Source of the DNA: Blastococcus sp.
GTDB taxonomy: Bacteria > Actinomycetota > Actinomycetes > Mycobacteriales > Geodermatophilaceae
Reading direction: 5' to 3'
NCBI GenBank assembly: GCA_025965795.1
Contig: JAOPWH010000062.1
Coordinates: forward strand, 1-50,265
DNA: 50,265 nucleotides
The stretch's first letter is position 1; each line of letters begins with the position of its first letter. The position numbers were made by a program, and so were the translations under genes. A model generated the notes under the pieces. It did not search any database and was not told where the DNA came from. It saw nothing but the letters and a program-made list of their open reading frames with translations. Of this stretch, positions 1-50,265 are shown piece by piece.

Positions 1-255
1 CGCCTCGATCCGGGCGATGACGTCGGGCAGCTGCGGCTCGGCGAGGAGCTCGGAGTCGAACTCGCGCAGGTCTGACCCGGCGTAGAAGTGGCGGCCGCCG
101 CTGGCGATCACCACCGCGTCCAGGTCCTGGCCGTCCAGGGAGGAGAGGGCGTCGGCGAGTGCTGTCCGCTGCGCGGTGTTGCCCGTGTTCACCGGGGGGT
201 TGGCGATGGTGAGGACCGCTGTGCGGTCGCGGTACTGAGTAGTCACGATACTCAC
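1..255 (-). CDS. Crotonase-type N-terminal domain, partial (cut by window edge)
   Basis: The first 85 codons of a minus-strand gene run off the left edge. The GTG at 255 is preceded by GGGGA; an in-frame GTG at 246 is an alternative. The translation has the crotonase N-terminal pattern: VLTIANPPVN followed by GGRHFYAGSDLREF, the strand and oxyanion-loop region that binds acyl-CoA. The stretch PQLPDVIARIEA after it is the kind seen in the hydratase half of FadB/FadJ-like hydratase/3-hydroxyacyl-CoA dehydrogenase fusions, so this may be the start of a multifunctional beta-oxidation enzyme. That is inference, because the C-terminal part is missing. It is divergent from the crotonase at 449, and the shared region holds an operator-like palindrome. 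Confidence 0.7.
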   Translation of the reverse strand, partial: MSIVTTQYRDRTAVLTIANPPVNTGNTAQRTALADALSSLDGQDLDAVVIASGGRHFYAGSDLREFDSELLAEPQLPDVIARIEA

Positions 256-331
256 TGCGGGGTTCCCCGATCCGTCGCGTCGGCGTGGGGGCGCACCGCG
301 TGCCGCGTCACGCCGCCCGTTCCACTTGCCG

Positions 332-375
332 ACCTTAGGTTCTTCGGTAGCGTTGGGCAACCAGACGTTTGGTTG
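332..375. promoter_or_regulatory. Operator 1 and minus-strand promoter between divergent crotonase genes
   Basis: CAACCAGACGTTTGGTTG (358-375) is an inverted repeat with 8 of 9 half-site positions matching, and is the clearest member of the seven-site set. On the minus strand a -10 TAAGGT (337 to 332) lies 17 bp from a -35 TTGCCC (360 to 355), so the operator overlaps the -35 of the gene starting at 255. A plus-strand -10 for the gene at 449 is not obvious. Confidence 0.65.
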
Positions 376-448
376 TGTACGGAAGCCTGACGGCCGGTTG
401 GATCCGGTCGCGGATCGGACCACGCACCGGGTGCGCGCTGGAGGAGCC

Positions 449-1261
449 ATGGAATCCGAACTTCTCGTCGACGAGGACGGGCCCATCGCATGGCTGACGC
501 TGAACCGGCCGGACCGGCTCAATGCGATCACCACCACGATGCTGGACCAGCTCGCCGATGCACTGACCGAGCTCGAGCACAGCGACACCAAGGTCGTGGT
601 CATCCGGGGCGCCGGGCGCGCCTTCTCCGCCGGCTTCGACATCAACCCGGACGCCGACGAGGTCGGGGAGGCGCACCGGCGAGGACCGGTTGCCGACCGC
701 AACCGCCAGGCGGCCTACATCGAGCGGTTCACCCGGATCTGGCGTCATCCCCAGCCCGTGATCGCGGCGATCCACGGGTTCTGCATGGCAGGGGCGTCAC
801 AGCTGGCCTGCTTCTGCGACATCACCGTGGTGGCGGAGGACGCGGTCATCGCAGCGTCACCGGCCCTGCCCCTGGGCGGCGGTTTCATCTCCCCGCTGTG
901 GTCATTCCGCGTCGGCCCGCAACGGGCCAAGGAGATGTCCTTCGTGCCTGGGCGCCGGATCGACGGACGCACCGCGGTCGAATGGGGGTTCGCCAACACG
1001 GCGGTCCCGGCCGCCGAGCTCGACTCGTACGTCCGCGACCTCGCCTTGTCGATCGCCACCGTTCCGGCGCCGGTCCTGCAGATGAAGAAGCTCGCGGTGA
1101 ACCGGGTCCAGGAGCTCCAGGGGTTCCTGACCATCGCCGGGTTCGGTGCCGACACCGACGCCCTCATCCACACCACATCCGCCGTCGGGGCGATCCAGGA
1201 GCTGGTGCGCGAGGTCGGCATCAAGGAAGCGATTCGGCGGTTCTCCAGCGGCCAGCCCTGA
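449..1261 (+). CDS. Enoyl-CoA hydratase/isomerase family protein lacking both hydratase glutamates
   Basis: A 270-residue single-domain crotonase. The ATG at 449 follows a strong GGAGGAG. It opens with the typical WLTLNRPDRLNAI strand, has the oxyanion segment GRAFSAGFDI, and AAIHGFCMAGASQLACFCD as the second CoA/oxyanion block. Where classical hydratases have GGG-x-E-LA, this protein has GASQLA (Glu replaced by Gln). Where the second catalytic Glu sits (PEI-x-LG), it has SPALPLG. A plain hydration reaction is therefore doubtful; isomerase, hydrolase or another crotonase chemistry is possible. It is a close paralogue of the protein at 12384-13205 and shares the altered residues. Operator 1 lies about 75 bp upstream. 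The acyl-CoA substrate is unknown. Confidence 0.9.
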   Translation: MESELLVDEDGPIAWLTLNRPDRLNAITTTMLDQLADALTELEHSDTKVVVIRGAGRAFSAGFDINPDADEVGEAHRRGPVADRNRQAAYIERFTRIWRHPQPVIAAIHGFCMAGASQLACFCDITVVAEDAVIAASPALPLGGGFISPLWSFRVGPQRAKEMSFVPGRRIDGRTAVEWGFANTAVPAAELDSYVRDLALSIATVPAPVLQMKKLAVNRVQELQGFLTIAGFGADTDALIHTTSAVGAIQELVREVGIKEAIRRFSSGQP

Positions 1262-1309
1262 ACGGCGCTGCGAGCCGTCCGTCGTTGGCCCCAGCGCACG
1301 AGGTGGCAC

Positions 1310-1726
1310 ATGTTCATGGCAGCCCTCCGCTGCGGGACGGTGCTCACGTACGAGGCCCGCGGCGTCCACGTGGTGGGCGCGAGCACCCGGTCGTGGACCG
1401 CGGCTCCTCCGTTGCCACGCGCACAGCCGAGGGCACAGCACGAACTCGAGGCGTGGCTCCGGGAACGATCGGCGACGACCGTCGATGCGCTGAAGAGGGG
1501 GCGCTTCGCGCAGCACCGCGGCAGGACCCCCCGCGCGCGCCTGCAACTCATGGCCCTCGACGGGCCGGCCCCGCTCCGCCCCACAGAGGCGCCGTGGCTC
1601 GATCGGTCGGCCCGCGACAGAGCGGTGGCGGCTAGACGGGGCGGTCGATGGGCTCCGCGCGGTGGGCCTCAGGCCGGCCTGTCATCTCGCCCAACTCGGC
1701 GATCTCGACACGGAGTTCCCGCTTGA
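1310..1726 (+). pseudogene. Degraded copy of a small protein family (see 28473-28853)
   Basis: An ATG-initiated frame 49 bp after the preceding crotonase. Its start, MFMAALRCGTVLTYEAR, matches the start of the protein at 28473 (MFTATLHCGVLLSFEAR). A second block also matches: RAQHELEAWLRERSATTVDALKRGRF against RAQRELLEWLRQRPETSVHALRRQRF. Between the two blocks this copy is about 13 residues shorter and lacks the PCRRHGYC segment. After the second block the similarity fades, and the frame runs about 95 bp antisense into the end of the ligase gene at 1632. I read it as a decayed or diverged copy. A working short protein is not excluded. Function unknown. Confidence 0.5.
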
Positions 1727-3296
1727 GCACCTTCCCGGAGGCGTTCCGCGGGAGTTCGGACGCGAACGTGACGCCCTTCGGCACCTTGTAACCGGCGAGC
1801 CGCTCGCGGCAGTGGTCGAGCAGCTCGGCCTCCGTGAGATCTTCGCCGCTGACGACGAACGCCCAGGGCACCTCGCCCCACCGTTCGTGCGGCCGTCCCA
1901 CGACGGCGACCTCGGTGACGGCCGGGTGCTCGTAGAGGGCCCGCTCGACCTCGAGGCTGGCGATGTTCTCGCTGCCCGACCGGATCATGTCCTTGAGCCG
2001 GTCGACGACGTAGAGGTACCCGTCGTCGTCGAGGTAGCCCAGGTCCTGCGTGTGCAGCCATCCCCCGCGGAAGGCCTGGCGGGTGGACTCGGGATCCTTC
2101 CAGTAGCCGTGGAAGACGGCAGGGGAGCGCATGACGATCTCGCCCACGACGTTCGGCCCGACCGTCTCCCCTCCCGGGTCCATGATGGCCAGCTCGACGA
2201 ACAGCAACGGCTTCCCGGGGCTGCCCCGCTTCGCCAGTGTCTGCGACCGCTGCAGCACGGTGACCGCGGAGCCGCCCTCCGTGAGGCCGTAGGCGTCGGC
2301 GAACCACGCGGACGGGAAGACCTTCAGCAGCTTCAGGATCAACGGCTCGGGAACCTTCTCGCCGCCGCTGACGATCAGTCTCACGGAGGAGAGATCCCGG
2401 CGCTCCACGTCCGGATGGGCCAGGAGTGCCTGGAGCATGGCCGGAGCGAGCCAGATCGTCGTCACGTGCTGTGCCTCGATGGCGGCCAGCACCCGGGCGG
2501 CGTCGAATCGGCGGTGCAGCACGAGGGAGCCGCCCACGTGCAGGAGGCTCGTGGCGGTCACGTCGAAGGCGCCGACGTGGTACATCGGTCCGCAGATCAG
2601 CCCGACGTCCTCGGCCGCATAGCCGAAGTCGCATGCGTGGACGAGGTTCTTCCAGGCGATGTTCCCGTGCGAGATCATCGCCCCCTTCGGGTAGCTCGTC
2701 GTGCCCGAGGTGAACACCAGTCGGTGCATGTCGTGCTCGGCCATCACGGCGAGTGCCGCGTCCGGGTCGTCGGTCATGAGCTCGTCCATGGAGACGGAGC
2801 CGTCGGCGGGCGGTCCCTCCATCGTCACGGCTCGTACCTGCACACCGGCCCTCTCGGCGGCTGCCGAGAGCCCCTCGGACAGTTCGGAGTCACAGAAGAA
2901 GAGCGCCGGCTCGGTCTGCCCGAGCAGGTGGGCGATCTCCGGCACCGCGAGTCGGAAGTTGGTCGGCATCGAGACGGCGCCGATGTAGCTCGAAGCCAGG
3001 ACGACCAGGAGGTACCGGTAGCTGTTGAACCCGAGGACGCCGACGATGTCACCCCGCCCCAGGCCTTGTGCCTGCATGCCGGCCGCCAGGCGGCGGACAT
3101 CGGCCCACATCTCGCCGTAGGTCCGCGACTGTCCTGCGAACTCGACTGCGGGGCTGTCGGGTGACCGATCGGCATGGCACTTCAGGGCCATCAGCCAGTT
3201 CGAATTGCCCGAGGGCCTGATGTCGTCCACGCTCCGCCTCTCTCCGTCGGTCGCCACTGTCTGCTGCCCCCCGTCGGCCGGGAGGATCCCGGTCAC
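1632..3296 (-). CDS. Acyl-CoA synthetase (AMP-forming, FadD-like)
   Basis: A 554-residue ANL-superfamily ligase that activates a carboxylic acid to its CoA thioester through an acyl-adenylate. The phosphate-binding loop LVFTSGTTSYPKG is at about residues 193-205, the adenylation motif DAYGLTEGG is mid-protein, and the C-terminal domain carries the hinge region (VVDRLKDMIRSGSENI) and the catalytic-lysine motif NASGK with Lys522. The length is normal for medium/long-chain or aryl acyl-CoA ligases. The GTG start at 3296 overlaps the stop of the LLM gene (GTGA). About 30 residues precede the first conserved helix, so a later start is possible. It is the last gene of a five-gene minus-strand operon that also holds hydratase, dehydrogenase and ring-hydrolase homologues, so it may activate a cyclic acid. 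That specificity is inference. Confidence 0.9.
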   Translation of the reverse strand: MTGILPADGGQQTVATDGERRSVDDIRPSGNSNWLMALKCHADRSPDSPAVEFAGQSRTYGEMWADVRRLAAGMQAQGLGRGDIVGVLGFNSYRYLLVVLASSYIGAVSMPTNFRLAVPEIAHLLGQTEPALFFCDSELSEGLSAAAERAGVQVRAVTMEGPPADGSVSMDELMTDDPDAALAVMAEHDMHRLVFTSGTTSYPKGAMISHGNIAWKNLVHACDFGYAAEDVGLICGPMYHVGAFDVTATSLLHVGGSLVLHRRFDAARVLAAIEAQHVTTIWLAPAMLQALLAHPDVERRDLSSVRLIVSGGEKVPEPLILKLLKVFPSAWFADAYGLTEGGSAVTVLQRSQTLAKRGSPGKPLLFVELAIMDPGGETVGPNVVGEIVMRSPAVFHGYWKDPESTRQAFRGGWLHTQDLGYLDDDGYLYVVDRLKDMIRSGSENIASLEVERALYEHPAVTEVAVVGRPHERWGEVPWAFVVSGEDLTEAELLDHCRERLAGYKVPKGVTFASELPRNASGKVLKRELRVEIAELGEMTGRPEAHRAEPIDRPV

Positions 3297-4258
3297 CGTC
3301 CGGCGTGGAAGCCGGCGAGGAGCTTCCGGGCCGGATCACCCGCTCCTACGGGCACCACGACGGGTCGCACGCCCGCCGCCGCGATCGCGTCGATGCGGTT
3401 GCGGCACTCCTGGGCCGAACCCAGGATGACCAGTTCGTGGAGCAGGTCCTCGGGGAGAAGGCCCGCCGCCTCGTCGGCCGGGGCCGCCTGCAGCTTCTCG
3501 AGGTCCCAGCCGCTGCGCGCCAGATTCGCCGCATAGACGCCGACCCGGCAGTAGCTCGCGATCTCCCGCCGGATGGAGAGCAGGTCCTCCTCCGTGGGCG
3601 AGACGCAGACCCGCTGGCTCAGCAGGGTCGCGTAGCCGGGACCGGACACCCGCCTTCCCTCCTGGGCAAGGTCGGCCGCGATGGTCAGGGGGACCAGATT
3701 CAGGATCAGGCCGTCCGCGTGCTCGTAGGCGACCTGCACCATCCTGGGTCCGAGGGCCGCCAGGAGCACCGGGGGCGGCGCGGCCGGTGCGTCCACCCGG
3801 AGCCGGCTCACCTTGGGGTCGGCCGGGTGATCCACGACGTCCCCACGGAGCGCATGCCTGACGACGGTCAGGACCCCTCGGGTGGAGGCGACCGGTCTCG
3901 CCAGGGCGCGGTCGTGCCGCTCCTCGACGATGGTGGGGGTGCTGACGCCCAGTCCGAGGGCGAACCGGCCCGGGGCCAGGCCTTCGACGGTGGCGCCCAT
4001 CATCGCGAGCAGGGCTGCGCTCCGGGTGCTGACGGGGACGATGGACGTCCCCAGGCGCAGGGCCGGGGAGGTCTGGGCCACCGCCCCGAGCAGGACGGCC
4101 GCGTCCAGCGACAGGACCTCCGAGAGCCATACTCCGCTCCAGCCGGCCCTGTCGGCGGACGCCGCGATGTCGACGACGTCCGCCGGACGGAGCCTCCTGG
4201 CCGGGATCGAGAGCTCGTACCCGAACGAATCCCAGAAGGGCTCGAAGGAATTCGTCAT
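3293..4258 (-). CDS. LLM-class flavin/F420-dependent oxidoreductase
   Basis: A 321-residue luciferase-like TIM-barrel protein. The pattern RLGTSIVPVSTRSAALLAM followed by GRFALGLGVSTPTIVEE is the barrel-core signature of actinobacterial LLM oxidoreductases, many of which use F420H2 rather than FMN. The ATG at 4258 lies 11 bp after the stop of the BadI-like gene. An upstream extension of the frame to 4336 would overlap that gene and adds nothing conserved. It is co-transcribed with acyl-CoA degradation genes, so a redox step on a ring or on an enoyl/oxo-CoA intermediate is plausible. Cofactor and substrate cannot be read from the sequence. Confidence 0.85.
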   Translation of the reverse strand: MTNSFEPFWDSFGYELSIPARRLRPADVVDIAASADRAGWSGVWLSEVLSLDAAVLLGAVAQTSPALRLGTSIVPVSTRSAALLAMMGATVEGLAPGRFALGLGVSTPTIVEERHDRALARPVASTRGVLTVVRHALRGDVVDHPADPKVSRLRVDAPAAPPPVLLAALGPRMVQVAYEHADGLILNLVPLTIAADLAQEGRRVSGPGYATLLSQRVCVSPTEEDLLSIRREIASYCRVGVYAANLARSGWDLEKLQAAPADEAAGLLPEDLLHELVILGSAQECRNRIDAIAAAGVRPVVVPVGAGDPARKLLAGFHAGR

Positions 4259-4268
4259 CCGGAGACCC

Positions 4269-5102
4269 TCAGTGGCTGCCGGCGCCGGCATAACGACCGA
4301 AGTCCGGGGGCCGCTTCTCGACGAACGCCAGCGCACCTTCCTTGCCCTCGTCGCTGGACACGAACAGATCGAGGCCGGCGTTGGCCAGCTTCTCGAGTCC
4401 GGCTTGGTGCGCGGTGTCGGCGTTGAACGAGAACTTGAGGAACTTCAGCGCGGTCGGGCTCATCGCCTTCAGCTCCGCCGCCCATGCCTTCGCCGTGCTC
4501 ATGAGCTCGTCGGGTGGGACGACGGCGTTCACCAGCCCCCAGTCCAGCGCCTGGGCCGCCGAGTACTGGCGGCAGAAGAACCAGATCTCTCGCGCGCGCT
4601 TCTGCCCGACGACGCGCGCCAGGTAGTTCGTCCCGAAGCCTGCGTCGAACGACCCCACGCGTGGGCCGACCTGACCGAAGCGCGCGGTCTCGGAGGCGAT
4701 GCTGATGTCGCACAGCACGTGGAACACGTGGCCACCGCCGATCGCGACGCCGTTGACGGCGGCGATCACCGGCTTGGGGATGTCGCGGATGAGGCCGTGC
4801 AGGTAGTCGGCGTCCAGGATCCCGTCCCGCGTGGGGCCGTAGTCCCCGGTCTCGGCGCGCTGCTTGACGTCGCCGCCCGAGCAGAACGCCTTCTCGCCGG
4901 CGCCGGTCCAGATGACCGAGCGCACCTCGTTGTCGGCCCACGCCCGACGGAACGCGTGCACCAGTTCGTCGATCGTCCGTCCGCGGAACGCGTTGTAGCG
5001 CTCGGGCCGGTTGATCGTGATGATCGCGGCGCCGTCGTCGACCTCATAGAGGATGTCGGTGTACCCGCTGGTGTCGCTGAAAGCCTCGCCGGATGCACTC
5101 AT
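4269..5102 (-). CDS. Crotonase-family C-C bond hydrolase of the MenB/BadI type (putative ring-opening enzyme)
   Basis: A 277-residue crotonase that carries the MenB/BadI subgroup signature and not the hydratase one: GGGHVFH at 122-128, GPRVGSFDAGFG at about 146-157 with the conserved Asp153, and REIWFFCRQY at 171-180. MenB makes 1,4-dihydroxy-2-naphthoyl-CoA by Dieckmann-type closure. BadI runs a related reaction in reverse, opening 2-ketocyclohexanecarboxyl-CoA to pimeloyl-CoA. No menaquinone genes are visible, and the neighbours are an acyl-CoA ligase, an SDR and a hydratase, which favours the ring-opening role. The ATG at 5102 follows TAGGAG and sits 9 bp after the SDR stop. MenB itself, or another diketone hydrolase, remains the alternative. 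Confidence 0.85.
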   Translation of the reverse strand: MSASGEAFSDTSGYTDILYEVDDGAAIITINRPERYNAFRGRTIDELVHAFRRAWADNEVRSVIWTGAGEKAFCSGGDVKQRAETGDYGPTRDGILDADYLHGLIRDIPKPVIAAVNGVAIGGGHVFHVLCDISIASETARFGQVGPRVGSFDAGFGTNYLARVVGQKRAREIWFFCRQYSAAQALDWGLVNAVVPPDELMSTAKAWAAELKAMSPTALKFLKFSFNADTAHQAGLEKLANAGLDLFVSSDEGKEGALAFVEKRPPDFGRYAGAGSH

Positions 5103-5111
5103 GTCGAACTC

Positions 5112-5861
5112 CTAACCTGCCATGGTGAGGCCGCCACTGACGCTCAGTGTCTGGCCGGTGATGTATGACGTGTCGTCGCTGGTGAAGAACCGCACGGCGT
5201 GCATGACGTCCTCCGGCTGTGCGAGCCGGCCCATCGGGATGACCCGGGCGAGCGAGTCCGTCAGCTTCTTCGGTGCACCGTGAAGCATCGCTGTGTCGGT
5301 CGGCCCGGGACACACGCAGTTGACGCAGATCTTGTGGCGGGCCATCTCACGGGCGAGCGCCTTGGTGAAGCCGATGAGACCGCCCTTCGCGCCGGAATAG
5401 ACCACCTCTCCGCTGCTGCCGACGCGGCCCGCGTCGCTGGAGATGTTCACGACCCGGCCGCCCAGGCCCTCGGCGATCATGCCCTCGAGGAAGGCGTGGC
5501 TGACCGCCATCGCGCCCAGGAGATTGATCGACATGATCTTGATCCGGAAGTCGGTCGTGGTCTCCATGAAGGGGTGGATCTCCTCCCACCCGGCGTTGTT
5601 GACCACGATGCGAGCCGTTCCGTAGTGGGCGACGACTTCGTCGCGGACCGCTACGACCGCCTCTGCATCGGCGATGTCCAGCTGGAAGGCGGTGGCGTCG
5701 CCGCCCTTCCCGCGGATCATCTCGACCGTTTCCTGAGCCGTCCCCTCGTTGATGTCCAGCGCCGCTACACGGCGGCCGGACTCGGCCAGGCCCAGGGCGA
5801 TGGCGCGGCCCATGCCGGAGCCTGCGCCGGTGACGACGGCCAGTGCGTCGGACTCGTTCAT
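5112..5861 (-). CDS. Short-chain dehydrogenase/reductase (putative hydroxyacyl-CoA dehydrogenase)
   Basis: A 249-residue classical SDR with the NAD(P)-binding motif TGAGSGMGRA near the N-terminus, the structural NNAG motif, a Ser in NISSDAGR, and the catalytic YSGAK (Tyr-x-x-x-Lys). The C-terminal GQTLSVSGGLTMAG is typical of 3-oxoacyl reductase/hydroxyacyl dehydrogenase SDRs. The ATG at 5861 follows AGGAG, 10 bp after the stop of the hydratase gene. Sitting between a competent enoyl-CoA hydratase and a BadI-type hydrolase, it fits the BadH step, oxidation of a 2-hydroxycyclic acyl-CoA to the 2-oxo form. The family is clear; the step is inferred from context. Confidence 0.88.
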   Translation of the reverse strand: MNESDALAVVTGAGSGMGRAIALGLAESGRRVAALDINEGTAQETVEMIRGKGGDATAFQLDIADAEAVVAVRDEVVAHYGTARIVVNNAGWEEIHPFMETTTDFRIKIMSINLLGAMAVSHAFLEGMIAEGLGGRVVNISSDAGRVGSSGEVVYSGAKGGLIGFTKALAREMARHKICVNCVCPGPTDTAMLHGAPKKLTDSLARVIPMGRLAQPEDVMHAVRFFTSDDTSYITGQTLSVSGGLTMAG

Positions 5862-5871
5862 GTGGGATCTC

Positions 5872-6624
5872 CTAGTTGTCTCGGGCGAAGAACTTCTTCA
5901 GGCCCTCTCGAGCACTCGGGTCGTCCATGAGCAGGCGCGTGGTCTCGATCTCGAGCGCGTAGCCCTCTCGGCTGTCGTCGAGCTGGATGCACCGCTTGAT
6001 CGCGGCCAGGGCCACCGGCGACCGGGAGGCCAGCTCGTCGGCGAGCTCGGTCGCGAAGGTCAGCACCTCAGCGGCCGGCAGCGCCCAGTGGACCAGCCCG
6101 AACTGCTCGGCCTGCGACCCGCTCACCGTCTCGCCTCGCAGGGCCAGCCGGAAGGCCAGGGCCCGCCCGCCGATCCGGGTCAGGCGCTGGGTACCTCCGG
6201 CGCCGGGCAGCAGCCCCAGTTTGATCTCCGGAAGTCCGTACGACGCGTCGGCAGCGGCGATGCGCAGATCGCAGGCCAGGGCGAGCTCGAAACCCCCGCC
6301 GAGCGCCGTCCCGTTCATGGCGCAGATCGTGGGGATGGGCAAGGCGGCGATGGTCGCGTAGGCGTTCTGCAACCGCTGGACGAAGGCCACCATGTCCTCG
6401 CCGCCGGTCGGGCTCTCGATATGGGTGCGGACCAGCTCCAGGTCCGCGCCCGCTCCGAAGTGTCGGCCTTCCCCGGTGACCACGAGGACACGAACGCCGG
6501 AATTCGGGCGCTGCAGTGTCGCCAGGACGTCCTCGAGGGCGGCGAGTACGCCCTCGCCGATGGCGTTGACCGGAGGCGAGTCCAGCGACACCGTCATCAC
6601 GGCGCCCGAACTGCGAACCTTCAC
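5872..6624 (-). CDS. Enoyl-CoA hydratase with both catalytic glutamates
   Basis: A 250-residue crotonase that keeps both catalytic acids of true enoyl-CoA hydratases: Glu in GGGFELALACD and Glu in PEIKLGLLPGAGGTQRL. It should add water across a 2,3-double bond of an acyl-CoA; in the operon context this could be a cyclic 1-ene-1-carboxyl-CoA, the BadK-like step. I chose GTG at 6624, preceded by GGAG, over a longer frame starting near 6663, because the longer frame would run through the promoter and operator at 6633-6653. It is the first gene of the minus-strand operon 6624 to 1632. Confidence 0.88.
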   Translation of the reverse strand: MKVRSSGAVMTVSLDSPPVNAIGEGVLAALEDVLATLQRPNSGVRVLVVTGEGRHFGAGADLELVRTHIESPTGGEDMVAFVQRLQNAYATIAALPIPTICAMNGTALGGGFELALACDLRIAAADASYGLPEIKLGLLPGAGGTQRLTRIGGRALAFRLALRGETVSGSQAEQFGLVHWALPAAEVLTFATELADELASRSPVALAAIKRCIQLDDSREGYALEIETTRLLMDDPSAREGLKKFFARDN

Positions 6625-6632
6625 GCTTCTCC

Positions 6633-6653
6633 AGCCTACCCACCGTTTGGTTG
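6633..6653. promoter_or_regulatory. Operator 2 with minus-strand -10
   Basis: CTACCCACC-GTTTGGTTG (6636-6653): the right half is identical to the consensus GTTTGGTTG and the left half matches 6 of 9. A minus-strand -10 TAGGCT (6638 to 6633) overlaps its edge and predicts a start of transcription near 6626, almost at the GTG at 6624. The racemase gene at 6844 diverges from here. Confidence 0.6.
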
Positions 6654-6843
6654 TCCGTGGCACAGTAGCAAGAGGGATGGCCGTGTCAACAGAGCGCGGG
6701 CGACCCGGCCGCCCGCCCGGGTGGCCGCTGGGAGCGCCAGGAGCGGTAGTGATACAACCAGGCGGTCGTCAGCGGGAGGCCGAACACCGGCCGCCGCTGG
6801 CAGGGCCCCGGCCCGCGTGCGCACAAGTCGAGGAGAGGTTCAG

Positions 6844-7938
6844 GTGACCGGTCCCCTCGAGGGCCTGCGGGTGCTGGAGCTGGGTGCGATCGGCCCGTCC
6901 GCGCACGCGGCCATGGTGCTGGGGGACCTGGGGGCCGACGTCGTCCGTGTCGACCGCCGGATGGCGGCGCCGACCCCGGAGATGCGGCTGACCGGCGACG
7001 TGCTGCGCAGCCGCCGGTCGGTGTGCCTCGACCTCAAGGACCCGGGAGACCTGGAGACCCTGCGCCGGATGGTCGACCGGGCGGACGTCCTCCTCGAGGG
7101 GTTCCGCCCCGGCGTCATGGAGCGGTTGGGTATCGGGCCGGACGAGTGCCTTCCGCGCAATCCGCGCCTCGTCTTCGCCCGCGTGACCGGATGGGGGCAG
7201 GACGGCCCGCTGGCCCAGACAGCCGGCCACGATCTCAACTACATCGGCCTGACCGGGGTGCTGGGTGCCCTCGGGCCCCGGGACCGGCCGCCGCCCCCAC
7301 CACTGGCCCTCGTCGGCGACTACGGCGGCGGCTCGATGTACGTGCTGCTCGGTGTCCTGGCGGCTCTCGTGGAGCGGGGGGTCTCGGGGCGGGGTCAGGT
7401 CGTCGACGCGGCGATGGTCAACGGCGTGTCGCTCCTGTCGCAGCTGATGTGGTCGCTGCGCAGCGACGGGGCGTGGCAGGACACCCGGCACAGCAACTTC
7501 CTCGACGGGGCGGCTCCCTACTACCGGACCTACGAGTGCTCGGACGGCCGCTACCTCGCCGTGGCTCCGCTGGAGCAGAAGTTCTACGACGTCCTGCTGA
7601 CCGGACTCGGTCTCGCGCCCGGAGACCTGCCCGACCGCGGGGATCCGGCGAACTGGCCGGTCATCGAGGCGCGGCTGGACTCGATCTTCCGCACGCGCTC
7701 ACGCGACGCGTGGGCCGAGCACTTCGCCGGGAGTGACGCCTGTGTCAGCCCCGTGCTGACCTGGGACGAGGCGAGCACGGACCCGCAGCTCCGGCATCGC
7801 GAGGCGCTGGTGACCATCGAGGGGCGGCTCCAGGCCGGGATCGGCCCCCTGTTCTCCCGGACGCGGCCCGACGTCCCGTCCGCACCGCGCCGACTGGGTG
7901 AGGACGGTCCGGAGGTCTTCCGGGACTGGGGGGTCTGA
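6844..7938 (+). CDS. Alpha-methylacyl-CoA racemase (family III CoA-transferase fold)
   Basis: A 364-residue CaiB/BaiF-fold protein. The GTG at 6844 follows GAGGAGAGG. The AMACR hallmarks are present: GHDLNY with His129, GDYGGGSMY with Asp159, and PLEQKFY with Glu244. The spacing equals that of His126, Asp156 and Glu241 in the Mycobacterium tuberculosis racemase MCR. This argues for epimerisation of 2-methylacyl-CoA thioesters rather than CoA transfer, whose family members rely on a catalytic Asp elsewhere. A racemase implies that a 2-methyl-branched intermediate is processed by this cluster. The open frame continues upstream, but that part has no recognisable homology and overlaps the divergent promoter. 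It is convergent with the tandem SDR gene, 20 bp apart. Confidence 0.88.
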   Translation: MTGPLEGLRVLELGAIGPSAHAAMVLGDLGADVVRVDRRMAAPTPEMRLTGDVLRSRRSVCLDLKDPGDLETLRRMVDRADVLLEGFRPGVMERLGIGPDECLPRNPRLVFARVTGWGQDGPLAQTAGHDLNYIGLTGVLGALGPRDRPPPPPLALVGDYGGGSMYVLLGVLAALVERGVSGRGQVVDAAMVNGVSLLSQLMWSLRSDGAWQDTRHSNFLDGAAPYYRTYECSDGRYLAVAPLEQKFYDVLLTGLGLAPGDLPDRGDPANWPVIEARLDSIFRTRSRDAWAEHFAGSDACVSPVLTWDEASTDPQLRHREALVTIEGRLQAGIGPLFSRTRPDVPSAPRRLGEDGPEVFRDWGV

Positions 7939-7958
7939 CACCGACGCGCGCGGGTCGG

Positions 7959-9224
7959 TCACTGCATCGTGATGCCGCCCCCGATGCTGAGCACCTCCCC
8001 GTTCAGGCAGCCTCCGCGGGCGGAGAACGCGTATCCCACCCCGTGAGCGATCTCCTCCGGGAGGCCCAGGCGGCGGAGCGGGACCAGTTGCCGCAGACGC
8101 TCCATACCGTGCTCGGCCCGGGCCGCCCCCCCGTGGGTCGAACGCATCAGGGGGGTGTCCACCGGACCGGGCGACACCGTCGCGCTCCTCAGGCCCGGGT
8201 GGATCGGTGGAATCTCGCTGAGCAGCCGGCTCAGACCCGCCTTGGCGCCGGCGTAGACCGACCTGCCCGCGTCGCCCACTCGGCCGGACTCGGACCCGAT
8301 GCCGACGACGCATCCGCCGGCCTGCTCCAACGGAGCCGCCAGTCCGGCGATCAGTCGAGCGGGTCCGGTGAGGTTGATGGCGACGGTCGTCCGCCACTCG
8401 TCGGGCTCGGTGTCCCAGAAGCGCGCGGTCCTGTTCCACCCGCCGCAGATCACCAGGCCGGTCAGGCGCGGTCCGGCCGCCAGCTCGCCGAGGCCGTCGA
8501 GGACGCGCTCCCGGTCGGACACGTCCAGCGGGGTCGCCGAACATGTCCGGCCCGACGGGTCCAGGTCCGCGCAGAGAGCTCGCGCGGCGGCTTCGCGGAC
8601 GTAGCCCACGACCACGTGGTGCCCGTCGGCGTGCAGCCGCCGGACGATGGCGGCTCCGATCTCTCCGGATCCTCCGGAGACGAGAACCCTCCCGGGCTCG
8701 GCCGCGGCCGACGGTCCTGGCCGCGGGCGTGCCAGCCGCTCGCCGGCCGTGCCGAGCGTCTGGCCGGTCACGTAACCGGCCGGCTCGTCGGAGAGGTACG
8801 CCACGACGTCGGCGAGGACGTCGACCGACTGTGCGAGGGCTGGGTCGGCACCGACCGCGTTCACGGTCGTCCCGTCCCGTGCCAGCTCCCGGGCCCACGA
8901 CTTCGTCAGGCCACCGACGGCGGCGCCCAGGGTGGCGCTCCACATTCCGGCGGCCTCGGGGTGGACCACGTTGACGATGCGGCGCAGTCGATCCGGCCGA
9001 CTGCTGGAGGTGGCGACCTCGTGGTAGCGGCCGAGTCCCTCCAGCAGGGACTCCTCGAGCGCGTCGACGGCCGACTGCTCGAGCCCGGCGACCTCCGGCA
9101 GGGCCCACGCGATGACCGCGACGTCGTGGGGGCGGCCGATGTGCCGGGATGCCCCGAGCTTCTCGGTCAGTTCGGCCACCCAGGGGAGATCCGGTCCGAG
9201 GACGACCGTCGTCCGCGCGCTCAT
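7959..9224 (-). CDS. Tandem SDR protein: degenerate N-terminal SDR domain plus active-looking C-terminal SDR domain
   Basis: 421 residues, about twice the usual SDR length. The C-terminal half (about 178-421) has the cofactor motif SGGSGEIG at 183-190, Ser in GIGSESGR, and YAGAK with Tyr324 and Lys328, ending GEVLSIGGGITM as in ketoacyl reductases. The N-terminal half (about 1-165) shows the SDR body pattern (MWSATLGAAVGGLTKSWARE, then TVNAV and GYVTGQTLG), but the catalytic Tyr and Lys positions are Trp95 and Leu99, and no glycine-rich cofactor loop is visible. It should be catalytically dead and may serve dimer-like packing. The ATG at 9224 overlaps the stop of the acyl-CoA dehydrogenase gene (ATGA), so the two are translationally coupled. 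Substrate unknown. Confidence 0.85.
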   Translation of the reverse strand: MSARTTVVLGPDLPWVAELTEKLGASRHIGRPHDVAVIAWALPEVAGLEQSAVDALEESLLEGLGRYHEVATSSSRPDRLRRIVNVVHPEAAGMWSATLGAAVGGLTKSWARELARDGTTVNAVGADPALAQSVDVLADVVAYLSDEPAGYVTGQTLGTAGERLARPRPGPSAAAEPGRVLVSGGSGEIGAAIVRRLHADGHHVVVGYVREAAARALCADLDPSGRTCSATPLDVSDRERVLDGLGELAAGPRLTGLVICGGWNRTARFWDTEPDEWRTTVAINLTGPARLIAGLAAPLEQAGGCVVGIGSESGRVGDAGRSVYAGAKAGLSRLLSEIPPIHPGLRSATVSPGPVDTPLMRSTHGGAARAEHGMERLRQLVPLRRLGLPEEIAHGVGYAFSARGGCLNGEVLSIGGGITMQ

Positions 9225-10354
9225 GCGCCGAGGTACGGGCGACTGGCGACGAGTTTCTGGATCTCCGCGGTGCCCTCCTCGAACCACATCGCGCGCGTAT
9301 CGCGGTACATCCGCTCCAGCCGGTGCTCGCCCATGTACCCCGTGCCTCCGTGCATGCGCAGCGCGTGGTCGCTGACCCGGCCGGCTATCTCGATCCCGAG
9401 GAGCTTGCACATCGCCGCCTCGGACTGGATCGGGTGCCCCGCGTCGTACATCTGCGCGGTCCGCTGGATCGCGCTCTCGAGCGAGAACAGTTCAGCCGCC
9501 GACTCGCCGACCATCATCTGGATCGCCTGCCGCTCCGCCAGCACCTTGCCGAAGGTCGTCCGGTGCCGGACGAACTCGCACGCCAGCTCGAAGGCGCGCT
9601 CGGAGATCCCGAGCAGCGACGTCGCGATCCCCAGCCGGCTCACGTCGAGGAAACTGGCGCCGACCCGCAGTCCGGCCCCACGCTCTCCGAGCAGGTTCTC
9701 CGCCGGTACCTGGACGTCCTGGTAGGAGATCCGGTCATGGATGGATCCGCGGCAGCCCATGCCGTCGCGGATCCGCTCGAACGTCATGCCCTCCGCCGAC
9801 CGCGGCACCAGGATGCAACTGATCTCCGCTGTCCCCGCCGGCGTCGTCCCGGTTCGGGCGATGACGTACTGGACCTCGGCTTCGCTGGCCCAGCTGATGA
9901 GGTTCTTCCGCCCGTTGATCACCCAGGTGTCCCCGACGAGCTCGGCAGTCGTGGCGACGTCCCGTCCGGTTCCGGAGTCGAGCTCGGTGAGCGCGAACGC
10001 GAACAGCTCGCCACGAGCGGGGATGCCGAGCCAGCGGTCCTTCTGTTCGTCGGTGCCGAACGTCGCCAGGGGACGCCAGACGCCGTTCATCCCGTGGACG
10101 AACATGCGGATGGTGCCGTGGAACCCCGCCACACGCCGGAGGACGGGGAGGTACTCCTGGGCGGTCAGCCCGGCTCCACCTCGCTCCTCGGGGAGGGTGA
10201 GTCGCATCAATCCCGTCTCGTGCAGCAGTGCGCGCACCCCGGGGTCGGCCCGGCCGGTGTCCTCGATCTGGTCACCGTATTCCTCGAGCCGGGGCGCGAG
10301 GGACTCGACGACCTCCAGGAAGTGGGCCGTCCGGGCCGATGGCGACGACGTCAT
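9221..10354 (-). CDS. Acyl-CoA dehydrogenase
   Basis: A 377-residue flavoprotein that introduces an alpha,beta double bond into an acyl-CoA and passes electrons to ETF. The usual order is seen: an all-alpha N-terminal domain, a middle beta domain with FALTELDSGTGRD and INGRKNLIS, and a C-terminal four-helix domain with R-HRTTFGK and MHGGTGYMGEHRLERMYRDTR. The catalytic base position of the short/medium-chain class is kept (FEEGTAEIQ). The ATG at 10354 follows a perfect AGGAGG. In the first ORF of a two-gene unit with the tandem SDR, it could supply the enoyl-CoA (for example a cyclohexene-carboxyl-CoA) used by the hydratase; that assignment is inference. Confidence 0.92.
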   Translation of the reverse strand: MTSSPSARTAHFLEVVESLAPRLEEYGDQIEDTGRADPGVRALLHETGLMRLTLPEERGGAGLTAQEYLPVLRRVAGFHGTIRMFVHGMNGVWRPLATFGTDEQKDRWLGIPARGELFAFALTELDSGTGRDVATTAELVGDTWVINGRKNLISWASEAEVQYVIARTGTTPAGTAEISCILVPRSAEGMTFERIRDGMGCRGSIHDRISYQDVQVPAENLLGERGAGLRVGASFLDVSRLGIATSLLGISERAFELACEFVRHRTTFGKVLAERQAIQMMVGESAAELFSLESAIQRTAQMYDAGHPIQSEAAMCKLLGIEIAGRVSDHALRMHGGTGYMGEHRLERMYRDTRAMWFEEGTAEIQKLVASRPYLGA

Positions 10355-10382
10355 GAGTCCTCCTGAGTGCGGATGATCGAGC

Positions 10383-10419
10383 AAGCTACCAGCCAAACGG
10401 TTGGTCAACTACGTATGCT
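10383..10419. promoter_or_regulatory. Operator 3 flanked by divergent -10 elements
   Basis: CAGCCAAAC-GGTTGGTCA (10390-10407) matches the left consensus half at 8 of 9 and the right half at 6 of 9. A minus-strand -10 TAGCTT (10388 to 10383) abuts it on the acyl-CoA dehydrogenase side, and a plus-strand -10 TATGCT (10414-10419) lies 6 bp away on the epimerase side, so one protein bound here could control both. Confidence 0.62.
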
Positions 10420-10481
10420 CGACGGGTGCTGCGAGGTGGCCGGCTGCGCGACGCCCCGGCCCGACGAAGGTGGGTACCGGG

Positions 10482-11465
10482 ATGTCCGTAGGCGGCGAGC
10501 GGGTTCTCGTGACCGGCGGGACAGGTCTCATCGGCTCACGTGTGGCGCGTGCGCTCCTCGGTCGCGGCGCGACGCCGGTGCTGCTCGACGTGCGTCCCGA
10601 TCCGGGCACCATCGCGGGCATCGCTGATCGCGTCCTCCTGGAAGCGGGAGACGTGACCGATGCGGCGACACTGCTGAGGATCTGCCGCGAGCAGGGGATC
10701 ACCCGGGTCGTCCACCTCGCCGCGCTGCTCACCCTGGACACGGGGCGGGACCCGGTCGAGTCGATCCGGACCAACTGCATCGGCACCGCGAACGTCTTCG
10801 GGCTGGCCGCACAGCACGACCTGCGCCGGATCCTCTGGACGAGCACGGCGGGGGTGTACGGCCCCCGGCCGTTCTACGAGCGACTGCTCGGCCGGCACAC
10901 CGTCGACGAGGACGATCCGGTCGCCCCCTACGACGTCTACGGCGGTACGAAGCAGCTCTGCGAGGTCCTGGCTCGGCGGTTCACCCGCGACGGAGCGGAC
11001 ATCGTCGGCCTGCGTCCGGTGATGACATTCGGCGTCGGGCGGCTCCCAGGTGCGGTGGGCGTGCTCACCGACGCGATCCGGGATGCCGCGTTGCGCGGGC
11101 ACGGGGTCGTCGGCCGGCCGTGGTCGGCCGCGGCGAGCATCAATCCCATGTACGTCGAGGACTGTGCCGACCTGATCGTCCGGGCGGTCCTGCACGACGA
11201 GCCGTTGCAGCGGACCGTCTACAACATGGGAACGGGGGAGTACCACGGCCTTCAGGCGATGGCGGAGATGGCGCTGGCCGCCATGCCGGCCGGAGCTCGC
11301 CTCGAGTTCGGTGATCCTGGCTCGGGACCCGCCGCCCACGTCCCGGAGTTCGACTATCCCGATGTCGACTCGACCAGGCTCCGCGCGGAGCTGGACTGGA
11401 CGCCCGGCCACGACTTCCGTTCGGCTGTCGCGGAGTGCGTCGACATCTTCCGCTCCGAGGGCTGA
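10482..11465 (+). CDS. NAD-dependent epimerase/dehydratase family protein (extended SDR)
   Basis: A 327-residue extended SDR. VLVTGGTGLIGS near the N-terminus is the nucleotide-binding GxxGxxG, VVHLAA follows, a Ser/Thr pair sits in WTSTAGVYG, and the active-site pair is YDVYGGTK (Tyr-x-x-x-Lys). Such enzymes act on sugar nucleotides, but also on hydroxysteroids, aldehydes and acyl-CoA derivatives, and the surroundings are entirely acyl-CoA catabolism. The ATG at 10482 gives a protein beginning MSVGGERVLVTGG; the upstream frame extension is rejected because it would start before the predicted transcript. It is convergent with the crotonase gene ending at 11482. Confidence 0.85.
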   Translation: MSVGGERVLVTGGTGLIGSRVARALLGRGATPVLLDVRPDPGTIAGIADRVLLEAGDVTDAATLLRICREQGITRVVHLAALLTLDTGRDPVESIRTNCIGTANVFGLAAQHDLRRILWTSTAGVYGPRPFYERLLGRHTVDEDDPVAPYDVYGGTKQLCEVLARRFTRDGADIVGLRPVMTFGVGRLPGAVGVLTDAIRDAALRGHGVVGRPWSAAASINPMYVEDCADLIVRAVLHDEPLQRTVYNMGTGEYHGLQAMAEMALAAMPAGARLEFGDPGSGPAAHVPEFDYPDVDSTRLRAELDWTPGHDFRSAVAECVDIFRSEG

Positions 11466-11481
11466 CCCCAGGGCCCGATGG

Positions 11482-12273
11482 TCAGCGCCCTCGGAACGTG
11501 GCCGGGGTCTTGTTCTTGAATGCCTCGATGCTGTCGCGGTGGTCCTCGGAGCCGGAGGTGACCGACTGCCCGAGCTGCTCGAGTTCCAGGGCGGTGGAGA
11601 GGTCGGTCTCGAAGGTCCGGTTCAGCAACCGCTTGGCCACCCCGTACGCAACGGTCGGCCCCTCGGCGAGCCGACGGGCGAGGTCGTCCACCTGACGGTC
11701 GAACTCGGGCGACGGCCACAGGTGGGCCACCAGGCCGAGGTCGTGTGCCTCCTGGGCCGGCACCGGACGACCGCTGAAGATGATCTCCTTGGCGCGGTAG
11801 AGACCGACCTGGCGGGCGAGCCAGTACGTCCCGGCGAGATCCGGGATGAGCCCGCGGTGGATGAAGACCGACCGGAAGACGGCCGTTTCGTCGGCGACGA
11901 TGAGGTCGCAGGCCATCGCGATGCTGAACCCGGCGCCCGAGGCGTGGCCGCGGACAGCCGCGATCACGGGTTTCGGCAGCCGGGCGATGCTCTCGACGAT
12001 CGAGCGGCCCTCGTCGAGCTTGCGGGCCACCGTGGCCGGCCCGCCCCCCATCTCCTTGATGTCACCGCCGGAGCAGAAGGCTTGTTCGTCCCCTCGGATC
12101 ACCACCGCACGTACCTCGGGCGCCGTGGCGTCCGTGGCCAGCCGGTCGCGGAGCTGTCCGCGCAGTGCGCCGTTCATCGCGTTGCGGGCATGCGGTCGGT
12201 TGAACGTCAGCCGGAGGACACCGTCGCTCAGCTCGGCGAGAAGTGGCTGTTCTTCGGAGTGCGCCGTCGTCAT
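11482..12273 (-). CDS. Enoyl-CoA hydratase/isomerase family protein (isomerase-like residues)
   Basis: A 263-residue crotonase. The oxyanion segments QAFCSGGDIKEM and VRGHASGAGFSIAMACD are present, but the first hydratase Glu is Ser (GAGFSIA) and the second is Phe (VFIHRGL). The segment GLIPDLAGTYWL carries the Asp typical of PaaG-like and delta3,delta2-enoyl-CoA isomerases, so double-bond isomerisation is the better guess than hydration. The ATG at 12273 follows AGGAGA. Operator 4 lies 37 bp upstream. The gene appears monocistronic. Confidence 0.87.
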   Translation of the reverse strand: MTTAHSEEQPLLAELSDGVLRLTFNRPHARNAMNGALRGQLRDRLATDATAPEVRAVVIRGDEQAFCSGGDIKEMGGGPATVARKLDEGRSIVESIARLPKPVIAAVRGHASGAGFSIAMACDLIVADETAVFRSVFIHRGLIPDLAGTYWLARQVGLYRAKEIIFSGRPVPAQEAHDLGLVAHLWPSPEFDRQVDDLARRLAEGPTVAYGVAKRLLNRTFETDLSTALELEQLGQSVTSGSEDHRDSIEAFKNKTPATFRGR

Positions 12274-12306
12274 GCTGTCTCCTCTGCCAGGCCGCAGGAC
12301 GCGGCG

Positions 12307-12327
12307 ACGTTACCAGACGGTTGGTAG
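12307..12327. promoter_or_regulatory. Operator 4 overlapping a minus-strand -10
   Basis: TTACCAGAC-GGTTGGTAG (12310-12327) matches the consensus halves at 6 and 7 of 9. The inner ACCAGAC/GGTTGGT is nearly symmetric. The minus-strand -10 TAACGT (12312 to 12307) overlaps its edge and drives the crotonase starting at 12273. Confidence 0.6.
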
Positions 12328-12383
12328 GCTCAGCGCCGTCCGATTCCCTTTCCGCCGCACCCTCGCAGCACGGCCGCCGGCGG

Positions 12384-13205
12384 CTAGCGCGCGCCGGATC
12401 CCACGGTGCCGGCCCCGAATTCGCGGAGCGCCGACTTCAGTCCATGTGCCTGGACATGCGCCTTCAGGCGCGCCACCTCGTCCGTGCCGTGGACGACCAC
12501 GTCGGTCTCGGCGCCCATGTACGCGACGGTCCGGAAGCCCTGGAGTTCCAGGACGCGATTGATGGCGATCTTCTTCATCCGGAGAACGCTCGCGGGTGTC
12601 CGGGCGATCGACGTCGCCAGTTGCCGGACCTCCGCGTCCAGGTCCGCCGGCGGGACGGCCAGGGTCGCCCATCCCCAGTCGGCCGCCTCCGTGCCGGACA
12701 TGCGGTATCCAGGAACGAAGGAGAGCAGTTTTGCCCGGTTCGCACCGACCTTGTAGGCGAGCAGCGGAGTGATGAAGCCGCCGCCCAGCGGCAGCACCGG
12801 AGAGGCCGCGACGACGGCGTCCTCCGCGATGACCGTGAAGTCGCAAAAGGTGACCAGCTGGGTGGCACCGGCCATGCAGTAACCGTGGACCGCTGCGATG
12901 ACCGGCTTGGGGTGGTCCCAGATGGCCAGGAAGAGGTCGATGTAGGAGGCCTGGCGGTCGCGGTCGGCCACCGAGTCACCCGGTTCGACGACCTCGTCCG
13001 CATCCGGACTGAGATCGTGGCCCGCGGAGAACGCCCGTCCTGAGCCGCGGAGCACGATCACGCGGCTGTCGGAGCGGTGTTCCTCCTCCAGCGCCCGCCG
13101 CAACAGCTCCAGCATGGGCCCGTTGAGCGCGTTCAGTCGATCGGGCCGGTTGAGCGTCAGCCACGTGATCGGTCCCGCACGCTCGACGACGAGTTCGTCA
13201 GCCAT
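12384..13205 (-). CDS. Enoyl-CoA hydratase/isomerase family protein, paralogue of 449-1261
   Basis: A 273-residue crotonase strongly similar over its length to the protein at 449. Both share WLTLNRPDRLNA, GRAFSAGxDxxPDADEV, the xDRxRQAxYI segment, CMAGAxQLxxFCD, AASPxLPLGGGFIxPL and ELQGFxT. As in that protein, the first hydratase Glu is Gln (GATQLV) and the second is lost (SPVLPLG), so the altered active site is a shared trait and not a random loss. The ATG at 13205 overlaps the 3-prime end of the ligase gene by 8 bp, so it is translated with it. Reaction unknown. Confidence 0.9.
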   Translation of the reverse strand: MADELVVERAGPITWLTLNRPDRLNALNGPMLELLRRALEEEHRSDSRVIVLRGSGRAFSAGHDLSPDADEVVEPGDSVADRDRQASYIDLFLAIWDHPKPVIAAVHGYCMAGATQLVTFCDFTVIAEDAVVAASPVLPLGGGFITPLLAYKVGANRAKLLSFVPGYRMSGTEAADWGWATLAVPPADLDAEVRQLATSIARTPASVLRMKKIAINRVLELQGFRTVAYMGAETDVVVHGTDEVARLKAHVQAHGLKSALREFGAGTVGSGAR

Positions 13206-14775
13206 CGGTCTCGGCGAGCAACTGGTCGCGCAGCTGATGCTTGAGGATCTTGCCGCTCGTGTTGTGCGGCAGTGCGGGCACGAGCCGGATCTCCGACGGC
13301 TTCTTGTAGCCGGCCAGTTCGCGGCGGCAGTGCTCCAGTACGGACTCGGCGGTGACCGAGCTGTCCCGTGCGACCACGAAGGCGACCGGGGTCTGCCCCC
13401 ACCGAGGGTGGGGCGCGCCCACCACGGCGCAGCCGCCCACGCCGGGCAGGCCGAGGATCACCCGCTCGAGCTCGCTGGGATAGACGTTCATCCCGCCGCT
13501 CACGATCAGATCCGGCCGGCGGTCGAGGATGTGGACGTAGCCCTCGGGGTCGATTCGGCCGAGGTCGCCGGTGTAGTACCAGCCGTCCTGGAAGGCCTGG
13601 GCCGTCGCCGACGGGTTGTTCCAGTAGCCACGGGCCAGGGAGGCCGAGTGGGCGATGAGCTGCCCGACCGCGGAGCCGTCGTGCGGGAGCGGGTCGCCTG
13701 CCTCGTCGACCACGCGGACCACGGCGTCGGGCGCAGCAATGCCGCACGAGGAGAAGATGTCCGGTCGCGGATGGTCGTAGTCGGCCGCGCGGGTGGCAGT
13801 GAGCAGGCCACCGGAGTTCTCGGTCATGCCCCAGCCTTCCACCAGGCGTGGCCCGATGACGCCGACGAGTCGTTCCAGGTGCTCCGGCGGGGCCTTGGAG
13901 GAGGAGTGCAGCACCGATACCAGCGAGGCCACGCGCCGGGGGTCGGTGTCGAGCAGCTCGCAGAACTCCGGTATGGGCGGGCTCGGAAGGATGGTGAACG
14001 TCGCCCGGTGCCCTTCGATGGCGTCGATGAGGACCTCGGTGTCCCAGTCCTCCATCAGCACGGTCGTGCCACCCACATAGAGATGGGTCAGGACGTGGGC
14101 CGGGATGGCGGCGGTGAAGGAAAGTGACAGCCCGAACACCTGCGTCCCGGCGACGACGTAGCGGCAGGTGATGGCGTTGGTCTGGCCCAGCGTCTTCACC
14201 GAACGGTGGGTGAGCTCGGCGCCCTTGGGGAAGCCCGTCGTCCCGCTGGTGTACCCGATGACGAGCAGGTCGTCGTCGTCGGGATCAGGAGGCATGCGGT
14301 CGGTTCCGGTGGCGAGGAACTCCTCGAAGCCGGCAGCACCGCTGACCCGGTCCTTGCCGGTCGTCGCCAGCAGGAGGTCCTCGAGGCCCAGCTCCTCGAC
14401 GTAGGCCGCGACGCTGTCGCAGAAGACGAGAGCGCGGGCACCGCTGTCCTCGAGCTGGTAACGGGCCTCGGACGGCTTGTGCCGGATGTTGATCTGGACG
14501 ACCACGAGGCCGGCCTTGGCGCAGGCGATGTAGGTGTCGATGTACTCGAGGCAGCTGCCCAGCCAGACGGCAACGCGGTCACCGGGCCGAAGGCCTCCGC
14601 CCAGCAGAGCCTGCGCCAGCCGGTTGCTGCGCTCGTCCAGTCCGGCGTAGGTGCGGCGCGGACCCTGCACCATCTCCACGGCGGAGCGGTCCGGGGAGCG
14701 CAGGGCGCCCAGATGCACCTGCGCGCCGATCGCGGCCGGCCCGGGCCGGGCGGGGAGCGCAGGGAGACGTGACAT
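13198..14775 (-). CDS. Acyl-CoA synthetase (AMP-forming, FadD-like)
   Basis: A 525-residue ANL-superfamily ligase. The P-loop YTSGTTGFPKG is at 175-185, the WGMTENSGG adenylation motif is mid-protein, YTGDLG and LDRRPDLIVSGGMNVYP make up the hinge region, and NTSGK places the catalytic Lys at about 509. The ATG at 14775 follows CAGGA. It lies between the TetR gene and a paralogous crotonase, in the same direction, with a 64-bp gap after the regulator, so all three may be one autoregulated transcript starting near 15475. It is not closely similar to the ligase at 1632, suggesting a second acid substrate or an intermediate that must be re-activated. The substrate cannot be inferred. Confidence 0.92.
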   Translation of the reverse strand: MSRLPALPARPGPAAIGAQVHLGALRSPDRSAVEMVQGPRRTYAGLDERSNRLAQALLGGGLRPGDRVAVWLGSCLEYIDTYIACAKAGLVVVQINIRHKPSEARYQLEDSGARALVFCDSVAAYVEELGLEDLLLATTGKDRVSGAAGFEEFLATGTDRMPPDPDDDDLLVIGYTSGTTGFPKGAELTHRSVKTLGQTNAITCRYVVAGTQVFGLSLSFTAAIPAHVLTHLYVGGTTVLMEDWDTEVLIDAIEGHRATFTILPSPPIPEFCELLDTDPRRVASLVSVLHSSSKAPPEHLERLVGVIGPRLVEGWGMTENSGGLLTATRAADYDHPRPDIFSSCGIAAPDAVVRVVDEAGDPLPHDGSAVGQLIAHSASLARGYWNNPSATAQAFQDGWYYTGDLGRIDPEGYVHILDRRPDLIVSGGMNVYPSELERVILGLPGVGGCAVVGAPHPRWGQTPVAFVVARDSSVTAESVLEHCRRELAGYKKPSEIRLVPALPHNTSGKILKHQLRDQLLAETDG

Positions 14776-14839
14776 GTGTCCTGATCCAGGTGGGGGAGAC
14801 GGTCGGTCCGACGAGAGTCGGCCGGCGGCAGGGCACGGG

Positions 14840-15448
14840 CTAGGACGCACCCCGGGGGAGCAGGGTGGCAGCGACGGACAGCGACGCCACCTGGTCGGCG
14901 ATGCGGGACGCCGACATCGAGCCTCCCCGGCGGTACCAGATCAGAACGCCGTTGATGGCTGCCATCAGGTAGAAGGTCGCCAGCTTGACGTCGAGGTCCT
15001 TGCGCGCGAGCCCGTCCTTCTTCGCCCGGTTGAGGATTCCGAAGAAGTAGCTGGCGAACTCCTGGCGCTGCTTCTGGACCTCGGCCAGCTCGTCCCCGGT
15101 CAGGTGCCGCCACTCGCTGAAGTAGAGGCTGGCTCGCTCCGGGTTCTCCAGGTAGAAGACGGTGAGCCGCCGGGCCCACTGACGGAGGTGCTCGTCCGGG
15201 GGGAGCTGCAGTGCGTCCAGTTCGTCCATGAGCTGGCGGGCCTGCTCGTGCGCCTCCAGAAAGATGCGGTGGAGCAGGCTCTCCTTGGAGGAGATGTAGT
15301 GATAAAGACTTCCCTTGAGCAGCCCGACCGCATCGGCCACGTCCTGGAGCGAGGCGGCTGCATAGCCCTTCTCAGAGAAGATCTGGACGGCGGCCTCGAG
15401 AATCTGGGCATCGCGATTCCGGCGTGGTTCGCGGGGGGCTGATGTCAT
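14840..15448 (-). CDS. TetR-family transcriptional regulator, candidate repressor of the catabolic cluster
   Basis: A 202-residue TetR-type repressor. The N-terminal helix-turn-helix is at about residues 13-57 (ILEAAVQIFSEKGYAAASL, then DVADAVG and GSLYHYISSKESLL), followed by an all-helical ligand/dimer domain. The ATG at 15448 follows GAGGAG. Its own promoter region holds operator 5, which overlaps the minus-strand -10, so autorepression is likely. It is the only regulator gene inside the catabolic block, and the same palindrome occurs upstream of the other units, so it is the best candidate for the protein that binds all seven. By analogy with KstR2- and FadR-like TetR proteins the ligand would be an acyl-CoA pathway intermediate; that is inference. 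Confidence 0.9.
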   Translation of the reverse strand: MTSAPREPRRNRDAQILEAAVQIFSEKGYAAASLQDVADAVGLLKGSLYHYISSKESLLHRIFLEAHEQARQLMDELDALQLPPDEHLRQWARRLTVFYLENPERASLYFSEWRHLTGDELAEVQKQRQEFASYFFGILNRAKKDGLARKDLDVKLATFYLMAAINGVLIWYRRGGSMSASRIADQVASLSVAATLLPRGAS

Positions 15449-15481
15449 GATTTCTCCTCTTGAACACCGAATCCCGAGTCA

Positions 15482-15502
15482 ATCCTACCATACACTTGGT
15501 AG
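15482..15502. promoter_or_regulatory. Operator 5 over the promoter of the TetR gene
   Basis: CTACCATAC-ACTTGGTAG (15485-15502). The arms CCTACCA (15484-15490) and TGGTAGG (15497-15503) form a perfect 7-bp inverted repeat. The minus-strand -10 TAGGAT (15487 to 15482) overlaps the site and predicts a start near 15475. It is somewhat further from the consensus than the other sites, as is common for autoregulatory operators. Confidence 0.62.
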
Positions 15503-15842
15503 GCTCGTATGTCCGTCTTGTGTGAAGTTGGTGCCCTGAGGGCAGTCCGAGTACGCATGACGACGGATGCGCGATCCGATCGATGAGAAGGCGTTGGAGC
15601 CGACGCCGGCTCGTCCGGATCACCCAGCCGCCTGACGTCCACGCCGGCGCAGAGGGGGCGGCACCAGTTGGGACGAACCGTCGACGCCCTCGCGACGACT
15701 CTCGCCCGGGGCGCTGCGGGACGCGAGGGCAGGTCGCCGCGCGGCCCCGTGCGATCCGGCGCCACGATCGGCGCCTCGTTGCTCGGCCGGGGAAGGGCTC
15801 TGCGGCCGCGGCTCCTTCCGGTCCGGATCCGTGTCGCACTTG
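15503..15842. other. Intergenic stretch without a recognisable gene
   Basis: About 340 bp between the TetR promoter and the divergent acyl-CoA dehydrogenase promoter. Short open frames exist on both strands, but none has a ribosome site, a family motif or convincing composition. No RNA gene or repeat is recognised. Confidence 0.5.
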
Positions 15843-15893
15843 TTGACCGGGCCGGCTACTCAGCTTACTGTCAATCAAACAACCGTTTGTGAG
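15843..15893 (+). promoter_or_regulatory. Promoter with operator 6 at the transcription start
   Basis: TTGACC (15843-15848), a 17-bp spacer and TACTGT (15866-15871) make a near-canonical housekeeping promoter, with a start expected at about 15878. Operator 6, CAAACAACC-GTTTGTGAG (15876-15893), matches the consensus halves at 7 and 6 of 9 and sits over the start site, an arrangement suited to repression of the six-gene plus-strand unit from 15910. Confidence 0.65.
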
Positions 15894-15909
15894 AAACAGG
15901 GAGTGGCGG

Positions 15910-17043
15910 ATGGTCGCGGCGACGACTGTTGAGGGCGCGGCGCGGTCCCGGTTCCGGCGCGATGCCGAGGCGTGGCTGGCCGAGAACGTCTCGGAGTACT
16001 GGCGGCAGCACCGCGGCGCGCTGGAAGAGGCGGAGGAGACCCGGATCCGGGCGGAATGGGACCGGAAGCTCTACCAGGGCGGCTACGCCGGCCTCTCGCT
16101 CCCGGTGGAGTACGGCGGCCAGGGGCTGGGACTGGCCGAGGAAGTCGCCTTCGGCGAGCTGGCAGCCCGCGCGCAGGCCCCGGACGGGCTCGGGCGCATC
16201 GGCAAGATCCTGACCGCGCCCACGCTCATCGCGCACGGCACGGAGTACCAGAAGTCGACCTATCTCCAGCCGATCCTGTCCGGCGAGCACGTCTGGTGCC
16301 AGGGTTTCTCGGAGCCCGGTTCCGGGTCCGACCTGGCCAGCGTCGCCTGCTCGGCCCGCCGGGTGGACGGCGGCTTCCTCGTGCGTGGCACCAAGACCTG
16401 GACCAGCTTCAGCAGGCACTCGCATCGCTGCCTCCTCCTGGCCCGCAGCGACGAGTCCGCCCCGCGGTACCGGAACCTCTCCCTCCTGCTGCTCGACATG
16501 CACGCCAGTGGGGTCGAGATCAGTCCGATCCAGCAGATCTCCGGAAGCCGGCACTTCTCGGAGACCCACTTCGACGACGTGTTCGTCGCCGAGGAGGACC
16601 TCGTCGGCGAGGAGGGTGAGGGCTGGAAGATGGCGATGACCGTCCTGGCCAACGAGCGTGGGGCGGTCGAGGGGATCACCCGCTACGTCGAGATCCGGGC
16701 CGACATGGACCTGCTCCTGGAGTGCTGTTCGCAACCCGGAGAGGCCATGGAGCAGCTGGAGAGCCTGAACATCCGCGTCGAGATCGTCCGGACGCAGGTG
16801 AGCAAGGCCGTCTCGCGCCAGGACGACGAGGTGGCGTTCCTCCGGTCCGCCATGGTGCTGAAGGTCATGTGGAGCGAACTCTGGCAGGAGCTGACCAGCC
16901 TCGCGGCAAAGCTCAGCTGTCCGGTGCACCGGGCCCACTGGCGGCATCAGTACCTGGAGAGCCGATCAGCGACCATCTACTCGGGCACCTCGGAGATCCA
17001 GCGGAACATCATCGCCGAGCGCGTCCTCGGGCTGCCGAAGTGA
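15910..17043 (+). CDS. Acyl-CoA dehydrogenase, alpha-type subunit of a split pair
   Basis: A 377-residue acyl-CoA dehydrogenase. The middle domain has QGFSEPGSGSDLAS (flavin/substrate loop), the C-terminal domain ends IYSGTSEIQRNIIAERVLGLP. The usual short-chain-type catalytic Glu before GT is Ser (YSGTSEIQ). A Glu at 249 in LANER lies on the helix used for the base in isovaleryl-type and in the alpha2beta2 actinobacterial enzymes (FadE26/27, FadE28/29 types). The ATG at 15910 follows CAGGGAG. The GTG of the next gene overlaps the stop codon, so the two products are probably made in equal amounts and form a heterotetramer. Confidence 0.9.
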   Translation: MVAATTVEGAARSRFRRDAEAWLAENVSEYWRQHRGALEEAEETRIRAEWDRKLYQGGYAGLSLPVEYGGQGLGLAEEVAFGELAARAQAPDGLGRIGKILTAPTLIAHGTEYQKSTYLQPILSGEHVWCQGFSEPGSGSDLASVACSARRVDGGFLVRGTKTWTSFSRHSHRCLLLARSDESAPRYRNLSLLLLDMHASGVEISPIQQISGSRHFSETHFDDVFVAEEDLVGEEGEGWKMAMTVLANERGAVEGITRYVEIRADMDLLLECCSQPGEAMEQLESLNIRVEIVRTQVSKAVSRQDDEVAFLRSAMVLKVMWSELWQELTSLAAKLSCPVHRAHWRHQYLESRSATIYSGTSEIQRNIIAERVLGLPK

Positions 17044-17927
17044 GCGCCGTCGACGAGATGGGGCTGGGCGAGGTCGGCGTCGTCGCGTCCGAGGCGTTGC
17101 GGGAGATCCTGGCCCGTGCGGTGGGCGGCTCGCCGGTCGCCTCCTACGTGAACGAGCGGCCACTCTCCTGGGACAGCGTCCGTCAGGGCGACTGGGACAT
17201 GCTCGGCGCCGCCGAGGAGGACGGCGGGGCGGGTGCCTCGCTGCGGGACCTCGTCGAGCTGGCCCGGGTGTGGGGGAGCGCCGTCGTCCCCTCGCCCCTG
17301 GTACCGACGCTGATGGCCAAGCGGTGGTCGCCTGCGGCCCGGGCCTGTGCAGGCCCGGTGACCGTCTCGGTGCCGACCCGCGCGTCCGGTGGCCGGGCGG
17401 TCACTCCCTTTGGCGTCGAGCCCGACGTCCGGGTGCTGCTCGACACCGAGGGTGACGGCGTCGTGGCGAAGTTCGTCGTCGTCGGGGCCGATCCCTACGC
17501 GCCGTCGCTGCGACTGGCGGAGGGCGGTCAGGCCACCACGTGGTCCGGCGTCGCCGCTGCCGAGCTGCGGGTCGTCTGGGCCGCGGAGGCGACCGGCTGC
17601 GCGTCCCGCATGCTCGGCGACGCGGTGGCCTACGTCAAGGAACGCCAGCAGTTCGGACAGCCGATCGGCCGGTTCCAGGCGATCAAGCACCACCTGGCGA
17701 ACGCCCACCTGCTGGCGGAGCAGGCCGAGACCGCGGTGATCCTGGCCAGCCTGGAACCCGAACGCGCGCCGGCGGCCTCGCGCTTCGCCTTCGACGCCAG
17801 CCTCCGGGTCATCGAGATCGCCGTCCAGGTGCACGGGGGACTCGGTTTCACCTGGGAGATGGGGCTGCACATGTACCTACGTCACGTCAGCGCCCTGCGG
17901 GAGCTGGCTGCGGGGCTGCCGGCATGA
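17040..17927 (+). CDS. Acyl-CoA dehydrogenase, short beta-type subunit of a split pair
   Basis: 295 residues, about 80 shorter than a self-sufficient acyl-CoA dehydrogenase. The C-terminal half is recognisable: AYVKERQQFGQPIGRFQAIKH (FAD/dimer-contact arginine and Gln-Phe motif) and VQVHGGLGFTWEMGLHMYLRH. The middle domain is abbreviated and lacks the EPGSGSD loop. This matches the beta subunits of mycobacterial alpha2beta2 enzymes that act on steroid side-chain CoA esters, where the partner gene supplies the catalytic base. The GTG at 17040 overlaps the stop of the alpha gene (GTGA). A longer frame upstream lies wholly inside the alpha gene and is rejected. The substrate is probably bulky; that is inference from the family. 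Confidence 0.85.
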   Translation: MSAVDEMGLGEVGVVASEALREILARAVGGSPVASYVNERPLSWDSVRQGDWDMLGAAEEDGGAGASLRDLVELARVWGSAVVPSPLVPTLMAKRWSPAARACAGPVTVSVPTRASGGRAVTPFGVEPDVRVLLDTEGDGVVAKFVVVGADPYAPSLRLAEGGQATTWSGVAAAELRVVWAAEATGCASRMLGDAVAYVKERQQFGQPIGRFQAIKHHLANAHLLAEQAETAVILASLEPERAPAASRFAFDASLRVIEIAVQVHGGLGFTWEMGLHMYLRHVSALRELAAGLPA

Positions 17928-18889
17928 CGTCCGCCGCAGACCTCCCCGGGGCGCCGGCGTACGCCGATCTGCCGCTTCTCCCGCGGATCGGCATACCTCA
18001 CTCCTGGGAGTTCTTCGGCGACGGCGACGAGCTGGGCACGCTGAACTTCCTGGACGACGGCGCCGTCCTGGCGGCCCTCCGGGAGCCGCAGACGGGGGAA
18101 CGCATCGGGCTCTCGCTCGACCCGGCCGAGATCGCGCCGCCGCTGTACGGGCGGCAGACGATGCAGCACACGGTGATGCAGATCGACCGGAACATCTGGG
18201 ACGACCGGCTCGACGTCTTCTACCCGCAGGGCGCGTCACAGTGGGACGGCTTCCGGCACGTCCGGTGTCGTGAGCTCGGCTTCTACGGCGGGGTGACCGA
18301 GGATCCGCCGGAGATGGGTGACCGCCTGGGCATCCACCACTGGGCAGGACGCGGCATCGTCGGCCGGGGCGTCCTGCTGGACGTCGAGCGGTATCTGACC
18401 GGGACAGGCGCCGACTACGACGCCTTCACCGAGTTCTCGGTGACGGCCGAGGTGCTGATGGCGGTCGCCGCGGCGCAGGGGGTCACACTGCGCCGCGGGG
18501 ACGTTCTCTGCGTCCGCTTCGGCTGGATGACGCGGTACCGCGGCCTGACCGGGGACGAGCGCCGCGCCTACGCCTCGGCCGAGGGCAGCCCTGCGTTTGC
18601 GGGCCTGGCGGCCGACGAGTCGACGGCCCGCGCCCTGTGGGACTGGCAGGTGGCGGCGGTCGCGTGCGACAACCCCGGTGCGGAGGTTGCCCCGGGCGAC
18701 CCCGCCGTGGGCAGTCTGCACCGGCGGCTCGTCCCCGCGCTGGGGATGGTCCTCGGGGAGCTCCTGGACTTCGACGCGCTCGCCGAGCGGTGCGCCGCCG
18801 ACGGGCGATGGTCGTTCCTGTTCACCGCGGTCCCGCTCAACATCCGCGGGGGTGTTGGTTCGCCCGCCAACGCCATCGCCATCCGCTGA
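17924..18889 (+). CDS. Cyclase-family (kynurenine-formamidase-like) hydrolase
   Basis: A 321-residue member of the cyclase superfamily, metal-dependent hydrolases acting on amides, lactones or cyclic ketones. DELGTLNFLD near residue 30-40 and the C-terminal RGGVGSPANAIAI frame the domain. The canonical metal motif HxGTHxDxxxH appears as QGASQWDGFRH: the Asp and last His are kept, the first two His are Gln. The same substitution occurs in the second copy at 19920. The ATG at 17924 overlaps the stop of the dehydrogenase beta subunit (ATGA). Next to a luciferase-like oxidoreductase, it may hydrolyse a lactone or ring ketone; that role is inferred. Confidence 0.85.
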   Translation: MTSAADLPGAPAYADLPLLPRIGIPHSWEFFGDGDELGTLNFLDDGAVLAALREPQTGERIGLSLDPAEIAPPLYGRQTMQHTVMQIDRNIWDDRLDVFYPQGASQWDGFRHVRCRELGFYGGVTEDPPEMGDRLGIHHWAGRGIVGRGVLLDVERYLTGTGADYDAFTEFSVTAEVLMAVAAAQGVTLRRGDVLCVRFGWMTRYRGLTGDERRAYASAEGSPAFAGLAADESTARALWDWQVAAVACDNPGAEVAPGDPAVGSLHRRLVPALGMVLGELLDFDALAERCAADGRWSFLFTAVPLNIRGGVGSPANAIAIR

Positions 18890-18897
18890 GGGGGGCC

Positions 18898-19923
18898 ATG
18901 AGGCGATCCATCGTCTTCGCCGCCCCCGAATTCCTGGCGCTCGTACCGGCGGCGCGGTCAGCCGAGTCGGCTGGTTTCCACCGGATCTGGACGACCGAGA
19001 ACCCCGGTAGGGATGCCCTCGTCCGTGCACTCACCTACGCGCTGCACACCGAGCGCATCGGGGTGGCCACGGGGATCGCCTACGCGTTCACCCGAGCGCC
19101 GCTCGCCCTCGCCGCGGCCGCCTCCGACATCGACACCGCGACAGGTGGCCGCTTCGCCCTCGGGATCGGCGCAGGGACCCAGGGCATGCGCTCCCGCTGG
19201 TACGGCACCGATGACTTCGACCATGCCGCCAGCCGCATCGAGGAGTACGCCGACCTGCTCCGGACGGCCTGGAGGGCCGAGCGCGGCTTCCGGTTCGACG
19301 GCCGCTTCTACCGGGGGGCCTACTCCGAGATGGACGGCGCCCGCAGGGCGGTCCCCGTCTGGGGCTCGGGGATCAACCGCACGATGCTCCGCATCGCGGC
19401 GCGGTCCTGCGACGGCGTCGCTGTGCATCCACTGGGCGCGAGCCTGCCCTACCTCGACGCCGTGGTGCTCCCCGCCGTCGCGGAAGGGGCGGCCCAGGGC
19501 GGAAGGAGCCCAGAACTGGCACTGTGGCGGATGACCTCGATCGACGACGACGGCGATGCGGCTCGGCGGCGGGCCCGGCGGGGTCTCGCCTTCTACTTCT
19601 CCACCCCCAGCTATGCCGCCCCCGCGGAGGAGTCCGGCTGGGGAGAGGTCGCGGGAAAGGTGCGCGACCTGTTCGGGGAGCGCGGCGGCGACTGGGACGC
19701 GATGGCGGGGCTGATCCCCGACGAGATGGTGGCCCACTTCTGCCTTGCCGGCACTCCGGAGGAGGTCCGGCGGACGTGGGCCGCCCTGGAGCCGCAGTAC
19801 GAGGCCCGTGGGGTGACCGAGGTGGTGTTCCAGACGGTGGGCGGCGGCCCGGGCGCGACGACCGTGAAGAACCTCGAGTCGATCGCGGCGGTGCTCGCGC
19901 CGGAGACCGGGCTGCCGACGTGA
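18898..19923 (+). CDS. LLM-class flavin-dependent oxidoreductase
   Basis: A 341-residue luciferase-like protein. The barrel-core patterns ERIGVATGIAYAFTRAPLA and GRFALGIGAGTQGMRSRWYG are present, and VWGSGIN is near the mid-point. The ATG at 18898 follows GAGGGGGG. It is not closely similar to the LLM protein at 3293 and carries insertions that fit F420-dependent or type II Baeyer-Villiger-like members. Lying between two cyclase-family hydrolase genes, with overlaps on one side and 8 bp on the other, it may produce the substrate for one of them, for example an inserted-oxygen lactone. Cofactor and reaction are not established. Confidence 0.85.
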   Translation: MRRSIVFAAPEFLALVPAARSAESAGFHRIWTTENPGRDALVRALTYALHTERIGVATGIAYAFTRAPLALAAAASDIDTATGGRFALGIGAGTQGMRSRWYGTDDFDHAASRIEEYADLLRTAWRAERGFRFDGRFYRGAYSEMDGARRAVPVWGSGINRTMLRIAARSCDGVAVHPLGASLPYLDAVVLPAVAEGAAQGGRSPELALWRMTSIDDDGDAARRRARRGLAFYFSTPSYAAPAEESGWGEVAGKVRDLFGERGGDWDAMAGLIPDEMVAHFCLAGTPEEVRRTWAALEPQYEARGVTEVVFQTVGGGPGATTVKNLESIAAVLAPETGLPT

Positions 19924-20954
19924 CTGACGACGCCAGCGGCCGGCTCGGGGCCGAGGAGCGGGACCCGCATGTCCGCGCGCTCCGCGACCGGCCCGCCGCC
20001 GAGAACGCGAGCGCGCGGCCGACCGCCGCCGAGCCCCTCGAGGACTTCCGCACCATCGGGCGCCGGGTCAGCAACTGGGGGCGCTGGGGAGACGACGACG
20101 AGCGGGGGACGCTGAACCTGATCGGTCCCGCGCAGTTGATCGACGCGGCCGGTCTGGTCAGGACCGGCAAGATGTTCGCCCTCGGCATCCCGTTCGACGA
20201 CCAGGGGCCTCAGGACGGTGGGATCCGGGGCAATCCCGCACGCCTGATGAAGGAGACGGGGGCGCACCCCCAGGGTTTCCCGGGCGCCTTCCGCTACGCC
20301 GACGACTACGTCTTCATGGCTCTGCAGTCGGCTTCGCAGTGGGACGCCCTGGCCCATGTGCACTACGACGGTGCGCTCTACAACGGCTTTCCGTCGTCGA
20401 GCGTCGACTTCCGCGGGGCGGGGCGCTGCGCCGTCACGAACCTGAGTCCCGGCGTCGCCGGGCGTGGCGTTCTGCTCGACGTGGCCCGATGGCGGGGTGT
20501 CGACTGGCTGGACGTCGGTACGAGGATCGGGCCGGAGGACCTGGACGAGGTTGCCCGGGCGCAAGGTGTCGAGGTCCGCGCGGGCGACATCCTGCTTGTC
20601 CGCACCGGCTGGCGACGCAGGTTCCTCAGCGACCTCGACCGGCGGGCGTTCAGGGCGGGGGAGCCCGGACTCAGCGTCCGCTGTGCCGAGTGGCTGCGTC
20701 GGCACGACGTCGCCGCCGTCGGCAGCGACAACTTCGCCGTGGAGGTGCTCCCGGGGGAGTACCCGGACGAGTACCTGCCGCTGCACATGATCGCGATCCG
20801 GGACATGGGCATGCCGCTCGCCGAGATCCTCGATCTCGAGAGCCTCGCGGAGGACTGCGCCGACGACGGAGTCTTCGAATTCCTCTTCACCGGACCGCCC
20901 CTGTCATTCACCGGCGGCGTGGGGTCGCCCGTCAACCCCCTGGCCCTGAAGTGA
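19920..20954 (+). CDS. Cyclase-family (kynurenine-formamidase-like) hydrolase, second copy
   Basis: A 344-residue cyclase-superfamily protein related to 17924-18889. It has DDERGTLNLI, the altered metal motif SASQWDALAHVHY (the canonical HxGTHxDxxxH with the first two His replaced; Asp and last His kept), and FTGGVGSPVNPLAL at the C-terminus. The first 45 residues are poorly conserved, so the GTG at 19920, overlapping the LLM stop (GTGA), could be replaced by a later start. Two divergent copies in one operon suggest two successive hydrolytic steps, or two stereoisomers. Substrate unknown. Confidence 0.85.
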   Translation: MTDDASGRLGAEERDPHVRALRDRPAAENASARPTAAEPLEDFRTIGRRVSNWGRWGDDDERGTLNLIGPAQLIDAAGLVRTGKMFALGIPFDDQGPQDGGIRGNPARLMKETGAHPQGFPGAFRYADDYVFMALQSASQWDALAHVHYDGALYNGFPSSSVDFRGAGRCAVTNLSPGVAGRGVLLDVARWRGVDWLDVGTRIGPEDLDEVARAQGVEVRAGDILLVRTGWRRRFLSDLDRRAFRAGEPGLSVRCAEWLRRHDVAAVGSDNFAVEVLPGEYPDEYLPLHMIAIRDMGMPLAEILDLESLAEDCADDGVFEFLFTGPPLSFTGGVGSPVNPLALK

Positions 20955-21051
20955 GGACGCTCATCGGTTCGACGCGGGACCTTCGACGACATGGATCTCG
21001 CCCGCGCCTTCCTGGGTGTGGTCCGAGCCGACCGGACGACGAGAGAAGAGC

Positions 21052-21633
21052 ATGACCACGAGGAGACCGCTGCGGCCGGAGCCGGCCTGGGCGCACGCCA
21101 GGTCGCTCGTCGCCCTGCGTGCGTCCGCCGACCGTGCCGGCAACCCGGCGCTCGATCCGCGCCAGGCGATCCAGGAGGTGATCCACCGCTACTGCTGGGC
21201 CTTCGACGAGCGCCGGGCCGACATCCTCGCCGAGTGCTTCACCGACGACGCGGTCTGGCAGGCGAGCGTCATGGGGGAGACCCGTGTCGGCCCCTTCACG
21301 GGGCGGGCTTCGGTGGGGGAATGGCTCACCCGGTTCTGGGCGTACCAGCGGGATCAGCGGCGCCACTTGATCCTCAACTTCATCGTGGAGGAGATGGACG
21401 AGGACTCCGCTACCGCGCTGGCCTATCTGCTGCTCATGGGCTCCAGCCATGCGGAGTCTCGGCTGGAGACCACGGGGTTCTACCGGCTGGGCTACCGCCG
21501 CGAGGAGGGCGTCTGGCGGATCCGGACGTTCCATGCCGGCTTCGACTCGCCGTACTGGCCGATGGAGGTGCGCGACATGTCCCCGGAGGTGCGCGCGCGG
21601 TTCGGCATCCTCGACCCGGTGCAGCCCGACTGA
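21052..21633 (+). CDS. SnoaL-like/NTF2-fold protein
   Basis: A 193-residue protein whose central part has the pattern of SnoaL-like (NTF2-fold) proteins: IQEVIHRYCWAFDERRADIL then ECFTDDAVWQAS, and a late strand with FYRLGYRREEGVWRI. Members include ketosteroid isomerase-like and dehydratase-like enzymes and ring-hydroxylase small subunits, and they often act on cyclic substrates. About 45 residues precede the domain. The ATG at 21052 follows GAGAGAAGAG. It lies 97 bp after the second cyclase gene and probably closes that operon. Catalytic role not determinable. Confidence 0.75.
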   Translation: MTTRRPLRPEPAWAHARSLVALRASADRAGNPALDPRQAIQEVIHRYCWAFDERRADILAECFTDDAVWQASVMGETRVGPFTGRASVGEWLTRFWAYQRDQRRHLILNFIVEEMDEDSATALAYLLLMGSSHAESRLETTGFYRLGYRREEGVWRIRTFHAGFDSPYWPMEVRDMSPEVRARFGILDPVQPD

Positions 21634-21660
21634 GCAGTACCGAGCGGACGGCGTAGGGCT

Positions 21661-22476
21661 CTAGGTGCCGAGGCGGATCAGCGCCTCCTGCGACGCCGAC
21701 GCCACGAGGACGCCGTCGCGGTCGAAGAACATGCCGTGCGACAGCGCCCGGGACCCGGCGTAGCTGGTGCTCCGCTGCGCGAACAGCAGCCAGGCGTCCG
21801 CGCGGAACCGCCGGTGGAACCACATGGTGTGGTCCAGCGAGGCGCCGATGCGGGTGATCCCGGGCCGGCGCAGCGGCATGTGGGCCGTCCTGGTGAGTGT
21901 CAGGTCCGACGCGAAGGTGAGCGCTGCGGCGTGCACCGACGACTCCTCGCCCAGCGCGGTGCGGCTGCGCAGCCAGGTCAGCTGCTCGGCCGGTGCCGGA
22001 ACCTCGCTCGTGGCGACGGGATCGACGTAGCGGAACTCGATGGGGGCCCGGACGTCGCCGTTCGTGCCCGGAGGCACGTAGGCGCTCTCGACCAGCTCCT
22101 CCGGTCCGGCGGCCTCCGGTGCGTCGTCCTGGTAGTCCGCGCCCGGCTCCGGGAGGTGGAAGGACACCAGACCGGTGAAGATCACGCGGCTCGCCTGATG
22201 GGCGTCGACCCGGCAGGTCGAGAGCGTGCGGCCCTCGCGCACGGTCGTGACGCTGTACCCGACCGGGAGCGCAGGGTCCCCGGGCCGCACGAAGCAGGAC
22301 TGCAGGGAGTGTGCGTCCCGGTCCCTCGGCACGCTCAGCGCCGCTGCTCGCAGCGCCTGGGCGGCCACCTGACCGCCGAAGATCCGGCCGTGGGCCCCGG
22401 TCAGGCACCAGCCTTCGAACGACCCGCGGGACGTCTTCTCGACCTCCAGCAGCGGGGCAAGAAGGTGTTCCGCCAT
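21661..22476 (-). CDS. Acyl-CoA thioesterase II (TesB-like, double hotdog)
   Basis: A 271-residue TesB-type thioesterase that hydrolyses acyl-CoA to free acid and CoA. GRIFGGQVAAQALRAA and HSLQSCFVRPGD mark the first hotdog. HAAALTFASDLTL with the conserved Asp at about 191, and SLDHTMWFH, mark the second. The ATG at 22476 begins MAEHLLAPLLEVEK. It diverges from the thiolase-like gene at 22540, with operator 7 between, so it belongs to the regulon and may relieve CoA sequestration during catabolism. A second TesB (30471) belongs to the housekeeping part. Confidence 0.92.
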   Translation of the reverse strand: MAEHLLAPLLEVEKTSRGSFEGWCLTGAHGRIFGGQVAAQALRAAALSVPRDRDAHSLQSCFVRPGDPALPVGYSVTTVREGRTLSTCRVDAHQASRVIFTGLVSFHLPEPGADYQDDAPEAAGPEELVESAYVPPGTNGDVRAPIEFRYVDPVATSEVPAPAEQLTWLRSRTALGEESSVHAAALTFASDLTLTRTAHMPLRRPGITRIGASLDHTMWFHRRFRADAWLLFAQRSTSYAGSRALSHGMFFDRDGVLVASASQEALIRLGT

Positions 22477-22507
22477 GGTTTTCCAGCTCTCCCGAATCTC
22501 AGGTTCC

Positions 22508-22533
22508 CAACCAACCGTTTGGGATGCTAGCGT
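22508..22533. promoter_or_regulatory. Operator 7 and leaderless promoter of the thiolase operon
   Basis: CAACCAACC-GTTTGGGAT (22508-22525) matches the left consensus half at 8 of 9, and its right half begins with GTTTGG. The plus-strand -10 TAGCGT (22528-22533) predicts a start exactly at the ATG at 22540, so the thiolase mRNA should be leaderless. The operator fills the -35/spacer region. Confidence 0.65.
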
Positions 22534-22539
22534 CCGACC

Positions 22540-23667
22540 ATGGGTACGAACACTCTCGAACGAGTAGCTGTCGTAGCGAGTGCGCAGACCACCCTCCGGG
22601 AGTCCTGGAGCAGCCTGCAGCACGTCGATCTCATCGGCTCCGCCGTCAGCAGCGCATTGCGCGGAACGGGTCTGCGGATGCAGGACGTCGACGTGGTGAT
22701 CGACTGCGGCAGCGATGTTCTCGACGGCCGCAGCATCTCCAACTGCGGCTTCCTCGGAGCGATGGGCGCGCACCACAAAGAGGAGTCCCGGGTAGAGGAG
22801 GACGGGCTCTTCGGGGCCCTCTACGGCACGACCAAGGTCGCCTCCGGCTCGGCCTCGGTCGCGTTGATCGTGGCGTATTCCAAGCCGTCCGAGTCGAGTG
22901 TGTCGGCCTACTACTCCACGCTGACCGACCCCTTCTACCAGCGCGCGCTGGGCCTCGACCACGTCGGCGCGGCGGGCCTGATGGCCAACCAGTACCTCAC
23001 GACGTCGGACGCCGACGAGGAGGCGCTGCTGCGCATCGCCGCGGAGGCGTGGCGCAAGGCGGGGAACAACCCCTGGGTCGAGACCGCGACGGTCCCGACG
23101 CTCGCCGACATCGAGTCCTCTCCCTACGTGGCCGACCCGGTGCGCGGCCTGCAGCTCTCGCGGCCGGTGGACGGCGCCGTGGCAGTCCTGCTGGCCACCG
23201 AACAGGTGGCGCACCGGCTGACCGAACGGCCCGTGTGGATCACCGGCATGGGTACCGCCATGGAGAGCCACTTCCTCGCTGACCGGAAGCCGGGAGAGCT
23301 GGAGGCCTGCCAGGCGGCCGCAGCGATGGCGACCCGCCGCGCGGGCATCAGCGACGTCGGCTCCTTCGGACTCGCGGAGGTCAGTGGCACCTCCGCGGCC
23401 GGCGAGGCGATGGTCGTCGAGGCGCTGGGACTCGCGCACCGCGGTAGAGCGGTCGACTGCTACGAGGACGGGGCTTCGGTGTCCGTCAACCCGTCCGGGG
23501 GCGCGTTGCCCGCGGACCCGATCATGGCCACCGGCCTCGTGCGACTGCACGAGGCGGCGGCGCGGCTCGCCGGACGGCTCGGGGACGAGGCGGCCACGAC
23601 GGCGCTCGTCCACGGCGCCGGCGGGCTCGGCATGCAGAACCACTGCGTCTTCACCCTGGAGGTCTGA
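22540..23667 (+). CDS. Thiolase-like (lipid-transfer/SCP-x type) protein without the nucleophilic cysteine
   Basis: A 375-residue thiolase-superfamily protein. It has the domain layout of actinobacterial SCP-x/Ltp proteins (VAVVASAQTTLRE at the start, GLAEVSGTSAAGE and NPSGGALPADP later). The region that should hold the active-site Cys reads TTKVASGSAS, with no Cys. The GHPxGATG motif is degenerate (ADPIMATG). Such proteins act as aldolases or non-canonical thiolases together with a DUF35 partner (Ltp2/ChsH2, BbsB/BbsA). The second thiolase-like gene starts 2 bp after its stop and a double DUF35 gene follows. Initiation is at the ATG at 22540, probably leaderless. It may be the non-catalytic or structural partner of the next gene product. 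Confidence 0.85.
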   Translation: MGTNTLERVAVVASAQTTLRESWSSLQHVDLIGSAVSSALRGTGLRMQDVDVVIDCGSDVLDGRSISNCGFLGAMGAHHKEESRVEEDGLFGALYGTTKVASGSASVALIVAYSKPSESSVSAYYSTLTDPFYQRALGLDHVGAAGLMANQYLTTSDADEEALLRIAAEAWRKAGNNPWVETATVPTLADIESSPYVADPVRGLQLSRPVDGAVAVLLATEQVAHRLTERPVWITGMGTAMESHFLADRKPGELEACQAAAAMATRRAGISDVGSFGLAEVSGTSAAGEAMVVEALGLAHRGRAVDCYEDGASVSVNPSGGALPADPIMATGLVRLHEAAARLAGRLGDEAATTALVHGAGGLGMQNHCVFTLEV

Positions 23668-23669
23668 CC

Positions 23670-24824
23670 GTGCGCAACGTTGCAATCGTAGGAGCGGGCC
23701 AGACCCACCACGCCCGACGTCGTACCGACGTGAGCCAGATCGGGCTCGCGCGGGAAGCGGTGACCCGGGCCCTGGAGGACGCCGAGCTGACGATGGACGA
23801 CATCGACAGCGTCGTCGTCTGCACCGGCCCGGTCCTGTTCGCCGCGGTCAACCAGCCCGAGAAGTGGCTGGTCGACGCGATCGGCGCCCGCCTGAAGCCG
23901 GTCGTGCGGGTGACCAGCGGCGGAGGCACCGGGCTCGCCGGTGCGCTGGCGGCGGTCAACCAGGTGCGCGCCGGCTTCGCCGACCGCGTCCTCGTCGTGG
24001 CGTACGACAAGCTGTCCGAGGGAGCCCTGCAGTACTCGATCTCGACCCTGTACGACCCGTTCTGGGGACGCGAGTTCGCCGTCGGGATCATGGGCTTCTC
24101 GGCCGCGTACTGGCGCGCCCGGATCGACGCACTGGGCCACAGTGAGGAAGCGGCGGCCCAGGTCGCCGTGAAGAACCGCAAGAACGCGATGCTCAACCCG
24201 TACGCGCACGTGAAGAAGCCGGTCACGGTGGAGGACGTCCTCAATTCGCGACCGCTGTGCTGGCCCATCAAGCTGCTCGACGTCCCGCCGATCTCCGACG
24301 GCGCCTGCGCCGTCGTCCTCGCCAGCGAGGACGCGGCCAAGACCGCCACCGACCCGGCGTGGATCCGGGGAATGGCGTACTACTCCGAGGCGGAGAACGC
24401 CGCCCACCGCTCCATGGTGCAGTCCGAGCCCCTCACCATCGCGGCGGGCCGGGTCTATCAGCAGGCGGGAATCACCAACCCCCGTCGGCAGGTCGACGTC
24501 GTGGAGGTCCAGGAGCCCTACACCTGCTTCGAGCTCAGCTACTACGAGGGTCTCGGGCTGTGTGCTCCCGGTGGCGCGGCGGACCTCATCTCCTCTGGTG
24601 CCACGGAGATGGACGGTGACATCCCGGTCAACCCGTCGGGCGGCTGCATGGGTGCCAATCCCATCGGCGCCACCGCCCTCATCCGGCTGGCCGAGATCGC
24701 GCAGCAGGTGCGCGGTCGCGCCGGTGACCACCAGATCTCGGACGCCCGCACCGGTCTCATGCAGGCCGGTGGTGGGTGGGCCAATCTCCGCGGCGTGGCC
24801 GTCGTCTCCAACACCAAGGGCTGA
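23670..24824 (+). CDS. Thiolase-like (lipid-transfer/SCP-x type) protein, second subunit
   Basis: A 384-residue thiolase-superfamily protein. VAIVGAGQTHHARRR opens it. VRVTSGGGTGLAGALAAV lies where the nucleophilic Cys normally is, without Cys. EVQEPYTCFELSYYEGLGLC replaces the usual NEAFA region, and NPSGGCMGANPIGATALIR replaces GHPxGATG with Asn for His. It is better conserved than the upstream copy and resembles the aldolase-type Ltp proteins of steroid side-chain degradation, which cleave a C-C bond after hydration by retro-aldol chemistry. The GTG at 23670 lies 2 bp after the upstream stop. It probably forms a complex with the DUF35 protein at 24834. The reaction type is inferred from the family. 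Confidence 0.87.
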   Translation: MRNVAIVGAGQTHHARRRTDVSQIGLAREAVTRALEDAELTMDDIDSVVVCTGPVLFAAVNQPEKWLVDAIGARLKPVVRVTSGGGTGLAGALAAVNQVRAGFADRVLVVAYDKLSEGALQYSISTLYDPFWGREFAVGIMGFSAAYWRARIDALGHSEEAAAQVAVKNRKNAMLNPYAHVKKPVTVEDVLNSRPLCWPIKLLDVPPISDGACAVVLASEDAAKTATDPAWIRGMAYYSEAENAAHRSMVQSEPLTIAAGRVYQQAGITNPRRQVDVVEVQEPYTCFELSYYEGLGLCAPGGAADLISSGATEMDGDIPVNPSGGCMGANPIGATALIRLAEIAQQVRGRAGDHQISDARTGLMQAGGGWANLRGVAVVSNTKG

Positions 24825-24833
24825 GGTACTGAC

Positions 24834-25775
24834 ATGAGTGATTCCCTGCTGACCGGCATCGACGACGCGCAGGTCCTCGACGCGAACATCGCGCTGCCGT
24901 ACACGCTCACCACGGGCAGGGCGGCGGGCACGTTCCTGGCCGGGCTCGGGGACAAGCGGATCCTGGCCTCCCGGTGCGACACGTGCGCACGGACGATGAC
25001 CCCCGCTCAGGACTACTGCAACCGCTGTGGCGAGCCCTCGGGCGAGTTCCTCAGCATGCCCGAGACGGGCACCGTCACCGCGATCACCCGGACCGAGTCG
25101 GTGACGCTGGCGCTGATCCGTATCGACGGGTCCGACACCGACCTCATGCACCGGCTGTCCTCCGGCGGGCCGGCGGCGGACGTCGGTACCCGGGTGCGGG
25201 CGGTATGGGCGGACACGCCCACGCAGTCGATGCTCGACCTCGACTGCTTCACTCCGGACGACAGTGGCGCGGAGCCCGGCACGCCGTCGCCGACGGGCGA
25301 CATCGAGCCGATCACCGAGATCCCGTACGCGATCGACCTCGCGTACCGGCACTCGTACGGTCCGCACTACGGGCGCCTGTTCGACGAACTCGCGACCAGG
25401 CGGCGCATCCTGGGCTCGAAGTGCCCGCAGTGCCGGAATGTGCTCGTCCCGCCGCGGGAGTTCTGCGACATCTGTTTCGTCCGGACGGCGCAGCACGTCG
25501 ACGTCGCCGACACCGGCGTCCTGCAGGCGTTCTCGATCATCCACATGGAGTTCGTCGGGCAGACCCGGAAGCCGCCCTACGTCTACGCCGAGATCGTGCT
25601 GGACGGCTCCGCGACGCGCCTCATCCACACGGTGGGCGGGCATGACGTGGACACGCTGAAGGAGCGGCTCTCCATCGGGATGCCCGTCCGTGCGGTGTGG
25701 AAGGACGCGGCCGACACGCGCGGGACCCTCGACGACATCGACCACTTCGCGCCGGTCTTCGAGCAGCTGCCCTGA
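24834..25775 (+). CDS. Double DUF35 (Zn-ribbon plus OB-fold) protein
   Basis: A 313-residue protein made of two consecutive DUF35 units. The first zinc ribbon is CDTCARTMTPAQDYCNRCG (about residues 46-64), followed by an OB-fold with TVTAITRTESV. The second is CPQCRNVLVPPREFCDIC (about 199-216), followed by an OB-fold with GVLQAFSIIHMEF. Each ribbon has four Cys in CxxC pairs. DUF35 proteins are obligate partners of thiolase-like aldolases or thiolases. The usual partner is one DUF35 unit of about 130-150 residues, so the duplication beside two thiolase-like genes suggests a matched hetero-complex. The ATG at 24834 follows CTGAGG. The TGA overlaps the ATG of the next gene. Confidence 0.88.
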   Translation: MSDSLLTGIDDAQVLDANIALPYTLTTGRAAGTFLAGLGDKRILASRCDTCARTMTPAQDYCNRCGEPSGEFLSMPETGTVTAITRTESVTLALIRIDGSDTDLMHRLSSGGPAADVGTRVRAVWADTPTQSMLDLDCFTPDDSGAEPGTPSPTGDIEPITEIPYAIDLAYRHSYGPHYGRLFDELATRRRILGSKCPQCRNVLVPPREFCDICFVRTAQHVDVADTGVLQAFSIIHMEFVGQTRKPPYVYAEIVLDGSATRLIHTVGGHDVDTLKERLSIGMPVRAVWKDAADTRGTLDDIDHFAPVFEQLP

Positions 25776-26575
25776 TGACGCACCCGTCGACGGGGTACGA
25801 CAATCTGCTCGTCGAGCGCAGGTCCGGGGTCGCCACGGTGACCCTGAACCGGCCGGATGCGATGAACGCCCTGAACATGGGGGTCAAGGCCGACCTGGCG
25901 CGCGCGGTCGCGGAACTCGCCGCCGACTCCGAGGTGCGCTGTGTCGTGTTCACCGGCGCCGGGCGCGCCTTCTCGGCGGGCGGCGACATCGGCGAGATGG
26001 CGCTCAACGACCAGCCGGTGCGCAGCCGTAGCCGACTCCAGACGCTGCTGCACGACGTATTCATCCCGTTGGCCCAGATGGAGAAGCCGACGATCGCCGC
26101 CGTCAACGGCCACGCCCACGGCGCCGGGCTGAGCCTGGCACTGGCGTGCGACCTCATCGTCGCCGCGGACACGTCCGTCATGTCGTGCGCCTTCGCCAAG
26201 CTGGGGCTCCTCCCGGACTGCGGCTCGCTGTACTTCCTGCCGCGCCGGCTCCCCATGAGCGTCGCGAAGGAACTGGTGTTCACCGGCCGGCGGTTCACCG
26301 CCGCCGAGGCGCTGCAGATGAATCTCGTCAACCGGGTCGTCCCGGCCGCGGACCTCGCCGAGACGGTCGAGCAGCTGGCCGCGGAGCTCGCCTCGGCCGC
26401 CACCGTCGCGCTGGGGCTGGCCAAGCGCATGTTGGATCAGTCGCTGCAGTCGACCCTGGACGAGATGGCGTCGCTGGAAGCATTCGGCCAGGCGGTGCTC
26501 TACACGACCGAGGACCACCTCGCCGCCCGTGAGGCATTCAGCCGAAAGGTCCAGCCGGCCTTCCACGGGCGATGA
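25775..26575 (+). CDS. Enoyl-CoA hydratase/isomerase family protein (PaaG-like residues)
   Basis: A 266-residue crotonase. VTLNRPDAMNALN, GRAFSAGGDIGEM and VNGHAHGAGLSLALACD are typical. The first hydratase Glu is Ser (GAGLSLA), and KLGLLPDCGSLYFLPR carries the Asp of PaaG-like isomerases. Isomerisation of an enoyl-CoA, rather than hydration, is thus likely. The ATG at 25775 shares bases with the stop of the DUF35 gene (TGATG), so translation is coupled. Its residue pattern is like that of the crotonase at 11482. It ends the thiolase operon, unless the transcript continues to the CoA-transferase genes 278 bp on. Confidence 0.88.
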   Translation: MTHPSTGYDNLLVERRSGVATVTLNRPDAMNALNMGVKADLARAVAELAADSEVRCVVFTGAGRAFSAGGDIGEMALNDQPVRSRSRLQTLLHDVFIPLAQMEKPTIAAVNGHAHGAGLSLALACDLIVAADTSVMSCAFAKLGLLPDCGSLYFLPRRLPMSVAKELVFTGRRFTAAEALQMNLVNRVVPAADLAETVEQLAAELASAATVALGLAKRMLDQSLQSTLDEMASLEAFGQAVLYTTEDHLAAREAFSRKVQPAFHGR

Positions 26576-26720
26576 CTGCGCGCAGGTGCGGGTCGACGCC
26601 GTCGCACCCGGTGCCGGGAGGCCGTGGCCCACGGACCGACACGAGCCGCGCCGCCATGGCCCCCAGGGTCGTCCGGCTGCGCCCGAGGGAGCGGCCCCGA
26701 CGAGGTCGCCGGCGCGGTGA

Positions 26721-26735
26721 CCGGGGTCTCCCCGG
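26721..26735. terminator. Short GC hairpin in the gap before the CoA-transferase genes
   Basis: CCGGGG-TCT-CCCCGG is a perfect 6-bp stem with a 3-base loop in the 278-bp gap between 26575 and 26854. No T-run follows, so termination is only a possibility. No operator of the seven-site type is found in this gap. Confidence 0.3.
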
Positions 26736-26853
26736 GGATTGCGACGTGACCGGACGGGCTGCGCGGTTCGTGAGGAGCTGCACCTGCACCTGACCAGTGG
26801 ACACGGGGGAGCGGGCCGGGTCACCGATACCGGCGGGACGAAGGGAACGGACG

Positions 26854-27609
26854 ATGGACAAACTTGTGGGTAGCCCTTCCGAGGCGGTCGCTGACATTCC
26901 GGAGGGGGCGTCGCTGGCGGTGGGCGGGTTCGGCCTCTGCGGCATCCCGACGGCCCTCATCGAGGCGCTCTACCGGGCGGAGATCTCCGGCCTCGAGACG
27001 GTGAGCAACAACTGCGGCGTCGACGACTGGGGGCTGGGGATCCTGCTCGGTGCGAGGCGGATCCGTCGCACGGTCGGTTCCTACGTCGGCGAGAACAAGG
27101 AGTTCGAACGGCAGTTCCTCTCCGGCGAGCTGGAGGTCGAGCTCGTGCCTCAGGGCACCCTGGCGGAGCGGCTACGGGCCGGCGGCGCCGGGATCCCGGC
27201 GTTCTTCACGCCGGCCGGAGTGGGCACGCAGGTGGCCGACGGCGGGCTCCCGTGGCGGTATGACGGCGCCGGTGGAGTCGCACTGGCGTCGCCACCGAAG
27301 GAGGTCCGCGAGTTCGAGGGCAGGCGATACGTCATGGAGCTGGGCATCCGTACGGACTACGCCCTGGTGCACGCCCGGTACGGAGACCGACACGGAAATC
27401 TCGTCTACGAAAAGAGCGCCCAGAACTTCAACCCGCTGTGCGCCGCGGCCGGCCGCATAACGATCGCCGAGGTCGAGGAGCTGCTCGATCCGGGCCAGTT
27501 GGACCCGATGGACGTGCATACGCCTGGTGTATTCGTGCAGCGCGTGGTGCACACGCCCGGTATCGAGAAGCGGATCGAGAAGAGGACGGTGCGTCGTGCT
27601 GACGCGTGA
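26854..27609 (+). CDS. scoA: 3-oxoacid CoA-transferase subunit A
   Basis: A 251-residue family I CoA-transferase alpha subunit. The N-terminal [16 protein letters not shown] is the CoA-binding signature of succinyl-CoA:3-oxoacid transferases, and the [20 protein letters not shown] and NFNPLCAAA segments are family-typical. The ATG at 26854 follows AAGGGA. It works with subunit B to move CoA between succinyl-CoA (or acetyl-CoA) and a 3-oxoacid, feeding a degradation end product into central metabolism. The related IpdA of steroid ring degradation is less likely because the glycine-rich N-terminal motif is of the SCOT type. Confidence 0.9.
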
Positions 27610-28237
27610 CCAGATGGCCGCCCGGGTGGCGGCCGAGCTCGTCGACGGCCAGTACGTCAACCTCGGGATCGGCCTGCCGACCCTCGTGCCCAACCACATA
27701 CCCGCCGGCGTGCACGTCGTGCTGCAGTCCGAGAACGGCATCCTGGGGGTCGGGCCGTACCCCGGCGAGGACGCGGTGGACCCGGACCTGATCAACGCCG
27801 GCAAGGAGACGGTGACGGTCCTGCCGGGCGCCTCGTACTTCGACTCTGCGTCGTCCTTCTCCATGATCCGCGGCGGACATGTCGACGTGGCGGTGCTCGG
27901 CGCCATGCAGGTCGCGGAGAACGGCGACCTCGCGAACTGGATGATCCCCGGGAAGATGGTCAAGGGGATGGGCGGCGCGATGGACCTCGTCCACGGGGCC
28001 AAGCGCGTCGTCGTGATGATGGAGCACACCGCGAGGGACGGTGCTCACAAGATCGTGCGCAGGTGCACTCTCCCGCTGACCGGTCAGGCGTGTGTGCACC
28101 GGATCATCACGGATCTGGCCGTCCTCGACGTGGAGCCGGACGGACTCGTGCTGCGAGAGACGGCGCCGGGGGTCTCCGTGGACGACGTCAGGGCCGCGAC
28201 CGAGCCGGAGTTCACCGTGGCCCTCGCAGGCAAGTGA
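27596..28237 (+). CDS. scoB: 3-oxoacid CoA-transferase subunit B
   Basis: A 213-residue beta subunit. [16 protein letters not shown] and the active-site [10 protein letters not shown], with catalytic Glu at about 46, are present; that Glu forms the glutamyl-CoA thioester. [14 protein letters not shown] and [18 protein letters not shown] are further family blocks. The GTG at 27596 overlaps the end of subunit A by 14 bp and follows GAGGA, so the two are coupled. It is the last catabolic gene of the cluster. Confidence 0.92.
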
Positions 28238-28472
28238 CCGATCGGGTCGGGGCCGGCAGCCAGTGTGCTGGTCCGCGCCGGCAGGTACCGCGGCCTCCCG
28301 GTGAAGCGGCCCGATGAGGGCGAGCCTCGCCGGGGCGCTTGTCGCGCCGCCGAACCGACGTAGCGCCGTGAGCCGGAATCGCCGGGGCTGCGGCACAGCT
28401 CGGATCTTCGCGAGGCAGGGCCCCGGGCATGGCCGCGAGGTCTGCGCTCGTCGTCTGAGGGTGACGTACTAG

Positions 28473-28853
28473 GTGTTCACGGCAACGTTGCACTGCGGGG
28501 TCCTGCTCAGTTTCGAAGCGCGGAGCTTCCTTCCGGCGGTCGGAGACCTCGTCCCGTGTCGTCGCCACGGCTACTGCCTGGTCGGGACTACGGGTCGAGC
28601 CCCCGGAGCCAGGTCAACCCGGGCGGCACCGCGGGCGCAGAGGGAACTGCTGGAGTGGCTGCGTCAACGACCCGAGACGAGTGTTCACGCCCTGCGGCGG
28701 CAGCGGTTCACGCTCCGGATGATCGCGGCAGCTGAGAGGGACGGATTCGTCGAACTGGACCTGCGTGCCGGCAGGGTCGCGGTCCGCTCCGCGGACCGGG
28801 CGCCGGAGGCGGCTGCGGAACCTGTGCCGGCGTCCTGGTCGTCGTGCCCGTGA
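28473..28853 (+). CDS. Small conserved hypothetical protein, intact relative of 1310-1726
   Basis: A 126-residue frame from GTG at 28473. It contains MFTATLHCGVLLSFEAR, the Cys/His segment VPCRRHGYC, an Ala/Arg-rich linker and RAQRELLEWLRQRPETSVHALRRQRFTLRMIAAAERDGFVELDL. The last part looks like a small winged-helix or helix-turn-helix-like fold, but I do not recognise a named family. The match to the frame at 1310 in two blocks supports this being a real protein. The ribosome site is weak (a GTG start with little upstream purine). It stands alone between the CoA-transferase genes and pyk. Function unknown. Confidence 0.6.
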   Translation: MFTATLHCGVLLSFEARSFLPAVGDLVPCRRHGYCLVGTTGRAPGARSTRAAPRAQRELLEWLRQRPETSVHALRRQRFTLRMIAAAERDGFVELDLRAGRVAVRSADRAPEAAAEPVPASWSSCP

Positions 28854-29046
28854 GCCGTCGTCGCCGGCGACCCTGCTGATCGAGCGAGGGCACCGCGGGC
28901 CGGCGCCCTCACCGGCGTCCACGGGCCCCGTCGGCAGACCGTGCACGGAGCGGGCCGGCTCGGCCGGCGGGCGGTCATCAGCGGCATGGGTGCCCGCCGG
29001 ACGCCGAACGCGTCGGGTGGTCCGGGCGGGCCCACAGCAGGCCCGC

Positions 29047-29052
29047 TAGCGT
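29047..29052 (+). promoter_or_regulatory. Leaderless -10 element of pyk
   Basis: TAGCGT lies 6 bp before the ATG at 29059, which places the expected transcription start on the A of the start codon. No Shine-Dalgarno sequence is needed or clearly present. Confidence 0.5.
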
Positions 29053-29058
29053 TCAGGC

Positions 29059-30474
29059 ATGTCCCGCCGCGCGAAGATCGTCTGCACACTCGGCCCCGCG
29101 ACCAGTTCCCCGGAACAGATCACGGCCCTCGTCGAGGCCGGGATGGACGTCGCCCGGCTGAACTTCAGCCACGGCGCCCACGAGCACCACGCGACCGCGT
29201 ACGGGCTGGTGCGCGCGGCGTCCGACAAGACCGGCCACGCCGTCGCCGTCCTGGCCGACCTGCAGGGGCCCAAGATCCGGCTCGGCACCTTCGCCGACGG
29301 CCCGGTCATGTGGGTGACCGGCAGCCAGGTCTGCGTGACCGTGGACGACGTGCCGGGTACCGCCGAGCGCGTCTCGACGACCTACAAGAATCTGGCCGAC
29401 GACGCCCGCGTCGGCGACCGGCTGCTGGTCGACGACGGCAAGCTCGCCCTGACCGTCGTCCGCGTCGCGGGGCCCGACGTCTTCTGCCTGGTGGTCGAGG
29501 GCGGCGAGGTGTCCAACAACAAGGGGCTCTCCCTGCCCGGCGTCGCGGTCAGCGTGCCGGCGCTCTCCGACAAGGACGAGGCGGACCTCCGCTTCGCGCT
29601 GCACCTCGGGGCCGACTTCATCGCGCTGTCCTTCGTGCGCTCCCCGGACGACGCCGAGTTGGTGCGGGACATCATGCGCCAGGAGGACATCCAGGTCCCG
29701 GTCATCGCGAAGCTGGAGAAGCCGGAGGCGGTCGAGAACCTCGAGGCGATCGTCGAGGCCTTCGACGGGATCATGGTCGCCCGCGGCGACCTCGGGGTGG
29801 AACTGGCGCTCGAGCAGGTCCCCCTGGTGCAGAAGCGGGCCATCCAGGCCGCGCGCGAGCGCAACAAGCCGGTCATCGTCGCCACCCAGATGCTCGAGTC
29901 GATGATCACCAATTCGCGCCCCACCCGGGCGGAGGCCTCGGACGTCGCCAACGCCGTCCTGGACGGCGCCGATGCGGTGATGCTGTCGGGCGAGACCTCC
30001 GTGGGCGCCCACCCCGTCGGCGCGGTGCGCACGATGGAACGCATCATCGACGCGGTCGAGAGCGACACGCTGTGGGTGCCGGACGTCGTCCGCCGCTCCC
30101 GTTCGCGGTCCGGCGCGATCGTGCGCGCGGCCAAGGACGTCGGCGAGGCGCTGCAGGTCAAGGCACTGGCCACCTTCACCCAGACCGGCGAGACGGCCCG
30201 CCGCCTGGCCGCGCTGCACCCCAAGCAGCCGCTGCTCGCCTTCACCGTCGACGCCCGGGTGCGGAGTCAGCTGGCGCTCTCCTGGGGGGTGGAGACCTTC
30301 CTGGTGCCGTCGGTGGAGCACACCGACGACATGGTGGCCCAGGTCGACTTCTCGCTGCTGTCGATCGGCCGGCTGAAGGTCGGCGACCGTGTGGTCGTCG
30401 TCGCCGGCAGCCCGCCCAACACCGTGGGCTCGACGAACCTGATGCGGGTGCACGAGGTGGGCACCGACTCGTGA
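29059..30474 (+). CDS. pyk: Pyruvate kinase
   Basis: A 471-residue pyruvate kinase, the last ATP-forming step of glycolysis (phosphoenolpyruvate plus ADP to pyruvate plus ATP). It begins RRAKIVCTLGPATSSPEQ, has RLNFSHG, ADLQGPKIRLG (start of the B domain), the active-site IAKLEKPEAVENL, GIMVARGDLGVEL, and ATQMLESMI with the SGETSVGAHP loop. A C-terminal effector domain is present. The length is normal. The ATG at 29059 is preceded by a leaderless -10. The TesB gene overlaps its stop (GTGA), an arrangement shared with other actinobacteria (pyk next to tesB). Confidence 0.98.
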   Translation: MSRRAKIVCTLGPATSSPEQITALVEAGMDVARLNFSHGAHEHHATAYGLVRAASDKTGHAVAVLADLQGPKIRLGTFADGPVMWVTGSQVCVTVDDVPGTAERVSTTYKNLADDARVGDRLLVDDGKLALTVVRVAGPDVFCLVVEGGEVSNNKGLSLPGVAVSVPALSDKDEADLRFALHLGADFIALSFVRSPDDAELVRDIMRQEDIQVPVIAKLEKPEAVENLEAIVEAFDGIMVARGDLGVELALEQVPLVQKRAIQAARERNKPVIVATQMLESMITNSRPTRAEASDVANAVLDGADAVMLSGETSVGAHPVGAVRTMERIIDAVESDTLWVPDVVRRSRSRSGAIVRAAKDVGEALQVKALATFTQTGETARRLAALHPKQPLLAFTVDARVRSQLALSWGVETFLVPSVEHTDDMVAQVDFSLLSIGRLKVGDRVVVVAGSPPNTVGSTNLMRVHEVGTDS

Positions 30475-31349
30475 GTGGGCACGGGGAGGGCGGTCAGGCC
30501 GCCGCACTCATGGCCGTGTTGGACCTGCAGGAGGGCCCGGAGGACGTCTTCGTCGGCATCACACCGGCGACCCAGCGGCAGCGAATATTCGGCGGGCAGG
30601 TTGCTGGGCAGGCCCTCATGGCAGCCGGACGTACCACCCCGGAGGAGCGGCGCGTGCATTCCCTGCACGCGTACTTCCTCCGTCCCGGCGACCCGCACGA
30701 GGAGATCCGCTACGCGGTCGATCGCCTCAGGGACGGTCGTGCGTTCACCACGAGACGGGTGGTCGCCTGGCAGCGCCGCCGCGGCGAGGACGTCGCCATC
30801 TTCGCGTTGACAGCGGATTTCACCCAGGGCGAGGCGGCGGTCGCTGAGCACTCACTCCCCATGCCGGACGTCCCACGACCCGAGGAGCTGCCGGGTACGC
30901 CCGAGATCGTCGCTGCGCACGGCGAACCCGCTGCGGTCATGCTCGACATGAGCCGGGTCGTCGACCAGCGCTTTCTGGACGACCCGTTCGACACGCCGCC
31001 GAAGGCCCCACCGGAAACGAAGACCCGCACGTGGCTGCGGGTCGCCGGCCGCCTGCCCGACAATCAGGCCGTCCATGCTGCCGCCCTGACGTTCATCAGC
31101 GATCTGACGCTGCTGTCTGCAGGATTCGCCCGGCTCGGTGGGGGCTGGACCGACTTCAAGGGCGCGAGCCTGGACCACACGGTGTGGTTCCACCAGCCGG
31201 TTCGGGCCGACGAGTGGTTCCTGTACGAGACCGACAGTCCTGCGGCATCGGCCGGCCGGGCGCTCTGTCTCGGACAGATCTGGGCGAGCGACGGTATCCA
31301 CGTGGCCACCACCGCACAGCAGGGCCTCATCCGGTCACCGAACGGCTGA
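30471..31349 (+). CDS. tesB: Acyl-CoA thioesterase II (TesB)
   Basis: A 292-residue double-hotdog thioesterase. The first hotdog shows RIFGGQVAGQALMAA and VHSLHAYFLRPGDP. The second shows HAAALTFISDLTLL with the conserved Asp, and SLDHTVWFH. It hydrolyses medium/long acyl-CoA. The GTG at 30471 overlaps the pyk stop. An in-frame ATG at 30510 (MAVLDLQEGPEDVF) is an alternative. Its partner gene pyk makes this the housekeeping TesB, distinct from the regulon copy at 21661; the two are clearly homologous. It is convergent with the exporter operon, 16 bp apart. Confidence 0.93.
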   Translation: MSGHGEGGQAAALMAVLDLQEGPEDVFVGITPATQRQRIFGGQVAGQALMAAGRTTPEERRVHSLHAYFLRPGDPHEEIRYAVDRLRDGRAFTTRRVVAWQRRRGEDVAIFALTADFTQGEAAVAEHSLPMPDVPRPEELPGTPEIVAAHGEPAAVMLDMSRVVDQRFLDDPFDTPPKAPPETKTRTWLRVAGRLPDNQAVHAAALTFISDLTLLSAGFARLGGGWTDFKGASLDHTVWFHQPVRADEWFLYETDSPAASAGRALCLGQIWASDGIHVATTAQQGLIRSPNG

Positions 31350-31365
31350 CCGGGAGCTCCTGGCC

Positions 31366-33414
31366 TCACCGGCCGATCGACACGACCTCGGGGGCGCCGG
31401 CTCCCGCGTCCTCGCCGTCCAGTGCCGAGCCGCGGAACTGTGCGGCGTACAGCCGCTGGTAGGCGCCCCCGGCCGCGAGCAACTCGTCGTGGGTACCGGA
31501 CTCGACGATCCGGCCGGCCTCCAAGACGAGGATGAGGTCGGCGTCGCGGATGGTGGACAGCCGGTGCGCGATGACGAAACTGGTCCGGTCGGCGCGCAGC
31601 GCGCCCATCGCCCGCTGTACGAGGAGCTCCGTGCGGGTGTCCACGGAGCTGGTCGCCTCGTCGAGGATGAGCAGCGACGGGTCGGACAGGAACGCGCGGG
31701 CGATCGTGATGAGCTGCTTCTCGCCGGCGCTGACGTTGCTGCCCTCCTCGTCGATGACGGTGTCGTAGCCGTCGGGCAGGCTGCTGACGAACCGGTCGAC
31801 GAAGGTGGCCTCCGCCGCGGCGTGGATCTGCTCCTCGGTCGCGGCCGGATTCCCGTAGGCGATGTTGGCTCGGATGGTCCCGCCGAACAGCCAGGTGTCC
31901 TGGAGCACCATGCCGATGGAGGACCGGAGCTCCGCCCGCGGCAGCGTGGTGATGTCCACGCCGTCGAGGGTGATGCGGCCCGCGTCGAGCTCGTAGAACC
32001 GCATGATCAGGTTGACCAGGGTCGTCTTGCCCGCGCCGGTGGGGCCCACGATCGCCACGGTGTGCCCGGGCTCGGCGAGCAGCGACAGGTCCTCGATCAG
32101 CGGCCGGTCGGGCTCGTAGCGGAAGGACACGTGCTCGAACTCCACCCGGCCGTGCCGGGACGGCCGGGTGGGCGGTGGGGGCGGGTCGGTCACCTGCTCC
32201 TCGGCGTCGAGCAGCTGGAACACCCGCTCGGCGGAGGCCACCCCCGACTGCAACAGGTTGGCCATCGAGGCCACCTGGGTGAGGGGCTGGGTGAACTGGC
32301 GGGAGTACTGGATGAAGGCCTGGACGTCGCCGAGGCTGATCGCCCCGGTCGCCACGCGCACGCCGCCGACCACCGCGATCACGACGTAGTTGAGGTTCCC
32401 GATGAACATCATCGACGGCATGATCATCCCGGAGATGAACTGGGCGCCGAAGCTCGCCTCGAACAATGCGTCGTTGCGCCGGCCGAACTGCTCGGCGACC
32501 TCGCGCCGGCGGCCGAAGACGGTCACCAGCTCGTGACCGGTGAAGGCTTCCTCGATGTGCGCGTTCAGCTCGCCGGTGTGCCGCCACTGAGCCACGAACA
32601 TCTTCTGCGAGCGCTTCGCGATCCGCGTCGTCACGACGATCGACAGCGGGATGCTGACCAGGGCGATGAGAGCCAGCAGCGGGGAGATCACGCACATCAT
32701 CGCGACGACACCGACGACGGTCAGCAGCGAGGTGAGCATCTGGCTCATCGTCTGCTGCAGTGTCTGGGAGACGTTGTCGATGTCGTTGGTCACCCGGCTG
32801 AGCAGCTCGCCCCGGGGCTGCGTGTCGAAGTAGCGCAGCGGCAGGCGGTGCAGCTTGTCCTCGACGTCGGCCCGGAGCCGCAGCACGGTGCGCTGCACGA
32901 CGTTGTTCAGCAGGTGACCCTGCAGCCAGCTGAACACCGACGCCGCGACGTAGAGGGCCGCGGCCCACAGCAGCACCGTCCCGAGCGCGGCGAAGTCGAT
33001 GCCCTGACCGGGGACGACGTCGGCACGGGCGAGCAGATCGGCGATGTTGCCGTGACCGGCGGCCCGCGCGGCCGCGACCGCCTGCTCCTTGGTGATGTCG
33101 CTCGGCAGCCGGCGGCCGAGGACGCCGGTGAAGATCACGTCGGTCGCCTGGCCGAGCACCTTGGGCCCGGCGACGGCGAACCCCACACTGGTGAACGCGA
33201 GGGCGAGCACGGCTGCGACCGCGCCGCGCTCGGGGGTCAGCCGCCGGAGCAGCCGCCGGACGGACGGACCGAAGGTCATCGGCTTCTCGGCGGGCAGGCC
33301 GGCACCGCCGAAGGGGCCACCGCCGAAGGGGCCGCGCATGGGGGGCCGCGGACGGGCGGCCCCGGCGGCGGCCGGGTCGCTGGACGCCGGGCCGCTGGAG
33401 GCCCGGCCGCTCAC
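31366..33414 (-). CDS. ABC exporter half-transporter (catalytic-site subunit)
   Basis: A 682-residue fused membrane/ATPase half-transporter. After a Pro/Gly-rich N-terminus ([10 protein letters not shown]) come six predicted membrane helices (about residues 60-370), then the ATPase: Walker [10 protein letters not shown], a non-consensus signature NVSAGEKQL, Walker [13 protein letters not shown] with a full catalytic Glu, and switch His in VIAHRLST. Its partner (33411) has the reverse pattern, so together they form a heterodimeric exporter with one competent and one degenerate ATP site. The GTG at 33414 overlaps the partner stop (GTGA). Likely substrate: lipids or drugs, exported from the inner leaflet; not determinable here. 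Confidence 0.93.
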
Positions 33415-35144
33415 GCCGCCTCCTGCAGGGAGAGCTGGGACTCGACGATCTCCTGGTAGGTGCGACAGTCCAGGAGCAGTTCCTCGTGCGTGCCCCGACC
33501 GGCGACCAGGCCGTTCTCCAGCACGATGATCTCGTCGGCGTCGACGATCGTGGAGACCCGCTGCGCGACCACGACGACCGTGGCGTCGCTGGTCCACGGC
33601 ACGAGGGCGGCACGCAGCCGCGCGTCCGTGGTCAGGTCGAGGGCCGAGAAGGAGTCGTCGAACAGGTAGATCTGCGGACGGCGAACCAGCGCCCGGGCGA
33701 TCGCCAGGCGCTGCCGCTGCCCGCCGGACAGGTTGGCGCCGCCCTGCGAGATCTCGGCCTCGAGACCGCCCGGCATCGCCTCGACGAAGTCCCGGGCCTG
33801 CGCCACGGTGAGCGCCGCCCAGAGGTCGTCGTCGGTCGCGTCGGGATCGCCGTAACGCAGGTTGCTGGCGACGGTGCCCGTGAAGAGGAAGGCCTTCTGC
33901 GGAACCAGGCCGACCCGTCGCCAGAGCGCCTCGGGGTCCATGTCGCGGACGTCGATCCCGTCGACGAGGACGGCGCCGGCCGTGACGTCGAACAGCCGTG
34001 GCACGAGCGAGAGCAGCGTGGTCTTGCCGGCCCCGGTGCTGCCCACGACGGCCGTCGTCCGCCCGGGTCCGGCCCGCAGGGAGACCCCGCGGAGGACCGG
34101 GGCCGCGGCACCGGGGTAGGCGAGCTCCACCCCGCGCAGTTCCAGTTCGCCGCGGGCCGGCACATCGGGAGCCGGCTGCAGCGGCGGTGCCACGGAGGAG
34201 ACGGTGTCGAGCACCTCGGTGATGCGGTCGGCGCACACGGCGGCGCGCGGGATCATGATCGCCATGAAGGTCGCCATCATGACCGACATGAGGATCTGCA
34301 TCAGGTACATGAGGAACGCCGTCAAGGAGCCGATCTGCATCTGACCGGCGTCCACCCGCCCTGCGCCGAACCACAGCGCCGCGATGCTGGAGCCGTTGAG
34401 GATGAGGGTGACGGTCGGGAAGATCAGCACCATCAACCGGCCGGTGCGCAGCGCCGTTGCCGTCAGCGCCTCGTTGGCGTCGCCGAAGCGCCGCGTCTCG
34501 TCGTCCTCCCGCACGAATGCCCGGACCACGCGCATACCGGTGAGCTGCTCGCGCAGCACCCGGTTCACCTGGTCGATGCGCGTCTGCATCGCCCGGAACT
34601 GCGGCACCATCCGGACGACGATCGAGCCGACGCACAGCAGCAGGGCCGGCACCGAGACGACCATGAGCCAGGACAGTCCGACGTCCTCGCGCAGCGCCAT
34701 GACGATGCCGCCGACGCACATGATCGGCGCGGCCACGAGCATCGTGCAGGTCACCACGACCAGCATCTGGACCTGCTGCACGTCGTTGGTGTTGCGGGTG
34801 ATCAGCGACGGTGCGCCGAAGCCGGCCACCTCCCGCGCCGAGAACTCGGCCACGCGCGAGAAGACCGCCGAACGCAGGTCACGTCCGACGGCCATCGCCG
34901 TCCGTGCGCCGTAGTAGACCGCGGTGACCTGGCAGAGGATCTGCACGAGTGTCACCGCGAGCATCCAGCCGCCCGTCGACAGGATGAAACCGGTGTCGCC
35001 GGTGGCGACGCCGCGGTCGATGATGTCGGCGTTCAGGCTCGGCAGATACAGCGACGCCATCGTGGCCACCAGTTGCAGGGCGACCACGACGGCGAGAGCC
35101 CCGGTGTAGGGCCGCAGGTAGGTGCGCAGCAGGCCGATCAGCAC
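33411..35144 (-). CDS. ABC exporter half-transporter (degenerate-site subunit)
   Basis: A 577-residue half-transporter: six membrane helices (about 1-310), then the ATPase with Walker [10 protein letters not shown], the consensus signature NLSGGQRQR, and a degenerate Walker [13 protein letters not shown], where the catalytic Glu is Asp. The switch His is Gln (VAQRVST). These are the changes seen in the non-hydrolysing site of heterodimeric exporters (BmrCD, TM287/288 type). The GTG at 35144 overlaps the end of the TetR gene by 7 bp, so regulator and both subunits form one operon. Confidence 0.92.
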
Positions 35145-35803
35145 GGTGGAGCTCCGATCGGGGACGACGAGACGGAGGCGCGGGGCAGTCGTGCCGGAAT
35201 CGGCTCGCCGTGCAGCCGGATGCCGTCGAGCAGCAGCGAGACGATGTCCCCGGGCGACAGGGTCTCCCCGCCGGCGAGCCGGGGGTGACTGGCGGCGAGG
35301 GTGACCAGCCGCAGCCGCCGGGCGGCTTCCAGGGGGCCGCAGCGGAGGTGCTCCCGGTCGGGCTCGACGAGCGCCGCCACCGCGTCTGTGATGAGCGACT
35401 CGACCGCGGCCCACTGAGCCTCGCTACCGGGCGGGCGGGTGCCGTCGGCGCCGGGCCGGCTGCCGAGGGCGTGCAGCAGGTGCCAGATCTGCCGGGTCCG
35501 CTGCTGCATCAGCGTGACCGCGGCGAGCATCCGGTCTTCGAGGCGGGTCGTCAGATCCACCCGCCGAAGTCCGTCGAGCAGTGTGGAGGGGTCGAAGGCG
35601 TGCGCCAGGACGGCGTCCAGCAGATCCTTCTTCGTCGGGAAGACGCGGAAGATCGTGCCCTCGGCGACGCCCGCCGCCTCGGCGATCTGCCGGGTGCTCA
35701 CGTCGGTGCCACAGGTGAGCACGAGCGGGAGCGTCGCCTCGATCAACGCCGCCCGGCGGTCCTCCGGGGACAGGGCGGTGGCACGCCGAGGGCCTGATGA
35801 CAC
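35138..35803 (-). CDS. TetR-family regulator of the ABC exporter operon
   Basis: A 221-residue TetR protein. The N-terminal helix-turn-helix covers about residues 15-62 (STRQIAEAAGVAEGTIFRVF, then PTKKDLL). It is the first gene of the operon with the two exporter subunits, and a perfect inverted repeat lies on its promoter, so it most likely represses the operon until a transported compound binds. The GTG at 35803 lies at the predicted transcription start (leaderless). It is unrelated in sequence to the TetR at 14840 beyond the DNA-binding domain. Confidence 0.9.
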   Translation of the reverse strand: MSSGPRRATALSPEDRRAALIEATLPLVLTCGTDVSTRQIAEAAGVAEGTIFRVFPTKKDLLDAVLAHAFDPSTLLDGLRRVDLTTRLEDRMLAAVTLMQQRTRQIWHLLHALGSRPGADGTRPPGSEAQWAAVESLITDAVAALVEPDREHLRCGPLEAARRLRLVTLAASHPRLAGGETLSPGDIVSLLLDGIRLHGEPIPARLPRASVSSSPIGAPPC

Positions 35804-35809
35804 GGCGCG

Positions 35810-35837
35810 ATCATAGGAGTGAGTGAGGGCTCACTCC
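35810..35837 (-). promoter_or_regulatory. Leaderless promoter and palindromic operator of the exporter operon
   Basis: The minus-strand -10 TATGAT (35815 to 35810) ends 6 bp before the GTG at 35803. Immediately upstream, GAGTGAG-GG-CTCACTC (35821-35836) is a perfect inverted repeat, and a second overlapping one, GGAGTGAG (35816-35823) with CTCACTCC (35830-35837), shares its right arm. Both cover the -35/spacer region, suited to repression by the TetR protein. Confidence 0.65.
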
Positions 35838-35862
35838 ATCGCCTTTTCCGGAGGCGCCTCGG

Positions 35863-37524
35863 TCAGGACGGCGGCTCCGCCACCTCGACCGGGGCCGTCT
35901 CTCCACCTGCTTCGGCATCGTCCCGATCGGCGACGCCGCCGATGGCCTCCTGGGCGGCCCGCTCGCTCTCCCGGGCCGCCGCCTGCTCGGCCCGCCTCGC
36001 CCGCTCGGCCTCTCGGGCGCCGCGTTCGGCCTCGCGAGCGGCGGCCTGCTCGGCGGCCACGGCGGCGAAGTCGGCGGCCAGCCAGTCGTACCCCTCGCGC
36101 AGGAGCGTCCACACCCGCTCGACATGAGCCCGGGTCGTCGCGGGTGCGCCGACCGCCACCCGCAGGACGACCTGCCCGCGGACGATGGTGTGGGTGAGGA
36201 AGACCTCGCCGCCGTCGTTGAGGCGTTCCAGCAGGGTCATGGTGGCGACGTCGGCGTCGACGCCGTCGGCCCACCGCGGGCGCAGGCAGACCAGTGACAG
36301 CGGGTGCGGGGTGGCGACGTCGAAGCGCTCGTCGGCATCGGCCCAGGCGGCCAGCTCCTGCGCCATCGCCACGTGCGAGCGGATGTGCGCGCGCAGGCCC
36401 TCGGCGCCGTACCAGCGCAGCACGAACCACAGCTTGAGCGACCGGAAGCGCCGGCCGAGGGGGATCTGCCAGTCGCGGAAGTCGACGGCCGCCCCGGCAT
36501 CGGTCGTGGCGTTGCGCAGGTACTCGGGGAGGATCGCCAGCGCGCCCGTCAGCGCGGCTCGGTCGGCCACGTAGAAGAGAGTCGCGTCGAAGCCGGTGAG
36601 CAGCCACTTGTGCGCGTCCGTGGTGTAGCTGTCGGCCCACTCGACGCCGGCCTGCAGCGTCCGCAGCTCCGGGACGACGGCGCTGACGCCCGCATAGGCG
36701 GCGTCCACGTGCAGCCAGACCCCGTACTCCTGGCAGATCGGGCCGAGCTCCGCCAGCGGGTCCACCGCGGTCGTCGACGTCGTCCCGACCGTGGCGCACA
36801 CGAGGACGGGTGTGTAGCCGCGAGCCACGTCCCGCTCGAGCCGCGCGGCGAGGGACGCCGGCCGCATCGCCAGGTCGGCGTCGACCTCGACGATCCGCAC
36901 GGCGTCGGAACCGAGCCCGGCGATCCGCGCCGCCTTCTCCATCGACGAGTGCGTCTGCGCGCTGACGTAGACCGTCGCCCGCTCCGGGTCCACTCCCTGG
37001 CGCACGGTGGCCCCGCCGCTGCTCCGGTGGAGGGCGGCCAGCAGGGCCACCAGGTTGGCGCCGGAGCTGGAGTCCTGGAGAACACCGCCACCGGTGCCGG
37101 TGGAGCGGAAGGAGGCGGGCAGGCCCATGAGGTCGGCCAGCCAGTCGAGGACGTGCTGCTCGAGCTCGGTCGCCGCCGGGGAGGTCACCCACGACATGCC
37201 CTGGACGCCGAGGCCGGCCGAGACCAGGTCGCCGAGCACGGACGGGCCGGAGGTGTTGGCCGGGAAGTAGCCGAAGAACCCGGGGTGCTGCCAGTGCGTC
37301 GTCCCCGGGAGCACGACGCGGTCGAGGTCGGCCAGGACCGCGGCGAACGGCTCACCCCGCTCGGGCGGTGCGTCCGGCAGCGACTGCCGCACGTCGCCCG
37401 GGGCGGCGGGGGAGCGGACCGGGAAGGAGCCGATGCGGGACCAGTAGTCGGCGATCCAGTCCACGACCTCGTGTCCGTGCTGCCGGAACTGCTCGGGGGT
37501 CATGTGCGGTACTGGCTCGGTCAC
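35863..37524 (-). CDS. PLP-dependent group II (aromatic amino acid-type) decarboxylase
   Basis: A 553-residue fold-type I PLP enzyme of the aromatic-L-amino-acid decarboxylase family. HWQHPGFFGYFP near residue 77, a stacking His in SAQTHSSMEK (about 192), VDAAYAG (Asp274, contacting the pyridine N) and TTDAHKWLLTGFD with the Schiff-base Lys306 are all present. Substrate preference (Tyr, Trp, DOPA or other) cannot be told. The C-terminus (from about 490) is an unusual 50-residue Ala/Glu/Arg-rich tail of AERAR-like repeats, predicted helical. The GTG at 37524 has a leaderless -10 TACGGT (37536 to 37531); ATG at 37503 is the alternative start. Confidence 0.92.
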   Translation of the reverse strand: MTEPVPHMTPEQFRQHGHEVVDWIADYWSRIGSFPVRSPAAPGDVRQSLPDAPPERGEPFAAVLADLDRVVLPGTTHWQHPGFFGYFPANTSGPSVLGDLVSAGLGVQGMSWVTSPAATELEQHVLDWLADLMGLPASFRSTGTGGGVLQDSSSGANLVALLAALHRSSGGATVRQGVDPERATVYVSAQTHSSMEKAARIAGLGSDAVRIVEVDADLAMRPASLAARLERDVARGYTPVLVCATVGTTSTTAVDPLAELGPICQEYGVWLHVDAAYAGVSAVVPELRTLQAGVEWADSYTTDAHKWLLTGFDATLFYVADRAALTGALAILPEYLRNATTDAGAAVDFRDWQIPLGRRFRSLKLWFVLRWYGAEGLRAHIRSHVAMAQELAAWADADERFDVATPHPLSLVCLRPRWADGVDADVATMTLLERLNDGGEVFLTHTIVRGQVVLRVAVGAPATTRAHVERVWTLLREGYDWLAADFAAVAAEQAAAREAERGAREAERARRAEQAAARESERAAQEAIGGVADRDDAEAGGETAPVEVAEPPS

Positions 37525-37530
37525 CCGGTC

Positions 37531-37536
37531 ACCGTA
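37531..37536 (-). promoter_or_regulatory. Leaderless -10 element of the decarboxylase gene
   Basis: TACGGT read on the minus strand lies 6 bp before the GTG at 37524, predicting transcription to start on the start codon. Confidence 0.4.
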
Positions 37537-37671
37537 TTCGGTGGCCCCCGGCGATCATCGACCCGTGAGTTCCGAGGGGCTGGCGCCCGTGACGGACGTG
37601 ACCATCGCCGACCGTGACCCCGCGCGTGCGCGGCCCGGCGACACGGTCAACCGCTGAGCGGACGTGCGGGG

Positions 37672-37745
37672 TGCCCCCGGTGCGACTCGAACGCACACTG
37701 CGCGGGTTTTGAATCCGCTCCCTCTGCCGATTGGGGTACGGGGGC
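37672..37745 (-). tRNA. tRNA with anticodon CAA (leucine) and a short variable loop
   Basis: A full cloverleaf of 74 nt on the minus strand. The acceptor stem GCCCCCG/CGGGGGC pairs perfectly with discriminator A. The D-arm has CCC/GGG and the loop GGCAGA. The anticodon stem GCGG/CCGC has an A-C mismatch at 31-39, and the loop TTCAAAA gives anticodon CAA (bases 37709-37711 on the plus strand). The T-arm GTGCG-TTCGAGT-CGCAC is perfect. The 3-prime CCA is not encoded. The variable region is only 5 nt (GCAGT), whereas bacterial leucine tRNAs normally have a long variable arm. It would read UUG codons. Confidence 0.85.
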
Positions 37746-37805
37746 GCGCCGGGCTCCCCGGCTGCCCGAGCAGCGTAGCCGGAGGTGTCGGGAGCCCGAC
37801 CTGGC

Positions 37806-37811
37806 TAGGCT
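37806..37811 (+). promoter_or_regulatory. Near-leaderless -10 element of the response-regulator gene
   Basis: TAGGCT lies 8 bp before the GTG at 37820, so the transcript should begin within about 2 nt of the start codon. Confidence 0.45.
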
Positions 37812-37819
37812 TCGACCCC

Positions 37820-38422
37820 GTGAGCAGCGAGACGATCCGGGTCCTCATCGCGGAGGACGAGGCGCTCATCCGCCTCGACCTCAAGGAGATGCTGGAAGAG
37901 GAGGGTTACTCGGTCGTCGCGGAGGTGGGAGACGGTCAGCAGGCGGTCGACCGCGCCACCGAGCTGCGTCCCGACCTGGTGATCCTCGACATCCAGATGC
38001 CCGTCCTCGACGGTCTGTCGGCGGCCGAGCAGATCGCGGGTGCGCGCATCGCGCCGGTCATCGTGCTGACCGCCTTCAGTCAGCGCGAGTTGGTGGAACG
38101 GGCGCGTGACGCGGGCGCGATGGCCTACCTGGTCAAGCCGTTCTCGAAGAACGACCTCGTCCCCGCCATCGAGGTCGCCCGGGGCCGGTTCGCCGAGATG
38201 ACCGCTCTCGACGAGGAGGTGCGCACCCTCGAGGAGCGCCTGGAGACCCGCAAGGTCATCGAGCAGGCCAAGGGCCGGCTCATGGCCGACCAGGGACTCA
38301 CCGAGGCGGAGGCGTTCCGGTGGATCCAGCGCACGGCGATGAACCAGCGGACGTCGATGAAGGCCATTGCCGAGAGCATTCTCGTCGCGGCCCCGGCCAG
38401 TGAGGGCCCAGCGGGCGGCTGA
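37820..38422 (+). CDS. pdtaR: ANTAR-domain response regulator (PdtaR type)
   Basis: A 200-residue two-domain regulator. The receiver domain (about 5-120) has the acidic pair in IAEDEAL, phospho-acceptor Asp57 in LVILDIQMP, Thr in VLTAFS and Lys106 in YLVKPFS. A short coiled linker (TALDEEVRTLEERLETRK) leads to an ANTAR RNA-binding domain (about 126-187) with KGRLMADQGLTEAEAFRWIQ. Phosphorylation by a PdtaS-type sensor kinase would let it bind paired hairpins in leader RNAs and prevent termination. The kinase is not in the window. The GTG at 37820 is chosen because of the near-leaderless promoter; the open frame continues upstream only into the tRNA. Neighbouring pyk-tesB and polA-rpsA match its usual surroundings. 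Confidence 0.9.
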   Translation: MSSETIRVLIAEDEALIRLDLKEMLEEEGYSVVAEVGDGQQAVDRATELRPDLVILDIQMPVLDGLSAAEQIAGARIAPVIVLTAFSQRELVERARDAGAMAYLVKPFSKNDLVPAIEVARGRFAEMTALDEEVRTLEERLETRKVIEQAKGRLMADQGLTEAEAFRWIQRTAMNQRTSMKAIAESILVAAPASEGPAGG

Positions 38423-38666
38423 CCCCGGCGGGGTTCGCGTCCCATGCCTGGCAGGCGCAGATGACCGGCTGACACCGCGCGATACGCCAGCGTCACATCG
38501 CCGTTCCACGCTTAGCTCGATCGCGGTCACGTTTTAATCACGGACCGCCGGACTGCTCCCGACGCATAGACACCGCGCGTTCTCGCTGCATACGTTCGTC
38601 GCCGGTCGAACAGGCCGGACTTAGCGACGCGCCCCGCGTTCGTGTGGAAGCAGGAGGACGTAGTTG

Positions 38667-39857
38667 ATGCGATCGACCCGACCCGCCCAGTGGGTTCTGC
38701 CGTTGGCGTTGGCGAGCGCGCTGACGATGACGGCGTGTTCCAACAGCAGCGACAACAGCAAGGGCGGCGGCCTCAGCGGCTCCGGCGGCGGCGAGACCTA
38801 CAAGATCGCGTTCGAGGGACCGCTGTCGGGAGACAACCAGCAGCTGGGCATCAACGAGGTCAACGCCGCCGAGCTGGCCATCAAGCAGGCCAACGAGAGC
38901 GGCGACCTGGGCTTCAAGCTGGAGCTGCTCCGCGCCGACGACCAGGGTGACCCGGCGATCGCCCCGACCGCCGCCGCCCAGGTGCTGCAGGACGACGCCG
39001 TGCTCGGCGTCGTCGGCCCTTCCTTCTCGGGTGCGACGAACGCCGTGGCGACCACCTACGGCGACGCCGACATGGCGATCATCTCGCCCTCGGCCACCAA
39101 TGACACGCTCTCGCAGTCGAACTACCCCACCTTCCACCGGGTGGTCCCGCCGGACGGCCTCGAGGGCGTGCAGCTCGCCGAGTTCCTGGCCGGTAAGGGC
39201 TACAAGAAGGTCGTCGTGATCGACGACCTCTCCGACTACGGCAAGGGCGTCGCCGACATCGTCCAGGGTGCGCTGGAGAAGGCCGGCGTCACGGTGCAGC
39301 GTCTCGGCGTCGACGCCAAGACGACCGACTACGGCGCCACCGCGACGACGGTTGCCGGTGCCGGTGCCGACGCGGTGTTCTACGGCGGCTACGACGCGCA
39401 GGCCGGCCAGCTGGCCCGCGCGCTGCAGACCGCCGGGTTCGATGGCGACAAGTACACCGGCAACGGCGGCAAGTCCTCGGTCTTCACCGAGGGTGCCGGC
39501 GACGCGGGCGATGGCTGGTACTTCTCCTGCGGCTGCTCGGACGCGAACACGGCGCCCGCGGCCAAGGACTTCACCGCGGCCTACAAGGCGGAGTTCAACG
39601 CCGACCCCTCGACCTACTCGCCGGAGGCCTACGACGCCACCAACGCGATGATCGAGGCCATCAAGACGGCGGCGAAGGACGGCACCCCCACCCGCAAGGC
39701 GGTCTCCGACGCCGTGGACAAGCTGGACTACAAGGGCATCACCACCCAGGTGAAGTTCGACGAGACCGGCGAGCTGGCGGAGTCCTCGCAGGTCATCAAT
39801 CTCTTCCAGCAGGAGGGTGGGGTCATCAAGATCCTGGGCGACATCCAGGAGCAGTGA
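38667..39857 (+). CDS. livK: Branched-chain amino-acid ABC transporter, substrate-binding lipoprotein
   Basis: A 396-residue periplasmic-binding-protein type I. The signal peptide RSTRPAQWVLPLALASAL ends in a lipobox, TMTAC, so the mature protein is anchored by lipidated Cys25 on the outside of the membrane. A Ser/Gly-rich spacer is followed by KIAFEGPLSGDNQQLG, GPSFSGATNAV and VVIDDLSDYGKG, which are typical of LivK/Leu-Ile-Val-binding proteins. ATG at 38667 or TTG at 38664 are both possible; AGGAGG (38652-38657) is better spaced for 38664. It heads the liv operon, separated from livH by a strong hairpin. Confidence 0.92.
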   Translation: MRSTRPAQWVLPLALASALTMTACSNSSDNSKGGGLSGSGGGETYKIAFEGPLSGDNQQLGINEVNAAELAIKQANESGDLGFKLELLRADDQGDPAIAPTAAAQVLQDDAVLGVVGPSFSGATNAVATTYGDADMAIISPSATNDTLSQSNYPTFHRVVPPDGLEGVQLAEFLAGKGYKKVVVIDDLSDYGKGVADIVQGALEKAGVTVQRLGVDAKTTDYGATATTVAGAGADAVFYGGYDAQAGQLARALQTAGFDGDKYTGNGGKSSVFTEGAGDAGDGWYFSCGCSDANTAPAAKDFTAAYKAEFNADPSTYSPEAYDATNAMIEAIKTAAKDGTPTRKAVSDAVDKLDYKGITTQVKFDETGELAESSQVINLFQQEGGVIKILGDIQEQ

Positions 39858-39878
39858 CCCACTGAGGAACTGACGCCG

Positions 39879-39910
39879 GTGTGGGGCGGGCCGTGCGGCC
39901 CGCCCCACAC
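39879..39910 (+). terminator. Perfect 14-bp GC hairpin between livK and livH
   Basis: GTGTGGGGCGGGCC (39879-39892), loop GTGC, GGCCCGCCCCACAC (39897-39910), with no mismatch. There is no T-run after it. It begins 21 bp after the livK stop, so it may end part of the transcripts or protect the livK message from 3-prime decay, giving more binding protein than permease. Confidence 0.7.
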
Positions 39911-39947
39911 CCGCGTTCCGGGCCGCTCGTGGGCAGCCCGGTGCCGT

Positions 39948-39953
39948 TAGAGT
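39948..39953 (+). promoter_or_regulatory. Possible -10 element before livH
   Basis: TAGAGT lies 43 bp before the GTG at 39997, after the hairpin, and could start a separate livHMGF transcript. No good -35 is seen. Confidence 0.3.
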
Positions 39954-39996
39954 CCACCCCGCCGCTCGTCTCGCCTGCCCAGAGAGGCACCCGTAC

Positions 39997-40944
39997 GTGT
40001 CGGACTTCATGAACTACCTGATCCTCGGCGTCACCCGGGGATCGATGTACGCCCTCATCGCACTGGGCTACACATTGGTCTACGGCGTCCTGCAGCTGAT
40101 CAACTTCGCGCACAGCGAGGTCTTCATGTCCGGGGCGTTCGGAAGTTTCCTGGTCGTCCATGCCGTGGTCGGCGACGGCAGTAGCACGTCGGGTGTCGAG
40201 GCGGTCCTCGTGCTCGGCCTGGGGCTCGTGTCCGGCGCCCTGACCGGTGCGGTCATCGCATACGTCCTGGAACGGGTGGCCTACCGGCCACTGCGGAAGC
40301 GAGGGGCACCGAAGCTCGCCTTCCTGATCAGTGCCATCGGCGCGTCGTTCCTGCTCTCCCAGCTGTTCGGAAAGCTGTTCAACCGGCTGGGCAACAACCG
40401 CTTCCCGAGCTACTTCAACGCCGACCGGACGCTCTTCCACGTGTTCGGCGCCCGGGTGACGCTGCTGCAGGTCATCATCGTCGTCGCCGCTCTGCTGCTC
40501 ATGCTCTTCCTGGACCGCCTGGTGTCGGGCACCAAGCTCGGCCGCGGCATCCGGGCCACCGCGGAGGACGCCCCGACGGCCGCGCTCATGGGCGTGGACA
40601 TCGACCGCACGATCTCGCGGACGTTCATCATCGGCGGTGCGCTGGCCGGCGCGGCCGGCTTCCTGTTCGGAACGGCGTTCGTCTTCTCCAACACCATGGG
40701 CTTCATCCCGGGCATCAAGGCCTTCGCCGCCGCCGTCCTCGGAGGTATCGGCAACATCCGCGGCGCGATGATCGGTGGTCTCCTCCTGGGCATCGCGGAG
40801 AACCTCATCCCGACCGCGCCGTGGACCGGAACGGCCTGGATCGGCATCCAGTGGACCGATGTCGTGGCGTTCGTGATCCTCATCCTGATCCTCGTGTTCC
40901 GTCCGACCGGCATCCTCGGCGAGCGCCTGGGACGGGCGGCATGA
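39997..40944 (+). CDS. livH: Branched-chain amino-acid ABC transporter permease LivH
   Basis: A 315-residue inner-membrane permease with about eight hydrophobic segments. GVTRGSMYALIALGYTLVYGVLQLINFAH is the family start, and GRGIRATAEDAPTAALMGVDI is the cytoplasmic loop that contacts the ATPase. GGIGNIRGAMIGGLLLGIAENL lies near the C-terminus. The GTG at 39997 follows GAGAGG. The stop overlaps the ATG of livM (ATGA). With LivM it forms the membrane channel for leucine, isoleucine, valine or related compounds. Confidence 0.93.
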   Translation: MSDFMNYLILGVTRGSMYALIALGYTLVYGVLQLINFAHSEVFMSGAFGSFLVVHAVVGDGSSTSGVEAVLVLGLGLVSGALTGAVIAYVLERVAYRPLRKRGAPKLAFLISAIGASFLLSQLFGKLFNRLGNNRFPSYFNADRTLFHVFGARVTLLQVIIVVAALLLMLFLDRLVSGTKLGRGIRATAEDAPTAALMGVDIDRTISRTFIIGGALAGAAGFLFGTAFVFSNTMGFIPGIKAFAAAVLGGIGNIRGAMIGGLLLGIAENLIPTAPWTGTAWIGIQWTDVVAFVILILILVFRPTGILGERLGRAA

Positions 40945-43169
40945 ACCGCAGGGTCTCCCTGCCGCCGGCGGTCACCCGGCTGATGGCCTGCCTCGGCGGC
41001 TCGGTCGTGCTGGCGATGATGGTCGGCCGGCAGCAGGGCTCCCAGCAGGACTACGGCCTGGCCTTCCGGGAGTCGGTGCTCGACGTCCGGATCATCGGGT
41101 TCCTGCTCCTCGGCGTCCTCGCGTTCCTGGTCATCACGTACCGCGAGGTGGTCACGCCCTACGTGCGTCGACCCGGCGTCCGGCCTCTCGTCGTCGCCGT
41201 CCTGGTGCTGGTGGCCGCCTTCTTCCTCATGAAGTGGTACGACCCGCTGGGCGACGGCAAGTTCGGCACGCTCGCCGACGCGGTCGCTCAGACGTCGGGC
41301 ATCCTGCCCCTGGCCCACGTGTTCTTCGGCTGGCTGTGGTGGGTGGCGCTGATCGGGCTCCCCGTCGGCACCTTCGTGGCGATCGCCATCCGGAACCGCC
41401 GCCTGGCCTGGATCATGGCCGGGCTGTCGGTGGTCCTCGCGGTGCTCACGCTGGTCGTGCACGCCCGGTCGGTGGCCTTCGCCGGCGGGGTGGACCACTC
41501 CTTCGGCGCGACGACCGCCTTCATCGGCTTCCTGATCCTGGCCGGTGCGGGCGTGGTGGCCGCCCGGTCACAGGAGGAGACGGCGAAGACGCGGGCCTTC
41601 GTCGAGCAGGTGATGGCGTACCGGCCAGGCCTGCCCTTGATCGTCCTGGGGATCCTGCTCGGCCTGCTGGCCCTCGTCCTGGCGACGTGGCTCGCACCGC
41701 GCGGGGACAACCTGACGCTGGTCGACACCTCGTCACTGTTCTCCGGGTCCGGGCTCGACGGCCTGGCGACGGCGGTGCTCGGGTGGCTGGCCTACGTCCT
41801 CTTCGCGGTGGTCGCCGTCCTCGGCGCCGCCGCGGTCTGGCTGCGGAGCCGGGCGCTGGGCTGGGCGACCGCCGCAGCGGCGGCGCTGTCGATCCTCGCT
41901 GTCCTCTACACCCTCTACGCGATCACCGACCTGGCCGCGGACCAGGGGTACGGCACCGGCACCGGCCCCTGGCAGAACCTGGGCACCGGCGGCTGGGTGC
42001 TGTGCATCGCGCTGTTCACCGTCGGCGCCGGCGGCGCGGTCGCGGCGCTGCAGTTCCAGGGGAGGCGCGGTCCCGAGGGGAGCTCGGACGGGGTCGCCGG
42101 ACGGCTGCACGACGCCGGTCGCTCCACGACGATCCGGAGCCTGGCCCTGTTCGGCATCGGTCTGGCGCTGTTCTACCCGCCGACCGCCAGCGGGTTCTGG
42201 CAGCAGTCGCTGTCCACCACGATCGGCGTCTACGTCCTGCTGGCGATCGGCCTGAACGTCGTCATCGGGTGGGCCGGTCTGCTGGACCTGGGCTTCATCG
42301 CCTTCTACGCGATCGGCTCCTACACGACCGCGTACCTGACGAACTCGCTGCCGGTGAAGCCGCCGTCCTGGCTGGCGCTCTCGCCGCTCTGGGCGATCCC
42401 CATCGCGATCGCGGTGTGCCTGCTCGCCGGTGTGCTGCTCGGTGCTCCGACCCTGCGGCTACGCGGCGACTACCTGGCCATCGTCACCCTGGGCTTCGGC
42501 GAGATCATCCGGATCATCGCCGTCAACAATCCCGGCAACTTCACCAACGGCCCCCGTGGCGTGTCCGACCCCGTGCCGCACCCGGTGATCGATCTGGGCT
42601 TCGTCCGGTTCGAGTGGGGCGGGACGTCGCTGCAGTACTGGTACCTGCTGCTCGTGCTGCTGGCGATCGTGATCGTGCTCTTCTACCGGCTCGAGGGATC
42701 GCGGCTCGGGCGCGCCTGGGCGGCCATCCGCGAGGACGAGGTGGCGGCCCAGGCCAGCGGCGTGAACACGACCCGCGTGAAGCTCATGGCCTTCGCCATC
42801 GGTGCGTCCACGTCGGGGCTGGCAGGGGTGTTCTTCGGCAGCCAGGTGGGGTTCTTCAACCCGCAGAACTTCGTCCTGAACAACTCGATCCTCATCGTCG
42901 CCTACGTCGTCTTCGGCGGCATGGGCTCGCTGATCGGCGCCATCGCCGGCGCCGCGGCACTGACCTGGCTGCCCGACTTCCTCCGCGACCAGGTGCCTGC
43001 CGAGGACCGGACCATGTGGATCGGCGCCGTCCTGCTGATCATGATGATCTTCCGTCCGCAGGGGCTCATACCCGCGCGCCGGCGTGAGGCAGAGTTGACG
43101 GGGCTGGCCGGGCACGACATCGCCGCGCGCCCGAGCGTCCAGGCCATTCCGGCCAGCGAAGGGGTGTGA
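40941..43169 (+). CDS. livM: Branched-chain amino-acid ABC transporter permease LivM with a large N-terminal membrane extension
   Basis: 742 residues, about twice the usual LivM length. The C-terminal part (about 395-742) is a normal LivM: IGLNVVIGWAGLLDLGFIAFYAIG, APTLRLRGDYLAIVTLGFGEI, SRLGRAWAAIREDEVAAQASG (the ATPase-contact loop) and VFGGMGSLIGAIAGA. The first 390 residues add about eight further hydrophobic segments (for example MACLGGSVVLAMMV, IIGFLLLGVLAFLVI, WWVALIGLPVGTFVAIAI, LPLIVLGILLGLLALVLA) with no family I recognise. The frame is continuous, so it is an extension or fusion, not two genes. The ATG at 40941 overlaps the livH stop. Role of the extension unknown. Confidence 0.9.
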   Translation: MNRRVSLPPAVTRLMACLGGSVVLAMMVGRQQGSQQDYGLAFRESVLDVRIIGFLLLGVLAFLVITYREVVTPYVRRPGVRPLVVAVLVLVAAFFLMKWYDPLGDGKFGTLADAVAQTSGILPLAHVFFGWLWWVALIGLPVGTFVAIAIRNRRLAWIMAGLSVVLAVLTLVVHARSVAFAGGVDHSFGATTAFIGFLILAGAGVVAARSQEETAKTRAFVEQVMAYRPGLPLIVLGILLGLLALVLATWLAPRGDNLTLVDTSSLFSGSGLDGLATAVLGWLAYVLFAVVAVLGAAAVWLRSRALGWATAAAAALSILAVLYTLYAITDLAADQGYGTGTGPWQNLGTGGWVLCIALFTVGAGGAVAALQFQGRRGPEGSSDGVAGRLHDAGRSTTIRSLALFGIGLALFYPPTASGFWQQSLSTTIGVYVLLAIGLNVVIGWAGLLDLGFIAFYAIGSYTTAYLTNSLPVKPPSWLALSPLWAIPIAIAVCLLAGVLLGAPTLRLRGDYLAIVTLGFGEIIRIIAVNNPGNFTNGPRGVSDPVPHPVIDLGFVRFEWGGTSLQYWYLLLVLLAIVIVLFYRLEGSRLGRAWAAIREDEVAAQASGVNTTRVKLMAFAIGASTSGLAGVFFGSQVGFFNPQNFVLNNSILIVAYVVFGGMGSLIGAIAGAAALTWLPDFLRDQVPAEDRTMWIGAVLLIMMIFRPQGLIPARRREAELTGLAGHDIAARPSVQAIPASEGV

Positions 43170-43176
43170 GCCGACG

Positions 43177-44120
43177 ATGAGCACGGCCATCAGCGCGGCC
43201 AGCAGCACGGAGTCGGACGCCGCGGACCTCGTGTTCGACGTCCGGGCGATCACCCTGCGGTTCGGCGGTGTCACGAGCCTCGACGACGTCACGCTGCAGA
43301 TGCGGCGGGGGGAGATCCTCGCGATCATCGGTCCGAACGGCGCCGGCAAGACGTCGCTGTTCAACTCGCTCACCGGCGTCTACACGCCACAGGAGGGCGA
43401 GATCCTGGTGGCGGCCCGTCCGGGCGACCGCCCGCAGAGCGTCCTGGGCAAGAAGACCCACCTGGTCAACCACATGGGAGTGGCGCGGACCTTCCAGAAC
43501 ATCCGTCTGTTCCCGGCGCTCACCGCGCTGGAGAACGTCAAGGTGGGTGTGGAGACGCGGCAGAAGTCCGGGCCGGTCTCCGCGATGCTGGGGCTTCCCT
43601 GGCAGCGCCGCGAGGAGCGCGAGTCCACCAGGGCCGCCTACGCCCTGCTGGACCGGGTCGGTCTGGCCGGCCGCGCCAACTCGCTCGCCGGCTCCCTCGC
43701 CTACGGCGAGCAGCGGCGCCTCGAGATCGCGCGGGCGCTGGCCACCGGCCCGGGCGTGATCCTGCTCGACGAGCCGGCCGCCGGCACCAACCCTGCGGAG
43801 AAGCGGGAACTCGCGGCGCTGATCCAGCAGATCAACACCGAGGGCGTGAGCGTGCTCCTGATCGAGCACGACATGAAGCTCGTCATGTCGGTGGCGCACC
43901 GGATCGTCGTCCTCAACTTCGGCAAGCACATCGCCGAGGGATCGCCCGAGCAGATCCAGCGCGATCCCGCCGTCGTCGCGGCCTACCTGGGCACCTCGGA
44001 GGCGGAGGCCGAGCAGGAACTGGAGTCGCACGACCAGCCCGAACTGCGCACGATCGACATCTCCGGGGATCCCTTGGGCACCGACGATCCCGGTACCTCC
44101 GCTCCGGAAGGCTCGCGGTC

Positions 44121-44124
<4 letters not shown>
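43177..44124 (+). CDS. livG: Branched-chain amino-acid ABC transporter ATP-binding protein LivG
   Basis: A 315-residue cytoplasmic ATPase. Walker A GPNGAGKTS, Q-loop GVARTFQNIRLF, signature LAYGEQRRLEIARAL, Walker B VILLDEPAAGTNP and switch His in LLIEHDMKLVMSV are all intact. The C-terminus has the LivG-type extension, here with an acidic tail of about 40 residues. The ATG at 43177 lies 7 bp after the livM stop. The stop overlaps the livF start (ATGA). Confidence 0.94.
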
Positions 44125-44870
<746 letters not shown>

Positions 44871-44986
44871 ACCCGCGCGACCGTGCTCGGAACGCGATGT
44901 AACCGATTGCATACGCATCGGCGCGCCGCCGTGATCACCGCGGCGCTCGGGTGCACTCTCCTGGCACCGTCCAGGGGAGGCATCCC

Positions 44987-45628
44987 GTGTCAGGTTCCGG
45001 CTCGCGGTCCCGCGTCGAGACACGCACAGCGCGTCCTGACGACCTGCCCGCTGTCCTCGCTCTGGTGCGCCAGCACCGCGCCGACGCGCACGCCGAGGAC
45101 GTCCTCACCGGGCATACCCGGCTGAACGCCGCCGCGGCCGGCTTCCGCCGGCTGCTGGCCGACCCGGGCCATCGCGTCGTCCTCGCCGTGCTGCCCGGCT
45201 CCTACGCGCCCGCGGACGGAGGCAGCGCAGAGGTGTCCGTCGGGCTCGCCGTCCTCGGGCTGGACCCGCTGTCGTCGGTGCTCGGCAACCCGCAGGTCAC
45301 CGTCGACACCTTCGTCGTCCACCGGGACCACCGGCGGCACGGCACCGGCGCGATGCTCCTATCGGCGGCGGCCGCCTATGCCGCCGAGGTCGGGGCCGCG
45401 CACGTGGTGGCGGCGGTCGCGGGGCACGAGGCGGAGCGGCAGCGCTTCTTCGCCCGCATGGGCTTCGCCCCGCTGACCACTCGCCGGATCGTCACGCTCG
45501 ACTCCCTGACCCGATCCCTGTCGGCCTGGCAGCACAGCCGGCTGGGCATCCCGGTGCCTCGCCGCGTCGGTCAGGCCGCACGGCGGCGCGCCGTCGGGCC
45601 CTTGCGTTCGGCTACTGCGGCGGGCTGA
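44987..45628 (+). CDS. GNAT-family N-acetyltransferase
   Basis: A 213-residue acetyltransferase. VETRTARPDDLPAVLALVRQ is the N-terminal strand and helix. VDTFVVHRDHRRHGTGAML is motif A, with RRHGTG as the acetyl-CoA pyrophosphate loop. AERQRFFARMGF is the late helix. The GTG at 44987 follows GGGGAGG. The C-terminal 40 residues are basic and lie outside the fold. The acceptor substrate is unknown. Its 3-prime end overlaps the convergent thioesterase gene by 17 bp. Confidence 0.85.
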   Translation: MSGSGSRSRVETRTARPDDLPAVLALVRQHRADAHAEDVLTGHTRLNAAAAGFRRLLADPGHRVVLAVLPGSYAPADGGSAEVSVGLAVLGLDPLSSVLGNPQVTVDTFVVHRDHRRHGTGAMLLSAAAAYAAEVGAAHVVAAVAGHEAERQRFFARMGFAPLTTRRIVTLDSLTRSLSAWQHSRLGIPVPRRVGQAARRRAVGPLRSATAAG

Positions 45629-46022
45629 GCGTCATGGTCGTCAGCCGCGCGGAGGCTGTGGGCCGGCCCTGGTCGTCGACGATCTGGATGAGGAAAGTCG
45701 AGAGCGTCCGGCCGGTCCGGATCGGCGTGCACACCGCCGTCACGTTGCCGGCCACCGCCGCCCGCAGGTAGCTCACGTTCAGCTCGATGCCCACCACGTT
45801 CTTGTCCGGCCCGGCGTGGACCGCCGCCGCCATCGAGCCGATCGTCTCGGCGAGCGTGCAGGTCGCGCCGCCGTGCAGCAGCCCGAACGGCTGCTGATTG
45901 CCGTCGACCGGCATGGTGGCGACGAGCCGCTCGGGATTCCAGTCGGTGACGCGGACGCCGAGCTTGTCGTCGAGCGGGCTGCGCATGCCTTCGGGGAGCC
46001 ACTCGGGGGGTGCAGTCGTCAT
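45612..46022 (-). CDS. PaaI-family hotdog thioesterase
   Basis: A 136-residue single-hotdog thioesterase. LLHGGATCTLAETIGSMAA is the catalytic helix region of the PaaI/YbgC-like group (His-Gly-Gly, Glu on the helix). VGIELNVSYLRAA is the following strand. It hydrolyses small or aromatic acyl-CoA thioesters. The ATG at 46022 (MTTAPPEWLPEG) is chosen over a longer frame to 46172 that would overlap polA. It diverges from polA, 62 bp apart. Confidence 0.87.
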   Translation of the reverse strand: MTTAPPEWLPEGMRSPLDDKLGVRVTDWNPERLVATMPVDGNQQPFGLLHGGATCTLAETIGSMAAAVHAGPDKNVVGIELNVSYLRAAVAGNVTAVCTPIRTGRTLSTFLIQIVDDQGRPTASARLTTMTLSPPQ

Positions 46023-46070
46023 GCCGGCACGGTAGTTGCTCGGCGGGAACGCCCTGTCGCATGCCGCACC

Positions 46071-46076
46071 TAGGAT
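46071..46076 (+). promoter_or_regulatory. Near-leaderless -10 element of polA
   Basis: TAGGAT lies 8 bp before the ATG at 46085, predicting a start of transcription within about 2 nt of the start codon. Confidence 0.5.
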
Positions 46077-46084
46077 CGACGGCG

Positions 46085-48823
46085 ATGTCAGCTCCGGTCT
46101 CCACCTCTGCGCCCGCTGCCCCCACGATTCCGGGGGCGCGTCCGCGACTGCTGCTCCTCGACGGGCACTCACTGGCCTATCGCGCGTTCTTCGCCCTGCC
46201 GGTGGAGAACTTCTCCACCACGACGGGCCAGCCGACCAACGCCGTCTACGGCTTCACGTCGATGCTGATCAACATCCTGCGCGACGAGAAGCCCACCCAT
46301 CTGGCGGTCGCCTTCGACGTCGGCCGCAAGACGTTCCGCAGCGAGATCTTCGCCGAGTACAAGGCGAACCGGTCGGAGAGCCCCACCGACTTCCGCGGCC
46401 AGGTCAGCCTGGTCCAGGAGGTGCTGGCCGCGCTGCACGTCCCGGTCATCACGGCCGAGAACTACGAGGCGGACGACGTCATCGCGACCCTCACCGTCCA
46501 GGCGGTCGAGCAGGGGATGGACGTGCTGATCGCCACCGGCGACCGGGACGCGCTGCAGCTGGTCAACGACCACGTCACGGTCCTCTACCCGCGCAAGGGC
46601 GTCTCGGACATGACCCGGTTCACGCCGGGGGAGGTCGAGACGAAGTACGGCCTCAGCCCGGCCCAGTACCCCGATTTCGCCGCCCTGCGCGGCGACCCGA
46701 GCGACAACCTGCCGAGCATCCCGAGCGTGGGGGAGAAGACCGCGGCCAAGTGGATCAGGGAGTACGGGTCCCTCGACGCGCTGGTCGATCAGGTCGACAC
46801 GGTCAAGGGCAAGGTCGGTGAGAAGCTGCGCGAGCACCTGTCGTCGGTGATGCAGAACCGCCGGCTCACCGAGCTCGACCGCGCCGTGCCGCTCGAGCTC
46901 GGCCCGGCCGACCTCGCCGTCCAGCCGTGGGACCGCAACGAGGTGCACACGCTCTTCGACAACCTGCAGTTCCGGGTGCTCCGCGACCGGCTGTTCGCCA
47001 CCCTGACCAGCGCCGAGCCCGAGGTGGAGGGCGGCTTCGACGTCGCGGAGGACGACGTACCGGCCGGCGCCCTGGGCGAGTGGTTGCAGACCAACGCCCG
47101 CACCGGCCGGACCGGACTGATCTTCCGCGGCACGTGGGGGCGCGGCACGGGCGAGCTGACCGGCATCGCGCTGGCGGCGGCGAACGACCACGCGACCTTC
47201 GTCGACCTCGGGCCCGACCTGGACGTCGCCGACGAGCAGGCGCTGGCCACCTGGCTGGCCGATCCGACCACGCAGAAGGTCATGCACGAAGGAAAGGGCC
47301 CGTACCTCGCGATCTGGGCGCGGGGCTGGGAGCTCCAGGGCGTCGTCAGCGACACCGCCCTGGCCGCCTACCTCGCAAATCCGGGGCAGCGCTCGTTCGA
47401 CCTCGGTGACCTCGCCGTCCGGTACCTCAAGCGCGAGCTGAAGGACGCCGCCGAACCGGAGGGCCAGCTGACCCTCGACGGACTGGGGCCGAGCGAGGCG
47501 GACGTCGCCGCCGAGGCCGCGCACGCCGACGTGCTCAAGGCGGTGGCGGTCAACGACCTGTCCGACGCCCTCGAGACCGTGCTCGGGCAGCGGGGCGGGG
47601 ACGCGCTGCTCGGCGGCATGGAGCTGCCGCTCACCCGGGTGCTGGCCGCGATGGAGTACCGGGGCATCGCCGCCGACGTCGACTACCTCCGTGAGCTGCA
47701 GCGGGAGTTCGCCGAAGGGGTCGCCGCAGCGGCCGCCGAGTGCTACGCCGTCATCGGTCGCGAGGTGAACCTGGGCTCGCCCAAGCAGCTGCAGGCCGTG
47801 CTGTTCGACGAGCTGGGCCTGCCCAAGACCAAGAAGAACAAGACCGGCTACACCACGGACGCCGACGCGCTCACCTGGCTGCTCGAGCAGACCGGCCATC
47901 CGTTCATGGAGCACCTGCTCCGGCACCGCGATGTCACCCGGCTGCGCACGGTCATCGACGGCCTGCTGCCGATGGTCGACGACGCCGGCCGCATCCACAC
48001 CACCTTCCAGCAGACGATCGCGGCCACCGGACGCCTCTCCTCGACCGACCCGAACCTGCAGAACATCCCGATCCGCACCGCCGAGGGCCGCCGGATCCGT
48101 CAGGCCTTCGTGGTCGGCCAGGGCTACGAGTCATTGATGACGGCGGACTACAGCCAGATCGAGATGCGGATCATGGCCCACCTCTCCGGTGACGAGGGCC
48201 TGATCGAGGCCTTCACGTCGGGGGAGGACCTGCACTCCTTCGTCGCCTCGCGGGCCTTCGACATCCCGATCGAGGACGTCGACCCGGAGATGCGCCGCCG
48301 CATCAAGGCGATGAGCTACGGCCTGGCGTACGGCCTCTCCGCCTACGGCCTGGCCCAGCAGCTGCGGATCACCCCGGAGGAGGCGCGGGGTCAGATGCAC
48401 GCGTACTTCGAACGGTTCGGGGGGATCCGCGACTACCTCGACACCGTGGTGGAGGAGGCGCGGCTGACCGGCTACACCGAGACCACTCTCGGCCGACGCC
48501 GCTATCTGCCCGACCTCACCAGCGACAACCGGCAGCGCCGCGAGATGGCCGAGCGTATGGCCCTCAATGCGCCCATCCAGGGCTCGGCGGCCGACGTCAT
48601 CAAGGTCGCGATGCTGAACGTGGAGAAGGCCATCGAGGCCGAGGGGCTCCGCTCCCGCACGCTCCTGCAGGTGCACGACGAGCTCGTGCTGGAGGTGGCG
48701 CCCGGGGAGCGGGAAGCGCTGGAGGAGCTCGTCCGCCGTGAGATGGCCGGCGCGGCCGATCTGTCGGTTGCCTTGGAGGTCTCGGTCGGCTTCGGCGCCA
48801 GCTGGGACGCCGCCGCCCACTGA
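46085..48823 (+). CDS. polA: DNA polymerase I
   Basis: A 912-residue family A polymerase for Okazaki-fragment maturation and repair. The 5-prime nuclease domain (about 1-300) has LLLLDGHSLAYRAFFALP, YEADDVIATL, ATGDRDALQLV and GDPSDNLPSIPSVGEKTA. The middle exonuclease domain lacks the DxE motif (GLIFRGTWGRGTGE in its place), so proofreading is absent, as in other actinobacteria. The polymerase domain has motif A TADYSQIEMRIMAHLSG, motif B RRRIKAMSYGLAYGLSAYGL and motif C LLQVHDELVLEV. The O-helix residue is Tyr (SYGLAYG), where the E. coli enzyme has Phe762. The ATG at 46085 has a near-leaderless promoter. Confidence 0.98.
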   Translation: MSAPVSTSAPAAPTIPGARPRLLLLDGHSLAYRAFFALPVENFSTTTGQPTNAVYGFTSMLINILRDEKPTHLAVAFDVGRKTFRSEIFAEYKANRSESPTDFRGQVSLVQEVLAALHVPVITAENYEADDVIATLTVQAVEQGMDVLIATGDRDALQLVNDHVTVLYPRKGVSDMTRFTPGEVETKYGLSPAQYPDFAALRGDPSDNLPSIPSVGEKTAAKWIREYGSLDALVDQVDTVKGKVGEKLREHLSSVMQNRRLTELDRAVPLELGPADLAVQPWDRNEVHTLFDNLQFRVLRDRLFATLTSAEPEVEGGFDVAEDDVPAGALGEWLQTNARTGRTGLIFRGTWGRGTGELTGIALAAANDHATFVDLGPDLDVADEQALATWLADPTTQKVMHEGKGPYLAIWARGWELQGVVSDTALAAYLANPGQRSFDLGDLAVRYLKRELKDAAEPEGQLTLDGLGPSEADVAAEAAHADVLKAVAVNDLSDALETVLGQRGGDALLGGMELPLTRVLAAMEYRGIAADVDYLRELQREFAEGVAAAAAECYAVIGREVNLGSPKQLQAVLFDELGLPKTKKNKTGYTTDADALTWLLEQTGHPFMEHLLRHRDVTRLRTVIDGLLPMVDDAGRIHTTFQQTIAATGRLSSTDPNLQNIPIRTAEGRRIRQAFVVGQGYESLMTADYSQIEMRIMAHLSGDEGLIEAFTSGEDLHSFVASRAFDIPIEDVDPEMRRRIKAMSYGLAYGLSAYGLAQQLRITPEEARGQMHAYFERFGGIRDYLDTVVEEARLTGYTETTLGRRRYLPDLTSDNRQRREMAERMALNAPIQGSAADVIKVAMLNVEKAIEAEGLRSRTLLQVHDELVLEVAPGEREALEELVRREMAGAADLSVALEVSVGFGASWDAAAH

Positions 48824-48848
48824 CCTGATGCGCGAAACAAACCCAGCG

Positions 48849-48875
48849 GACCCTGACCTGTGCCCGGGTCGGGTC
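48849..48875 (+). terminator. Possible hairpin after polA
   Basis: GACCC-t-GACC, loop TGTGCCCG, GGTC-GGGTC: nine base pairs with one bulged T, 26 bp after the polA stop. No T-run, so only a weak terminator candidate. Confidence 0.35.
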
Positions 48876-49023
48876 GACCTGTCCCGGCCATGAGACATGG
48901 CAGCCTGCGGCGGGCCTGCGCGCCTTCGAGCGACCCGCGCCGATGCCCCTGAAGGTCCCGCCGTCGTGGCACCGGAACGCGGACATCGGATCGCCGACAG
49001 GCCGAAGTGGCACTGCGTCCGCA

Positions 49024-49875
49024 TCAGGGTCGGCGGCAGACGAGCACAAGGGTGCCCGGCACCAGAGCGCCGCGTTCCGGGGACCACTGACCCCAGTTCT
49101 CGGTGCGGCCCGGGGTCCACTCCGGTTCGAGCAGGTCCTCGAGCACCAGCCCGGCACCGACGACTGCCCGCACCCAGTCGCCGACCGTGCGGTGGTGCTC
49201 CACGTAGACGGTGGCGCCGTGCTCGTCGGTCTCGACGTAGGGCGTGCGGTCGAAGTAGGACGAGGTGATCCGCAGGTCGTCCGGGTCGGGGGAGTCGGGG
49301 AAGGGCCAGCGCATCGGGTGGTTCACCGACGCGACGAACCGCCCTCCGGCCCGCAGGACCCGCGCCACCTCCGCCAGCGCCCCTTCGACGTCGGCGACGA
49401 AGGGCAGCCCGCCGAACGCCGAGCAGGCCAGGTCCACGCTCGCCGAGACGAGCGGCAAGGCTCCGGCGTCGGCCTGCAGGAGCGGCACGGCCAGCCCGGT
49501 GGACCGGTTGAGCTCGGCGGCCCGGGCCAGCATCCCGGCCGAGAGATCGAGGGCGACGACGTCGGCTCCGGCGGCGCGGAGCCAGCGGGCACAGGGCGCC
49601 GAACCGCAGCCGACCTCCAGCACCCGCCGGCCGTCGACGTCCCCGAGCAGGTGGGCGTCGGCCTCGCGCAGCCCCTCGGGGCACCAGAGGAAGTCGACGT
49701 CGCCCAGGTCCGCCCCGTGCTCTGCCAGGTAGGCCGGTGCGGCGGCGTCCCACCACCGGCGGTTCGCCCGTACCGACTCCTCGGCACCCGCGGCACGACG
49801 GGCCACCCCGCCCGCTGCCGGATAGCCGTCACCGCCCAGCGGCAGCGCGGACGGAGGCGAGGGAGTGGGGGTCAT
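49024..49875 (-). CDS. Class I SAM-dependent methyltransferase
   Basis: A 283-residue methyltransferase of the UbiE/type 11 kind. VLEVGCGSAPCARWL is the SAM-binding motif I. ADVVALDLSAGMLARA (acidic residue after beta-2), LLQADAGALPLVSASVDLACSAF and LAEVARVLRAGGRFVASVNHP are the following motifs. The ATG at 49875 gives MTPTPSPP; the frame extends further upstream without homology. In actinobacteria a methyltransferase often sits between polA and rpsA. The substrate is unknown. Confidence 0.88.
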   Translation of the reverse strand: MTPTPSPPSALPLGGDGYPAAGGVARRAAGAEESVRANRRWWDAAAPAYLAEHGADLGDVDFLWCPEGLREADAHLLGDVDGRRVLEVGCGSAPCARWLRAAGADVVALDLSAGMLARAAELNRSTGLAVPLLQADAGALPLVSASVDLACSAFGGLPFVADVEGALAEVARVLRAGGRFVASVNHPMRWPFPDSPDPDDLRITSSYFDRTPYVETDEHGATVYVEHHRTVGDWVRAVVGAGLVLEDLLEPEWTPGRTENWGQWSPERGALVPGTLVLVCRRP

Positions 49876-49951
49876 GACTCGCCGATGGTGACACGCCGGA
49901 AGGCGGCCCAGCCCGACCGGACCCAGGTGGACCGGGCGGTCTCGACGTCCG

Positions 49952-49957
49952 TACGAT
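49952..49957 (+). promoter_or_regulatory. Possible -10 element of rpsA
   Basis: TACGAT, with TGGACC (49928-49933) 18 bp upstream as a moderate -35. It would give a leader of about 130 nt before the ATG at 50095. Confidence 0.35.
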
Positions 49958-50094
49958 GGGGAATGCGCCAGAGGTCTGTCGTGCTCTCCCGTGGGAGCGC
50001 ACGCGCCGGCTTTCCCCGCTGAACTACACCTGAGGCCGCATCGGCCGCGGGCACTCCTGTCCCTACGCATAAACCGTCCGGAGCAACCAACCAC

Positions 50095-50265
50095 ATGACC
50101 TCCACTCAGGTCCGTCCTTCCAGCACCCCCCAGGTCGCCGTCAACGACATCGGCAGCGCCGAGGACTTCCTCGCCGCCATCGACCAGACGATCAAGTACT
50201 TCAACGACGGCGACATCGTCGAAGGCGTCATCGTCAAGGTCGACCGGGACGAGGTGCTGCTGGAC
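50095..50265 (+). CDS. rpsA: 30S ribosomal protein S1, partial (cut by window edge)
   Basis: The first 57 codons. The translation runs through VNDIGSAEDFLAAIDQTIKYF and then NDGDIVEGVIVKVDRDEVLLD, the start of the first S1 RNA-binding domain of RpsA. The ATG at 50095 follows CGGAG at a 10-base spacing. S1 brings mRNA to the 30S subunit. The gene continues beyond the right edge. Confidence 0.95.
   Translation, partial: MTSTQVRPSSTPQVAVNDIGSAEDFLAAIDQTIKYFNDGDIVEGVIVKVDRDEVLLD

Follow-up and report, generated by a model that had tools for sequence, protein, structure and literature searches.

Genes of the cluster and the palindromes between them

The window, that is, the whole stretch of DNA that was analysed (50,265 nucleotides of Blastococcus sp. 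contig JAOPWH010000062.1), carries a large set of genes for acyl-CoA catabolism, which were assigned by Pfam domain matches. These begin with the enoyl-CoA hydratase ECHa (449-1261, plus strand, on ORF 326-1261) and a presumed minus-strand operon encoding ECHc, SDRa, ECHb, a luciferase-like monooxygenase and an acyl-CoA ligase (1632-6597). They continue with a plus-strand CoA-transferase family III gene (6844-7938, on ORF 5749-7938), the acyl-CoA dehydrogenase ACADa (9221-10354, minus, on ORF 9221-10408), an NAD-dependent epimerase/dehydratase-like gene (10482-11465, plus, on ORF 10401-11465) and the enoyl-CoA hydratase ECHd (11482-12273, minus). A TetR-family gene (14840-15448, minus, TetR_N and TetR_C_24) encodes the only regulator that a domain search found among 30 ORFs scanned. 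The acyl-CoA ligase ORF LIGb (13198-14850, minus, AMP-binding) overlaps the end of tetR and thus probably belongs to its operon, which presumably ends with the enoyl-CoA hydratase ECHe (12384-13205, minus); homologues of LIGb also lie near TetR homologues in several loci elsewhere. Further along lie a plus-strand run of ACADb, ACADc, a cyclase, a luciferase-like gene, a second cyclase and a SnoaL_4 gene (15910-21633), an acyl-CoA thioesterase gene (21661-22476, minus), and THLa, THLb, OB2 (ChsH2-like), ECHf and the 3-oxoacid CoA-transferase A/B genes (22540-28237, plus, Pfam and NCBIfam).

Among the solved structures related to the thiolase and OB proteins is 6ok1 (Ltp2-ChsH2), and those related to the thiolase also include benzoylsuccinyl-CoA thiolase (7pxp), with 4yzo and 7yvy as the best thiolase matches. 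ACADb matches several solved acyl-CoA dehydrogenases, and the cyclase matches one uncharacterised entry. Judged from these likenesses, the cluster may carry out an aldolase or thiolase reaction on an acyl-CoA that is branched or cyclic, which does not in itself name the substrate.

An earlier note on this DNA had described seven 18-bp palindromes in the catabolic part of the window, and every one was recovered where it had been placed. Its consensus CAACCAAACGTTTGGTTG fared less well, with only two of the seven sites falling within 3 mismatches, and CWACCAAMCGKTTGGTWG describes them better. Operator 1 (358-375; full-matrix score 27.0, rank 1) lies upstream of ECHa (ATG 449), and operator 2 (6636-6653; 24.5) lies between the divergent ECHc operon (ATG 6597) and the CoA-transferase III gene (GTG 6844). 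Operator 3 (10390-10407; 20.3) separates ACADa (ATG 10354) from the epimerase-like gene (ATG about 10482), and operator 4 (12310-12327; 24.5) precedes ECHd (ATG 12273). Operator 5 (15485-15502; 22.0), whose centre lies 45.5 bp ahead of the tetR start, would serve putative autoregulation, and operator 6 (15876-15893; 23.0) stands before the dehydrogenase pair ACADb/ACADc (ATG 15910). Finally, operator 7 (22508-22525; 23.5) lies between the thioesterase gene (ATG 22476) and the THLa operon (ATG 22540). An eighth site, weak and tentative, lies ahead of the CoA-transferase III gene (6755-6772) and ranked next at 11.1.

Specificity and position of the putative operators

With leave-one-out matrices, every site ranked within the top 7 among about 50,000 window positions (1, 5, 7, 5, 7, 7 and 6 in window order). 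When the window was shuffled 100 times with its dinucleotides preserved, an average of 0.01 positions scored at least 16, the maximum was 16.3 and none reached 20, compared with 20.3-27.0 for the seven sites. The housekeeping half (29000-50265), in which the earlier note had seen no site, yielded a top score of 8.3 among the positions listed there. A matrix built from 33 sites of ten other loci again placed the seven at ranks 1-7, a test that is only semi-independent because those 33 sites had been found with the window's matrix; here the seventh site (17.1) barely exceeded the 4-bp register at 15872 (17.0), and the weak eighth site scored 11.5.

A genome scan had been put forward as the check on the regulon, and its outcome leaves the regulon standing: matches with at most 2 mismatches occurred only in the cluster, where operator 1 had 0 mismatches, and on contigs C110 and C207, which hold four sites between divergent catabolic or transport genes. 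One locus on these contigs pairs an acyl-CoA dehydrogenase with an ABC importer of the branched-chain type, and in another a MaoC gene faces a run of epimerase, ligase and dehydrogenase genes. At 3 mismatches, the only level at which the cluster sites at 10390 and 15876 match the genome pattern, the scan was noise (28 forward and 26 reverse matches versus 39 and 28 for a reversed control pattern). A scan across the taxonomic family gave 7 forward matches in G000, one of them the shifted register at 10386, versus 3 for the control pattern, with 3 versus 1 in G039 and 4 versus 4 in G060. Among 112 family genomes, in each of which at most 28 TetR and 17 ACADb first-look candidates were scored, only G000 and G039 had a best TetR match below 1e-30, and the same two alone had an ACADb match of at least 56%.

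All seven sites are intergenic, as previously claimed, given start codons chosen by the analysts from ribosome-binding sites and domain starts; the longest GTG/TTG ORFs would cover sites 1, 2, 3, 6 and 7. By approximate gene limits, the intergenic share of positions 1-28853 is about 10%. Each of the seven has a TANNNT hexamer overlapping it or no more than 6 bp away, compared with 16% of random intergenic 42-mers, which bears out the earlier observation of -10-like hexamers and removes the exception made there for operator 1. The predicted promoter of the ACADb operon (TTGACC-17-TACTGT, 15843-15871, plus strand) is likewise as first described, with operator 6 beginning 4 bp past its -10 box. 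By these gene models, ten putative start codons face the seven sites, where at least eight transcription units had been estimated.

Thirteen of 42 sites scored above 12 in a second palindrome register 4 bp away (one of 43 sites, near a locus end, was dropped), including operator 3 (10386-10403, 15.4) and operator 6 (15872-15889, 15.8). Scores in the second register averaged 8.96, compared with 4.74 (sd 0.71) when the flanks were random with matched composition. None of 1000 permutations of the four flank bases came up to the observed mean, and 421 of 1000 exchanges of flanks among sites did; the flank preference is therefore ordered and untied to particular sites. The second register may reflect paired dimers, and an extended single operator explains it equally well.

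Co-occurrence of the operator with the proposed repressor

The protein encoded at 14840-15448 matches PF00440 (4.9e-15) and PF17932, TetR_C_24 (4.8e-24), and its AlphaFold model (pLDDT 92.5) has nine helices. It thus shows the TetR_N helix-turn-helix and an all-helical C-terminal domain, together with a palindromic operator near its own promoter, a feature that is common, if not universal, in the TetR family. The earlier note had named this protein as the candidate binder, and the joint occurrence of site and homologue in several phyla supports the proposal, with a strong site missing just ahead of tetR at 17 of 35 loci. In ten loci with TetR homologues of 39-58% identity, 33 sites were found, compared with a mean of 0.10 and a maximum of 2 in 20 shuffles. 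These sites precede ACADb, THLa, ECHa and TetR: one stands before ACADb in L050, L051, L054, L055, L056 and L058 (L093 has none), and one before THLa in both of the other loci where THLa has a match (L050 and L057). L054-L056 come from the culturable relatives Pseudonocardia endophytica, Saccharopolyspora spinosa and Amycolatopsis echigonensis. In all eight Chloroflexota loci with 34-38% homologues (L059, L061, L063, L065 and L067-L070), CTACCAAACGKTCGGTAG lies 60-130 bp upstream of the TetR match and begins 4 bp after a TATAAT. The same palindrome is thus found next to genes for related repressors of other phyla, and very probably it is what the cluster repressor binds.

The association has its gaps. 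A site scoring at least 16 within 400 bp upstream of the TetR homologue was present in 18 of 35 loci, a count drawn from 41 loci with L085-L090 outside it. The loci lacking such a site include L053, with a 53% homologue, and several Bacillota loci. In the latter the recognition helix is the same, an identity that is partly circular because the peptide pattern YHYISSKE was among those used to find the loci; L064 has only 137 bp upstream of tetR. Two Chloroflexota loci outside the 35-locus count, L087 and L089, with weaker or partial matches, had no strong site upstream of the match, and L071-L090 as a group showed no enrichment (7 sites versus 3.85 in shuffles).

The 17 loci without a strong site speak for the idea that the main binder is a regulator encoded elsewhere, such as another TetR of the same broad group, with the local protein controlling itself or nothing. 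A search of the organism's own genome with the TetR query gave 12 matches, the query among them, and more distant TetRs of genomes G038 and G052 also have palindromes of the TACC-GGTA type upstream, so related proteins may share operators. However, the site lies upstream of this very protein's homologues in several phyla, the next own-genome TetR among the matches listed is just 29% identical (C118), and the site is absent from 27 of 28 loci, each of about 3.5 kb, that hold more distant TetRs (25-36%) from the window's taxonomic family, which together make an outside regulator improbable.

Slightly less probable still is that at some sites the protein activates, or both activates and represses. 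Operator centres lie anywhere from 23.5 to about 200 bp from the start codon (82.5 bp for operator 1), and FasR, an activator, is among the weak family matches, but the closeness of all seven sites to -10-like hexamers and the position of the Chloroflexota operators directly after TATAAT are the geometry of repression. It is scarcely credible that the motif reflects a promoter element, a repeat or chance similarity with no protein involved: four of nine half-site positions are A/T and hence promoter-like, yet the motif has dyad symmetry, scores far above shuffled sequence and is kept beside the same regulator in other phyla.

Related systems and a proposed mechanism

By Foldseek E-value, the closest solved structure is PfmR (3vpr, 3.6e-10), followed by KstR2, whose TM-score is higher (0.87 versus a TMq of 0.80 for PfmR). 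In sequence, PfmR is the fourth-best distinct solved relative (phmmer 6.7e-18, about 30% identity). According to passages in PMC7022988, PfmR (TTHB023 of Thermus thermophilus) is a TetR protein that represses genes of the acyl-CoA and phenylacetate type and has sites both at its own promoter and at others; its older published operator is TACCGACCGNTNGGTN. The window's TetR would share this layout. Seven of the eight Chloroflexota operators match this consensus with 0 mismatches and the eighth with 1. The seven window sites differ from it at 4, 1, 3, 2, 4, 5 and 3 of 13 positions, a median reached by 0.2% of random 26-mers, and the in-vitro TTHB023 consensus fits them more poorly. On this comparison of motifs, the window operator may be close to that of PfmR, a published operator that the earlier note did not name.

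KstR2 of M. tuberculosis (PDB 4w97, 4w1u), to which the Rhodococcus protein 2ibd is similar, has the same fold and a related sequence (1.6e-16), and its recognition helix reads SGSLYHHF compared with KGSLYHYI in the window's TetR. It represses a ring-degradation regulon and probably senses a CoA thioester made by a ligase of that regulon. KstR, in turn, is a TetR-family protein that controls a catabolic regulon of actinobacteria through many scattered sites. Mismatch counts at all seven sites uphold the view that the window operator belongs to neither: the KstR2 operator ANCAAGNNCTTGNT shows 2-3 mismatches of 10 at every site, and the KstR operator TNNAACNNGTTNNA shows 3-4 of 8, no better than random 26-mers. 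The protein also scores 28.6 bits against the KstR model NF033703 (cut-off 280), and comparison with the seven sites led to rejection of the SbtR and MbdR operators.

In the open literature searched, a scope outside which most subscription journals lie, neither this regulon nor the 14-base core ACCAACCGTTTGGT with five variants was found in print. Combined with TetR, CGTTTGGTAG returned only unrelated-looking papers, and for TACCGACCG the sole relevant-looking paper among the matches listed was PMC7022988.

The fifth-ranked structural neighbour, AibR (PDB 5k7z, about 24% identity), has the same fold and, by its entry title, was solved with isovaleryl-CoA and operator DNA; it serves as a model for the proposed ligand mode. 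Another of the neighbours, DarR, binds c-di-AMP, and the fold by itself is thus no proof of an acyl-CoA ligand; such a ligand would accord with both the structural neighbours and the regulated genes.

In all likelihood, the TetR protein of the cluster is an autoregulated, probably acyl-CoA-responsive repressor, and the palindromes serve as its operators. The computed support consists of the sites, their specificity and position, their cross-phylum co-occurrence with the regulator, and the fold; TetR binding, repression, the operon limits and the CoA-thioester ligand are what we infer from it. A TetR dimer would bind CWACCAAMC/GKTTGGTWG (centre at the slash) on or just past the -10 box and block RNA polymerase at about ten start points. 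It would repress its own gene together with the acyl-CoA ligase, as well as the acyl-CoA dehydrogenase, hydratase, thiolase/aldolase, thioesterase and CoA-transferase operons, and would also control at least two loci on other contigs, the ABC importer locus and the MaoC-facing run. Repression would be lifted once an acyl-CoA of the pathway, in the simplest case the one made by the ligase encoded next to tetR, occupies the C-terminal pocket. A more elaborate scheme is rather unlikely: a regulator-operator pair spanning Actinomycetota, Dormibacterota and Chloroflexota, with an undescribed alicyclic/isoprenoid-type CoA pathway in the first two, in which some of the operators, built as two overlapping palindromes 4 bp apart, would take up two dimers cooperatively and others one, grading repression within a single regulon.

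With its presumably autoregulated repressor, the system clearly belongs to a familiar type of control and is probably a PfmR-like TetR regulon for acyl-CoA catabolism. For a large degradation cluster that is found again in several Actinomycetota, it supplies an operator and a regulator that can be tested. By predicting which scattered genes form a group, including the importer and the second ligase locus on other contigs, it gives a handle for finding the substrate. It is also a possible acyl-CoA biosensor, and it would extend the PfmR-type operator to other phyla.

Palindromic sites of the window

Seven 18-bp palindromes were found exactly where the earlier note had placed them (starting at 358, 6636, 10390, 12310, 15485, 15876 and 22508), and their alignment yields the consensus CWACCAAMC|GKTTGGTWG. 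When each site was omitted once from a symmetric weight matrix (leave-one-out), its rank out of about 50,000 positions was, in window order, 1, 5, 7, 5, 7, 7 and 6. The full matrix gives the seven scores of 20.3-27.0 and the eighth-best position, intergenic 6755-6772, a score of 11.1; across 100 dinucleotide-shuffled versions of the window, positions scoring at least 16 average 0.01. The proposed absence from the half at 29000-50265 also held, with a top score of 8.3 among the positions listed there. As claimed, all seven sites are intergenic, given the report's choice of start codons, in a region (1-28853) that is about 10% intergenic by approximate gene limits. Likewise, each of the seven has a -10-like TANNNT that overlaps it or is no more than 6 bp away, compared with 16% of random intergenic 42-mers, and at the promoter of ACADb (one of an acyl-CoA dehydrogenase pair) TACTGT is followed 4 bp on by the operator.

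Sites beside homologues of the TetR regulator

The TetR protein encoded at 14840-15448 (-), carrying TetR_C_24, is the only regulator found among 30 scanned ORFs. Its homologues were collected at 41 loci from a single scan of genome contigs. Nine loci (L050-L058; Dormibacterota, Frankiales, Sporichthya, Acrocarpospora, Pseudonocardia, Saccharopolyspora and Amycolatopsis) hold homologues at 42-58%, and L093, in the family genome G039, holds two, at 39 and 43%; these ten loci contain 33 sites against a shuffle mean of 0.10 (20 shuffles), with at least one site in each. Ten sites were found at L059-L070 (31-38% homologues; 10 of 12 loci positive) against 0.90 in shuffles. L071-L090 showed no enrichment (5 of 20 loci positive, with 7 sites in all; 3.85 in shuffles), and the 25-36% homologues from the window's own family yielded one site across 28 loci of about 3.5 kb each. 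A site scoring at least 16 within 400 bp upstream of tetR was present at 18 and absent at 17 of the 35 loci examined out of 41.

At all eight Chloroflexota loci with 34-38% homologues, a site lies ahead of the TetR match at a distance of 60-130 bp, and TATAAT stands 4 bp before the site. The operator after TATAAT plus 4 bp is nearly invariant across these loci (L059, L061, L063, L065 and L067-L070, of which L069, Aquidulcis, presumably belongs to this phylum), making the unit a candidate ready-made repressible promoter. No strong site lies upstream of the weaker or partial matches at Chloroflexota L087 and L089. Paralogous TetR genes, each with its own upstream site, occur about 1 kb apart at L093 (8903-9505 and 10286-10858) and about 17 kb apart on Frankiales contig JAOPWK010000347.1 (L051 and L057).

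At 13 of 42 sites there is a further palindrome register, offset by 4 bp, with a score over 12. This exceeds what motif self-similarity yields when the flanks are randomised (500 trials: mean 5.2 sites, at most 12). The preferred flank bases come in a particular order (observed mean reached in 0 of 1000 permutations) and are exchangeable between sites (421 of 1000 swaps); two overlapping dimers at some operators and one extended operator both fit.

Palindromes also lie upstream of more distant TetR genes, namely CTACCAACTGGCCGGTAG at G038:C1:6806-6823 (about 150 bp; 31%) and CTACCAACCGGCCGGTAG at G052:C17:276172-276189 (about 70 bp; 26%); operators of the TACC-GGTA class may thus extend beyond the clade of the window's TetR.

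Predicted target genes and distribution of the cluster

Upstream sites recur with the predicted target genes. They precede the ACADb homologue at L050, L051, L054, L055, L056 and L058, and the enoyl-CoA hydratase (ECHa) homologue at L051, L054, L055, L056 and L058. The thiolase THLa has a match at two loci, L050 and L057, and is preceded by a site at both. At L093 neither the ACADb homologue, which has another gene directly upstream, nor the ECHa homologue is preceded by a site.

The window's own genome (G000) was scanned with CWACCANMCRNTTGGTWG at up to three mismatches, with the reversed pattern as control. Of the matches with at most two mismatches, six fell inside the cluster, including one in a shifted register (10386), and four outside it (C110:6844, C110:6956, C207:5260 and C207:5432). 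Three-mismatch matches are at noise level, yet cluster sites 10390 and 15876 belong among them; totals for the whole scan were 28 and 26, against 39 and 28 for the control. The C110 pair (L091) separates a run of periplasmic-binding-protein/branched-chain-type ABC transporter genes from an acyl-CoA dehydrogenase gene, whose longest ORF spans site 6956 and whose RBS-bearing start and domain are both downstream of it. The C207 pair (L092) has an epimerase/ligase/acyl-CoA dehydrogenase run on one side and a MaoC gene on the other. These neighbours are of the kinds expected in one catabolic regulon. Within the window, ORFs at 38664-44870 (+), judged by eye from their translated starts, also resemble a branched-chain-type ABC importer; in contrast to the C110 importer, these carry no operator in the matrix scan.

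Among 112 family genomes, with at most 28 candidates per genome scored for TetR and at most 17 for ACADb, only G000 and G039 have a top TetR match under 1e-30 (5.4e-47 in the latter; runner-up G024, 8.8e-28, 36%), and ACADb matches of at least 56% are confined to the same two (next 40%). A family pattern scan at up to one mismatch gave 7 matches in G000, 3 in G039, at most 4 elsewhere and none in 61 of the 112, with control counts of 0-6 per genome (3 in G000); by itself it is weak support for the regulon. Because of this scarcity in the family, and because eight proteins of the cluster share 68-89% identity with their counterparts on the Dormibacterota MAG contig L050, the cluster (1-28500) looks horizontally acquired. 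Horizontal transfer is probable; alternatively, the same pattern may be a question of binning. ORFs 1310-1726 (+) and 28473-28853 (+), at opposite cluster ends, begin alike (MFMAALRCGTVLTYEAR and VFTATLHCGVLLSFEAR) and have no Pfam match; they may be two copies of one small protein, on either flank of the cluster.

Relation to PfmR and proposed regulation

The operator had been judged unlike those of KstR and KstR2, and both were rejected, as the window sites match neither consensus. The PfmR consensus is TACCGACCGNTNGGTN (Agari et al. 2012, as quoted in excerpts of PMC7022988). Against this quoted form, the Chloroflexota operators show no mismatch in seven of eight cases and one in the eighth; the window sites have 1-5 mismatches in 13 positions, and 0.2% of random 26-mers reach their median. 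An AlphaFold model of the window's TetR protein (28-row alignment, pLDDT 92.5) gave PfmR as the best Foldseek hit by E-value, with a TM-score of 0.80 compared with 0.87 for KstR2; further neighbours were AibR with isovaleryl-CoA and DarR with c-di-AMP. The solved structures closest in sequence are, in order, 2ibd, SCO3833 and 3dcf, then PfmR and KstR2. A literature search of partial coverage found neither this regulon nor the core of its operator in print. The system is probably a PfmR-like TetR regulon, of a kind already known; new are this cluster and the other phyla.

Since the operator overlaps or comes after a -10-like hexamer, we infer that TetR binds there and would repress by blocking transcription initiation. 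A pathway acyl-CoA would relieve the repression, plausibly one produced by the acyl-CoA ligase (13198-14850) whose ORF overlaps the end of tetR. The predicted regulated enzymes comprise the acyl-CoA dehydrogenase pair, hydratases, an SCP2-type thiolase with a ChsH2-like OB protein, a type-III CoA-transferase, luciferase-like monooxygenases and PF04199 hydrolases, a set that suggests a branched or alicyclic acid as the substrate of the cluster.
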